Shown: positions 1 to 64,000 of the stretch, piece by piece
Layout of the letters: the number at the start of each line of letters is the position of its first letter
Numbering within the stretch: position 1 is the first letter of the stretch
Assembly (NCBI GenBank): GCA_020152595.1
Contig: JAIGNY010002305.1
Location: 1,766,001-1,830,000 of the forward strand
From: Chiridota heheva
Taxonomy: Eukaryota; Echinodermata; Holothuroidea; Apodida; Chiridotidae
DNA length: 64,000 bases
Direction of reading: 5' to 3'
Notes under the pieces: generated by a model
Told to the model about the DNA's origin: nothing
The model's input: the letters and a program-made list of their open reading frames with translations, nothing else
Databases searched by the model: none
Made by a program: the position numbers and the translations under genes

Positions 1-470
1 CTATAACGAATGGAAGTAAAAACAATTCCTTATGTGCTGAATTGGTACACCTACTGTAGGCCTAATATTTGCAGTAGGCTAGGCCCTAAGCTACTTAGTG
101 AAAGCCAACTTTGTTTAGCTAAGTACAGGCCAGGCTTCTCTTTTAAATTTTAAGACCTAACGTAATATCTGATATAACTTAAACCTTACAATAGTAACGT
201 TACTGTAACTTAAGTAGCCTAAAAAAGTATCAGTCAGTCAGTGAATTGGGGTTGTTTTAGGCATAAAATTAATGTTAACGCTAGGCTTAACGTTAGGCCT
301 TAACATTTTTGAGCTTAGAACAGTGATATTCGGAAGCTAGTGAATTTGAAATCACAACGCAGTGAAAACAAATCATTTGCCTACTAAAATTATTAAACAA
401 CATTGAAAGTTACATTACATTGATAATTTCTTATGTTTGAAGCCCTCAAATGACTTAAACTTTATAGAGA
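1..470. other. non-coding, no gene seen
   Basis: AT-rich sequence with scattered short words such as TTAGGCC and taacgtta variants. I see no open frame, splice-flanked exon or clear transposon end here. Confidence 0.5.
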
Positions 471-800
471 AAGATGGCCGTTTCACTGTTTCAATTCACG
501 ATCGAGCAGCGCAGACGAGTGGCTTGAGTCGTAACGTGGTTTCACAGCCGAAATTAAAAACGACTGATGTTGATTGAAAGGCTAGACGCGATTACCTAAT
601 CCGCCAAACTTACCTATCCGCCAAACGCAAAATGACGTCATCCGGCGGCAATTTTGTAAACAAACCTAATTTTGGTAGGCAAACAACCAAATCGAACAAC
701 CAGAGAGCGTGACGTCTTTAGTCCTATTTTTCATAGGCCGAAGGCCAAAAGCCGAAACTTCTTTACAACAAAAATCGTGATGCGTTTATGAACGCCACAT
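470..800. promoter_or_regulatory. promoter-like CpG/CRE segment
   Basis: This stretch is richer in GC and CpG than its surroundings. It carries a perfect palindromic CRE (TGACGTCA, 633-640) followed by atccggcggcaa, and a second TGACGTC near 710. This resembles a TATA-less metazoan promoter, but no first exon can be assigned on either strand. The served gene may lie outside the window. Inference only. Confidence 0.25.
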
Positions 801-869
801 TTGTTCCAGAATGGTCAACTATGCGAGGCCGGTGGACAATGCAGCTTGCTTGCGCGACGAGTGACTAAG

Positions 870-987
870 TACGGAAGCCGAAAAGGTTGGCCCGCGGTGC
901 TTTCATCTGGGTCAGTGTTTGCACCGAGGGCCGCGCACACCGCGGGTCAGCGTATGCACCGCTGGCCAACCTTCTCGGCTTTCGGAA
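870..987. repeat. GC-rich inverted repeat
   Basis: Arms of about 30 bp (870-900 and 956-987) are near-perfect reverse complements, with cores ggaagccgaaaaggttgg and ccaaccttctcggctttc. The loop is about 55 bp. A short direct repeat, gggtcag followed by tgcacc, also occurs at about 909-924 and 944-960. The open frames over this stretch (801-1210) have no recognisable domain and probably only reflect its high GC. Confidence 0.55.
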
Positions 988-1099
988 TTACATACCGGCG
1001 CGGCCAGACCGGGCGGAGCAACGGACAAGATACATTAGAGAGCGAGTTTTAAAGAAGAAAAAAAAATTCTATGAAAGTTGCTGTTCTGATATTTCCGTT

Positions 1100-2590
1100 C
1101 AGATTATATGGCGTTGTGGAAACATGAAAGCCAGCCAAGTTTCCTTGAAAGATTTTTTTTTTCTTAGAGGACAGGAACCATTAAGAACAAAAATAAAAAT
1201 CATAAGTTAACGTCGTCCAATCATTCTGTCACTAACTTTAAGCCTACCACTTGCATTGTTCCAGTTCTGCAAGATAATTCAAAATTAGAATGGCATAACT
1301 TTCAGACGTTGGCATGATAATATCACAGAATAGGTCTGTTTGTACTCAGCATACATGGGCTCTGGCGTACAGGCATATAAAGAATTTTAATCGGTTTTTG
1401 GCCAAATCTCAGCATAGCTGGTGACAAATTTTGAGGTAGGCCAAGGCCAAGACTATTAAGAAAATAAGTACTAACGTCTGATACTCAAATTGAAACTAAA
1501 TGGGATATTTCCACAACGGGCAGCGGGCGTAGGTGTAATTTTAATAAGAATGACAACTCTTTGGCATAAGTGGAATAATTCAATTAAAAAATAAACTGTT
1601 ACTGTTAGGGTCACATTTCAAAATCACTAAAGAAAATTCTTGAAAGGTATCTCAATTGAACTATGAAAGGGGAATTAGCAGTCACAAATGTTCTTGCATA
1701 TTTCAGCTAATCCTCATAGGACACGTGGTAACAGTTTGAAGTGACCAAACAATTTTCACTCGTTGGAATCTATGCATTAAATAAGCCAAATTAATCCATT
1801 TTACGTGTATTTCGTTATCAATCCAAGCAATTTTCGAGAACTTACATATATACGCATTGCTTTTTCCCGCAATGCGCGTACTATTCTCGAACAAATACAC
1901 CATGAATTTAGTTAAACATAAAAGGCATTAAATGATACATTTTTATCCAGAAAAATAATGCAAAATAAAATCGAGTACAATTTTAGACACGTATATACAT
2001 TTTTACGAAATCCATTATTCACTTAAATGTATACCGTGTTTCTCAAACCAGGGAGTTGCCATTTAGCTCAAACAGTCAAAGCTTGGACGAACAAGAACAC
2101 CCTTTAAAAAAGGGCTGTCGTGGCCGCATTTAATTTTTTTGTTTGCATAAGCAGTGACGTGTCTAAGGGGGATATTGGGTGTTTTGCCTCCCCCGTCAAC
2201 TCCCAAAATTCTGTCGAAGCCATACAAATTATTAACTGAAATATCAAATTAACCATGTGTGGCATATTTTGCAATTGTATCGACTGAGATATCGTTAATT
2301 TTGGACCAAAAGTAACTGTTTGCACCAAAATTCCTCCCATGTTCGACCAAACATTTTTCATTTTGGCCCCAAAATCTTCAATATTGACTCCAAAACCTGC
2401 ACTTTTGGATAAAAAGCTTCAAGCTTTTATTAAAAATTTAATTTTGGATCAAAATTTTTCAAGGGCCCTATTATACAATATAGAAACAAAAATCTTTGGA
2501 TACGGAGGTGAAGTTCTGATCATCAGGCCAATGCGCGCATGGGAGACATAATACATTTTCAAGCAATACAATTTCAAAATAGGCCTTTAA
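1100..2590. other. no gene seen
   Basis: AT-rich sequence without splice-flanked coding potential. Short open frames on both strands show no recognisable motifs. Confidence 0.45.
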
Positions 2591-2599
2591 TTTTTTGCC

Positions 2600-2890
2600 C
2601 ATGCTAAATGGGAAAAATCATGGGAATTTTTAGGGATTTATCCTTGAATTTACAGGAATTTGTATTCATTTTTAGGAAACTTTCTTCATTTTCAGGAAAT
2701 ATTCTTTATTTTCAGAATATGTTTCTTTAATTTCTGCGAAATTTTTATGAATTTTAAGGAAATCTCTGTCAATTTTCGGGAAATCTCTTTCATTTTTCGA
2801 GAAATTTCTGCATGTTCGTGAATCTTCTTCATTTTTCAGGGGATTTTTCTTTTTTTCAGGAAAGCGCTGTCAATTTCGAGAATTTTACAG
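2600..2890. repeat. degenerate short tandem repeat
   Basis: A diverged series of units built around ttcatttttcaggaaatt recurs about every 25-30 bp (2660-2880). Many copies carry point changes and length differences. It is an old, decayed minisatellite-like tract. Confidence 0.5.
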
Positions 2891-3025
2891 GAACTGTTGC
2901 CAAAATTTCAATTTTATGTTAATAATTTCACAATTTGTCATCCAAATAAAGCATGCATGCAACTAGTGAGATAACATTTCCCTCTGTCTGTCTGTATGCC
3001 CTACGCACTACATGCAATACAGAGT

Positions 3026-3146
3026 ATTTGCAGTCATGTAATGGCTATAGCGTATACTACGGTCAGATGTTTATCTGACTAGCATGCAGCTAGTCCGATA
3101 AACATCTGACCGAAGTATACGATATAGCCATTACATGACTGCGAAT
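3026..3146. repeat. long near-perfect hairpin (fold-back)
   Basis: Two 58-bp arms (3026-3083 and 3089-3146) are reverse complements with about five mismatches around a 5-nt loop (atgca). The arms read cagtcatgtaatggctata on the left and tatagccattacatgactg on the right. It could be a tiny fold-back transposon or a hairpin RNA precursor. The very long, nearly perfect stem favours the transposon reading. Confidence 0.8.
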
Positions 3147-3149
3147 GCT

Positions 3150-5640
3150 GGGTCAGACATCATCCTATGCATATAAAGGTGGAAACCGCTACATTGACTC
3201 ATCACATTGACTCATCATAGTCGCGTAGCAGAATATTTGCGACGCACTCCTGTTTTGCGAACATTTTCCACGAAATTTGTACTTTTTTACCGCATTTATT
3301 TTAAGCTGCAAAAGTTAAGCTACATAACTTAAAAAAGCTTCTAGAATGTAACTCTTAAAAGCTTGGGCACATAAAAATACATTCAATAACTATGAACTAA
3401 AACCCGTAAAAAGAAGAAACTTTTACCTACCTCGGTTGCTACCTTCTTACAATCGTGTGCGCCGAAGTGAATGTACTTAATTATACCAAATTCTATCGCA
3501 CATCAGCCATGCCAGCGTAGCGTAATTTTTAAACGCGGGCAAAAAAAAAAAAAAAAAAAAAAACATGCGTCTAAAACAAGTGAACGCTTCCACTGACTTT
3601 ACTAATTGAAGATAGCATTAGTAAACATGGCATATAGGAAATATCCAAGACATCTAATTAATTAAATAAATGAAAAGTATACATTCATGTGTTTTTTGTT
3701 TTTTGTTTTTTGCCAAATGCTTCTTAAGCAACTGGAGGTGGCAATCAAAATAATGAATGGAGAGGATACTTTCATAAACTGTTTGGCAACCGGAAGCGTC
3801 AAAAATTTACCTGAAGCCAATCAAATTTACCACAAGTTTAGGCCTACTGCCATACATTATCAATTAAAATTGTAGTGAAAATTATTATGAGGTGTACTGA
3901 AAACTAATTCAAGATGCACAATAAAGAAGTTTCCCATATACTTTAATGTTGTTCCCAAACATGAGTTTCATTCTGGTACGACTGCATGCGAAATAGGCAA
4001 GGAGCGAGTCAAGAAGAGGGCAACATGGTTGTAAAACTTCGGGTATGCATGCATCTGAAAGTGAAAAAGCACAAATGATGAGAAAGAACAGTTTTAAAAC
4101 AGCCATTTCAAAGCATAAAAAGAGTTTTGAGCATCACAACCGTTACTTTATAGCAAGGGTCGAAAATAACGCCTAAAATAAATATCACAAAGAACACTTT
4201 TTAACCTGTTGTTCTTGTGAAATGGAGGGCCCAAATCTTGCCTCCATTGTCTCCGTGAGCAGAATGATAGGGGTTGCCGTCGTTACCCCGTAGTTCAGGT
4301 GTTCTTGGTTTCATTGCCCGTCTACGTCTCATACGGCAGGCTTTGATATGTTGATCGTTTTTTTATTTTTCATTTAAATTGTAGCCTTATACTTATATAG
4401 ATAGATGTAGACAGAAAAAGTATTCTAAATTGTCCCGATTTATTTTTTGTTGGACAAATGTCTAACACCTACTGCGCTCGAAGTCTATGGTTATACCCCT
4501 GCGTGTACGATGAGCAGAGGACATAATTAATCCAGAACAGAATTACAACGTACGAATTGCAGGTATTTATAACACTTTAAATGGAACTAAGGCTCATTTT
4601 TCCTGTTGCAGATCCTCATTAAAGATATTAAATAAAGAAAGTGCCCGCACTAGATTTGCTACCCTCATTGGCTTGAATTCCTTCCACCTCCCCTGGGATT
4701 AGTTGAAAGCGCAATTTCTCCTCCCCACCGCGACTAAAATTGATTCAATTTCAATCGGCCTGAAAAATGCTGATAGCTCTATTCTTTTACTATTACATTT
4801 GCAATCACGAAAGTTAGAAAATCAGAATATAATTTCTTTGGACGAAGCCAGGCCCGTATACGTCGAGATACGAGAAATGGATGCACTTGAAAGTTGATCC
4901 GATGAGATCAAACGTTGTCAACCAATGTTTATGCTACATCCAGAATGTTCCAAATTTGTCTTTGTGTTGACCTATTCATGTACACTTTGGAAAAACTAAA
5001 TATGAAATTAATTTGATTTCCTTCAAACTCAATTCACCATGCAGAACTTCATTATTGAGTGCCCAAAATACTTTCCCCCAATAAAAGATAATAACAACGG
5101 AAATGGACCATGTTTTGTCCTCGCTCCAAACGCCACTGCATTTGTAAACGGTTCATAACAGAATTTGGTTGATGGTTTCCCGTCCTTTCTCCCCCCTCCC
5201 CCTTCTCTCCTCTCGTGATCGATGGGCCCCCTTTAGCTATTTCATTACTGTCCATGATTAGTTTGGTTGTGATTTTTCTATCAACACGCTCAATGAAATG
5301 CTAGGTGTCCTGTCCCCTCCTGTTTGAATCCCGTCTGTCTTTTGTTAGTTTCGTTAATTGGAATCTTTGCGTCAGTGTTGATGAAACGTGATATCTTTGA
5401 ACATGCGCTCTTAGTGGCCCATCGGGCGGAAGGTCATAATTCACACACAAAAAAAGGGTTTTGTTATTAACACAGCAGGCCCGTGACCGAGGTTGGCTTT
5501 GGTTGATAAAGTGCCCTTTTGAAATCTAAAAGAATAATAAGCATCTAGAATTTCAATGTTTGTTATCCTGTCAAACAAAAACGACCACTTATTTCAATTT
5601 CCTTGCTACAGGACCCCTGATTCAGCGTAAATATTGTATA
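3150..5640. other. no gene seen
   Basis: AT-rich sequence including an A-run at about 3541-3563. No exon is supported. Short open frames at 3687, 4703 and 5052 lack recognisable motifs. Confidence 0.45.
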
Positions 5641-5644
5641 AGAA

Positions 5645-5982
<338 letters not shown>

Positions 5983-6002
5983 ACCTTACAAAAAATTTCA
6001 CA

Positions 6003-6216
6003 CCTATTTCATATATGAAATGCACGTGGGAAACGTGTATTTCATATTTGAAATATGTATGATTTTGGGAATTTCACATGTATTTCAAATGTGAATTTTA
6101 TTCCACAGGTGAAACTCATTTTTTCATATATGAAATGCTTTTGTTTCATATGTGAGATATATTTTATATATGAATTTAGCATTTCATATATAAAATTGGG
6201 CATTTGGGCATATATG
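6003..6216. repeat. cluster of TTTCATATATGAAA palindromes
   Basis: About ten imperfect palindromes of the form atttcatatatgaaat (variants catatttgaaat, cacatgtatttcaaatgtg, catatgtgagat) occur at irregular 15-30 bp spacing directly after the TTA array. No constant unit length is seen, so this is a palindrome cluster rather than a simple satellite. Confidence 0.75.
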
Positions 6217-6229
6217 AAATACGTGGGTA

Positions 6230-7490
6230 TGCGGAGCATTTCCAGGCATATATTTGAACAGCTTTTATACTTTTTTCGCTCATTGTTCTCATAACTGTTG
6301 TAATCAATGTACATTATAGTTTTTAGAGCTTTGTATATGCATTAAAGATTTGTTTTTGTTTTTGCAAGACTAGCTGAACTCACTCTTCGTAATATAATGT
6401 ACACAACCTATATTTTTCTTTTGTTGTAATTTTTCAGTTTTATTCCCCTCGAACGGCTCACCCAAATCTTGCGTGACCACTTTGACAACATCTTATTTCC
6501 TAAAATTATTAGTGTGTAGGGGAAAACTTAATTTTTTGTAGGGGAAAACTGAATTTTGTAGGTGAAAATGCGCCGAATAATGTAGAGGATTGTAGGGAAA
6601 TGCGCATGCGTGGTAGGAGACACAGAAAATTAAGGGATATGTAGCGTCGCTTTGTTGAGTTTTTGGTAAAAATATTCATCAGCAGGTGTACCAGTAAAAC
6701 GTACAATGTCCGATCGTCCGTAAAAATCGATATAAACTTCAAATAATTGTTATTTTTCTTTGCACAATCAACTAACGAAGCATCTAATTAGTGAAAATGG
6801 AGTTTAGCTAACAATTTGTAATCGTAAATATTTTGTCGGGCCGACTTTGCATACCACATGCAGACACACATGATGGCATACGTAGTTATTGTTCGCCGTG
6901 ACGCGCAAAGCTTTGTTTTCACTCCAGTAAATACAGTTTTCTTGACGTTGCACCAAGCAATTCTGTTCAGAAGAAGACAAAAAGCAAATGGAAGAAAGAA
7001 GTTAAAAAAGAAAATTGCTGATGAAATAGAGGAAATGCATCAAAGAAAGAAAACTAACAAACTCAGATTTCAGAAAGACAGAAATATATTGCAGAGTTGA
7101 AAACAATAATAATAAGTATAATCAAATTTAGACTGAATATGACTAAACTTAAAGCCAATTACAAGAACAGCTACCCTTATATAAATTGTGAATTTTGTGA
7201 CCATGAAGATACTACTGAACATCTTATTAGACTTTATTGGAATGGATATGATCAAAACAAACCTTTGTAATACGGACAATATGGAAAACCTAAGGGGAAA
7301 AAGCCTGGTACGCTAAAGAAAGTAAATGAAATAAAAAATGTAGCTAACAATGAACACATGAGCTTCCCCGATCTCCGTACTTTAAACCAATGTATAGTAT
7401 ATTTACTATACTAAATTCTTCGAATTTATTCTTTATCGACCGTGCCTGGTTTTTTCAGGGAGCTGTAAACAGCCCCCTGGTTTTTACATC
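6230..7490. other. no gene seen
   Basis: AT-rich. At 6520-6610 a short motif, gtaggggaaaact, is repeated. A Lys-rich open frame at 6858-7100 has no recognisable domain. Confidence 0.4.
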
Positions 7491-7499
7491 AGAGTGGAC

Positions 7500-7690
7500 T
7501 CCGTGATGAACCACATGAACCACAACTGGCAGAAGTGATGACGTCACGCTCTCCGGTCTGATTTCTGTTGCAGAACTGATCTGGTTCAGCGGGCTGACCA
7601 ATCGCTGCCAGAAATTGCGGAAAGAAAGCAGTAGTTGCGGTTTAAGCACGAAGGGATTTATCGTAATGGCTTCTCTTAAATTATCTCTGT
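7500..7690. promoter_or_regulatory. promoter-like CRE/CCAAT segment
   Basis: A segment of higher GC contains tgatgacgtcacgctc (CRE core TGACGTCA, about 7538-7547) and gaccaatcg (CCAAT box, about 7598). It could be the start of a transcript that includes the open frame at 7850, or a distant 5' exon of the SR gene. No TATA box or splice donor is convincing. Inference. Confidence 0.3.
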
Positions 7691-7849
7691 TGTTTTTAAA
7701 TTTAAAGTTAGGCTAACGTTAGTGTGACTATAATTTTTTGAGAAACTGACCGAGACGTTTACTTGTTTCTAGTGTTATATAGCCTAACATAATAGGGGCT
7801 TAAGCCTAGTTAAATTAGTGTATGACTTGAAATTTGAATGATTATCACA

Positions 7850-8208
7850 GGCCTACTGACAGTGATACTACATATTTTCATAATGCGAACATTTTACCCA
7901 GTTTGCTTCTCGAGGAGAAATATTTTGAAAAGTTGGAGCACAATTTTATGCCAATTATTGGCACACAAATTGAAAGGTTTTTAAATTATGACAGTACCAG
8001 TACCAGTCTGGAGAGTTTGCCTTGCAAGTTGCAGTGGTATGCACAAGATTTGGCACGCACAGCCTGCTCCTCGGTTTGGCACCTGGCCCACGCACATCTT
8101 GCTGCCATAGATCTGGTAGTGCATGTGAAGCAAATTGGCCTACTAAACTATATCATGCAAAGCCCGCATGGTTACCTGACGAACTTTCAACTGCACAAAT
8201 TTCTGTGA
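7850..8208 (+). CDS. unrecognised open frame, possible exon
   Basis: An acceptor-like sequence, gattatcacag, precedes about 118 open codons (from PTDSDTTYFHNANILP to NFQLHKFL, then TGA). Composition is more GC-rich and coding-like than the surroundings, mainly after 8020. I recognise no domain. A second overlapping frame (8022-8240) is also open, so the frame is uncertain. It could be an exon of an unknown gene, a decayed gene, or chance. Confidence 0.25.
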
Positions 8209-8328
8209 AATTTAGCAGTCCTGGGCCGAGCATCGGCTAGAAATCAAGGGTCACTTGCCCGCACAAAATGAAAACATTCTATTCTGGGGACAGTATTGTA
8301 TTTTATTTTTAGATGCACGTTTCCTAAT

Positions 8329-8388
8329 GCACTTCGAGTCACGATTTCATATATCAATGACTCACCTTGACTGACAGTGACAAGTGCA
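8329..8388. mobile_element. fragment of the TGCACTTGTCA inverted-repeat element
   Basis: The segment catatatcaatgactcacc to gacaagtgcat matches the right ends of the elements at 13840-14176 and 34245-34572. It is a truncated copy. Confidence 0.6.
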
Positions 8389-8819
8389 TAATTTTGCTTA
8401 GGACACAATTTCGTCTTGAAAACCCATCTTCTGCGCACATGCAAACTGGCATTTTAGGCCTAGGCTTTGCCAGAACTTTAGAAGGGAATAGAACTTAAAT
8501 GAAAACGTTAATTTACTAATGCAAGGTAAAATTCGCCTTCAAATTCTAGTCTATACAATATCAAATTTACAGCTTGAAGATATTTTCCTTATTCAAAAAA
8601 AAAAAAAAAAAAATGCAACCAGCATACATATGATAGGATGAATTTTGGATGAAAGGCTTGCTGCATGAAGGTCCATATTGTAGTAAATCTGAGCTCTATT
8701 TTTGTCACTGTCGTAATGAAAGCGGAATGCTCACTTGCACCAATGCTTATCAAGTCTGTCTTTGAAAGTAATGCGGTTATTAGCATCCTTGCAACACTGA
8801 TCTTTCCATGAAGCATATT

Positions 8820-9125
8820 TTTTTAACCTGACTCACTCTCCTCAATCTCAGACTTATTCGAAAACAATTCTTCCTCAAACATCATCAGCTTCCTCCGCAA
8901 CAACAACCTCTTCCACCACATATTATCTCCCCCCCCCTCCCTTTCTACACCTAACCTTACACACCCTTTTTTTCACCTAAATTTTTCTCCCACATTCAGC
9001 CTTTCCCCTTACCTCCTTTACAAACCTTCCATCTCCTGACTATCCTAACTCTTACATTATTATTTATTAACACCCTCTTCGCACATTTGACTCTGACTGT
9101 CGCGGTGCTGTTAGCATCCATCACA
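8820..9125 (+). mobile_element. 3' end of a decayed non-LTR retrotransposon
   Basis: The sequence from ctcctcaatctcagacttat to ctgactgtcgcggtgctgtt matches, with divergence, the reverse complement of 40020-40340. That region is the end of an RNase H-bearing LINE. Shared features are the ccacatattatct and cacctaaccttacacaccct blocks and the final tgactctgactgtcgc. Only the extreme 3' part remains. Confidence 0.6.
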
Positions 9126-9129
9126 ACAA

Positions 9130-10255
9130 CTGGTAGAGAGTTCCAAAGTTTACAAACACGGATTGAAAAGAATTTGTGACAAACACCTGTGCGACAAATA
9201 TAAATGTAGAATCTTTTTGGATTTTGAGGGTCTAGTTACAATATTATGCCTGAAAACAAAAAAATTAGTCACAGCTGGTACGCCAGAGTTTGTTTTGTTT
9301 TGTGATTCTGGGATGCAGATCAGGCAAAAAGGTAATCCATCGCTGTTCATACCGACACACTGCGATTCATTTTTGCATTTAATGTAAGGTAGCTGAGCCG
9401 AGCGCTCATTGGTTTTAGTGTGCGTGTACTTATCATGTTCTTGCATATAGGGGACAATATGGTAGTCTCCGTGGGGGTAGGGGGGGGGTCACTCGCGAAA
9501 CGTAACGCTAGGCTCAATGAGAAATCTCATCGCACCTGGAAATTATCTCACAACTACAAAAGGACATACCCTCTACAGTTGATATTTTCCTTCTTTGTTA
9601 TTCAAGGATTCATTTATTACTTTCCGTCAGGAAAAAATCTTAACCCAGATAGATGGGAATCAAATGGAAAACAAGTGGGTGACTGCAGGAGTTGTCGGCC
9701 ATCTTTCCATGAAAAATATATGAATATTCATGAGATTACATGAAGGTTGATTCGTCATGTTCATTATTCTAATGTAAAAAAATGATCGTACAATCTGAAC
9801 TGCAGATTAAACGACCGAAATTATTCTATAAACTCGGAAGTTCTTCTGATGAACCAACTAGAATTCATAAAGAGCACATCGAAACATGAAAACTGCTCTT
9901 TCGTTTAAATGATTTTCAATGGCTTTGTGTCAGTTTTCTTGATAAATAGTGATAGTAATTATATTTTCATTATACATATAAAGGAATTAGGTTTAAAAGT
10001 GGATTTCGTAGAACATTTGCAAAAATGTGGTTTCCGATATGTGGTTCTCCATTGATTTTACACGCGATAACTTTGCGTGCCCCCCCCCCCCACCCCTACT
10101 GACTACTGTATTGTGGCCTACAGTATATGTACAGTAGTGTACGAACTATGTAGTCGGTTTTACTTGTGTATCTGAGTTGCGCTGCAGATCTGTGGTCATT
10201 TCAAATGTTAGCAATAGGGGCCTACTTATTTACACCATGAAAATCCAACTTTTTG
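9130..10255. other. no gene seen
   Basis: No exon is supported. It contains G- and C-runs (about 9478-9487 and 10080-10091). Open frames at 9150-9743 show no motifs. Confidence 0.4.
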
Positions 10256-10257
10256 GT

Positions 10258-11255
10258 TCTCTTGCGATAGCATCAGAACCATCAACCCATACTGTTATGA
10301 TGGCGTGTGCATGTACAGTGTGTATGTGTTTGTGTGACTGCCAGCTCGTTAACGTGATATCTCAAGAACGGTAAACTGGATTCATGTCATATGTGGTACA
10401 CAGATAGCCCATGAACCGTAGATGTGCCCTTTTGTTTTTAATGGTGGTGTCATGCATATTAATGAGTAGGGCGGGCTTAATGTAAACATCTTGAAATGTT
10501 CATATTTTAACAACCGTTGTCAAGAATATGCTTTGTTTCATATTTGGTGTAATTTTAATGTTAGGTGGTGTGTACATTTTCATGATAGATGAAAAATGTT
10601 GAATTTCATAAATATACGAAGTGGGCAGGGCTTAATATGATTTTGCTGAAAAGAGCTTGTTAACACAGTAAATCAAGAATGGTAATCTTGATTCATGTCA
10701 TATTTGGTACACGGAAAGCCCATGGTCTGTAGATGTGCCCTATTGTTTTTGGTGGTGATATCATGCATACTGTAAGTGGCTGGGGCTTAAAGTTAAAATT
10801 AAAAAAAAGTGATAAATGAGCAACTGTACTTGCGTTTGGCATTATATTGGGCATAATGTGTACATGCTTATGTTATCAGCAGATGTTATTAACATGCATG
10901 GTGGGTGTGGCTGTGAAAGTGCTAAATAATGTAAACACCATAGTGTATCTCATAAACAATATATTAGATTTATATCAGGTGTACAGCTGGGTCATGGTCT
11001 GTACATATGTTCTAATGTTGTGGTAGTGATATCATGAATATTCATGAATAGGTGGAGCTTACTGACAAATTCTTGAAATAAAATGAATGAGCAACCATTT
11101 TTGTATCATACTTGCTATGATAATGTTAATTATTGTGCAAATGCTAATGTTGTCAACATTTTTATTGATCTGCATGGCTTATGAATAAATATTATGGAAC
11201 ATATTTCATAATATGCAATGACATGACAATTAATATCAATATTGCAAATCAATCA
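10258..11255 (+). repeat. ~290-bp repeat units, family shared with 58570-59105
   Basis: Three diverged units start at about 10345, 10655 and 10930. Each carries in order a 'ctcaagaa' block, 'gattcatgtcatat.tggtac', 'agcccatgg.c.gtagatgtg', 'tcatgcatat' and a GGGCxTAA block. The reverse complement of the same units, with the same outer edge (gcgatagcatcagaacc), is at 58570-59105. This is a dispersed mobile repeat with internal tandem structure. No coding capacity is seen. Confidence 0.75.
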
Positions 11256-11259
11256 GTTT

Positions 11260-12553
11260 GTGAAAAAAAGCATTAGAACCACAAAACCTTTTGGTTCTGG
11301 TTTTAAGATGAGTTTCTTTTTTCCTTGAATTGGATTCACGGCACTGGAAGGAAACCTAATTTTCAGATTGTTTTACACCACGCTAGTACAGTAAACTATT
11401 TTTCATTAGCTTCATCACTCCACAAAGTTTGCTGATTTTAGGTAAATTGAATCACCCATTAAAGAAAAAAAAAAATGCAGGCTGAAGCAAAAGTCACTGT
11501 CATTTAACGCGTGCTCAAAAATAATTGCCCTAAAATTTAGGGCAACTAAAATTTCAGTATCATAAAAAACACCAACATGCATGAAAATTTCATATACTTT
11601 TACTTCAATATGTTTTGTACAATCTTACATGGCTATCGAAATATAATTTGCTTGAGATCATGTCAAAACATTTTAAACAAAATAAAATTGTGACCCATTT
11701 TGTTTATACATACGTTAAAATGGTAACACACAGTGTCACGCACGTAATTGTATCTTTACGAACGTGCTCGATCGATCGGGTGGGCACATCTTAAATGATT
11801 GATAGTTTTTGTTAGCGTACAGTGTAAAGACGCTACAATGAGCATGGATTGCACATGTATGTCTCTTTTGTCTGGTACGCAAGCTTGAAAAAAAGGCAAA
11901 AAAAACTGAGGTATAAGAATGTACAAATTTTGCGCAACACAAAGATTATATAGGGAAATCAGAGTTATTCAAAAAAACTTTTCTGAGATTTTGAGAAATT
12001 TGTACAGAAAAATCAACAGAGATTTCCCCGCCAGGTTAAAAAAACGAATTTCACTTGTAAGATACGCCAATAATGGTGTGAATGGAAACCCACTACGCCG
12101 AAGATCTTTGGCATAAGATACTTATTTTCCAGACTGGGAGCCCCCTGGATTTCCCACCCCTGAAGCCCCCTTCCATATAGATTTTTCACCTCCGGAACCC
12201 CTATTCAACGATTATTCATTCAGTGATTTAAGTTTAAATTTCAGTTACCAAAAAATGGGCAATTGGCAAAATAAGTGATAAAACTTAAAATGTCATTTCT
12301 TAAACATTGTTTTCCACCCCCAATATTTTGGACATGGAAAACACTGTTTTGTGGAGGCAGAAAATTAGGTGCAGAAATTAACGGGTACCTTACGGTTAAT
12401 CTAACATGATTATTAGTTTTTTGCACTGAATTCTCAATCGTTTCATATTACTATTAGAAATATGTCATGAACTAGACAGAAAAATACCTAGTAATGAATC
12501 CTGAATGTAAGGCTTAATAGCCTGAGATTCCAGACAAATACCACTTGTATCAG

Positions 12554-12555
<2 letters not shown>
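11260..12555. other. no gene seen
   Basis: AT-rich intergenic or 5' intronic sequence. Short open frames at 11736-12426 have no recognisable motifs. Confidence 0.4.
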
Positions 12556-12558
<3 letters not shown>

Positions 12559-12592
<34 letters not shown>

Positions 12593-12617
12593 TACAGTAT
12601 ATATTATAATATATCAA

Positions 12618-12697
<80 letters not shown>

Positions 12698-12716
12698 TAG
12701 ATAGATATATAAATTG

Positions 12717-12811
<95 letters not shown>

Positions 12812-12833
12812 CACATATATATATATATATATA
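12559..12833. repeat. (AT)n microsatellite
   Basis: About 275 bp of alternating AT, with short interruptions (atagatagatag near 12694; aatatat breaks). It ends about 45 bp upstream of the acceptor of the SR-gene start exon. The Ile-Tyr frames across it are artefacts. Confidence 0.97.
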
Positions 12834-12877
12834 TGTTTGATTATTTTGAGAGTAAATCTTTTTCCTTTTTATTAAAG

Positions 12878-13176
12878 GTCATTCGACTCGCAATTCAGAA
12901 GAATAACTGAAAAAAAGAATTTGAAAGAGGAAGGGTGTTCGCAACTTTGCAGCCTTTGAGAATGGCCGGACATTACCGAGATAAAGGACCATTGGACTGT
13001 AAGATCTATGTAGGGAATCTTGGATCCAGGGCAGCCAAACAGGAACTGGAAAAAGAGTTTGGCCGCTATGGAGACCTGCGCAGTGTATGGGTGGCACGCA
13101 ACCCACCTGGTTTCGCCTTCGTGGAGTTCCTGAATCCACATGATGCATCAGATGCTGTGAAGGACCTTGATGGAAG
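12878..13176 (+). CDS. srsf3-like: SR splicing factor, start exon (5'UTR plus RRM part 1)
   Basis: The product is a serine/arginine-rich pre-mRNA splicing factor acting in the nucleus; the family binds exonic RNA through the RRM and recruits spliceosome components through the RS tail. The exon follows acceptor ctttttattaaag (12871-12877). The ATG at 12962 is the first one after an in-frame TGA at 12908. It encodes residues 1-71 and part of codon 72. RNP2 is IYVGNL (residues 15-20) and RNP1 is GFAFVEF (50-56). The run [16 protein letters not shown] is diagnostic of the SRSF3/SRSF7 group. Donor AAG|GTAAAT splits the Arg codon (phase 2). A non-coding first exon must lie upstream and was not located. 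Confidence 0.95.
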
Positions 13177-13351
13177 GTAAATAAATAAACAACAGACAAA
13201 TCCTTCTCCATCAGTAAATTGCTATGTAGAGTGTAATGAAGTAAGCTTTCTATGCATTTCTTAGATCATTATTTTTCATTAATTGATTTATTCTTGGACT
13301 AAAATTAAATTTTTAACACAATTTAACAAGAATGTTTTAGTTACAATTATT

Positions 13352-13591
13352 TAAAGGAGCACTAGACCGAAAAAAAGGGCTCTTGTTTTTGCGAATTTCA
13401 CAGATATATCATCCACAAAAGGTTGATAAACTTCATGCCTCCATAGCCCACAGACGACATGGGGGCAAAGGTCACTTGAATATTCATATTAACCTGAAAT
13501 TTGCTATACCATTGCGTGCTAGATAAGCATTTGATTTTTGAGGGGCCCCCCTAAAAACACGCCCTCACTTTTTGGTCTAGTGCTCCTTTAT
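13352..13591. mobile_element. MITE with AAAGGAGCACTAGACC termini
   Basis: A 240-bp element whose ends are inverted repeats: aaaggagcactagaccgaaa on the left and tttttggtctagtgctcctttata on the right, read inwards. It has no coding potential and lies in the first coding intron of the SR gene. A related end may be present near 20915-20945. Confidence 0.8.
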
Positions 13592-13839
13592 ACCAAGTTG
13601 ATAAAATCGCCAAATAATCTAAAACTTTGCGCTTATTTTTTTAACGTTGAAATTACAAGAAACACATTCTGCTGAAGTTGTACCGCTATGCTAGGATTTG
13701 ACCATAACAACTGCAGAATTATTTTAGAAATATGTCCGTTTGATTTTGTAATCTTATTTTCAAGGAATCACTGTTAAATCCAAGGTAACATTTTAAGTCA
13801 CTTCAATCTTGGGTGGAAAAAAAGAATTTTTAAGTTTAA

Positions 13840-14176
13840 TGCACTTGTCAATTGTGAGACTCACTCCTATACCCCCGGACAAGGTGAGTCATTGCACCAA
13901 AGTGGGTGACCAAAACATGTACATTGATGCACCCCGCAGTTACTTACTGTAGGTGACTGACAATTCTTTTGAAATGACTTACAGTACCATAAATCACTTG
14001 CCTCTGTACAAAGTGAATTGGTCTGAAGTAAATTGACCTACCCCAGAGTCACTCTTGTGACTGACAATTTGGTTCAATGATGCACATGTGAGTCACTTCT
14101 TCATATATCAATAAATCACATTTGACTGACATTGCTGGGGGTAGTATGGGTGATTCATACAACTAACAAATACATA
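13840..14176. mobile_element. MITE with TGCACTTGTCA termini, copy 1
   Basis: It begins tgcacttgtcaattgtgaga and ends with the inverted sequence ..acaactaacaaatacata. Internal gtgactgaca and tgagtcatt motifs recur as short inverted repeats. It is about 80% similar over its whole length to 34245-34572. Non-coding, within an intron of the SR gene. Confidence 0.8.
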
Positions 14177-14779
14177 ATACCCTAAGCTAATTAACAGTCT
14201 CATTTTTTCAGAGGAAAGCACATGTACAAATAATGATAATACATTTGTACTTCTGTTTATACTGTATAATATATAACCAACCAGCTCTATCATTAACAAA
14301 GTCTCTGAAACAATCTGTATGGATTGTATTTGTCCTTTATTAACCTAGTAATTAATTTTCAATTGAATTTTGCCCTCTTGCACTTAAAACACGTTTAACA
14401 TAGAAAATTATAATTGTAATGATTTCTCAAAGGCTTCCACATTATTGGCCATCCGCATATCATTATCGCCACAATTATGTGTAATGGTATTGCAAAGTAT
14501 CATGAAAAGTTTATATTATAGATAAATATCATCATGTCAAACCTGATTTTGATGATTATCAAATTAAATTCCTCTTGTTTGTTGTGTTTTCTAATTTAAT
14601 TAGATTTTGATAACAACGACTATTTAAAAAGTCCTTATTGTTTGCATTTAAGAAAGAAATGAATGATACAGAATGTTAAAAATCTTAAGAATTCCCTGTG
14701 AAATTGTTTATTAAATTGATGGTGTTTCATAGAGAATATCATCAAATCCAATTTTCCCTGAAGATATTGCGATATCGTG

Positions 14780-15045
14780 CAGTGCTCACACTAAACTTCA
14801 AAAATGGGGCTGGGGAGGGGGGGGGGAATTTCCCCCATGTGTAAGTTTTGGGGGGATTAAAAAGAAAAGGGGGTGGGGGATTTCTTTGTGGAAAAAAAAG
14901 GACCAAAAAACCACCAAGAAAAAAGGACAAATTTGTTTTTTTATCGGGGTGAAAATTTTCCCCCTTCAATTTTTTAAAAGGGAATTTGATAATATGTGCG
15001 GGAATCCCACAATCTCGCACCTTAATGTAAACACTGATATCACGT
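14780..15045. mobile_element. MITE-like element with CAGTG-type ends
   Basis: Left end cagtgctcacactaaacttc and right end caccttaatgtaaacactg are inverted repeats. The interior is G-rich on the left and has tttccccct and aatatgtgcgggaat blocks on the right. The block aatatgtgcggga plus caacactttaaagtgaaca recurs at 18408-18442, beside the 16-bp minisatellite. It ends about 60 bp before the next SR-gene exon. Confidence 0.65.
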
Positions 15046-15103
15046 TTATGAAAATTGTTACTATGACAATGATTTAACTTTATTCTTTTATTTGACTATT
15101 TAG

Positions 15104-15268
15104 AATGATCTGCGGTCGAAGAGTATCTGTAGAAAAGTCATCTGGCAAGTCGAGACATGGCCGCTATGGTGGTGGTGGTGGCGGTGGCGGTAGGGGACGT
15201 TTTCCCTCTGAAGGGGACAAAGGATATGGTGGTTACCCTGGCGCGGGAGGTGGACGTTATAGGGACAG
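15104..15268 (+). CDS. srsf3-like: SR splicing factor, exon 2 (RRM end, Gly-rich hinge)
   Basis: Acceptor gactatttag and donor CAG|GTAAGA flank 165 nt that continue the frame (phase 2 in, phase 2 out). It encodes the last RRM strand (MICGRRVSVEKSSGKSR, following DGR from the previous exon) and then a Gly-rich linker of eight consecutive Gly, GRGRFPSEGDKGYGGYP and GGGRYRDR. There is no CCHC zinc knuckle, which SRSF7 has at this point, so SRSF3-type organisation fits better. The Gly-rich hinge is longer than in vertebrate SRSF3. Confidence 0.93.
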
Positions 15269-17400
15269 GTAAGAAACAACTTCTCACAGATTCTATTTAT
15301 TTTCTATTCCTTTCAAATTCACATCGTTAGACCAAGTTATCGGGTTAAAATAAATCATCGTTGAATCTTACAACCTAATTCTTATAGTTTTGTATTATAT
15401 TTCCTTTTGTAGACTTGTGTTTTGCAAGTTCTTTCCACAATGCATATTTAGATTTTAAACTGTTTTCTTTAGAAAATGTTGAAATTATTATTTAAAAAAA
15501 TTAAAACAATTTTAAAGCTTATAACAATTCTGAATGTAATTTTCAAGTGATTCATCTAGTGCCAGCTTTTTACATGGATCCAAAATTTAGGACCTTTATG
15601 CCTTAACAATTGCATTTACATAATTTCAAATCTTAATTGCTTGGCAATTTCTGAAATTTAATAATTTAAATACTTGTCACATGCCATGGTCGAAATTCAT
15701 GTGTCCATAATTGGCGAATCTATACTGGGGGAATCAAACCAACCAATCAAATACTAAGGTTTCTTGGCCATCTTTACAAATCACTTATGGTATGGTACCA
15801 AGGGTATGGAAAAAAATGCTTTTAAATGCCAATCATATGTGTGTTATACATAGTAAGCATTCTTGCTTACAACTTTTCCTGCAGTAATTGCAGCAGAATT
15901 ATTGGATAACAAAGGGCAGAAATCCTCCCACTAGACGTGATTATATTAGAATTGATTTAAAGTGCTCTATAAAAAAAAAAAAAACAGCTGTTCAATTAAT
16001 GGCAACACAAATTTTCACATTTGATGTACAATCTAATCCTGAACAATAACAAATGTTATAAAATTGAAACTTTTTAAAATAATAACCATTTTGCTTTTTT
16101 TTTTTTTAATCTTTTATTTTTTTATTTCTTATGATTTTCTGTAGATTTTAAAACATTTAGTTTGTCATTTCAAAATGTTACTAGTTGTTTTGAATGTCAC
16201 TAGTTTGAATTTCTTGTTGTTCTGTATCACATAACTTGCAAGGATTTTAATTTTTGATTCCTTTATATATAAGAAATCAGTAATATAGTAACTGTCTCAG
16301 TTTACTAGTTAGTGCCAGAAAGTGACTTCAATTAAGTTTTGTACATATGTGTTCTTAAATGCAGCTATTCCTTGATTTTGAAGTATGCATGTAGGATAAT
16401 GAAATATGATATAGAAGAGAAAGTATTACAGTGGAGTACTTGTGAAAGTGAGTAAGAAATTTCTTAGATTATGTGGGCTTTATGAAAAATTGTCATAAAA
16501 CGTGAAATTATACTGTTCTTAACAGGACATTCGCACAAAATACTTCATCTTTGTGACTTTTTACTAAGAAAAATCATTTGGGATTGATATAAATAAAGAA
16601 TAATGTTGTGATAATTGCAACTTTTGGTGAAAATTTTCCATAGAAATGGTCAAAAGTGGACACTAAGAAGGTTGATAGAAACCATCTAGCAAAAACTGCA
16701 TATATAAAATTCTACACATTCTGTTTCTTGGTCAGCTTTTTTTTTTTTTTTGATGGCTAGGCTCTCTTCATTGTAGATAAAATAAGTGTGTTATTAATCA
16801 AAATTGTACACTTCAGTATTTTTTTGCTGTCATGACATATCGATTATTGCGATATTGCAATATCTCTTTTCCATGGCATGAAATATGCCTCTTGCAACAT
16901 ATCATGATACCAAAAACTAATTCTCATCTAAGAAATTTTCGCGCCAACTAGGCTTGGCTACTTTGTCGTTACAATTTTAACGTTACAGTATTTAATCTAA
17001 AAGTCAAGTTTAGGCCATTTAAAAGGTGCAACATAATCGTGAAACATAAAAACAATTAATTAAAAATCGTGCTCCGTTACCACACACTGGCACGCGCGGA
17101 TGTAAATTGGTAAAAAGAACAAAAAATTGGTCCAAAATGTTCCACTCAGGCTCTCACTTTAATGATTCATGGTCACGTTGGCTGAATTACCAAACATATG
17201 CATGATGAATGTAATAGTCATGCGATCATGTCGCCTGCTAGATTTTTTCTTGTGTTCATCATATCATAGAGTAAAATGTAATTCCATGATCATATAATGT
17301 TAATGATATTAACAATTTGTGTCTTAAATCAGTTTTCTTGAAAAGTATCGCGATACTACAATATATCGCGATATTTTTCTCCACAATAATTGATTTGTAA
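15269..17400 (+). other. SR-gene intron, first part
   Basis: AT-rich intronic sequence. A block at about 15670-15760 (cataattggcgaatctatactggggg) resembles 26210-26260, so a diverged dispersed repeat is present. No exon-like segment is seen. Confidence 0.5.
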
Positions 17401-17572
17401 TAGAGCCATGTTTTGACAGCACTAGTATTTATAGTATAGAACAGGGCAGTAATGTGAAGTTTGAGTTGGAAAAGGAAACAAAATCAAGAAATGTCCCAGA
17501 AATGTTTTTCAGATTTCTAAAAAGTGGAAGAAAAGAAAATGAAAGGAACAGGGGAAAGAAATGAAACTGGGA

Positions 17573-18350
17573 GAAAGAAAAGGGGATGCAAAGGAAAGGG
17601 GATGCAAAGGAAAGGAGATGCAAAGGAAAGGGGATGTAAAGAAAAGGGAATACAAAGGACAGGGGAGGCAAAGAACAGGGAGGCAAAGGACAGGGGAGGC
17701 AAAGGACAAGGCAAAACAGGGGAGGCAAAAGGGGATGCAAAGGACAGGGAATGCAAAGGAAAGGGGATGCAAAACAGGGGAGGCAAAGGACGGGGTGCAA
17801 AGGACAGGGATGCAAAGGACAGGGAGGCAAAGGACAGGGGAGGCAAAGGACAGGGGAGGCAAAGGACAGGGGAGGCAAAGGACAGGGGATGCAAAGGACA
17901 GGGAGGCAAAGGACAGGGAATGCAAAGGAAAGGGGATGCAAAGGACAGGGGAGGCAAAGGACAGGGGGTGCAAAGGACAGAGATGCAAAGGACAGGGGTG
18001 CAAAGAAAAGGGGAGGCAAAGGACAGGGGAGGCAAAGGACATGGAATGCAAAGGAAAGGGGATGCAAAGGACAGGGGTGCATTTCCAGGGATGTAAAGGT
18101 TGTTGGAGGCAAAGGGGGAGGCAAAGGACAGGGGAAAAGGACAGGGAGGGGAGGGTTCTTTTGAAGGGGAAAAGGACAGGGGTGCAAAGGACAGGGATGC
18201 AAAGGACAAAGGCCAAGGACAGGGGAGGCAAAGGACAGGGGAGGCAAAGGACAGGGGAGGCAAAAATATCAAAAGGACAGGGGAGGCAAAGGACAGGGGA
18301 TTGAAAGGGGATGCCTTTGACAGGGGAGGCAAATTTTTGTATTTTAAATT
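17573..18350. repeat. 16-bp purine-rich minisatellite
   Basis: More than 40 units of consensus ggcaaaggacagggga, with variants (atgcaaaggaaagggg; deletions and 1-2 nt insertions). The + strand is almost all purine plus single C/T positions. It is flanked on the right by the aatatgtgcggga..gtgaacactg block shared with the element at 14780-15045. Long frames of 137-303 codons on both strands come from the repeat and are not genes. Confidence 0.95.
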
Positions 18351-18854
18351 TGTTTTTGCAAAGGACAGAATTTTCCCCCTTGAATCATTTTTCAGCAGGA
18401 ATTTCATAATATGTGCGGGATCCAACACTTTAAAGTGAACACTGCTTTACAGGCCACTAAATTGATTTTCTCTTGAAATCAGGTAGTCAGGTTTGGTTAG
18501 TATTGTTGCGCTATACTTGTAGGAATTTTTTTTTTAAACTTGACGGTACAATAAAGTAAAATATTTGTTGCACCCCTGTTGGTCATTTTGGATTTATGTC
18601 TTCTCTAAATGCATAATTATTCCAAGTTTGTTTTCAAGATATGACTTACTCACTTTCATAGCAAGTGACTCAGCACTATGATAAGTTAGGGAAAAGCATT
18701 ATGATAAGATCATAAGAGAACTGCACCTTTCTTCACATTGATTTGAATGCTGTAGTATCACCTTATTTACTACCTACAGTACATGTTTTAGTGATGTATA
18801 TATTTAAGAGCATTTTTTGATGACCAACACTTTTTGTTTTCACTGCCTTCCCAG

Positions 18855-19230
18855 GCTTTATAAATCCTCCATCTTCAACTCTTACAACAACCGCAACCGT
18901 TTCTCATCATCAATCACATGATCAACCCTCTTCGTCCAATCAACTTTGGGCATACAATCGTCGCTCTCAACTCACAACACACCCAGCTCTTTAAATATAA
19001 ATCAACACTAGAATACCTCATCCTTCCTGGCTCAACCAAAAAATATTCCAAATCACCGATTCGATTGGCCTAATCGTTCTCATCGGTCAACAACCGATAC
19101 GCAACAACTGTGATCCGTTTCAAGGCTCCACCCCTTAAGAAATTCCACATCAATTAACACATCGTGGGAATTTCAAACAGCATCTTTTCAGCACTTGATC
19201 CCATTCAAGCAGGACAAAGAGGTTCATTAA
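18855..19230 (+). other. srsf3-like: candidate poison exon of the SR gene
   Basis: A strong acceptor (tttttgttttcactgccttcccag, 18831-18854) opens a segment unlike the AT-rich intron around it. It is packed with CAAC, CATC and CTTC words (atcttcaactcttacaacaa, catcatcaatcac, accctcttcgtccaatcaac). Spliced to exon 2 (phase 2) it reads RLYKSSIFNSYNNRNRFSSSIT and then stops. Vertebrate SRSF3 has a poison exon at the same place, between the RRM-coding and RS-coding exons, and SRSF3 protein favours C-A/U-A/U-C words. The 3' edge is uncertain: possible donors are GTTCAT near 19222 and GTAACA near 19301. Exon status is inferred. Confidence 0.5.
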
Positions 19231-19712
19231 GAATTTGTTTTTTTTTTCAAAAAAAATTAATTTGGATAATTTTGGCCTTGACAAAGGAGAAATTTTTAAG
19301 AGTAACATAGTATTTTGAATTGCCAGTATGTACAGTATCTGTTGAATTCACCAGAATAAAATCTTTGACAAAATGGAAATAGTCTGAAAATTATACAATG
19401 TGTAAATTAGTAAATTACTTTTTCTAAATATTCAATTTTTGAAAATGTTTTATTTTAATCTGGGATGCCTTTCTACCATAAACAAAAATTGCACTTTCCC
19501 TTACAATTGTCAAATTCCGATGTTTCCAAAATGTTCTAGAATTTTTGTTTTGCCTAATTTCATGAAATGCGTGATTTTGAAAAACGAAGGTAAGATGTGT
19601 AAAATGATGCAAGTGTAATGTAAGATACGATATGTCATGTGACTGCAATGTTTTTATTGAGTGTTTGACCTAAAAGTGAGGGCATGTTCAACCCCTAGCT
19701 TGATCCAGAAAG

Positions 19713-19857
19713 GGGCAGGGTGTCACTGACCAACAGGGACAGGGTGTCACTGACCAACAGGGGCAGAGTGTCACTGACCAACAGGGGCAGGGTGTCACTG
19801 ACCAGCAGGGGCAGAGTGTCACTGACCAACAGGGCCAGGGTGTCACTGACCAACTGA
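19713..19857. repeat. 24-bp minisatellite
   Basis: Six units of about cagggtgtcactgaccaaca gggg, directly preceded by cccctagcttgatccagaaa ggggcaggg. That preceding sequence is the terminus of the CAGACCCCTAGCTT element family (30711, 44526). The same terminus plus gtcagtgaca occurs inverted at 59272-59320. Confidence 0.9.
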
Positions 19858-19860
19858 GAT

Positions 19861-20390
19861 TAAAGGAATATTTCAATGTTTTTTCATAACCTTTCATAAG
19901 AAAGAGAAAAATATTAGAAACAATTTAGTACGAAAATCATGTTGATATGTTATTCCTACCAGGAGATTTTCAAATTTGAGGGTTAACAAAAAATGCCAAT
20001 AAAGGAGAAGAAAAGGGTCAGTATGACATCACAGCAACACATTCTCCCACAAAGTGTATGTACTTCATTAAAATCTATCATTTTTTGTATTAGTAAAACC
20101 TGATAAAAAATAAATTGATGAAAGTTAGGTATTTATACACATTGCCAAATATACCCTACTTCAATAACTTTTGGAAAATTGTTTCTACTCATACAGAAAC
20201 AACCAATTAATGTTCAAAGAAATACATAAACATTTGCAATGGAATTGCCTCTATGACATCATCAAACAGGAATTTATCATACTGTAAAAAAATTGAAAAA
20301 TTATATTAGGAAATCTTTAAAAATCCATATCTCCTGAACGGAATATAATATCAAGCTGATTGTTGTACCAAATTGGCTTTAGAAGTATGC
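19861..20390. mobile_element. fold-back-type element, copy 1 (partner at 49838-50340)
   Basis: From ttaaaggaatatttcaatg to gtaccaaattggctttagaa, this segment is the reverse complement of 49838-50340 at roughly 85%. Shared internal blocks are cattctcccacaaagt, tagcaatatccccctacttc-type text and gaattgcctctatgacatca. Non-coding, within the SR-gene intron. Confidence 0.75.
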
Positions 20391-20497
20391 TCTTTCAAAT
20401 AAGATTTTACACAATACCATGGGAATATTCCTGTAATACCACAAAATCCCGACTCGATTCTGAATATTAGAACTGGGTATCCCATTGACTCTTAATC

Positions 20498-20890
20498 AGG
20501 GGTGTAGGAAGCTTTTGAAAAGTGGGTAACACAACCTCGTGGGGGCATAATCTCATGGGTGGCACAACCTCGTGGGGGGGCACAACCTCGTGGGTGGCAC
20601 AGCCTCGTTGGTGGCACTTTTCAAGTCATATGTCCTCCATCCAAATCTGTAGATAGAGGGGGCACTTTATTTTTAGGAAGGGGCAGTTTATTTTTAGAAA
20701 GGGGCATATTTTCAGTGCGAACACATTTCTCCTATATATAAGACTGACAAAATTTGCCAGTTTCCTACTATTGGGGCAGTATACAAGGGGCATTTTGCAT
20801 TTTCAAGAGGTGCACTTTTGTCATTTTTCGAAAAAGTGGGGTGGGAGGGGGCACATTTCCACAGTGCCCCTTGTTCCTACACCTATGCTT
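20498..20890. mobile_element. TIR element (GGTGTAGGAA..TTCCTACACC) with internal tandem
   Basis: The left end ggggtgtaggaa and right end ttgttcctacacctatg are inverted. The interior starts with four to five ~18-bp repeats (ggcacaacctcgtgggt, 20533-20612) and G-rich blocks. Similar ends (cataggtgtaggaactggggg) are at 27817 and around 29333-29512, as fragments. Confidence 0.65.
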
Positions 20891-21231
20891 TTAGTCAAGT
20901 TTGCCAAAAACATTGCCCTCACTTTTTGGGCGAGTGCTACTTCAATTGTAAGCGTGATTTTGTTGAGTTGAAAGGTGCATGGACACAAGATCAATTGCTC
21001 AGTAAGAGAGAAAGCCTTTGATTCTGATCAGAACAGTCTTTTAATGTTTGAATGATAAATTCTTAGAATTGCTAATTGTGCCTGAGCAGATTTGGTGTGT
21101 GCAGATTTTTCAATGATGCAATATTTTGTGACAAACATATCTTTGTGATTGTTTAAATTTTTTCCTTCAAAATGCTGTAAAATGACCAATTTGATTTTGA
21201 TTTCAGTTGCTAAAAATTGATTTAAATGCAA

Positions 21232-21583
21232 TTAAAGGATTAGTTCAGGGGTCAAGCAAGTCTATCTTATATGAAAGAAGACTTCAAAAGAAACAAAATG
21301 GTGAAGAAAGGATTCAAAAATCTTATTCCGTTAAGGAGATATTTAAGTTTAAAGTTTATCATTTTGGTATCATTTGTGTAGAATACAGACTTTGAGGAGT
21401 CTGAGGCTGTGACATCACAACTAGTCTGATTTCAGTCGTTTCTACAGAAAAAAATACCAAAATTTAGATTTGAATATCTCCTTACTGAAATAAGATTTTT
21501 GAACTCTTTCTTTACTATTTTGTTTCTTTGAAGTCCTTTTTCTTATAAGATGGACTTACTTGACCACTGAACTAATCCTTTAA
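21232..21583. mobile_element. TTAA-flanked long-TIR MITE, copy 1
   Basis: A 352-bp element flanked by TTAA on both sides. Long TIRs begin aggattagttcaggggtcaa and end gaccactgaactaatcct. The arms cover nearly the whole element. Most copies share tatgaaagaggacttcaaaa and gtgaagaaagcattc, and mid-element gaggctgtgacatcacaac. A TTAA target duplication is typical of piggyBac-type elements, but no transposase is visible, so the superfamily is inferred. Confidence 0.88.
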
Positions 21584-21654
21584 GATCATTTTGCCCGAAT
21601 ATGTCCATAGACCTTATAATGTTGACAGTTTCTACAATTTTTTATAATTGTGTC

Positions 21655-21893
21655 AGTGGAGTCCTGGGTGAATTAATTGAGGAATTAGAGTGGAGTCCTG
21701 GGTGAATGAATCGAGAAATTAGAGTGGAGTCCTGGGTGAATTAATTGAGAAAATAGAGTGGAGTCCTGGGTCAATTAATTGAGGAATAAGAGTGGAGTCC
21801 TGGGTCAATTAATCAAGGAATTAGAGTGTGAGTCCTGGGTCAATTAAACGAGGAATTAGAGTGGAGTCCTGGGTGAATTAATCGAGAGATTAG
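21655..21893. repeat. 34-bp minisatellite
   Basis: Seven units of about gagtggagtcctgggtgaat plus taattgaggaatta, with single-base variants (gtcaattaatcaaggaa). It sits between two copies of the TTAA element. Confidence 0.93.
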
Positions 21894-21969
21894 AGTGCAT
21901 TCAGGTTGAAAGAGTGCATTGATGCCTTTAGCGACTTTCATGGATGGCGGAGATAGTACAGTGTACATG

Positions 21970-22521
21970 TTAAAGAATTAGTTTAGGGGTCAAGAAAGTC
22001 CATCTTTTATGAAAGAGGACTTCAACAACAAAACAACACAATAGTGAAGAAAGCATTCCAAAATCTTATTCCATTATTTAAAGGAGCTATTTAAGATTAA
22101 AGCTCTGCCTTATTTGTAAAGAAGTTATGTGGCACCTCATCCTAACATTCTTAACAATTGTTAATGTATGTATATCAAAGAAAATTTATGTAATTTTTTC
22201 TTGTTTGAATTATTTTCCCTCAAACTTTCTTCAGGTGGTAAATTATTTTACAAGATTCAGTTTTATTACTTTCCTGACATATATGGTTTTTAAGCTACAA
22301 AATTGCAGCAATGGTAGAATACATAACAACTTTGCGGAATCTGAGGCTGTGATGTCACAACTAGTCTTGATTTCAGTCATTTCTATAAATATGATACTAA
22401 ACTTTAAACTTAAATATCTCTTTAACAGAATATGATTTTTGAATGCTTTTTACCATTTTGTTTTTTTGAAGTCCTCTTTCATGTAAGATGGACTTGCTTG
22501 ACCACTGAAGCAATCCTTTAA
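21970..22521. mobile_element. TTAA-flanked long-TIR MITE, copy 2 (longer core)
   Basis: TTAA-agaattagtttaggggtcaa at the left and gaccactgaagcaatcct-TTAA at the right. Its longer centre (catcctaacattcttaacaa; tcctgacatatatggttttt) is shared in inverted order with the copies at 29810 and 52358. It ends 200 bp upstream of SR exon 3. Open frame 22127-22435 is incidental. Confidence 0.85.
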
Positions 22522-22721
22522 GAGTGAGTGGTCATTGTGTGTTATACCTATTTAAGATTGAGTGGTTCAATACGAATGTTCTATAACTTCTCCCCAGGGT
22601 TACAACATGTAATTTCCTTTATTTCTTTGATGAACACATTATGATTTTATGTGAAAGTGAATTTATAAGAAGTGGATTTATCTTATCAATAAACAGTTTA
22701 TTTTCATACACATTCTGTTAG

Positions 22722-22763
22722 GTCTCCCCGTCGACGCTACTCCAGAAGTAAATCGAGAAGCAG
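22722..22763 (+). CDS. srsf3-like: SR splicing factor, exon 3 (RS, 42 nt)
   Basis: A very short exon between acceptor cacattctgttag and donor CAG|GTAAGT. It encodes SPRRRYSRSKSRSR after the split Arg codon, the start of the RS domain. It is phase 2 at both ends, so skipping it would keep the reading frame and only shorten the RS domain by 14 residues. Confidence 0.9.
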
Positions 22764-23099
22764 GTAAGTTACTTGAATCCTTAATACTAAATTTGCATGT
22801 ATTTGCAAGAAAGACCATGGTGGTCGAGTGTTAAAAAGCATAACAAAAATAAAAATAAAAGTTAATAAAGATTTGTACAATTTCTAAACAGTTTTGTCTG
22901 AAGTCTTGAAGATTGATAAATTATGAAATATTGTAATAGCTTAGTAAAAAGCAAAGGCCTTAAGTATTGGGTATCCTCTAATCCACACATACATTTTTTG
23001 CCAGGGTTCATCAGATCTCCTGCCCAGACATCCAGGATAAAACCTTTTTACGTGATCATTGTGTTGTATCAGTTTCTTCTAACGTGCAATATCATAATT

Positions 23100-23512
23100 C
23101 TACATCATCTCCTTGCGTGCCAAACAAGTTCTCTGGCTGCCAACAAATCAGCACAAATGAGCTTGGCCTTAACTGGGCCAGGACGGAAAGTGAATGAACA
23201 CCGCATTTTCACGTTTCTATTTTGAATAGTGTTTGGATAACCAGCTAGGGGGTGACTATCCTGTCGTCGAGACCGACAGTTTAACCCACCCTCCCCGAAG
23301 GATGATGTGCGCCATTCAACCAACGTCACTTCTCCCAACAACTGAATGAGAAGGTGCTGCAGACGAAATGCTTCCACTTTGATGTTCGGCGTATCTGTCA
23401 TTATACTATCTGTCTGCATAGCTGTGGAAAAATCAAGACTTGACTAAGCCTTGAACTCGGGACCTTCGGCATCTCAGTCATGCGCTCTGCCATCTGAGCT
23501 ATCTGTTCTCCC
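23100..23512 (-). mobile_element. tRNA-derived SINE
   Basis: Read on the - strand it starts with a tRNA-like head (about 23512-23440): A-box-like tagctcagatggcagagcgc and B-box-like gagttcaaggc. A ~330-nt body follows, containing ccttcggggagggtgggtta and ttaaactgtcggtctcgacg. Promoter boxes and position identify a Pol III SINE. The body family is not recognised. It lies about 75 bp upstream of SR exon 4. Confidence 0.75.
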
Positions 23513-23586
23513 TTATGATGCTAATTACATCCATCTTCTATGTGTTGAATATTATGTGTATCTTCTTTGCTTTTGTCCTCTTTTAG

Positions 23587-23652
23587 GTCTCGCTCAAGGC
23601 GCAGAAAGAGCAGATCTCGAAGCCATTCCTCCGACAGAAGACGACGCTCCAA
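23587..23652 (+). CDS. srsf3-like: SR splicing factor, exon 4 (RS, 66 nt)
   Basis: Acceptor ttttgtcctcttttag and donor CCAA|GTAAGT flank 66 nt coding SRSRRRKSRSRSHSSDRRRR plus S and part of Lys. It is phase 2 at both ends, like exon 3, so both RS exons are frame-neutral cassettes. Confidence 0.9.
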
Positions 23653-24934
23653 GTAAGTTTGCTCCCATATAATTAGTGCATGTGTCTGCTCAAAATGAAA
23701 TCAATTTTGTGGAAAATTTTAATGTTCATGTAAGGCTTCTTTGTATGAAAATTTTATGAAAATGACCAATGGTATATCAGTATCTCATAATTAATTTATT
23801 AATACTCAACTAACTCATGTTCCATATTGCCTGCATTGGTGAAGCTAATTGATCGGCGATTCTTAATAGGCAGGCAGGCCAAATCTGGCCTGCCAGACAA
23901 TCCATTCAGGCCCACGAACAGTAGTTGTATTGAAAAAAAATATATCATACCTATCAATCTGAAAGAGATCGGTAAAAATTGGAAAATACTTGTTTACTTT
24001 AGGTTTTTCTTGACAGATCAGCAGCTTATCAAATAAAATGTTATCTTTGGTTCTGATATAAATTGGGCAGACTCGCGGCTTGTCCAGTGGTGTCACTAAG
24101 AGGAGGCATGAAATTTTCTTCCTGTCTTAAATTTAATTTTAGAATTAATGTGTTTGATTTTGAGCCATTTTGGGGCATCAAAAACAAGAAATCTGTAGAG
24201 CTTCTGGGGCTTTGCCCTGGACCCTACCAGGGGCCCTTATGAGGGCCCCTGGACCCCATGCTGGTACGCGCATGCTTTGCGTGCCACCAATAGTTGCATC
24301 ACTTTTATAGTGCCCACCCCCTCCCCGCCTATTTTTCTTCCTGAACTGCTGTTCCGCTTAAACGAAAATCTCTGGTGACGCCACTGGACTTGTCAAAGGA
24401 AGGCATTTAAGAGAACTGCCGACATCTGGCGTACATCCTTCTTATCCCGCGCATGTTTTTAGCTTGTTTGTATTCAGGGATTGTTTATAGGGTTTTTGTT
24501 TGTCATGTGATGCTGGTTTTGCCATGCGATTGGCCCGCAGCCTGAGGTTGTTGTGAAATGATGGCCATTGGAAAAAATTAATTCAAAACCTGTGTAATAG
24601 ACCATTTCAAACTGATTTTGACCAAATGTGATAACTTTAGGGGATGTGACCCAAGCAGCTGCAGGGGAATTTTCCCTTTGTTTACCCAACCAATCAGTTG
24701 CAGTTACTGGTTGAAAGTTGTAAACAACAATGCGTATGTTTATTACCAATACAATTATTCAATAATACCACAGAAATTTTGGCCATGTGATATATTTATA
24801 TTGTATTTTTGTGCTACTTCCATTTTCTTCCTTAACAAATTTGAGCTCCTATGCTTATGACACATAAAGATATGTTTATCACAAGGTATATTTTCTAAAA
24901 ACCAATCCACTATTGAAAAATATACCTTGTATAT

Positions 24935-25300
24935 ACCTTATTACATTCACCAATGGAATGTGCTTAACAATGAATTCATGCCCTGAAAGGAGAAATCAAA
25001 ACAATCAATTTTCTGGACTCTTAAGAAAATAAAATCAAGTGGTTTCTGGTATCAAAAAAGAATAAAACAACTGGCTTCTTGCATGCATTGAAAATGATGG
25101 AATGTGAATCTTGCCTGAATAGAACTCAAACAATGAATCCTTAGCCTGAATTAAACTGAAAACAATGAAATTAGTGATCAGAGGGTAGATCCTGAAGTGT
25201 TTGGAATGCAAATGGCAATACTGATCAACAGTGAGAAAGAGATTGTTTGAGGATATAACTTGGTGGGCCTGGGATATCTGAGGTAGATTATATTGTGGAT
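24935..25300. mobile_element. dispersed repeat, inverted partner of 36450-36880
   Basis: The blocks gaatgtgcttaacaatgaat, tctgaggtagattatattgt and ggatggggaatgaac reappear in reverse complement and opposite order at 36450-36880 (cccataccca ctataatctacctcaga; cattgttcatcacattcc). No coding function is seen. It lies just upstream of SR exon 5. Confidence 0.65.
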
Positions 25301-25427
25301 GGGGAATGAACAGGGCAGAGGTATGTGCACTACAGAGTGCTATAATTCTAGTTTAGTTTCAAAACTGAAGTCACATCTCTTAGTGATTGAATTTCGAAAG
25401 TCTCCTAAATCACGTTTTATTTTACAG

Positions 25428-25635
25428 GTCACACTCCCCATCGAAGTCAAGATCGCGTTCCCGCTCACACCACTCAAAATCAAGGTCGCGGTCAAGGTCA
25501 TCAAGACCAGAATCGATTAAGAGAGAATCCCCCCCACCCAGCGAACGATCTCCGGAACAAAATGGTTCACCCAAGATTGACCAAAAGGACAAATCAAGGT
25601 CAAACACCCCCGTTAAAGAAGAGACCCAGGATTGA
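25428..25635 (+). CDS. srsf3-like: SR splicing factor, last exon (RS tail, stop)
   Basis: Acceptor ttttattttacag precedes the end of the RS domain (SHSPSKSRSRSRSHHSKSRS and following) and an acidic/polar C-terminal tail (RPESIKRESPPPSERSPEQN, then ..KEETQD). The stop TGA is at 25633-25635. With the four upstream exons the coding sequence is 696 nt, 231 residues, with no frame break. Many Ser-Arg and Ser-Pro sites would be targets of SRPK/CLK-type kinases in this family. The non-SR tail ending in KEETQD is longer than in vertebrate SRSF3. Confidence 0.93.
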
Positions 25636-28260
25636 GACATGAGAGGATGTGACCTTTGAACTCTTGTGTTAGGTCAAATGATGAACTATTTGTGTGTGTC
25701 AACTTGTGTTAATTAAGTAGTTTAAACGTTTTTATTATTAAAGAGTCTGTTATTATTAATGTTACATTTCTTTGTTTGTTCAGTCAGTATGTAAATTATT
25801 TAGCCATTGCTTTTGAGTTCACAGCCCTTATGGTGTTACAGGTGGTTTTAATACCTGAGTTAAAAGCACTTATGGGTCTTGGGAATGGGGTTTTTGGGTA
25901 GAGTCCCAGGAAAACTGATCTTTTTAAAACAGTGAACTTACAATTAAAAAGAATGTTACATTAAGCTCATTTTTAATCTGGGGATGAGGGCATACAGACA
26001 CTCAAGAATTAAGCCCTGTAAAGCACCGTAAATAGCACATAGTAGGTATTCTGAAAATTTGTATAGGATATTTGTAAATATCCAATCGAAGATTATAACA
26101 GGGTGTTTTGTATTTCTTTCTTGTTAGTTTTGAGTTAACATTGCTATGCTTAAAATCATGTCAAATCTGATCAATTTCTGGAAAAATACTAATGTAGATA
26201 AAGTCACATGGCCAAAATTTGTGTGTCCATAATGAACCAATCGTATACTGGGGGCTTTGTTTACCAATAGTGAGGGCAACAGTAAAAAAATAAAAAAAAA
26301 AACAAAAATTTGCCTACTTAAAATTCACCTTCTTTCCCTCCTGCATATGTTGTAGGAAACCATCATAACAGAAAAGGAACAATGCATGTGTAGGAAATTA
26401 TGCTCCTGTCTCCATATGGCATCTTTCATACCAATATGTAACATTTCTAAAATGGAAATCATTCATTGTCTAATTGCCTTCATGCTGCTAATAAGGGAGT
26501 TGGTGTATAATGTGTTTGAAAACAAAACCTTGGGGACACCATGAATATTACCTTAAAGAGGGATGTGTTTATATTAAATATTAAATATTCCAGTACAATT
26601 TAAAAACATTTGTAAAAGAAAAAGTACATGCATATTAAAACACATAGCAGAAAATAAAAGAATGTGATTAAACAAATACGGGAAAAAAATTAAAGATAAA
26701 AGGTTCAAAGTAGTAAATCTAACTCTCCTGTCTGTAAGTAAATTGCTGCACGGTAAATGAATGAAATTTTGTAAGGGTTTATTCTGTAATTTGGCACTAT
26801 GTTAGGGTTTCGAAGGTTTCTGTTTGAACGTGCTAGATGACTTTGTAATGTATTGTGTAAAGGATGGTTTTGTTCTTTGTTCAAGCAATCGTGATGTCAT
26901 ATGCAGTATATACTTTTCTTACCTTGATGAGCTGAAACACAATTTGTTGTATAACACAATTTGCTATACATAAACATACTTACTTCTTTCTTCCTGGTCT
27001 TGTATAGAATTCATCAAAGTATTTAATCATCTATGAAAATTTGTTAAAGGAAATGGGCATTTGATTCGAAATCAGGAGAAGTTCATGACAATATTAATGT
27101 TTTTATTTCATGTGCTGAAGATTAATCAGTTTGAAGTTTGCATAATACAATTTTGTTGTTATGTAAAACAGCTATCTTTTGTCTTTATAAGTCACGATTG
27201 CTCTTTTTGTTATTAAGTTCCAAGTTCGGGAACAGATCTGGAGGTAATAAGGGGTATTTTCCCCCCTGCTTTTTGGTGAACCATTATTTATATATAAAAG
27301 TAAAATTTGTTCACACAGCAAAAATGGAAAATTTTCATCCCCCCTCCCATACCCAATATTTTTTCTGCTGTGAAACCCAGTGTCCACATTAGTGAGAGTT
27401 ATTACAAATAGGGAAATTTACTTACTTCCTCCTTGCTTATATAGTGCAGAATCCCAAGGTTCTTTGCACTTGACAATACTTAACTTTCCTATTGTTGTAG
27501 CACATGACATGTAAATCTCAGCACAGATTAGTTGATCAATCCAATCCAGTGTGAACAGTGGTGAAACCTATTATATATCTCTAAAAGATTCAGGGATGTC
27601 CTAAGTAGAATAACTTATTAGAAATCTTTAAACTTGGGGTAGAACAGTCTGATGTGTCTGTACATGGGCGGCTCACCATAGGGGCAATGAGGTGTACTTG
27701 CCCCCTCTCCCCCAAGGTTTGCTCATCATTGTTTTTGGTATTTAATTATATATGTATAAATAAAAAAGATGTCTACCTTTTGCCCCCAATCATTAAATCT
27801 CTTACAGCTGCCAGCATAGGTGTAGGAACTGGGGGTACAAGGGAGAATGTGCCCTTCCCACTTCTCCAAAAAGACAAAAGTGCCCCTTTTAAAAATTGAT
27901 TACTGTGGAATGTGTAATTTAAATATATATATTAGAATGTATGCACATTTAAAGATATATATATATATATATCTAGGTTCAAGGTGACGTCCAGAAAATC
28001 GTTGATTTTTGATTTGTTTGTACGGTTATTTTGAGCCCGAAAGATTGAGCATTTTTGTGAGATTTTTCTTATTAGATTCCCCTTTCCTTCTTAAATGACT
28101 CTTAACCACGGCTAGGCCATCACCTCGGTATAGTCCCACACTGAGACATCCAGCCTCCCTTCTAAATGATGGATAATGACAAGGCAACAGAGATAATGTT
28201 TGTTATCATTAACAGAGCAAAACTAACAATCCAAGTTATTAGTTCAAATGTGCTTAATTT
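25636..28260 (+). other. SR-gene 3'UTR and downstream intergenic sequence
   Basis: A possible poly(A) signal ATTAAA is at 25737-25742; AATAAA-type signals occur further on (near 26288 and 26650). The true end is not determined. A dispersed repeat block lies at about 26200-26280 (cf. 15670-15760). TIR fragments occur near 27240 and 27660-27895 (aggtgtaggaactgggggta), and a short AT run near 27920-27975. Confidence 0.5.
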
Positions 28261-28269
28261 TACTGCTTT

Positions 28270-28376
28270 TAAAGAATTAGTGCATGGGTCAAGCAAGTTC
28301 CATGTTATATAAAGAGAACTTTAAAAGAAACAAAATGGTGAGAAAGCATTGACAAATTTTATTCCGTTAAGGAAGT
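28270..28376. mobile_element. truncated TTAA-family MITE
   Basis: It starts ttttaaagaattagtgcatg with ggtcaagcaagtt and runs to tattccgttaaggaag. Only the left arm of the TTAA-flanked family remains. A similar short left-arm fragment is at 37215-37265 (ataagttcagtggtcaagca). Confidence 0.7.
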
Positions 28377-28379
28377 AAA

Positions 28380-29800
28380 CCATACCTGAAATAAACTGTA
28401 CGTAGTGTATGTATAATTGTACACTATGTTTTGTATTGGTTGTAGGGGCAGTGATGGATACATTTTTGGTGGCCTTGAGATGTTCAATTTTCTAAGGTGG
28501 AAACACCGAACATTGTTGATGTAAGGCAGCAAATCTTTCATAATAAAGCTTTCAACCCATCCTTTATGAAGATCGTGTTGCATCCCAGCATCACTCTTTT
28601 AGGGGTGACAGTGCTACCTGTGGTGGGAGGGGAAGTATCAACTGGGAGAAGAGCCATGCTACAAGGAACAGTGACAACAATTTCTGTAGGTATGGGGTTA
28701 TAATGTTGGGACAAGGCTCATGGACTGGGGACATTTGTCATTCTTTTGACCCCTTCTATGGCCTTGCTTGAAGGAGGGAGGGCAATTTTCAAAATCACTA
28801 AGTCTGGTATGGTACCTGCAGTACATGCAGACTTGCCAAAACTGTATTAGGGGAACTACAAAAGTTGTATTTTGATAAAAACACTCTTCAAACACAAAAC
28901 AAAGGTTTACTGCTGAAAAAAATTACCACTGAACTTTCAGTTTCTCTTATTGTATTTGGTGCAAAATCAATCCTTTAAGAGGACATGCGAGTGTAAAAAG
29001 TATGAGTAAACAAATTAAAAAAATAGAAATTATATAAGTATATTATAAAAATAAATAAATTGTATTCTGGTGCCAAAAAACAATCGTATTCTCAACATTT
29101 TCCCGTATTAGATACGGCAAAATAGTACTAGTTGGCAGGTCTGTACATGGAAGTACTTAATTTTGATACATATTGTTAAAAAATAGCATCAGTGGTAAAG
29201 AAATTAACTGCTGAACAAGGCACATGTGGGACCTGCACTATAAAAATGACATGCTTGGGGCGGGACAAACATATACCTCATAAATGAAAGTGCTCATTTA
29301 GTACTCTTTAGTATATGTGATGAGCTCACAGCCATAGGTTGGCGGAGGGGGGGGAGGGCAATGCACCCTCAACTTTTGAAAAAGTGTACTGGGCCCTCCA
29401 CACTTTTCAGCTGAAATTACACACATGGCAGGGGAAATTTGGACTTAATTTTAATTGTAATCCCCCTGAAGGACAGCTCCCCACCCATCAGGAAATACAC
29501 CTATGGACATAAGCAGGATTTGTCCACAGAAAATGGAGGGGTGGGAGGGGTAAAATAATAAAAACACCATAAAATACAAAAAATCATTATACAAAATAAA
29601 TTAATATGGGGAAGGGGAAATGGGCCCCTTGCATCCCCAAAATCTCACCTATGCCTAGTAACAACTTGACGCGCACAAAGAATACAAGAAAAAGGAGCAT
29701 TTTAGTGTTCATTTGTAATTTATTGCATACAATAGTATACAGCATGGTTGACTGTATGTATGCATCTAGACAAGTGTTGGATAAATAAATAGCATGACAC
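28380..29800. other. no gene seen
   Basis: AT-rich intergenic sequence with TIR-like G/C-rich fragments (29330-29520, ccataggttggcggagggg to cacctatggacata). No exon is supported. Confidence 0.4.
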
Positions 29801-29809
29801 TGAATAATG

Positions 29810-30332
29810 TTAAAGGATTAGTTTAGTGGTCACACATGTTTATCTTATATGAAAGAGGACTTCAAAAGAAACAAAATGGTGAAGAAAGCATTCACAAATC
29901 TTATTCCGTTAAGGAGATATTAAAGTTTAAAGTTTGGTATCCTTTGTATAGAAATGACTGAAATCCAGACTAGTTGTGACATCACAGCCTCAGATTCTAC
30001 AGTCTGTATGTATTCTATCATATTTTGTCCTGCAATTTTGTGGCTTAAAAGCCATGGGAAATGTCAAAAAAGTAGCAAAACTGAATCTAGAAATGGTATT
30101 TATAATATACCACTTGAAGAAAGTTGGAGGGAAAATAATTTAAAAAGTGAAAACATTCAATAAACTTTCTTTAAAATACATAGAGATTTTGAGGAATCTG
30201 AGGCTGTGACATCACAACTAGTCTGATTTCAGTTGTTTCTACAGAAATGATACCAAACTTTAAACTTGAATATTTCCTTAACGGTATCAGATTTAGAGAT
30301 GTACATGCTTTACCACTGAACTAATCCTTTAA
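29810..30332. mobile_element. TTAA-flanked long-TIR MITE, copy 3
   Basis: TTAA-aggattagtttagtggtcac at the left and taccactgaactaatcct-TTAA at the right, with TIRs, a gaggctgtgacatcacaac block in both orientations, and a core shared with 21970-22521. Confidence 0.85.
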
Positions 30333-30710
30333 TTGTTCCCACCAATGATGCAATTTAAAGACATTTTATCATTTGCCCTAATCAAAACAACTATTTTACT
30401 GTTTGAAATACAATAAGGGATAATCTGGTAGAAATGGACAAAAGTTTTCCATAGAAAATAATTGATTTTAAAATTATTTTGTCTCCCCGCAATAGCAGTA
30501 ATTGCCTGGCCCCCGTGGGGGCTTAACAATGAAAAACATTAAAGGGAATTTCCAGAGTAGCAGCAAAAATTTTTTAATGGGAGGCTAGATTTTTCCACTT
30601 TCAACCTGGAAATTTTCTACGCCCCTGAATATTACCCTGTAACCCCCACCATGGGCAAGATTTGCCTACCAAAATTGGGGGTGGGCAAAATCATGCCAAG
30701 ATGTAAAAAA

Positions 30711-31061
30711 ACAGACCCCTAACCGCCCTGCTGCTTGGGAGTTTGCCTTGCCCCTCATGAGAAAAAAAAAAGTTTTTATTTTTAGATATAATATTTTTCA
30801 ACTTAATCTTATTTAACCTCATAAATGAAATACCCTACATGGATACAGAATGGACACAGAATGATAGCATATTCTTATTAATCAGAATAATTTCATTTTG
30901 GGGTATGATTATAGCTAAAATCCCAGAGCTGCTTCACCATTGATTGAGCCTTAAGGAGGCCCCTGGACTCCATGCTGGAAAAATGCAGCGCTTCGTGCGC
31001 ATTAATGTGCCCCTCAACAAGTCCAGCGCCCTGCCCCTTTTTGAATCAAGCTAGGGGTCTG
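30711..31061. mobile_element. TIR element CAGACCCCTAGCTT, copy 1
   Basis: The left end acagacccctaaccgccctg and right end aatcaagctaggggtctg are inverted. Internal blocks tacatggatacagaa and cgcttcgtgcgcattaatg are shared with 44526-44807. Confidence 0.75.
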
Positions 31062-31437
31062 AAAAATCACCATACAACAAATACAAATTCAGAAAAAAGT
31101 GGGGGAGGGGGGAGGGGGGTGACACCCCTCAAATGCTACCCTACATGTTTCTTCGGGATGACCCAAAATGTAAAAGTCAGACAATTAGTGGTATCCATAC
31201 AATTTCATCAATTTTTCAGCCTCTGCTATACTATAAACTATCAAAAACTTTCATCAAAATTGGTTGAATTTTCAGGCCTTAGTGTAACAAATTATGCAAA
31301 TTGTTTTGAAATTTAAAAACCTGTGAATTTCCTTATGTTAACTTAATGTTTTTCAATTCAGCGTTAATTAAATTGGAACAGTTGAATATGGCGAAAAGGA
31401 TTTAAATCTTCATCAGGCCCCTTAGACCTGCTTATAC

Positions 31438-34177
31438 TTAAAAGGACTATGGACATCTAAACAGCTTTATTTTATTGAGGTCGGAGAGACGTAATCGTGT
31501 ACGGGCTTTGTACGGTTTTGCTAAGTTGGGAGGGGAAACTTTATCATTACAGTCAATGGGATATTTGTTATGAAAACTTGTGTCGCCTCAGCCAGTCAGC
31601 GAAAATTAATGTTACTCATTTATGTTGGAAACTATTATCTAATACACAACATTTTGAAGAAAAATAAATTCTGTCCAGTATTTGTTGAAAAATGACCAAA
31701 AATAGGTTTTTCTCCCATTGACTGCAATGATAACTGACTGTTTGTTTTCCTCTTTGACTGAAGTTTGAGATCGTCAAAAAAGCATTGTTACGTTGCCATG
31801 CACCACAACATTCCCGGATGTCCGACCTCCAGAATACTTGAAAGGACTATGGACAGCTAATGTAAACAGCTTTTATTTTCAATATGGATTTCTATTGTCA
31901 AAATGGATTGGAATAAAAAATGGAAAATGTTGTTTTTTTGTTTAGGTATCATACCAAAAAATAAAGCTTCTTTTTACTCCTTTGTTTAAGAATATTATGG
32001 GATAGCCAAATGTAATATTATGGGATAGGCCACATGCTCTGGTCAGGAGTAATTTTAGATTTTCAGAAGAGACTTTCAGGAGGCTGGTCAGTGCAGTTGT
32101 GTGACAATGTAGCTGCGAATTATCTTTGGAAAAACTGTACATAATGTAGATATACAACTTGAGCTGTAGAAAAATAGAATTTAGTTTTGATGCACCACAA
32201 ATATTACTCTCTTGTTTTCTCCATTCTTGTGACTATGTTATCTCTTCATCATCTTCGTTTTTTTATATTTTACGAACTGCGTAAGAATCCACCAGCATTT
32301 GCAGTCCTCATACTGTAGATGCTGGCACATCCCAAAGGAGGAGATCACATCTCGGCCCCCCCTTACAAAATGGTAGTAGAGGTGGGGCTATGGAAATTTT
32401 GGGATGGATTCTATACTGTTTTTTCGGACATGTATCTTTAAATCGATTTGAAGTGGACTGACTATTCCTTACCTCTTTTTAACACCTGGATCATTACATT
32501 TTGGAACATTCATATCATCTGTGATCTTCGTTTAATCCGTGTAGCCAATTTCTCTTACTTACTCCTGAAAGTTATTGTGCATGAACAAGATTTATTAATT
32601 TGATTACACTCTGGACTGACTTAAGAGAAGTGCGGACCACCCCTCAACGGTTACTCATCGGTGGCCTTAATGCGCCCTTTTGTCGCAAAAATACATAGAT
32701 GCTGAATTTTCATTTTCAAGTAGTTAGTGTTAATCGACTCGAACTGGCCCTTTTTTGTTTTCATCTGATTGTATCTCTTTTACTTCCATGTATCAATGTA
32801 CTTTTGATTCTACAATATTTTGGAGAAATTTATTTTGAAGAATAAGGAATGACGACCCTGATTCTCTGATGTGTTTCTTGCACCTGGATGTTTGGTTTTC
32901 TTCTATTGAACATGTATTTTCAAACCCAAGATACTACAGTTCTTCCGAGATGCCGACCCGCTTGGTGCTTACATTATTTTGGAGATTATGCAGAATTGTC
33001 CATTTATATTAAGGAACATTATAAGTAATAATTTTGTTGTTTATTTATTTGTGTTCATTGATCATATCATTATGGATTATGTAAGAGACAGTAATTTGTT
33101 TCCAAGCCGGACTTTACTGGACAATACATTTTCTTTTGTTATCCTTTAAGATTTGTACGTGCTGTACATGTATGTTATTTTCTGTGGAACTACAGGTAAT
33201 TTACTTTAATCTTAAAGATGTTGTGGTTGGATTTATTTTATGTTCAATGTTTACATTTAATATTCAGACGGAATTATTTGCATATTATTCCATAGAAAAT
33301 TGGAATCTGTTACATTAATATAATTGCTAGGCTTGTTGACAGTCCATTTTAAAAATGTGTTAAATGAATTTGCTTTGATTTATTATGTTTGAATGATTTT
33401 GAGAATGTATATATGGCATGAGCTGTATCAAGATAGCCTCTGGGTGGTGCAGTCAGGGTCCATGGTTTTGATTTCCAAAGCAGAAGGAGGGTTCCTTTTC
33501 ACATTGCCATTATACTCATTTTTTGGCAATTAAAAAAATACAATTTTTGTTTGCTATTCTGGTACAGAGTGTATTAAGTACCAAAAAAGCAATTATAAGA
33601 GTGATAATGGGAAGGTTTTACTCCAGTCCATTTTGACAATAGAAATCCATTTAAAATAGAAGCTGTTTCTAGCAGATTTTAGATATGTGAAAGAGCATAG
33701 AATTCTTCTGAGTAGAATAGTTTTAAAATATGTGAAAAGCTTATTTAGTTTTTAAGTTCTGACTAAACAGAGTTTCATGATTTGTTAATTTGTCCAGAAT
33801 TTGTGATATACTTAAAGGAATACATCTCAAAATCTGTAAATAATTCTTTAAATTCTGTTCTTCAAATTCAGCTACTTGTGAATTTCAGAATGTCTTTTCT
33901 AGATACATGATGATTTGTGGTATAACAAAGTTCCACCAAATTTTGCCCACAGTCCAATTCTATATTTTAGACAACATTGACAGAGGAATAAAAAGCAAAG
34001 GATCCTTCCCTCATTGATGTCACACATTATTGCGCAATAACAGCTAAAAATAAAAAATGCTGTAAATTGGTCAATTTTCAACCAATTTTAATGAAATATT
34101 TTGCTGTTTTAATGGTTTAAATCATATTTTAAACCAATTAAGCCCATGTTGCCCTCTTGATGTCCAAAGTCCTTTAA
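31438..34177. mobile_element. large composite fold-back element
   Basis: Outer ends ttaaaaggactatggacatc (31438) and gatgtccaaagtcctttaa (34177) are inverted. An inner pair, caatatggatttctattgtc aaaatgga (31878-31906) and tccattttgacaatagaaat (33628-33650), is inverted as well, and a second copy of the end (ttgaaaggactatggacagc) starts near 31838. The ~1.7-kb centre has no recognisable transposase. It is probably nested copies of one family. Confidence 0.6.
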
Positions 34178-34244
34178 TACTCTATCAAACAATATAGAAA
34201 TTGCTTTTGATGTTGCTAAATATTATTTCCCTCATTTATTGTTA

Positions 34245-34572
34245 TGCACTTGTCAATTGTGTGACTCACCCCTACATCCATGGACAAGGCGAGTCATTGC
34301 ACCAAGGTGGGTGACCAATGCATGTACATTAATGGACCCCTCAGTCACTTAGGTGACTGACATTTCTTCTGAAATGACATGCATCAATTCACTTACCTCT
34401 GTACAATGTGAATGTAGGTTTGAAGTAAATTGACTCGTCCCAGAGTCACTCGGGTGACTGACAATTTGGTACATTGACGCAAATGTGAGTCTGTGTTTCA
34501 TATGTCAATGACTCACATCTGACTGACATTGCCAGGGGTAGTAGGGGTGAGTTATACAACTGACAAGTGCAT
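34245..34572. mobile_element. MITE with TGCACTTGTCA termini, copy 2
   Basis: Starts tgcacttgtcaattgtgtga and ends gttatacaactgacaagtgcat, which are inverted ends. The interior matches 13840-14176 throughout. It lies 250 bp downstream of the RHNO1-like stop codon. Confidence 0.85.
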
Positions 34573-34828
34573 TATTGGGCCACTGAGCATGCCACCAGCT
34601 AGAGTGCTCATAAGAGATTTAAAAGCATACATTTCCCTAACATACGTTTACCCCACTTCTCTCCCACCCACTATGACACAAGCACCTAACATCTCTATTT
34701 CACAAATAACCCAAAAAAATATCGGAGGCATCAGTATTACAAGCCCTGTGAGTCACACGTTTTCGTAAAACCCACTCCATTGATTGTTACATTAGATTGT
34801 CAAAAAAAACAATGTGAAGAGGTCTTCG

Positions 34829-35677
34829 TCAACTTTCCTGTAATAAACGTTTCCAAGCAACCTTCGGTAACAAGTCTCTTCTCCGCCGCATACCTACCCT
34901 CAAACCATAATCGTTGACTGGTGTATCTTCTACTAGCACAGTGCCGATCGATTGTTTAATAGTCTCACTTTCCAATCTAAAAAGTTTTGAATTACTTTTA
35001 GAACGAGTCTCTCCTGGGGTAACTGAATAATTGAAAAGTGAAGAACTATCAGAATGTTTATTTTCCGTGACTTTGTCTTTTCTTCCTTCAGATTTTGAAA
35101 TATTGCAAAATTCTAGACTCTTACACAAATTCATACTTTCACAGTCATGATTTGAATATGCATGAGAGGTTTGTGGTGTCTCAATGGTGGGTGGATTAAA
35201 GTGATGCCATTGGGCGATGCGAAAGTAGAGGACATTTGAAAACTATCATTACAAACTCTCTGCACTTTCTTCTCCCGTAATCGTCTCGAGCACCGTCTCT
35301 TAGAAGTCCTTGTGTCTTGAATACGTGATTCAATATCTGATTCTCCTACATTCTGATTGATGTTAGTATGAATGTTTAGATTTTGAAACGATATATCAGC
35401 AGTTCTGTTATTGTCTCCTCAAAATGTTACAAGAGAACTGCTCACTTGAAGAGAATTGAATGCCACAAGAGTTTTCTTTATCATCGATTGTCTCCTCTCC
35501 GACAAACCTTAGCTTTAGTCTCTCTCCAAAATCTTTAAGGATTTCTCGATTGGCTGAAATGGGTATGACACTTTTACGGGAGGTCTGTTGGGTACAAGCA
35601 TCTCTTCTTGTAGTTGGTTTTCTTCTTCTTCGTCTTCGACCTGAATGTGGAGCATTCGGGTCAAATTGAGGAGAAAC
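34829..35677 (-). CDS. rhno1-like: RHNO1-like, last exon(s), with apparent frame breaks
   Basis: RHNO1 (RHINO) binds the RAD9-HUS1-RAD1 clamp and TopBP1 and supports ATR-CHK1 signalling in the nucleus. Read on the - strand, acceptor ccattcatacag precedes VSPQFDPNAPHSGRRR and RKPTTRRDA, matching human VSPDFD and RKPTT in order. Near the end, PPTIETPQTS (35197-35165) matches human PPDIQTPESS, and VLVEDTPVNDYGLRVG followed by RRRRDLL matches the conserved RHNO1 C-terminus. The first part (frame ending at 35408), a middle part (GDNNRTADIS to FQMSSTF) and the last part (from about 35240) are not in one frame. Breaks fall at 35408-35421 and near 35185-35240. A short intron from GTGAGC (about 35447) could explain the first break. 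Confidence 0.8.
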
Positions 35678-35934
35678 CTGTATGAATGGAATTAATAATT
35701 GATCAATAATGGACAATCTTCACTTGTTTCATTGCACTTAAAAGTAACTGAAAAAAAGCTTCCCAACATCAAAGGTATGTCATGATTTCAAAGCTAATGA
35801 ATTGCAAGTAAAGGGCATTTTAATACAGTAATATTATTTGCTTCCTTTATCAAAAATTTGTTCAAAATGTTTTGGTTGGTACACAAAATGTTAATTGTAT
35901 ACAATTTAAACACAAAAACATGAGCATTTAAGAT

Positions 35935-36265
35935 CTAATAAAACCAGAACATCAATGATGTTGAAGCTCGATGATATTTGGATGTGGCGTATGGAAGGAA
36001 TGGTGGTGGTGTTAGCCGTTGAAACAGGTTTTCTTATTTTAATCCTCTTCAGCAAGTTTACCAGCATATAGTGAGTGTTAATTCTTTTAGGTGGGGGTGC
36101 TGCTAGGTATAAATTCAGGGCAGTCCAACAGTGAGATTATATTTCACATCACAATGTGTAATGTTAAATTCTAGACCTTTCTGCAGGCAAAAATCTTTTG
36201 AAATCAATACACATATAAAAATGAAAGAGTTTCCTGATTTTCACTTCATAGCAATGTCTGAAAAA
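35935..36265. repeat. dispersed repeat, inverted partner of 43290-43625
   Basis: The segment ccagaacatcaatgatgttg to ttttcacttcatagcaatgt is the reverse complement of 43625-43290. Shared blocks are gaaacaggttttcttatttt, gtgagattatatttcacatc and atcaatacacatataaaaat. The pair brackets the RHNO1-FOXM1 start region. Confidence 0.75.
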
Positions 36266-36449
36266 TTATGCTTCCAAGATCTAATAAAAAGAATTAGTTG
36301 TTAGGAAATTTGATGAGTCAGCAGGGTTCTACAAATCATGTCCTGCTGCCTGGGACAACAAATCTTATCCAGGCACCTATGACATTTGCTTGACCTGCCC
36401 GGATGGACAACATGGTTTACAGCAAAATTTGCATTGCATGCATAACTAG

Positions 36450-36880
36450 AATATCAGTACTCTGTAGAGCACATACCTCCTCCCCCACTGCAATTCCAAA
36501 ATACCTAGAATAGTTTTAGAGTTCATTCGATCCCCATACCCACTATAATCTACCTCAGAAATCCTAGGCCTGCCAAGATTCATCCCCAAGTTTGGATCTG
36601 TAAGGATAATTTGTATTTTGAACACTTGAAGATTATCTTTTGACTTGATTTCTTCTAAGGCCATATCATTGTGTTCAGTTTCATTCAGGCTAAGCATTTA
36701 TTGTTTGAGTTCCTTTTATTATATAAGATTCACATTGCATGATTTTCCATTCATGGCAGAAACCAATTGTTCTTATTACATTGAGAGTACAATGAGTCCA
36801 GAGAATTGATTGTTGGATTCTCTTCATGGCATGAATTCATTGTTCATCACATTCCATTAGGAAGTTTCAACAGTGTTTTG
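36450..36880. mobile_element. dispersed repeat, inverted partner of 24935-25300
   Basis: Shares blocks in reverse complement with 24935-25300 (tctacctcagaaatcctagg; ggcatgaattcattgttcat). Within the RHNO1-like intron. No coding function is seen. Confidence 0.65.
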
Positions 36881-36899
36881 ACAGACCTTACCCTAAACA

Positions 36900-38100
36900 A
36901 CCCCATCCCCAATTTCTGCCCTTCCCTTTTACCAATATGTCCCAAATTTGAATCACTTGTTCCTTAAGCAATAATAAAAGCACACATCAAAACTAATCTA
37001 AATCTAATCATCAGTTCTTGAGATATCTTGATGACAACCAAACAGACAAATGGAGGCGAAAACAGAACCTCTGTCCAACTTTGTTGGCGGAGTTAATAAC
37101 AATCTCCTTAGGCAACCTTGATTACTTTCAGGACAAGCACAACTTCAGATTATTGATATTTGGTTGACTCATTGATCCCTGCCTGTGAGTCAGTAGAAGT
37201 ACAGTACAATTTTGTAGAATAAGTTCAGTGGTCAAGCAAGTTCATCTTGTATGGAAGAGGACAAAAAAGTTAATATAAAAAATCTGTAAAATCTATATTA
37301 TTCTTTACTATTGTACAATAATTAAGGTTATTAGATATTATTTTATAACACTCAATCTACTCTTTCATTTAGATGTAGATTTTTTTGGAAAAGGGTGTTT
37401 CAGCTGACATCACGAGGTCACGTGACTTTGTTTACATCGCCATTTTGTTGGTCAAAACCACTGTCTTCTGCTGTACACCTTTATTAAACTTACATATGTT
37501 TGCATGTTGTTATATCAGATTTTTTAAAGATAATTATGTTGAAATCTTGCTGTGCTGTTGGTTGATGTGTGAAGGGGAATAAAAAGACATTTTTTTGATT
37601 TCCATCTGATCCTGATTGACGTTTGAAGTGGGTTTCTGCTGTACGATGCAACGGCTTTCAACCTATGGTACACTAGGATTTGCAGCGAGCATTTTATATC
37701 TGGTATGTAGGCTTTGTCTAAGTAACGAACAATCAGAAGGCGTAACGTTATTCTACGTATGCCGGTGAAAATATAATTTACTTAAGGAAAATAAGGTGAA
37801 AACAAATCAAAAGCGAGCAAAAAAATGCAATCAGTAAAATTCGCTGAACTGGTACTTGCAGGATAGCATGTATTATGTTTGTTGTATGTGTGATGTGACT
37901 GAGCTGTGTGAAGACACGTGAAACATACGCAAAGGCACTGCCCGGCAAAATTGAGTCCACTAATCCATCTGTTTGTGACAAGGGTCAAAGGCCTACAGTA
38001 GTTTTACTAAACAAATAATTGAATTGAATGGAATTGATGAAGATTAGGGGAATCTACATAATATATATAATATTAACATAATTTTACAGTTAGAAGATTA
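36900..38100 (-). other. RHNO1-like intron
   Basis: Intronic sequence. It holds a TTAA-family left-arm fragment (37215-37265) and a segment with a palindromic E-box plus a GCCAT core (ggtcacgtgac, then catcgccattttg, 37410-37450) that looks promoter-like. No exon is supported. Confidence 0.45.
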
Positions 38101-38105
38101 ATTAC

Positions 38106-38282
38106 CCATGGATAATTCTCCAGGTCCTCAACATACAAGGTATCAACGGTAACAGGATTGGCTGCAGAGATGACCGGGCTGGCAAATTGAAGCGAATAGC
38201 CCAGAGGACTCTCTGTAAAATTCAGGGCGGCTTCTTGGAGTTTTGACTATTTTTTCTTTTCCTTCTTGGCATGATGCTGACT
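38106..38282 (-). CDS. rhno1-like: RHNO1-like, start exon, with apparent frame break
   Basis: On the - strand an acceptor (gattattttcag) opens this exon and a donor (CCATGG|GTAATT) closes it. The ATG at 38272 begins MPRRKRKNSQNSKK, close to the human RHNO1 start MPPRKKRRQPSQK. The exon end in another frame, ALNFTESPLGYSLQ and LYVEDLENYPW, joins in phase 0 to VSPQFD of the next exon. That recreates the (S)WVSPxFD motif which in human RHNO1 is needed for 9-1-1 binding. The two frames differ by one base, and the change must fall between a TAG and a TGA around the CCGCCC run (about 38225-38245). A missing base in that run would restore the frame. The 5'UTR exon was not located. Confidence 0.7.
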
Positions 38283-39164
38283 CTGAAAATAATCAAGATA
38301 TCTTGTTATACCATATATTATTATTAATACTAGACCTACTGGCATGATTAAATTCAAACAGTTTAGTAAAGAAGTTTGCTAATAACATGGTTTACAGAAG
38401 TTTGCTATTTAATGTTTTCATACATTATGATATGTCCAAATTGTTGACGACTTCATCCATTTTCAACATGAAAATATACTGTGCAGTGCAGTTGGAAAAA
38501 CCACTCAGCTGCAAAAAAACTGTGAGCAGAATATTATACTGTGGTACTCGCCACACTTAATAAAGCCTTGCTAAGTTTGGCGAGTGACTTTCTTTGTATT
38601 AAATTTCCAACCCTGACTGTACATACAGCTAATTTTTTTGGAATTAGATGAAAATGTTATTCATGCGTTAACCATCAACAAAATGAAGAAAAATTAACTC
38701 ACTTCAATGCTATGTACACTATAAGGCCAACAAGCAGCAAATATTAAATTTCTACTTTTTTTCTTTTAAGGTACAGTATATGGACAGTTACAAAATTGTC
38801 ATTTTCCCCTTTGAAAAGAACATGAATTTTGTAAAGTACAATTCTCTAATTGTTGAGAAAAAATAAGTTTAAGAAATTTGTAACAATTATACAAAATTTA
38901 TGAAGAATGAAAAGCAAAAAATGTTGAAATTTGCATGCTGTTTTTATTCATTTCTTTTGGAAAAGAAAAAATACAGAAGTTCACTTCTAGTTTCACTGTA
39001 TGCCACCATGCACCACCATACATACACAATATCTATGAGAAAAGTATGACCTCCAATTACAAAAACCATTTAGAAATGGCAAATTAATGAATGACTGATT
39101 GTCAATTCTACACCATTTCTGGGTCAGTTGACAGTTTAAAACGGCCATTCTGCGGATTTTGCAT

Positions 39165-39775
39165 TACACACGCAAACAACAGGTTTTTTCATGCCCACAC
39201 TATTTGCAAAGCAATCACAGGTGACAATGGACATACAAAAAAGCTCTGAAAAGCCACAAATTTCAACATTTAGGAGGTGGGTACAGTAGTAAATTCTTTT
39301 TATCAAAAATCAGATGTGAAAGGAATTCATCTCGTGAATTTTAGGAGGGCATGAGTAGGTTAGGCCAGGGTATTTTTGTATTGGGAATGAATTTCCATCG
39401 AAATGGGGGAATTGCATAGGGAGACTAACATTAATGACCCGTATGGTTCCCATTTCAAGTGTGGCCTATGCTACACTCGAAACACCCAACCATAGGGGTC
39501 CCTAACGTTCGGTTCCCTATGCAGTACCCGCCATTTCCACGAAAATTAATTCATAGAAAAATGCCCTGGTCTGCCCGTACTTATGACTTCGGATAGTTAC
39601 GAGATAAATTTCCTTTGACACCCGATTTTTGATGAAAAGAATCATTACCCACCTCCTGTATGCTAAAATTACCAGCTTTTTTTGAGCAAGTTTTGTACGT
39701 CTGTCATTGTTAACAATCACTCTACAAATGGTGTGGACTTGAAAAAACCTGTCATTTGAGTATGACACAAAATCT
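39165..39775. mobile_element. long fold-back element
   Basis: Two ~260-bp arms (39165-39425 and 39497-39775) are reverse complements at roughly 75-80%. Matching blocks are aacaggttttttcatgccca with tgtcattt..caagtccacacc (inverted), taggaggtgggta with tacccacctcc, and tttttatcaaaaatcaga with gatttttgatgaaaag. The spacer is about 70 bp. No transposase is seen. Confidence 0.75.
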
Positions 39776-40004
39776 GTTAAATGTTTGTTTTAACTGGTTG
39801 GTGTTTCGTGTGGCCTAAGCCCTATACACTTTTCGTGCACATGATGGTACTGAAAACCTTTGATATGTGGGTTTAAATTAGTCACATTTATTGCTTTTGA
39901 ATGCTTAATTAATTTTTAACAGCAGGAATATAAAATATAAGACCTTCAAAATTCCCTTGCCTTAGTGCTAGTGACCGAATATTCATTTTCACAATGTTTG
40001 GTTT

Positions 40005-41135
40005 GGTTTGTTGATGTTTAACGGCACGCGACAGTCAGAGTCAGATGTGCCAAGACGGTGTTAAAAAATTAAGGTGTAAGAGTTAGGGCAGAGAGGAGAT
40101 GGAGGATTGAGAGGGAGAAAATAGGGTGAATTTGCGAGAAAAATTCATAGGTGAAAAGAGAGGGATGCGTAAGGTTAGGTGTAGAAGGGAAGAGAAAGTA
40201 AGATTAGATATGGTGGAAGAGGTTGTTGTTGCAGGAAGTTGATAATTTGGAGGAAAAGATTGTTTTTTAATAGATCCAAGATTGAGGTGGGTTTGGAGAG
40301 AAGAGACCTGGAGTTCAGGTATATGGGACAGGCTAAGAGGATATGCTTGATGAAGAGTTTAGTGTTGCAGGGGATGCCGGAAAGGAGAGGGGAGTGGGTG
40401 GGAGAGGAGTGATTGAGGCGGATGCGGGTGACAATGACGTATTCCCTGCAATAGCGACTGTGCAGGAGGGTGTTGGTCCCGATTTTGGGTTCGATGGTGT
40501 GAAGTTTGGTACTGGTTTCGGGATTCCAAGAGTCTTGCCAGGTCTTACTGATGTAAATGGAGATGGAGAGACTCAGATGGAGGTCTGAGTGCGGAATTGG
40601 AAAATGAGAAATGTTAATTCACAGAACTTTGTTGGTGGCTCTGTCGTTGCCAGGGATGCCAACATGGCTGGGGATCCAGAAAAAGAAAATTTTCCTCCCT
40701 AAGGAGGAATGACCATGAAGTTTGTTGAGGATTTGTAGAATTAGAGGGTTGGGCCAGAGTAGCTATATCCCACAATACACTTCTTGACATACAGGTGGCG
40801 TGTACGTAAGGCCGCAGATCAGTAAACAACAGCAATCACACAATGTCAGCATACAGCAATGGGTTAAAGTGAAAGAAATTACTGCCAAACGATTCCATAA
40901 CTAGGGCAACAGTATGTTGAGGACGCCAGTGCAGAGTGAGTACGGATTTACAGTCAGAGAAGATGACGAAACGGGGGTGGAAGGAGAGTTATATGAAATT
41001 TAAGGCCAGGAGAAAGGCTTTTGCTTTAGCAGAGTGGATATGAGGTTCTGTCGGGCAGCCTTGAGGAGAGGGGGAGGCCAGGCCGAAGCAGCGGCTGCAG
41101 AGGAGCCTTCCCGTGTGAAGCCGTCGGTGAAGAGG
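40005..41135 (-). mobile_element. decayed non-LTR retrotransposon, RNase H and 3' end
   Basis: On the - strand the broken frames read FLFTDG and SAAAASAWP, then FVIFSDCKSVL, then FFWIPSHVGIPGNDRATN. This order is typical of the RNase H domain of I/Jockey-group LINEs. A C-terminal tail with KHILLACPIY follows, and a 3' end with gccgttaaacatcaacaaacc. Several frameshifts and stops show it is inactive. A second 3' end of the same family is at 8820-9125. Confidence 0.75.
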
Positions 41136-41599
41136 AAGGAGTCTTTTCAATGGCAAATCTGCAATAAATGATTAAATATGCCTATCCTTTCAAAATACAA
41201 AACATAATCTATTAAAGATTTGTGATCTGCAAAGACGTGTGTGACTTTAATATTTTTCATTTTTTAGCAAAACAAATATTAAAGGAATTTTTTTTACCTT
41301 CAGCAAATTACACTAATTTTCGCGAAACTAGTACGCAGGTAAAATCCAAAAAGAACCACTTCTGCAACTACAATTCTAACGATAGTTTCAAGCAAACCAA
41401 ACTAAAATTCCAACCAATAGTCGCCCAAGTGATTTTGTTTGGTAAAAGGGTTAGATGTTTGGAAAGGTTGGATAATGAATAAAGGACATAAATCCCTAAA
41501 TGATAAATATTAATAATAATACTAGACATACAAATTTCCAGATAGCTCAAATATGACAGATGATATCTTTAATTATTTGTTACCGACCGTGCATAAAAG

Positions 41600-41820
41600 A
41601 AGACAGATTCCAATTGGTTGTTTCTTCAATGATCTCGTATCTCGTGACCGTAAGAACCAATGAGCATACATATAAGAAAGCTATCTACGTCCATTGTAGA
41701 TGACGTCAGGCAAGAATTTTCATGCAACGTCATTGGTTGATTTTTTTCATCTGAAAGGAATTTTAAATCAGTTCACTGTTCCGATCGAAGTTCGAGAGCG
41801 TTTTGCAAAAAAGATGAGGT
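41600..41820. promoter_or_regulatory. likely FOXM1 (possibly RHNO1/FOXM1) promoter
   Basis: Contains CCAAT at 41610-41614 and 41657-41661, an inverted CCAAT (ATTGG) at 41732-41736, a perfect CRE TGACGTCA at 41701-41708, and a TTTAAA (CHR-like) at 41762-41767. Multiple CCAAT boxes plus a CHR are the known layout of G2/M promoters, including vertebrate FOXM1. A possible 5'UTR exon ends at GATGAG|GTAGAG (41818/41819), 2 kb before the coding start exon. The location between the divergent genes is suggestive, but no transcript start is visible. Confidence 0.45.
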
Positions 41821-41829
41821 AGAGCAGTA

Positions 41830-43280
41830 AGCTGTAGCCTAATTGATAAATAGTAAGGTGTTCTTCATAACAGCACGTTTAGACTATCTTTTTCATGTTG
41901 TGTCATGAGTCCTAATTCGATTTTTGTTTACCCATCTCTCTCTCCAATTTTGCTGCTGTGCTAGGAACTTACGTTAGGCTAGTCTTGAGTGCTAATGCAT
42001 AAGTTAACGCTAAAGTTAGGCTCATAATATTCCTACATGTCATAAGTCCAGTCAGTGCTCCTGTGTAGACACGATCGCTAATACATAACCTTTTCTACAG
42101 TACTGTGGTTACAAAAGAATGAAAATTAACACTGAAGCCCTTAAGTTAATTCTTTTAACTCAACTCACATTTGCCGGAGACTCCCTTCTTTGTATATTTA
42201 TAAGCCACAGTATTTGTTATACAAAGGTACTAGGTGCTTCTCGATCATGACGTCGTCGTGGACATTTCTTTGGTTTTTTGCAAATTGCAGTTTGTAGGAT
42301 GTGTATTGGGGTGAAAAATTCATCGTTTTGTACATCTCATTGGAAAAAAATAATAAATACAGTGGCATAAAGAAAGAAAAGTCTCCGGCGAATTTGAGTA
42401 AAGTAAAAAATGTGATTAAGATTCGAAAGGGGTCAAAAAGAGGAATTTTTACATACAATTTGGGATTCGCACTAGGAGATTTACTCAGATTATAGGTTGC
42501 CATAGCGCTAGGAACACCTGTGTCTGTGGGTAGGTATACTGCAACTGTATGGACTTTTGTTAAAAATAGCCTTCAAACACCATCTGTCTGCTCTTTCAGT
42601 TCTCCCCACACAGCCCTTGAATTTTTGACTTCAGAAAAAAAAATATGCACATGTTTTTACTTGAGAGTTGACTCCAGACTCAAGTGGAAAGTTTGTTTTC
42701 TTAGAAAAAACAGAATTGAAAATATAACTGAAATTACCTCAGTTTTGTTGATATCACTGCAATTTTGATATGTATTTCTTTAAAAGTTGAGAGAAAAGTA
42801 CGCTGAATCTTGTCACTTAATCTAATCTCTTCCATGAAGAAGATCTTTGGCTAAATCCAACAATTTTGGTAACCACTATCATTATTAACTATTTCTGATT
42901 CTAGGTCAGGTGCACATTTTCAATAAATTTTAGTTTTCTTCATTAAAAAGTTAAGAAAAGTGAAGTTCCTGAAAGCCTTTTATTGAGTATTAACATAACT
43001 TCATAAGAAAACTACTTCATATTGTAACTTCAGCATTTTGTAAATATTTTTGTATCATTTCCTCCATCAAATAGATTGGTGCACATTTTCCAGACGGGGA
43101 CTATTTTGTAGATCTTAGCTCACATTTAAGCTCATATCTGAAGCCTCCGTACAATACAAGTCTTAAATACATTGGGTCGGTGGAATTAACCTTCGTCAGT
43201 AATCGACAGAGACATGATGACACCACCCATTGGAACACACATAATTTATACAAGAACGCTTGTAACTTCTTGTTAGGAGC
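41830..43280 (+). other. FOXM1-like 5' intron, no exon seen
   Basis: AT-rich sequence without supported exons. Short open frames at 42198-42768 have no recognisable motifs. Confidence 0.4.
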
Positions 43281-43289
43281 ATCCTTTTT

Positions 43290-43625
43290 TCAGACATCGC
43301 TATCAAGTGAAAATCAGGAAACTCATGAATTTCATATATGTGTATTGATTTAAAAAAAAAAATTCCCACAAAGAAAGGGCAAAACTTAATATTTCACATT
43401 GTGATGTGAAATAGTGCCTTACTGTTAGACTGCCGTTCATGCCTGGCAGCACCCCACGTGTCTGAGAACCAGCATGCTGCTAAACTTGGGACCTGATGAA
43501 GAGGATTAAAATGAGAAAACCTGTTTTAATGACTGAAATAACCACCACCCACCACATGTATATGCAACATCAAAATTTTGCTGAGTTTCAACATCATTGA
43601 TATTCTGTTTTTAATATTTGGAAAG
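43290..43625. repeat. dispersed repeat, inverted partner of 35935-36265
   Basis: Reverse complement of 35935-36265 at about 75-80%. It includes a strong short palindrome, aatatttcacattgtgatgtgaaat. It lies 190 bp upstream of the FOXM1-like start exon. Confidence 0.75.
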
Positions 43626-43812
43626 TGATTTGTCTTGCTTAAATTTATTGCATTGGAAGGGAGGGGGGGAGTGCAGCACTGCATATTTATGATCTAACAT
43701 TTCAGGATTTATTGTTTTCATTTTCTACTTACATTCCTGCTGTCCATAGTTCTTTAAGAACGACATATGTATATGACATGTGTTTAATACTTTTCATCAC
43801 TATCTTTTCAAG

Positions 43813-44239
43813 GAAAGCAGCTGGAGAATTGGTCAGTAAATATTCAGCAAGATGTCAAATATCATAGTGAAGGCTGCGGAGGAATCAGAAATAATAGAAT
43901 TGTCAGATGCTATTCAGACCATCTTAGATGACGATGGGAAAGAGAATGAGCCACTCCTGCCCTCAAGTTACTTATCAGGGACCGAACTTAAATCTCCCCG
44001 TGCAAGATACATTAACGCCATTTTAGAGGATTCCAACGTGGATAACACTCCACATGATGGCAAGGTAATCAATTCGTCAAGAAGCTTTTGTAGACGTTTG
44101 GACAAAAGCGCCACCACCCCAAATAGGAAACGTGAGCGTCACCTGAACAGCGTCAATATACTGTGCAGATCTAAGAAGAGACGGTTAGAGAGAAGAAATT
44201 CAGAAAATTCCCTGCTGTCTAAATCGCGTATGTCACCAG
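43813..44239 (+). CDS. foxm1-like: FOXM1-like, start exon (N-terminal regulatory region)
   Basis: FOXM1 is a forkhead transcription factor that drives G2/M genes with the MuvB complex. Acceptor actatcttttcaag precedes the exon. The ATG at 43852 follows an in-frame TAA at 43837, so the start is secure. It encodes 129 residues: an acidic N-terminus, a KEN box (residues 30-32, GKENEP; human FOXM1 also carries an N-terminal KEN/D-box used by APC/C-Cdh1), several SP/TP sites and a basic patch (NRKRERH, SKKRRLERR) that could act in nuclear import. Donor CCAG|GTAAGT, phase 1. This exon alone would not identify the gene; the downstream exons do. Confidence 0.85.
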
Positions 44240-44525
44240 GTAAGTAAGTAACATATTGTAAGGTAAAGCTAAAGTAAAATATTTGTAACTTTCTACACGT
44301 TGACCAATTGTTAGATTAAAAAGTTAACCAGAATGTGTTTTTTTGCAATTTCAGACAGTCAAGACAGGAGTTTAAATAAAAGTCTGCCACAAAATCAAAT
44401 ATTTTCCTATTTGAAATAAAGTTCTTTTCCTACCTACCCACCCAAGATTTTGAGAAACTCACATATATTATATTTTGGCTAATAGGCATCATATTGTAAG
44501 TTAGGCATGCTCCAGTTAAGTTCAG

Positions 44526-44807
44526 CAGACCCCTAGCTTTGCCCGCCCTGCCCTCAGCAGAAAAAATGTATAATTTATTTTTATTTTAAGACCTAATAAA
44601 TTTCATAAATGAAATAACTTACATGGATACAGAAGAGATATTGATAGCATAGTAAGCAATTGTCTTGTTTGGCTAATGACTGGTCCTAGTTTCATTCTGG
44701 GGCGCCCTGGAATCTACGCCGAAAAGACGCAGTGCTTCGTGCGCACATTAATGAGCCCCTCGACAAGTCTAGTACCCTGCCCCTTTTTAAATCAAGCTAG
44801 GGGTCTG
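44526..44807. mobile_element. TIR element CAGACCCCTAGCTT, copy 2, with TSD
   Basis: Begins cagacccctagctttgcccg and ends aaatcaagctaggggtctg. A 7-bp AGTTCAG lies directly outside both ends, a clear target-site duplication. Short TIRs and a 7-8 bp duplication suggest a non-autonomous hAT-type element. It lies in the first FOXM1-like coding intron. Confidence 0.85.
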
Positions 44808-44871
44808 AGTTCAGTATGCCTTTGGTTTGTTGCTGTATACATTATATCTCAAAGCATAAAGTAGTTCCAAA

Positions 44872-45680
44872 TAGTGTTTACACGGGTACCCGAAATATCC
44901 GGGTACGCGACCGATTGAGTTGCTACCCGGTTCCGAAAATACAACCCGGGTATGGATTTTTAAAATATTACCAATTACAAGCTGTTTCTGTTTAAGAATT
45001 GTATATTAATAAGAATAAATCTTATCTTACAAGAATTATAAAAGTGTTTGTTTTCTTTCTATTCCAACGCAATGCAATAAAACAATCATAAAATATTGTC
45101 ACGGATCGCAGAAATGATGTTGAATGAGTGATGTGGCTAGTAACGTAGGTACGCTAGTATTACTACATGTACTAGTAGCACAAAACTTAAACTCTCTAAA
45201 CTTCACTGTAAAAAAAAGATATACAAACCAGCACGCAACAAGCAGTGTGTGTAGTATGCTGCAGAAAAAATATATTGCGAACTTTGAGGTTGTACATTAT
45301 TAAGCTATTTTGAAAGCATGTCTGCTATTTGCTGGAAAAAAATGTAACACCTATTATGAACCAATCACAGGTTGTGTTTAAATGAAATTGTTACGTGCTA
45401 CTGAGCGTGCACATAACAGAACTGTGGAATCGCGTATTATTCCAGAAAACACCCGTTCCATGAAATTTTGTGGAATTGATAGAAACATTTGTATTTTATT
45501 TCTTTATTCACAAAAACAAAGATACGATTAAAAAAACAAGATTTTACAAGGTACATTGTTAGATTTTAAGACATACTACTTTCGCGAAAAGTATTGAAAA
45601 GGCCTTGCGGCAGGTCGGATACCCGACCGATGATGCAGGTCGGGTACCTGGTCCGATTTTTGGACCCGGTGCAAACACTA
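44872..45680. mobile_element. hAT-like TIR element (TAGTGTTT..AAACACTA)
   Basis: Left end tagtgtttacacgggtaccc and right end gacccggtgcaaacacta are inverted, with further inverted blocks (ggtcgggtacc, cgggtacgcgaccgattga). Flanks gttccaaa and attccata match at 6 of 8 positions, a plausible old 8-bp duplication. The interior is non-coding. Confidence 0.75.
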
Positions 45681-45884
45681 ATTCCATAACAAATTGTTCA
45701 TGAAGCATTGGCCTCCTTTTCTTAAATTGATATTGTAATAACTATGTTATTCAGTTTCTGTTAGGAAACTCTTCGGCGGGCAGGCAGACATAGCATCATT
45801 TTTGTCTGCCTGCATAAGATTCCTGGTTTTCATGGACAGGTGTATATCATATGTGATTTGTTTTCTGATCCATACTGTACAGGT

Positions 45885-46090
45885 ACATGCCAGACTTTTA
45901 GTGTGAGTATATTTGTTCGAGTACGAGTACATGGCCATGAGTACGATTACAAGTCCATCAATTTTCATTTTGCTGAGCACGAGTACATGGCTACGAGTAC
46001 GAGTACAAAAAATTGTACTCAAGTACGAGTGCAGATCATGAGTACGAGTGCAGATCATGAGTACGAGTGCAAATCATGAGTACAAGCAAT
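45885..46090. repeat. GAGTAC-rich tandem repeat, left part
   Basis: Irregular units of acgagtacatgg, then four near-identical 18-19 bp units (catgagtacgagtgcagat) at about 46020-46085. The outer end, acatgccagacttttagtg, is mirrored by ctacaagtctggtacatg at 48175-48192. Confidence 0.75.
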
Positions 46091-46970
46091 TATGTGTAAT
46101 CATTAACGTTACATACATGTTAACTTTAATAGGAAAGTGCTGAATAAGTGATGATAAAAAGAGGAACAACACAATGAAATAAAGATGATTAAGAGTTTAT
46201 GAATATGATAATGGTGCAAATGATGATGATAATGACAATGAAGATGGTATTGTGCAGACCCCTAGCTTTGCTGTTTCACAGGGGCGGTTCTTCCCGCCCC
46301 TCCGTGTTCCCGCCTTGTCCCCCTGGGGGTCCGCCCTGCCCCTCATGAGAACAAAATGTTTTTGTTTTTTTCTAAAGATTTATTTCTATTTTGAACTATA
46401 TGAAATTATATGAACTCAAGGTAATCTGATTTTTGTATTGCTGGTTTTTCATTTGGGGCACGCCCCTCCCCCCTCCCTTTCTTAGCGATGCCACTGGGTC
46501 CCACAATTTTGAACCCATTTTAACCTCAATTAACATTGTCAATGATGCAACTTGTAAGTTTATTGCAGATGTTAAAGTGAAATAATCCTCTTTAATTAAC
46601 ATATCTCCTGGATGGATAGCATCACTAGCTTATAGGCTATAAATAATGCGTTGCTATTGAATTAATTTATATAGTATGAAAATTCAAACAAAACTGACAT
46701 GCTTGAATACATCAAATGAATGACTTAGATAACAAGTTCTTATATAAGTAAATAGTTTAAACTTATTATGGAGGTAATTTATTTGATATAGTTTTAATAT
46801 AGTTTTTATATATTCAATAATTGCAAAGATTATATGGTTATAACAATTGGTGCCTTTTTTCCAATGACAAAGTTGTATGCCCTATTGTAGGTAATAACTT
46901 TATTAGAGACAGATAAGTTTGCTATTAATGGCTACCTGTTTATACTTATCACAATATTGTTTGTCTTGGC

Positions 46971-47874
46971 TATTCAAGTTGAGTTGTCAAATTTAAAGTG
47001 ATTAAAAATTGTAAACATTGAACATTTAGATTACTACAAGAGTAATCTTCATGAGTCCTTACATATCTTTATCAATATAACTTCTTTACACAAAAAAATG
47101 AAATAATAATCTGTGAACATCTTTTAAAAAAAGTAAATTAATGAAAAAGATAATAAAAATTGTTTCAGTAAAATATTTCAGGCTGATTAATTTGATTTAT
47201 CAATCAGAAATGTTTATATGCCTACTCTACAAGTAATCACACTGGATAGTACTGTTCCTAGGGTAAAGGAAAAGATGGATGTGCTAAAAGTAGTTGTAGA
47301 ATTAATTAATTAAAATAATAATTTGATTAAATTTGTCTTGGCTATTCAAGTTGAGTTGTCAAATTTAAAGTGATTAAAAATTGTAAACATTGAACATTTA
47401 AATTACTACAAGAATGCAGGTCTATCTCATGAGTCTCTACATATCTTCATCAATATAACTTCTTTACACACAAAAAAAAATAATCTGTGAACATCTTTTT
47501 TAAAAGAAGTAAATTGATGAAAAGATTTTAAAAAAATTGTTTCAGTAAAATATTTCAGGCTGATTAATTTGATTTATCAATCAGAAAAGTGTATATGGCT
47601 ACTCTACAAGCAATCACATTGAATAGTACTGTTCCTAGGGTATAGGAAAAGATGGATATGCTAAAAGCAGTTGTAGAATTAATTAAAATAATAATTTAGT
47701 TAAAATTTACTAATAAAAAAAACCTAAAAGATACAACTGAAAGATATATAAGGACAGAAGATATTTACTGTAAGGACTCCTGAAGAAAGACCTGCATTCT
47801 TGTAGTAATTTGAATGATCAATGTTTACAATTTTTAATCACTTTAAATTTGACAACTGAACTTGAATAGCCAAC
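46971..47874. repeat. 362-bp direct tandem duplication plus inverted end
   Basis: Unit 1 (46971-47332) and unit 2 (47333 to about 47707) are about 93% alike, from ttgtcttggctattcaagtt to attaaaataataattt. The unit start then recurs inverted at 47790-47874 (ttgtagtaatttgaatgatc to aacttgaatagcca). Mobile or palindromic origin is likely. No genes. Confidence 0.88.
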
Positions 47875-48055
47875 AGACCTCCGTGGACTAGTGGTTAGAG
47901 CTTTGTCCTTTCACCCGCATGTCCCAGGTTCGTGTCCTGGTGCGTCTGCAAGCAGTGAGTTCACAACTGGTTATCAAATGCGGTGGCCCTCTTGATATTA
48001 TGTCCAGCACTGGATGCTTTTGGGACCTTAAACCTTGCTATGCTATGCTAACTAA
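47875..48055 (+). mobile_element. tRNA-derived SINE
   Basis: The tRNA-like head (47875-47950) has A-box-like tggactagtggttagagct and B-box ggttcgtgtcc with paired flanks (cccagg/cctgg). A ~100-nt tail ends ccttgctatgctatgctaac. No intact acceptor stem, so not a functional tRNA. Confidence 0.75.
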
Positions 48056-48195
48056 AAAACCATGAGTATGAGTAGGAGTCCAAAGGCTATTAGTACGAGT
48101 AAGAGTCCAACAGTCATAAGTACGAGACGAGTATAGGCATGAGTACACAAAAATGTACTCGATTATACGGAGTACTACAAGTCTGGTACATGCTG
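48056..48195. repeat. GAGTAC-rich tandem repeat, right part
   Basis: catgagtatgagtaggagtc-type units, ending in tacaagtctggtacatgctg, the inverted match of the sequence at 45880-45905. It is probably the right end of one element later filled by the tandem duplication and the SINE. Confidence 0.65.
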
Positions 48196-48591
48196 TTGGC
48201 TCCCCTGACCCAGAATTATATGTGTTTAATAGGAAACTCCACAGAAACCTTTTTTTTTTTTAATAGACCAATAAATTTTAAGATTATAAATCTCCATTCC
48301 ATGCAAACCTTATACTGTTGCTAATGTAAGTATCATGAAATCACTTGTCCCATCTTCTAGGGTCAACCTCAAATTATATGCTGTCCTGGCGTCGCCAGCG
48401 ACCTCAATTTCTTTTGGACAATCATAATTTTAGTGCAGTTTGTATCAAACAATATGTTCATCAAATGTCAAGGCAACCCGATTCTCTTTCTGGATAACAA
48501 GAAGTGGTGAGTTTAATGCCGGATGGCTAAGTTGTCTTCAGCTTGATTTGTCGAACCCTGTGTAAAGATACTGAATTATTTTTCTTTGCAG

Positions 48592-48849
48592 GACGTCACA
48601 TGAGGCTGTATTCGTCCTTTGTCGAGGGCAGAATGGAAGGATCAGGAATGCGAGTGGTTGAGCCGCCTCCTGGATCAGCTGACTCGGGCGTCATGGTGGA
48701 AGATGCCACAGGTCAGCTACACCCTGCCGAATTTGTACCCCTGATGGTAGAAGAACGAAGTGGGGGCTATTACGTTACACCGGGTTCCAAAAAGAGGACC
48801 ATGTCTGCAGAACGAAGTTTACTCACTAAATCAATTTCAAGCAGTAAAA
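48592..48849 (+). CDS. foxm1-like: FOXM1-like, exon 2
   Basis: Acceptor atttttctttgcag and donor AAAA|GTAAGC flank 258 nt in phase 1/phase 1. It encodes GRHMRLYSSFVEGRMEGS, then an acidic/polar region ending TKSISSSK. No named domain. Position and phase place it in the N-terminal regulatory region. Confidence 0.85.
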
Positions 48850-49145
48850 GTAAGCCATTTGTGATATTCGAGTCAAGTTCTCCCATTCAGATAACGTTCA
48901 TGGAAGAATGAAAAATAATAACTTAGCATAAGGAAATTTATAGCTTTTTTTGATGATGTCACAAAATTAAATTAAATTTGCATGAATTATTATAATGAAG
49001 CTATAAAATTCTAAAGTGTTGCATATTTTCTCCCAATTACGCTCAAGTTGCTGCAAAATGTCTTACTGCTGAAAAATGCCTTACCTTATCCTGTTGCTAA
49101 TGATTTTGAAACGCCTACTTACAAACTTCTTCATCCTATTATTAG

Positions 49146-49249
49146 AAGGTGGGGCGCAAGATGACAGCCTGACAAATATAACATGGTTGAGACGAATGTC
49201 AGCGCCAGATGTGGAATCCAGTACCACTCCCCACACAGCACCTGCTAGT
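49146..49249 (+). CDS. foxm1-like: FOXM1-like, exon 3
   Basis: Acceptor catcctattattag and donor CTAGT|GTAAGT flank 104 nt (phase 1 in, phase 0 out). It encodes SLTNITWLRRMSAP, close to the SLTNIQWLGKMSSD segment that precedes the forkhead domain in vertebrate FOXM1. This supports FOXM1 rather than another forkhead class. Confidence 0.88.
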
Positions 49250-49456
49250 GTAAGTATAGTGTGTGTTGTTATTATGTGTGAGAGTGATGATAATAATACA
49301 GATTTGTAATAGGCTCATATCTACTCGGCAGAGCGCTCCAAGCACAGAAGACAAATTAAGTTTAACAACACTAGACAAAACAAGAGACAAAAGATATATT
49401 GCAGGAATATTCCTGTGCATGTATGATAGAGGACTATTAAAAAAATAATTTAGTTT

Positions 49457-49810
49457 AAGGAATATTCCCATGTTTTTTTTTCATGTGTACTGTTAAAGAA
49501 TATTCCCATGTTTTTTCGTGTGTACTGTTAAAGGAATATTCCCATGTTTTTTCGTGTGTACTGTTAAAGATGTACTGTTAAAGGAATATTTCCATGTTTT
49601 TCTTATGTACTGTTAAAGGAAATATTCCCATGTTTTTTCTTATGTACTATTAAAGGAATTTTCCTATGTTTTTCGTGTGTACTGTTAAAGGAATATTCCC
49701 ATGTTTTTTCGTATGTACTATTAAAGGAATATTCCCATGTTTTTTTCGTATGTACTGTTAAAGGAATATTCCCATGTTTTTTTCATGTCTACTGTTAAAA
49801 ATATTCCAAT
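49457..49810. repeat. ~36-bp minisatellite resembling a transposon end
   Basis: About ten units of ttaaaggaatattcccatg followed by ttttttcgtgtgtactg, with small length changes. The first half of the unit matches the end of the element at 19861 (ttaaaggaatatttcaatg). It sits directly next to the inverted copy of that element at 49838. Confidence 0.93.
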
Positions 49811-49837
49811 GATTTTTTTGCATGTACTGCATACTTC

Positions 49838-50340
49838 TATAGCCAATTTGGTACAAAACTCGGGTTGATATCATATTCCGTTCAGGAGATACATATTTTT
49901 AAAGATTCCCAATTGTATTTAAAGTTTTTGTACAGTATGATGAATACGTGTTTGATGATGTCATAGAGGCAATTCCATTGCAAATGTTTATGTATTTCTT
50001 TGAATGTTATTTGGTTATTTCTGTATGATTATAGAAAGAAATTTTCCAAAAGTGATTGAAGTAGGGTATATTTGGCAATGTATATAAATACCTAACTTTC
50101 ATCAATTTATTTTTCTAGCAGGTTTTACTAATAAACAAGGATAATAGATTTTAATGAAATTTATCAACTTTGTGGGAGAATGTGTTGCTGTGGCATTTAT
50201 TGGCATTTTTTGTGAACCTTAAAATTTGAATATCTCCTGGTAGGAATAACATATCAACATGATTTGTGTACTAAAATGTTTCTAAATATTTCTCTTTCTA
50301 ATGAAAGGTTACGAAAAAACATGTGAATATTCCTTGAAAT
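49838..50340. mobile_element. fold-back-type element, copy 2 (partner at 19861-20390)
   Basis: Reverse complement of 19861-20390 (agccaatttggtacaaaact to catgtgaatattcctt). Non-coding. It lies between FOXM1-like exons 3 and 4. Confidence 0.75.
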
Positions 50341-50480
50341 AAGTGCACATATGAATGAAATAAATACTCCTAGTAAGCCGATTGGTAATAGAGCCATGTC
50401 GTGACAGCACTAATCAAAAGTTACTTCAATTCCCAAATTGTTTAATTTATTACAAGCATTTTATAATTGTTCTTATACAG

Positions 50481-50642
50481 CATGAAACAGATAGCAACAG
50501 CGACCGACCGCCATATTCTTACAGCGCTCTCATTCAGTTTGCGTTAATCAGCATGCCATCGGGACGGATGACTTTGAAAGACATCTACGAATGGATCCAG
50601 GCAAACTTCCCATACTTCAAGACTGCCAAGCTTGGGTGGAAG
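50481..50642 (+). CDS. foxm1-like: FOXM1-like, exon 4 (forkhead domain, first half)
   Basis: Acceptor tgttcttatacag and donor GGAAG|GTATTG flank 54 codons in phase 0/0. It encodes DSNSDRPPYSYSALIQFALI and RMTLKDIYEWIQANFPYFK, then GWK. This is the start of a winged-helix domain (helices 1-2) and is closest to the FOXM1 pattern: DSxSxRPPYSY start, RMTLKDIYxWI and FPYFK..GWK. Confidence 0.96.
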
Positions 50643-50822
50643 GTATTGGTTCAATAGTTAAATTTTAAGTTTTTAACCTCCGCCGACAGAGTTGGATGGA
50701 GGTTATGTTTTCTCCTGTGTTTATTTGTTTGCCAATTGCCATCAACATATCTTAAGAACTTAGTAGTGACTGGAGTTTGATTTAAGTTACTTTTGGCATT
50801 GCCACTATTTACATTGCACATG

Positions 50823-50931
50823 TTAACCCTTACTCTACCAGCACCTTTTTGAAAGTGCGCCTGGGATGCGGAGACAAAGACGGGGCACCCAAAACGGCGA
50901 TAATATCGCCGCGTGGTAGAGTAAGGGTTAA
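50823..50931. mobile_element. 109-bp palindromic MITE, copy 1
   Basis: TTAA-cccttactctaccagcac at the left and gtggtagagtaaggg-TTAA at the right. GC-rich centre with gcgcctgggatgcggag and cgataatatcgccgcg. It lies 180 bp after the forkhead exon. Confidence 0.9.
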
Positions 50932-51066
50932 GCACAAGCTAATTATTGAAGGGTCCTCTGTCTTCCTAGCAGCAAACACGGGCTTTTTCGCTCCAGTTAC
51001 CCGGTGGGCCATCCACTGGGACCATGCTGCATATATTTTCGAGTTGGCACACTTGTCGCGGGTTGA

Positions 51067-51173
51067 TTAACCCTTACTCTACCAGTACCTTTTTGGAAAT
51101 GCGCCTGGGAGGCGGAGTCAAAGACAGAGCACCCAAGACTGATAATATCGCCGCGTGGTAAAGTAAGGGTTAA
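51067..51173. mobile_element. 107-bp palindromic MITE, copy 2
   Basis: TTAA-cccttactctaccagtac to gtggtaaagtaaggg-TTAA, about 88% identical to 50823-50931 and in the same orientation. Confidence 0.9.
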
Positions 51174-52357
51174 GCAAATGTTCATGCACAGCGAAGCAAT
51201 GTGATTGGACAAGAGGTGACACACCTCTAATTTGCATTGTACCTTTATCTTGTGACAAACGGTTGTTAAATTGGTGCATTATAGAGGGTTGTTATACTTT
51301 TTCACGGGGAAGTTACTTTTCTGTATTATATATTGCATTTGTTGTTGATTTTAAATACGAATGAGCATGAACAGCGCTCAGCCCAACTGTAAATTTTCCA
51401 TGGCAAAGGGACTGTAAGGAAAGTTGTTCATCCATGAACCCCTAAAGGACTGGTGACATGTAGAAGCAAGTTGGCTTTAAACTGATGTTTGACACTCACT
51501 GAATACTGAGTAACCCCTATATCTCCAAAATGATAATTGGAAAAGTGTGAAAATCCTGTTATTTTGAAGTTTAGAATAACCACTTTCTGTGGCGTCTGCA
51601 AACTTATTTAAATATGTGACATTGCAAGTTGTAGACCCCCAGAACTGCCTATTTAAACGCATACAAAGTAATTACAGACCTAAAAAGTTAAGAAATTTCA
51701 TCCAGAAGATTCCTTTTGAGAACTTGACGGAGATATTATAGACTGCCATATTATACCTGAAGATGCAATCCAACCATAAATGTTCCGGATATTACTGGGG
51801 GAAATCAGCCATTCTGAGCCGGCTGAACGCGAAGTTCAACAAACCCTTAATAAACACCTTCACAACACTGCAGATTGAAGGTAACTTACGAATACATTTT
51901 GAAATAATTAGTGCCTTCAGTCTCATCTGGTACATGCACTGATTCATACAATTCTCTCCTTTTCATCTAAGCTATACCATCATGCGATCTATTTCATAAA
52001 AATCGCTAAAAGTTTAGGCCTACAACTGGACTCAAGCTAGTAGTAGCCAATAAATACACACAATACACAAACGCATTGTATGTGTATAGGCTAGGTCTAT
52101 GTATGTATGTGCATAGGCTAGGTCTACGTACGTACAGCCAGCTGGAGATCAGTAATATCACTGTCCAACTTGACAAGTCACAAAATTTTAATAACAGAAA
52201 TCAGAATAGAAAGTTAAGTCGTTTATATGAGTGGCAAAAATAGGTTTTTCTAAGATTGTAAAAGACAGACATTTTTTGAACTACATATGTATTAGAAAGT
52301 TGTTCCAAATTAAAAATACATCAGTTGATACCAAATTTGCTAAATGTCACCAAACCT

Positions 52358-53680
52358 TTAAAGAATTAGTTCAGGGGTCATGCAAGTCCATCTTATATGA
52401 AAGAGGACTACAAAAGAAACAAAATGGTGAAGAAAGCATTCAATAATCTTACTCATCAAGAAAATATGTAAGTTTAAAGTTCTGTATCATTTGTGTATAA
52501 ACGACTGAAATCAGACTAGTTTTGATGCATAGCCTCAGATTCCTCATAGTTTGTATGTATTCTATCATATTTTGTCTTGTATTTTTGTATCCTAAAAACC
52601 ATTGGATATGTCAGGAAAGTAGTAAAACAGAATCTAGTAAGCATAATTTTAATTTACCACCTGAAGAAAGTTGAAAGAAAAATAATTCAAATACTTAAGT
52701 ATTTTAACAAATTTTCTCTGAAATACATTACTAATTGTTAAGAATGTGTGGATGAGGGTGCCAACCTTCCATAGTAGACTTACTACACCATCATTTCTCA
52801 CACATAAGACAACCTATGAAGATATTCCATAACTTGTTAGACTTACTACACCATCATTTCTCACAATCCCATGAAGAAGCTCTGGCTTTAAACTTGAATA
52901 TCCATTTTAGCCAAAAGATATTGTACTATGGTCATTCTGTGTTCTGTATCCATGAAAGGTATTTTATTTTCGGTTAATTACCAGTTTTTTGTTTTATCTA
53001 TTAAAGGGGGAGAGGCCGCCCCTGTAAAATAAAGTCTGACATAATCCTTATTTCATATAAAAGAATTGAAAATAACAAATGTACTAACCAAGCTTCATAA
53101 CTCCAGAAACAATCCTAACACATTTTTTGAAATTATTTAAAACTTTAATGCTACTACTACTACCATGGCAGTACCATGGGAGCTGCCATTTTGATTTCAA
53201 AACATGCAGATTATGATGTCATCAGTCCAGCAGGATGTTGGAATGCTTTGTATTTCTTTATAATCTACCTCAAGTTTTCTAGCTGATGAAAAATTGTTTT
53301 CGTTTTGTAAGGGTCAAGGAATTTTTTGTGTTCACATGAAATTATCAAAACATGTTGTTAAAACTTTGTTTCACATCGTTTTGAATAAAAACTTGAATCA
53401 CATTTATAAAGAAATACGTTATAATCTTTATGTCCCTGTTGGGGAAATTATGTCAATATGCACAATATTTCTATACAGAATTGAAGAAAATGGCAGCCCC
53501 CATGTATTGATTTCAAACATGAATATAGCTTGAGATAGGAATAAGATTTTGACTTGCTGTATTTGGCAGTTGGTTAAGATTTTTATCCTCTATTATATGA
53601 AATAATGATTGTATCAGCCTTTATTTCTCCTTTATGTCCTGTTTCATATAAGATGATTGGCCACTGAACTAATCCTTTAA
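52358..53680. mobile_element. TTAA-flanked MITE, copy 4, with nested insertion
   Basis: TTAA-agaattagttcaggggtca at the left and gccactgaactaatcct-TTAA at the right are the ends of the TTAA family. The centre is enlarged by a second repeat (53015-53640) whose ends are a gtctgacataatccttattt and ataatgattgtatcagcct inverted pair. That repeat recurs at 54590-55300. Confidence 0.8.
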
Positions 53681-53869
53681 TTAGATATGTTTAACATTTA
53701 TGATATAAGTGTGAATAATAGGCACACATGCAGATTAGAATTAAAGAAACAGCACTTTGCCTTATATAGTAATGAACAAAAGGTGACAAGCATACTTATT
53801 TCCAGAGAAACATGTTTGTAGTTTTCCAACAATTACACTGTAATGGGTTCTGCCAATTATCTTGTCATA

Positions 53870-54215
53870 ATCAGCCAGATCCGATCCGATTTCCGATAAT
53901 TGTTTATGATAGTACTAATTAATGGTGATAAACATGCTGTGGGCAGTGTTAGTGAGCATAAATCAACATGGATGTATAAGATAATAAGGAGGAGAATACA
54001 TGTTGAAATTGAAAATCAAAGATAAAATACATTTTTCGTCATCAACATGAATATATATATTTTTTTTCTCTCAGCTTTTCAGGTTTTAACGTTTAAAAAA
54101 GAAAAGAAAATTAATACAAAAGAAATGAAATACAAAATAACAATGATCGAATCGGCAATCCGCCGGCATTTCACCGATTCTAATTTTGTTGCCGATCAGT
54201 CATAATCGGCCTTGT
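53870..54215. mobile_element. possible TIR element (ATCGG-rich ends)
   Basis: cagccagatccgatccgatt at the left and cgatcagtcataatcggcct at the right are loosely inverted, around an AT-rich centre. It ends about 40 bp before exon 5. Weak evidence. Confidence 0.35.
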
Positions 54216-54254
54216 TTGTGAAGCCCTTGTATTTTTTTTTTTTTACATTTATAG

Positions 54255-54541
54255 AATTCAATCAGGCACAACTTATCCCTTCACAAGATCTTCATTCGAG
54301 AAGCTCCAGACGGTCCAGGAAAACCAGCCTTTTGGACCCTAAAGCCTGGCACTGTGGTGCGCCTCCCAGAGAATCGTCTTTCATCATGGAAGGTAACATG
54401 ACAACGGATTGCTCCCACAAAGTCCCCCAGTCATATGCGGTACGGACGGGTGTCACGGTGCCAGCATCATGAGGGCAGCAGATGGGAGTCGTGTTCATGT
54501 CAGCCCAGCTTCTCTCGCAGCAAGACCGAGAATAAAGCAAG
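54255..54541 (+). CDS. foxm1-like: FOXM1-like, exon 5 (forkhead second half), one apparent frame break
   Basis: Acceptor ttttttacatttatag opens in phase 0 with NSIRHNLSLHKIFIREAP, the recognition helix and following strands, then FWTLKPGTVVRLPENR and a stop (TGA 54399-54401). In the next frame, after a TAA at 54394, codons stay open from HDNGLLPQSPP to AARPRIKQ and reach donor CAAG|GTAATT (54541) in phase 1. This joins the last exon as KQEPSRPKPILPR, matching human TELP..RRKMKPLLPR. So both halves belong to one exon, and one extra base lies in 54394-54401. Alternatively AAG|GTAACA at 54392 is a real donor, but its phase does not fit the last exon. Confidence 0.85.
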
Positions 54542-54589
54542 GTAATTAGCTAGCTTACATAATTTATGGTTCTCAAACCACAAGTTTTA

Positions 54590-55300
54590 AACGAGACAAA
54601 GTCTGACATAATCCTTCTTTCATATGATATAATAAAAAGTTACAAGGTCTTCTGACCTAGTTTCATATTTCCCAAAGCAATCTAACACATTTTTTAAAGT
54701 TTTAAAAACTTAAATGATGCTACTAAATAGTACTATAGCTGCTATTTTGATTTTCTAAACATGCAGATTATGATGTCATCAGCCCAGCAGGATGTTGGAA
54801 TGCTTTGTATTTCTTTATAATCTACCTCAGGTTTTTTAACTAATGAAAAATTGTTTTCCATTTGTTAGGGTCAAGGTCATTTTTGTGCACACATGAAATT
54901 ATCAAATCATGCTGTAAAAACTTTGTGTCACGTCATTTTGGAATATAAACTTTAAAAAAAATATTTTTAAAGAAATACATTTTAATTCTTATGTTCCTTT
55001 TAGGAAAATAATAATAGGAACATTTATATAGCGCTTAATCCACACTGTGGAGTATACTCAAAGCGCTTATACAATAAAAATTATAGGTTAATGTAAATAA
55101 ACGATTAAATCAAATTATAATAAAAATCAATAATACTTGAACAAGTAATGTCATCATGCACAAGATTTCAATATATGATTGAACAAAATGGCAGCTTCTA
55201 TTTGTTGACTTCAAACAAATAACTTTAGGTAGGAATAAGATTTCGACTTGCTATTTTTTTGATGCTCTATCATATGAAATAAGGATTTTATCAGACTTTA
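54590..55300. mobile_element. second copy of the 53015-53640 repeat, with SINE-like insert
   Basis: gtctgacataatccttcttt to ataaggattttatcagactt, with internal gattatgatgtcatcagccc shared with 53210. It is interrupted at about 55010-55135 by a different short repeat, tttatatagcgcttaatcca to ctcaaagcgcttatac, itself a small inverted repeat. This is a nested insertion. Confidence 0.8.
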
Positions 55301-55309
55301 CCTCCTTTT

Positions 55310-56140
55310 TTTTTTGTATTTAAATATCAAGAGTAGGACAGTACAACACTAACGTTATGTGAAAGTTACAATGTACCATACAGTAATACTTACAGCCTGA
55401 CGTAACAAGTGGAGTTCACAGAAGTAATGGATGAGAACTTGAGTCAATATTTCCACTTTATCCAGAAGAAAATGTCCTAAAATAGTTAGCATAACGCTAA
55501 TTAAGTGATATTCTGATGTCTGATTCAATGAGACTGATGTTTTGAAATAGCCTAGGTCAATGTGACACAGTTATACTGTGGAACAGGGTTTGCACTAGCT
55601 TTGGATTTTTGGGAGGAAAATTCCCTCTTTCAAAAGATTTTTGTTAGGGATTTTAGAATTTTGGTAGGGAATTTCATAATTTTAGTAGGTAAGTTCCACG
55701 TGTAGGCAGATGATGCCAAAAATAACCTTTTACCAAAGGTAAAACTCTTAAATTATATTTACTACCGTAAATTGCTTAAATATTAGGGCTTTGTATTTAC
55801 GTTTATAGCGACCTAGATGGCCAATTTTGTGTTCGTTTAAATGTGACCTTTGACCTAGAGTTTTGCAAAAATTGGGAAAATGTTGCAATACCAGTTAAGA
55901 CCCCTGACACCTAGCGACATGCTGTGCTATCATGACCACGCTTTTTAGAGCAATAAATAAGAAACATCTTTGCCCCCCCACAAAACCAAAAAAAGTTTTC
56001 ATATGCCACGATACCTAATACTTACCTAAACTACGCCCTAAACACTCCTTCTTCCACGTCTTCCCCCTCCCTGGCAATCTACACAATTTCCCATACCTTC
56101 AACTGCACATGGCCATTGTAGTACATGGCTCAGGCTGAGT
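55310..56140 (+). other. FOXM1-like last intron, no exon seen
   Basis: AT-rich. A block at 55580-55690 (gggtttgcactagctttgga, gggaatttcataatttta) resembles the flank blocks at 14960 and 18400. No exon. Confidence 0.4.
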
Positions 56141-57049
56141 TCTTAGTGTAGGGATGTACCAGATCCAAATTTTTTAGATCCGTCCGGAACCGGATTTGGC
56201 CAGATCTGAGATGAAATCTGGATTTCCCTTACAAAAAAAGATATCAATAACAAAATGATATTATGGAAAGGGAGAATACCTAATAAGATAAAGTATATAA
56301 TTTGTTAGAATTGTCCCTGTAAATAGGACTTCGAGTGGTGTACAGTGTAAATACATTATCTAATTAACAGAAGTATTAACTGCAACAAAAGTCTGAATGA
56401 TTGCATGATACATGTAAATGTGTTTGTTTAAAACTTAGAGTGCACCTTTGACAGTTTGAAGTTTGTGAAAAGGTCACATTTAAAAAACTCATATATTGAG
56501 AAAGAAAGGAAATTAGTGGGTTGTGAAGAAACTGCAAATAATTACAGCAATTATTCATCATTTGGTAAAAAATGTTTTCCTTGGAATAAAAAACATCATT
56601 GTGTATACCATTCCAGAAATAGAAGAAAACATATTACATGGATATCAACATTAGGCTTAATAGTGCTAAAACTGCAGTTCTAAGTGTAATTTAGATTTGT
56701 CACCAAGAATGTATTTCAATATTTACAACTGTTATGCTGATCAAAGAATGTTTTTTTTTTTAGATGAATATTTAATAATCCATTGTACTTTAACTGACAG
56801 TGTGACCCTATTAGATGAAAACTTTTCCATTCCATCTATCTGAAAAGAGACTACATGTATTTTATGTTGCATTATATAATTAGTTCAATTTAGCAATATA
56901 TATTGAAGGGAAGCAGTTTAACAGATGACAATGATGAAGAAAAGAGAGAAGCCCTACAAAAAGGGGTAAAGCAACAATGATAAGATAAGGAATGTCTATG
57001 GCTAAAGTTAACTACCCAATTTTTGGCAGGCACCTATACTTTTGCTTTT

Positions 57050-58400
57050 TCAGAGGGTCTCCACCCTGCCCCTTATTGCCTCCCCCACCCTGCCCCTTAT
57101 TGCCTCCACCCTGCCCCTTATTGCCTCTTCCACCTTGCCCTTTATTGCCTCCTCCACCCTGCCCCTTATTGCCTCCTCCACCCTGCCCCTTATTGCCTCC
57201 TCCACCCTGCCCCTTATTGCCCCCACCCTGCCCCTTATTGCCTCCACCCTGCCCCTTATTGCCTCCACCCTGCCCCTTATTGCCTCCACCCTGCCCCTTA
57301 TTGCCTCCACCCTGCCCCTTATTGCCTACACCCTGCCTCTTATTGCCTCCACCCTGCCTCTTATTGCCTCCACCCTGCCCCTTATTGCCTCCACCCTGCC
57401 CCTTATTGCCTCCACCCTGCCCCTTATCGCCTACACCCTGCCCCCTTATTGCCTCCACCCTGCCCCTTATTGCCTCCACCCTTCCCCTTACTGCCTCCAC
57501 CCTGCCTCTTATTGCCTCCACCCTGCCCCTTATTGCCACCACCCTGCCCCTTATTGTCTCCACCCTGCCTCTTATTGCCTCCACCCTGCCCCTTATTGCC
57601 TCCACCCTGCCTCTTATTGCCTACATCCTGCCCCTTATTGCCTACACCCTGCCTCTTATTGCCTCCACCCTTCCCCTTACTGCCTCCACCCTGCCTCTTA
57701 TTGCCTCCACCCTGCCCCTTATCGCCTACACCCTGCCCATTATTGCCTCCACCCTTCCCCTTACTGCCTCCACCCTGCCTCTTATTGCCTCCACCCTGCC
57801 CCTATTGCCACCACCCTGCCCCTTATTGTCTCCACCCTGCCTCTTATTGCCTCCACCCTGCCCCTTATTGCCTCCACCCTGCCCCTTATTGCCACCACCC
57901 TGCCCCTTATTGCCTCCACCCTGCCCCTTATTGCCTCCACCCTGCCTCTTATTGCCTACACCCTGCCCCTTATTGCCTCCACCCTGCCTCTTATTGCCTC
58001 CACCTTGCCCCTTATTGCCTCCACCCTGCCCCCTTATTGCCTCCACCCTGCCCCCTTATTGCCTCCACCCTGCCCCTTATTGCCTCCACCCTGCCCCTTA
58101 TTGCCTCCACCCTTCCCTTACTGCCTCCACCCTGCCTCTTATTGCCTCCACCCTGCCCCTTATTGCCACCACCCTGCCCCCCCATTGCCTCCACCCTGCC
58201 TCTTATTGCCTCCACCCTGCCCCTTATTGCCTCCACCCTGCCCCTTATTGCCTACACCCTGCCCCTTATTGCCTACACCCTGCCCCTTATTGCCTACACC
58301 CTTCCCCTTACTGCCTCCACCCTGCCTCTTATTACCTCCACCCTGCCACTTATTGCCTCCACCCTGCCCCTTACTCCCTCCACCCTGCCCACTTTCACTA
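57050..58400. repeat. 21-bp C-rich minisatellite
   Basis: About 64 units of ccaccctgccccttattgcc plus t, with variants (cctcttattg, acaccctg, cttccccttactg, 1-nt gains of C). Because 21 is a multiple of 3, all three + frames stay open (469-479 codons, LLPPPCP, TLPLIAS and HPAPYCL repeats), as do long - frames. These are repeat artefacts inside an intron, not a protein. Confidence 0.96.
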
Positions 58401-58569
58401 AGAGCCCTACATTTTATTCACAACCAGAAAACCAAAGCTTATGAGGTTCCGACGTGCAATTATATGGATTTTAATTTTTGAACTATTGTATAATAAGTGT
58501 TATTACACAATGGGCTCAAAATAACAATGGCACCAAATAACTCAGTTCTCACAAAATGGAATTGCACAA

Positions 58570-59105
58570 TTAATTAAGTTCAACAATTTGTATCCCATTA
58601 CACTTACTAACAACATTACTTCAAACATTTTAACTTTAAGCCCTGTCTACTCATTAATATGCATGATATTGCCACCAAAAACAATAGGGCACATCTGCAG
58701 TCCATGGGTAATTTGTGTTCCACATGTTATGACCTGAATCCCACATAACATTCTTGAGATACTGTGTTTACAAAGCTTTCTTTAACAAAATCATGTTAAG
58801 CCTCTGCCCACTAAGTATATTAACAAAATTCAACATTTTTGTACCATGAACATGTACACACTAGTTAACAACATAATCACACCCTATATGAAACAAAACA
58901 TACCTGCGGTTGTTAAAGTTTGAGCATTTTAAGATTTTAACATTAAGCCCCGCCTACTCATTGATATGCATGACATCACTATCAAAAACAAAGGATACAT
59001 CTGTGGATCATGGGCTATCTGTGTACAAAATTTGACATGAATCTAGTTTACTGCATGCCATCATGACTGAATAGGTTCCTAATGCTATCGCATTGGAATT
59101 ATTTT
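58570..59105 (-). repeat. ~290-bp repeat units, inverted relative to 10258-11255
   Basis: Two units in reverse complement: cattaatatgcatgatattg with caaaaacaatagggcacatc, and cattgatatgcatgacatca with caaaaacaaaggatacatct. They end at ggttcctaatgctatcgcat, matching the outer edge at 10258. Confidence 0.75.
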
Positions 59106-60273
59106 GGAAATATTTTGCCTTCTTTTCATGCTATTACACAGCAGTTTATTCCCCTAACAATATAATAAGATGCAGGGACACTACTTGTTGAATTGATTAC
59201 TCCATGATTTACATTTCAAGTGTCTTCAAGACTTTAAACCTGCCCACAAAGTGCCCTTGATGCCTTGTAAATGCCCCTTTTTGTCAGTGACATTCCCTAC
59301 CCCTTTCTGGATCAAGCTTGTTGTTTGTATTACTCTGATAGAAACTGCCAGAAATGTTTATATTTTTATACTTACTGTTTGTTGTCATGGTTGTAGGCCC
59401 TATACTATGAAAAAGCTTCAGTTCATTACAATAGTTGTATCAGTTTGGTCATACCATGGATGTATTGTTCTACCTACCTCCATGGTCATATGTACTTGGT
59501 TTGGTTGATTTATTCTAACAGTAGCTCAAAGTTTTCATAATTTTAAATAAATTATTATGTTAAACTGTATCTTTCTTTACTTTGATAGTTTTATTATTTT
59601 TTGGAAAGAATTTACTTCAATTTGAGCTGTTAACATCATCTTCTTTAGAGAAAATTAGAGCCAGATTTTTAGAATAATCGGCTGGATTTTTGTGCAAATC
59701 CGGCTCCTCACTATCTGGTCGGATAGTCCGGCCAGATCTGATATCCGGTACATCCCTACTTATTACTAGCAGCTACCATGCTGAAGAAACTGACTGTAAA
59801 TAGTTTTGTGATAGCCCCCTTATATATCGCTGAGAACATTCCAGAATTGAAATGAAGTTCCCAAATGAGGCTAAACTGGGAAGTCTTTTGACTGCTTAAT
59901 AAACTTTTGATCCAATGCAGATCTAAGACTTGAGATTCTTTTGTTTGGAAAATGACCACGCAATTGGCGAAGAATTTTGTGTGACACGCATGCAAATCAA
60001 AGAAGCTTACGGTTTGTTTTAGGTATCTTTGGTTCAAAGAGATTTTTAATCGCTAAAATTCATATTGTTACTCGAGGCCTAATGTTATCACTGAATGCTT
60101 AGCGCGGTTTTGAACGCTTGTCTTAGCCAGCAGCCCCCGGTAGCTGTGCCACCATCCCGCATGGCTTCTAATTTTGTGCGAGATTCTGAGAAGTGATTGC
60201 GCGATTCTCACAATCGCGCTGCTAATACAATCCCTGCTGTGGAAGCTATGCATTGTAGGTTTCTCTGTGTCTT

Positions 60274-61008
60274 TTGGTGCTGTTAACGATAGCGATTAAT
60301 CGCTTGGAACTCTTCAAAAACGTTTAGTAAAACTCTAAACGATTAATCACAAAAATACTATATGGGTGGCCTAGTGTACAGTAACAATTAGCACCACTGA
60401 AAAAGATTGTAAAATACTCAAAAAATCACCTAAAAGATTTAAATAATAAACTGAAAACAAACCCCTCTATGCTTAAAATGAATGAAAAAGGCATTAAAAA
60501 TCAAGCAAATTCAATCATTTTCTTGATTATCGATTGTTTAGATCTTCCCACAGCGTGTTCATGGCCAAAATTAAATTCAAAATTGTTGCCGCACTTTAAG
60601 AATTAAAATTGATTTACAGTAGGGAAGTGCCATTTTACAGGCCTTAGCCAATATTGTACTGGGGTACGGTCGATGTACAAATATTATTTTGTGACAGTAG
60701 ATGGAACTTCAGAACGGCCAGAAATCGGCAACATTTCTTGTTAAATATTGTAACCCAGGATCTTTATTATTAACTAGTTTCATCAGCCTAACGGGTAATT
60801 ATAAGACATTAAATTTGCATTTGGTGAGATTCTTGGCCTATTTTTGGTCCAAAATTACAAGGTTTGTTTGTGTGTGTGAACTGTACCAGTTCAACGTAAT
60901 TTGTTATTACTAAGTTTTGGGTGAAGCTTTGTTGCGATTAATCGCTTAAACGCTTGCAAATTTTGGCGATTAAACGTTTAGTGATTTAATTGCAAATCAA
61001 CAGCACTA
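60274..61008. mobile_element. TIR element (TGGTGCTGTT..AACAGCACTA)
   Basis: ggtgctgttaacgatagcga at the left and caaatcaacagcacta at the right are inverted, with subterminal gcgattaatcgctt and aaacgttta motifs on both sides. Non-coding interior. Confidence 0.7.
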
Positions 61009-61133
61009 ATGTGCTTATTCTTGCGCATGCCTGTTTGTAATAGTGGAAGTCCAGCCGTTTCTTGTGGCTTAATTTTTCACTTTTTCGCGAAATTTCTGAT
61101 ACTGCATATAGGAGTATTTATACTGCATCCATT

Positions 61134-61205
61134 GGCCCAAACCAATTCTACCAAGAGGTTCTACATCATGTGCCTTAGTATCCTTACCAATGATCATCGT
61201 AACAA
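61134..61205 (+). pseudogene. duplicated start of the last FOXM1-like exon
   Basis: This 72-nt segment is identical to 61850-61918 except for one substitution (TCT to TCA, synonymous Ser) and a 3-nt in-frame insertion (ATC). It has lost the acceptor; sequence upstream (gtatttatactgcatccatt) is unrelated. The open frame continues for about 75 codons beyond the copy without homology. Partial exon duplication is certain from sequence; function is unknown. Confidence 0.85.
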
Positions 61206-61380
61206 TGATCGTTTATGCAATGTTCATAATATTAAAGGGACAAATTTATGGCAAATTCGCTACGACATATCCTTATACTTATAATAACCAAGAGAATAAT
61301 GATTGTTGTTCTTTGAATTGCATGCATTTTCTTGTAGGAAACCTAAGAAAGATTTTTTGTCCATATACCCTTCAACATTT

Positions 61381-61811
61381 CAGGCCTCCCGGTAAACCTT
61401 TAAAAACCTTTAGAAACCTTTATTGACAAATTGAACCTTTATTTCTTTTAAAATAACCTTTAAAACCTTTAAAAACCTTTATTTTCAAAGTTAAGTAAGG
61501 TAAATGATTCAAGTGCCAAGGTTTTAGCTTCATTGGTAAGTATACACATCCATTTAATAGCATATCTGTTCTCAACACACATTTAAAAAGTAGCAGGACC
61601 AAAATAAAATTTCCAACTTCACGTAAGTAATGGTCTTTTGGCGCCACCAACTGCCTTTTGCCCAAAATATGCTCATTGTATGAAAATTTATTTCATGAGT
61701 TAACATTTATAAACCTTTTTATTTAAATCCAAAACCTTTAAAAACCTTTATTTCAACTTTTCCAACCTTTAAAAAAAACTTTATTTAAAAAAAGAGTCAC
61801 TGGGAGGCCTG
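61381..61811. mobile_element. MITE (CAGGCCTCCC..GGGAGGCCTG) with TSD
   Basis: Ends caggcctcccggtaaacctt and gagtcactgggaggcctg are inverted. ACATTT flanks it on both sides (61375-61380 and 61812-61817) as a target duplication. The interior is rich in aaacctttaaaaacc words, in both arms. It ends 29 nt before the last-exon acceptor. Confidence 0.9.
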
Positions 61812-61840
61812 ACATTTCTATATATTTTGTTTTCCTACAG

Positions 61841-62610
61841 AACCTTCCAGGCCCAAACCAATTCTACCAAGAGGTTCTACATCTTGTGCCTTAGTATCCT
61901 TACCAATGATCGTAACAACCAATCCATCTACTGGGCAAATCATCCCCTCAATGGCGATCGCCTCAGCTTTGGACTCGCAAGAAATGTTCGGACATCACAC
62001 AACCCCTAAGGGGGCCAAGAGGGGCAGGTACCAAAAAATTGCCCCAAAAGCGGAGCCATTTAACACTCAGCCAACGATCAAATATGACTACCAATCACCA
62101 CTGTCTTATGATTCTGGATTTGGAGTAAGCGGATTGGATCTACTTGACAGCAATAGTATGTCCACCCAGAGGTCAACATCTAGAAGGAAATGTAGGTCAT
62201 CATCGTTGTCCGTCGCCCCAGCCAGTCCACCCTCAATGTCCACCCCTCTGAAAACTCTCAGCGGTTCAACGAGTCTGTTTGAAAATCTAGGCTGCCTGAC
62301 CCCCATTGAGGATTTCACCAACCTTCGCGGAGGCTGCGAAGAGTTTTTGACTATCACACCCATCAAGAATTCCGGAATGACTCCGGTAATCAAGGAAATA
62401 TTGAACAATATCAGTGACATTGATTTATCCCCGCTGGGCTCCTCTCGACAGGGGAGGAAACTGATGACGCCCAAGAAGGTGGTCGTGGAAAGAAATGAAT
62501 TCAATGAAAGTTTTAATTTTGATGAACTGTTTGACAGTCCCGAGGCAAACACTAATGCCTTTAATTTTTCAAACCTCAGTTTCAACCATTTATTTTCACC
62601 TCAGAAATAG
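61841..62610 (+). CDS. foxm1-like: FOXM1-like, last exon (C-terminal/transactivation region)
   Basis: Acceptor attttgttttcctacag opens in phase 1; with G from exon 5 it reads EPSRPKPILPRGSTS, matching human FOXM1 RRKMKPLLPRVSS. Further on, AKRGRYQKIAPK matches human RHSKRVRIAPK. Many SP/TP sites follow (ASPPSMSTP, LTPIEDF, ITPIKNSGMTPVIKEIL, DLSPLG, MTPKK, FDSPEA, LFSPQK), fitting CDK/PLK1 control known for this family, and an acidic-hydrophobic end (NFDELFDSP..LSFNHLF). Stop TAG at 62608-62610. Total about 655 residues if the exon 5 break is one extra base. Confidence 0.92.
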
Positions 62611-64000
62611 AGAAAAGTTACTCATATATCCTATTTAATTTTTTACCCACCTGAACTTAACATATTTAGAATTTTAAATTAAAGCCTTTTGTTTCACAAG
62701 TTTGTTTTGTTATTTGAAAACAATAGGAGTATTTATTTTGCTATGGAATCTTATAGAAAATGTCTTGAATCGGGTCAGAAATGACATTATTTTATTTTGT
62801 GAAGAATTTATTCTGCAGACTGTGTTCTAGGAGTTATCGGATTAATCATTTAACTATTTTTTAGGAGTGGAGTTAGAAAAGATGACACCAAAGGGATACT
62901 TCAATTTTGAAATAACCCTTGATACCTAATCGGTCATGGCACGACCGGTTTGGACATGCACTTTAATGTTTTTTATTTTACTTCGTCAAATAGGCCCACA
63001 GCAGTGATCCTGGTATCATTTGAAAGAGTGTGAATAGTTCAGAAAATGTAACTTTTGATGGGGTTATGATAAAGATTGTTGAGAGAGAAAAAATGGGTTG
63101 AAATAGAGAAAATTAAAAGAATTTTTTCAAAACTTACTTGCCAAACTTCCAGACCTTGCTTTTGCCTGAAAACCCATGAGGAACTGTCAAAGACATCAAT
63201 GCATCCAATCAATACCAGTCAAATTTTAACCACCCCTATTATGAATATTTTTTTTTTTGGGGAGGGGGCAAAAGTTGTGCAAAATTTAATGATTTTGAGC
63301 CATTTTGAAACCAATTTTTGACAAAAATCGTAGTTCCTGATCACAATACAATTGCCCTACGCAAAAAATATCGTCTGAATCGTTATTCCACACATTTTAA
63401 ATGAAAACTACCTCTTTGTTTATACCGAAATATAACTTTAAAAACAATCCACACGCTAGTCAATAGCCAATGTGATGTAATGGAAAGCATGCGGGAAGTT
63501 CATGTGAGCGACCCTGGTTCGAAAACTAAACCGGATTTGTTTTTCGTGAGTAATTAAAGCAGTGATTATTTTGTTTGTTTATTTTCATTGTTTTGCTTTA
63601 AGAAAAAAAAAAATTAGACTGGTTATCAATGAAAAGGAAATTTCACAAACAATACAAATATGGAAAAATAAATCCTCCATTTTCATTATTCACAAGAAAA
63701 AATACAAACTCAAAAAAGCTCAAGAAATTGACCTAAAATTTGCAACTTTGCATATTTATGTCAATATTTTCTTTATTTTGACTTTTTTATTGCCAAGTTT
63801 ATTATCTTAACATTCATATAAACCAAACTTGTGGTGATAGAAAACGAAAGGAAATGTTTGAGAGAAAAAAAGTTACGAATAATTGCAGTCAAGTTTTGAA
63901 CTGCATGTGAGTCGAAGAATTAAGAAAGCAATATTTTACACCTAAACATTGAAGGCATATTTGAAATGTGAGAACTGTTTACCAGTAGCAAACAAGAAAT
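62611..64000 (+). other. FOXM1-like 3'UTR and downstream sequence
   Basis: A likely poly(A) signal ATTAAA is at 62678-62683. Beyond it, AT-rich sequence without supported genes. Short open frames at 63076 and 63562 have no recognisable motifs. Confidence 0.5.

Follow-up and report, generated by a model that had tools for sequence, protein, structure and literature searches.

The 64,000-nucleotide stretch of Chiridota heheva DNA analysed here (the window) contains relatives of both human RHNO1 and human FOXM1, arranged in the matching divergent order, RHNO1 on the minus strand and FOXM1 on the plus strand, with start codons 5.6 kb apart. RHNO1 is described in a published paper as a protein found in vertebrates, and literature listings on RHNO1 in invertebrates, judged by title, gave only a horse selection scan, those on amphioxus nothing. 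The RHNO1 part of the locus comprises the following features:

38106..38272, minus strand: first coding exon of RHNO1 (MPRRKRK ... ENYPW), 167 nt, with the N-terminal RHINO match
34829..35677, minus strand: last coding exon of RHNO1 (VSPQFD ... LLQES stop), 849 nt, with the C-terminal RHINO match
35471..35482, minus strand: codons DKEN of the RHNO1 KEN box (DDKENS), a motif read in the translation
34868..34975, minus strand: RHINO C-terminal block, within VLVEDTPVNDYGLRVGMRRRRDLL

The initial annotation had called this gene RHNO1, and profile searches bear the assignment out: both ends separately exceed the Pfam RHINO (PF15319) cut-off of 25 bits, the C-terminal open reading frame by itself with 34.9 bits and the N-terminal part, with a frame break read as X, with 37.6 bits, while the complete read-through scores 61.8 bits. 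The matched stretches of 41 and 95 residues are correctly ordered along the protein. When the first-part reading frame of the last exon was tested singly against Pfam, no family match was obtained, and a PDB look-up of RHNO1 returned nothing matching or relevant. In the whole 1.1-Gb genome, the C-terminal block is the single RHINO match reported (29.1 bits, E 6.8e-4); the same genome also encodes Rad9, a subunit of the partner clamp. The signature motifs follow each other on the minus strand as had been claimed, from MPRRKRK (start 38272) via the W ending at 38106, VSPQFD (from 35677), RKPTT (from 35623), PPTIETPQ (35194-35171) and VLVEDTP (from 34939) to the stop codon ending at 34829, but they do not share one frame, three frame changes having been missed. 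We take the basic start and the RKPTT, PP-I-TP and VLV-DTP-YG blocks to be like those of the human protein.

The RAD1-binding site of human RHNO1 is 56-WVSPDF-61 (PMC10937111). Here, the W at the exon end (38106) and VSPQF (from 35677) provide five of these six residues, and the motif straddles the exon junction. KEN motifs are present in the RHNO1 and FOXM1 proteins alike, and human RHNO1 carries a D-box and a KEN-box (PMC13228601). Differences from human RHNO1 are a read-through of about 340 residues compared with 238 (PMC12847792), a diverged middle, the frame breaks and the RAD9-binding region: a clear counterpart of human 88-TSKFPHLTFESP-99 was not recognised after RKPTT in a comparison by eye. 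The position of a second RAD9-pocket motif, K13 to F18 (PMC12907562), coincides with the first frame break. A splice acceptor is located 10 nt upstream of the RHNO1 ATG, which suggests a non-coding upstream exon.

The plus-strand gene was modelled with six exons:

43852..44239, plus strand: FOXM1 coding exon 1, GKENE at 43936-43950
48592..48849, plus strand: exon 2, an open frame whose phases fit exons 1 and 3, without Pfam match
49146..49249, plus strand: exon 3, containing DDSLTNITWLRRMS
50481..50642, plus strand: first half of the forkhead, Pfam Forkhead
54255..54392, plus strand: second half of the forkhead, Pfam Forkhead and PDB matches
61841..62610, plus strand: last exon with stop, without Pfam match

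Its designation as FOXM1 stood, with 103.7 bits for the joined forkhead exons against Pfam Forkhead and FOXM1 as the best match among solved structures (2.8e-30; next Fox protein 1.7e-23). Ranked by match score, FOXM1 takes the first three places among 46 matched PDB sequences, about 22 bits above other Fox classes, and 53 of 83 forkhead residues (64%) are identical. The start had to be moved from 43813 to an ATG at 43852; the stop codon ends exactly at 62610. All 605 codons of the model are open, and one or more middle exons are missing from it between 54392 and 61841, where the phase does not join. Compared with human FOXM1, the gene is distinguished by its 64% forkhead identity, a length of about 19 kb with long introns and at least one exon that was not located. 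The DDSLTNITWLRRMS of exon 3 resembles the vertebrate N-terminal regulatory motif, and the C-terminal KPILPR and KIAPK stretches look similar to vertebrate FOXM1. A PDB look-up of the parts outside the forkhead, where N-terminal regulatory and C-terminal transactivation domains would be expected, gave no FOXM1 match and irrelevant ones at most, exon 3 included. Skp1_POZ on the exon 1 reading frame (18.3 bits) was rejected as lying below its cut-off of 21.9. No second animal copy was found in viral_contigs, and genome_contigs yielded two bacterial forkheads.

The two genes are separated by an interval with the following features:

38273..43851, no strand: interval between the start codons, with repeats and a candidate promoter
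39136-39793: foldback repeat of 0.66 kb
40019-40287: dispersed repeat
41.3-41.9 kb: candidate promoter with a CpG o/e peak of 1.27, an E2F-like palindrome at 41317, a CRE at 41701 and four CCAAT
43286-43616: one arm of an inverted pair

The head-to-head order was confirmed, and no gene was recognised between the two: none of the 19 interval reading frames of at least 60 codons has a Pfam match above cut-off, the weak HU-HIG match in one of them (13.2 bits) being discarded. Another copy of the E2F-like palindrome lies at 61082, further CRE copies lie at 633 and 7539, and GC reaches 0.51 at most within the interval. Nowhere else in the window than at 41610-41736 do four or more CCAAT fall within 130 nt. 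Such clustering is no better than chance in 100 first-order Markov sequences (mean 2.09 clusters; 20 of 100 with one in the interval), and the CCAAT cluster was dropped as evidence for a shared promoter. No plus-strand splice donor scoring over 5 was found at 41.3-42.4 kb, a weak point because scores below 5 are also seen for all but one of the five FOXM1 donors that were placed; on the minus strand, the site at 39652 alone scored over 5.5. Rfam at gathering scores and a tRNA scan gave nothing, and neither did Pfam up to E 0.1 for 16 further window reading frames outside the interval. Other weak Pfam matches (KELK, DUF1935, RRM_7, CBP_BcsE) were all under their own cut-offs and were set aside.

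The nearest recognised neighbours of the pair are an SRSF3-like gene and NFYA, the former represented upstream by

12911..13180, plus strand: reading frame with the RRM exon of an SRSF3-like SR protein

and by RS-rich exons followed by eye to about 25635. The flanks were taken from short lists of open reading frames, so that smaller genes may be missed, and four of six flank reading frames are without Pfam match. In human, SRSF3 and NFYA are located on 6p21 and the RHNO1/FOXM1 pair on 12p13, where other 12p13 genes adjoin it; this fits an older linkage group that was later split. As to macro-synteny with human 12p13, Tub was found on contigs C1763 and C1830, TEA on C3336 and none on C2235, contigs that are too short to judge. 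Literature listings contained nothing joining FOXM1, SRSF3 and NFYA with synteny and nothing that combines five or more of six 6p21/12p13 genes; a microsynteny paper (PMC3815023) mentions FOXM1 just in a reference title.

RHNO1 is not a single open reading frame in this assembly. Its frame shifts at three places in 1016 nt, of which one is firm and two are possibly an intron. The MPRRKRK frame ends after 16 codons (TGA 38224-38222), the remainder of the first coding exon being in another frame, and the break is located between 38246 and 38222 (limits set by hand). In the last exon, a stretch from about 35418 to 35195 is in a frame unlike the rest, with one shift at about 35408-35418 and, provided that PPTIETPQ is coding, a return between 35242 and 35195. 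The gene in this individual or lineage may therefore be damaged, or the local sequence may be wrong.

We consider it probable that the gene is intact and that the breaks stem from local errors of assembly or base calling. Both exons keep their conserved ends, the first exon (167 nt) needs a single further nucleotide to reach the 168 nt at which the W would be residue 56, its human position, and the two last-exon shifts offset one another, 849 nt being divisible by three. What speaks against such errors is that the 605 FOXM1 codons next door have no frame change and that seven Fox genes taken from this assembly as controls are open in all 2784 codons. The same figures would suit a decaying RHNO1 pseudogene in a lineage that retained FOXM1, and just one RHNO1 copy was found in the genome. 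If breaks were uniformly distributed, all three would fall into RHNO1 with p = 0.046 (FOXM1 only) or 0.00075 (with the controls, an overstatement inasmuch as these were found as open frames). We nevertheless regard decay as rather unlikely, given that apart from the shifts, two of which cancel, the segments are free of stop codons, and that sequencing error, too, typically leaves small indels next to short runs of A, T and C. Moreover, the middle segment has a codon score of 0.005, the highest among its six frames and similar to the -0.028 of the C part that matches RHINO, although neither reaches the 95% point (0.132) for open frames that are non-coding. An unrecognised intron in place of the two last-exon shifts is more doubtful still. 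Three single GT-AG introns above the set score limits do reopen the frame (best donor 35445, acceptor 35013), and the Pfam score fails to separate a shortened model, itself not a valid splice, from the read-through (61.6 versus 61.8 bits), but PPTIETPQ is lost in all three solutions and the first-exon break stays unexplained, the four intron solutions there (35-86 nt) requiring GTCAAA or GC donors.

Human FOXM1/RHNO1 is a co-expressed bidirectional gene pair on 12p13.33 whose CpG-island promoter contains E2F and MYC sites and is conserved in vertebrates, so that the common promoter that the initial annotation had invoked is indeed published (PMC8104967). Both genes are the same here, adjacent and divergent; on the other hand, there is a candidate promoter only, the start codons are 5.6 kb apart, GC in the interval is at most 0.51 and the RHNO1 frame is broken. 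Two given single-copy genes would be divergent neighbours by chance with a probability of about 1 in 2N, near 2e-5 if 20-25 thousand genes are assumed. Since the human pair is published in the same arrangement, it is far more probable that the linkage was inherited than that it arose twice independently, and the claim of an old RHNO1-FOXM1 linkage is well supported by the comparison of human with this one genome. We infer that the pair was inherited from an ancestor common with vertebrates.

Selection for co-expression from a shared promoter is plausible by analogy with human. The most likely keeper of the pair would be a regulatory region that lies between non-coding first exons and works divergently; it may turn on a G2/M transcription factor together with a 9-1-1/TOPBP1 adaptor in dividing cells. 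Judged by its motifs, RHNO1 is predicted to contact the clamp on its RAD1 face via W-VSP-F and to act via its conserved C-terminal block. The linkage could instead be old without selection, the pair belonging to a conserved neighbourhood that has not yet been broken up, with co-expression not the cause. The SRSF3-like and NFYA neighbours, which seem likewise to belong to an old linkage group, and the long interval with its acquired repeats point in this direction, whereas human SRSF3 and NFYA are located elsewhere and the human pair is tight, divergent and co-expressed with a common promoter (PMC8104967); we hold this to be a possible but less favoured account. An inherited divergent RHNO1/FOXM1 pair, kept by a common regulatory region and with RHNO1 acting on the clamp, is in our view quite probably the best explanation as a whole. 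A more far-reaching reading, improbable as a whole, is that RHNO1 predates vertebrates, that it was already paired by position with FOXM1 when the vertebrate whole-genome duplications took place and has stayed so, in a block SRSF3-RHNO1-FOXM1-NFYA, and that the present lineage is losing RHNO1 and keeping FOXM1.

Were such a loss real, it would be an experiment of nature on whether the divergent promoter still matters once its second gene is gone. If the pair is ancient, RHNO1 would have to be dated earlier than in the literature, and the mitotic transcription programme would have been linked to an adaptor of the 9-1-1 checkpoint and mitotic end-joining long before vertebrates, a link that would be testable in simple embryos.

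The minus-strand gene at 34829-38282 that the initial annotation had called RHNO1 is borne out as such by scores above the curated cut-off of 25 bits for the Pfam family RHINO (PF15319) and by a series of ordered landmarks:

38272, minus strand: RHNO1 ATG
38106, minus strand: end of the first coding exon, after W
35677, minus strand: start of VSPQFD
35623, minus strand: start of RKPTT
within 35482-35471, minus strand: KEN codons
35194-35171, minus strand: PPTIETPQ
34939, minus strand: start of VLVEDTP
34829, minus strand: end of the stop codon

Taken alone, the C-terminal open reading frame (34829-35242) scored 34.9 bits; the N-terminal part, its break bridged with X, reached 37.6 bits, and the whole protein, once every break was bridged, 61.8 bits spread over three stretches. 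Two further last-exon frames, each taken alone, matched no Pfam family (35408-35719) or just a weak, unrelated one (35131-35418). The intron splits W from VSP; the RAD1-binding peptide of the human protein is 56-WVSPDF-61 (PMC10937111). When the entire assembly (1.1 Gb, 3744 contigs) was searched with the RHINO profile, the single match reported was the gene in the window, and a DNA search with its last exon as query returned the self-match only.

The reading frame of RHNO1 is broken, a feature absent from the initial annotation. The frame beginning with MPRRKRK stops at a TGA (38224-38222), and the remainder of the first exon, up to W, lies in a different frame. The last exon, 849 nucleotides long and thus a multiple of three, shifts frame near 35408-35418 and returns by about 35195. 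A single intron could stand in for both of these shifts, but all three GT-AG solutions found remove PPTIETPQ; for the first exon, there are four short-intron solutions of 35-86 nucleotides with donors GTCAAA or GC. As controls, FOXM1 is open over 605 codons, and seven other Fox genes of this assembly, each of one exon, are likewise open, with 2784 codons counted from the first M (an eighth locus, assembly stretch L004, gave no qualifying open reading frame). If breaks fell uniformly, all three would lie in RHNO1 with a probability of 0.046 with FOXM1 as the sole control and of 0.00075 with the Fox genes added; this set favours open frames, since its eight loci were the top-ranking ones among 29 matches to the forkhead. 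Codon scores were indecisive (0.005 for the middle segment and -0.028 for the C-terminal part; mean of non-coding open frames -0.216, 95% point 0.132). The breaks would thus stem from a local sequence error, which we think the likelier source, or from real decay of the gene, which seems less likely.

The initial annotation had placed FOXM1 on the plus strand from 43813 to 62610. The identity of the gene and its end hold, and the first placed coding exon begins at 43852. The exons were positioned by eye and then verified with a script:

43852-44239, plus strand: coding exon 1
48592-48849, plus strand: coding exon 2
49146-49249, plus strand: coding exon 3
50481-50642, plus strand: fourth placed exon
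54255-54392, plus strand: fifth placed exon
61841-62610, plus strand: last exon

These six exons amount to 605 stop-free codons; the phases of the fifth and last are incompatible, and the model therefore lacks at least one exon within 54.4-61.8 kb. The forkhead domain scores 103.7 bits in Pfam, shares 53 of 83 aligned residues with human FOXM1, a level that would argue against a vertebrate origin of the sequence, and in the PDB is matched best by three FOXM1 entries among 46 matched sequences (E 2.8e-30 to 4.3e-30), followed by FOXG1 (1.7e-23). Across the assembly, 29 forkhead matches were counted exon by exon, two being the FOXM1 exons of the window. Exon 3 contains DDSLTNITWLRRMS and the last exon KPILPR...KIAPK, stretches that we take to resemble human FOXM1. 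The structure of the FOXM1 regulatory domain, 6OSW (PMC6538375), was not among the PDB matches of the parts outside the forkhead. A FOXM1 intron carries an array of about 1.4 kb with 21-nt spacing (56984-58481; 53 overlapping copies listed), in which several frames are open, a trap for gene finders. Another tandem array, with units of 15-16 nucleotides, lies at 17512-18313 within minus-strand open frames of 279, 291 and 309 codons.

Forkhead frames were also encountered on bacterial contigs. In Kistimonas asteriae (NZ_JAEVHF010000018.1; 4983-5450 of extracted locus L002), an animal-type forkhead domain (71.5 bits) lies between DoxX and FGGY-kinase genes, and has a GC content of 0.40 versus 0.47-0.57 around it; it is a candidate for gene transfer from an animal. 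The open reading frame that holds it terminates in DSLTNLRWLTEIQPQ. A second frame, in Sansalvadorimonas verongulae (NZ_SMME01000786.1; 4581-6038 of locus L001; 84.4 bits on the first 306 residues), is possibly contamination and adjoins a frame that weakly resembles a Sina-type RING (26.4 bits, below cut-off); the bacterium is presumably sponge-associated.

The proposed head-to-head order, as in human, was recovered, with RHNO1 on the minus and FOXM1 on the plus strand and start codons 5.6 kb apart. Excluding the FOXM1 exon, all 19 open reading frames of at least 60 codons in this interval fell below Pfam cut-offs. Part of the interval is taken up by a 0.66-kb foldback repeat (39136-39793), by a repeat whose relative lies at 8840-9113 and, just upstream of FOXM1, by one arm (43286-43616) of an inverted repeat pair (73%), the other arm of which is in the RHNO1 intron (35936-36265). 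An acceptor-like site 10 nucleotides upstream of the RHNO1 ATG scores 2.6 (placed FOXM1 acceptors, -0.5 to 7.5), and RHNO1 transcription therefore probably starts further towards FOXM1 than the ATG. The CpG ratio of the interval peaks within 41.3-41.9 kb (1.27 at 41500-41799), a stretch that contains one of the window's two TTTTCGCGAAA palindromes, one of its three TGACGTCA sites and four CCAAT boxes. Simulation gives such a CCAAT cluster in the interval for 20 of 100 sequences; the cluster does not exceed chance, and the stretch is therefore simply a place to look for a promoter.

In human, FOXM1 and RHNO1 are co-expressed and have in common a bidirectional promoter, stated to be conserved in vertebrates; in cancer cells, each of the two genes promotes growth and repair phenotypes (PMC8104967). 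The RHNO1 protein works with 9-1-1 and TOPBP1, and in mitotic end joining it acts together with Pol theta (PMC12426944); in one cell model, the same preprint sees it chiefly during G1/S. It would make sense for both genes to be switched on together in cycling cells, and by analogy the chain from common promoter to function may extend to Chiridota heheva. Both window proteins have KEN motifs, the RAD1-binding motif is kept in RHNO1, and Rad9 is present in the assembly. The RAD9-pocket motifs of human RHNO1 (PMC12907562, PMC10937111) are not clearly kept in the window protein, one falling at the first frame break and the other being unrecognised. FoxM has been described from one hemichordate (PMC4077281) and one annelid (PMC9539403); no paper on RHNO1 in invertebrates was found in a search of literature largely outside subscription journals. 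We regard the locus as a gene neighbourhood that is probably ancient and in which RHNO1 is broken.

Upstream, on the plus strand, an RRM exon matches the PDB row named SRSF3 at 3.3e-29 versus 1.6e-22 for SRSF7; two rows, 2i38 and 2i2y, which we take to be SRSF3, match slightly better. The next recognised gene past FOXM1 is NFYA (G000:C2235:1837280-1838431, in this assembly; 7280-8431 of extracted stretch L022), convergent with FOXM1 7.3-8.4 kb past the window end, with 51.9 and 38.6 bits in Pfam for two exons and a match reported at one place only in the assembly. Its product binds CCAAT boxes. Human SRSF3 and NFYA both presumably lie on 6p21, and 6p21.31 (FKBP5, TULP1, TEAD3) and 12p13.33 (FKBP4, TULP3, TEAD4) look to us like copies that arose by duplication of a single ancestral region. 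A literature search found no paper naming at least five of these six genes together. In the assembly, TULP and TEAD are placed on contigs other than that of the window, which is neutral on a shared ancestral region. If the duplication is right, the locus of C. heheva would keep the gene order that preceded it.
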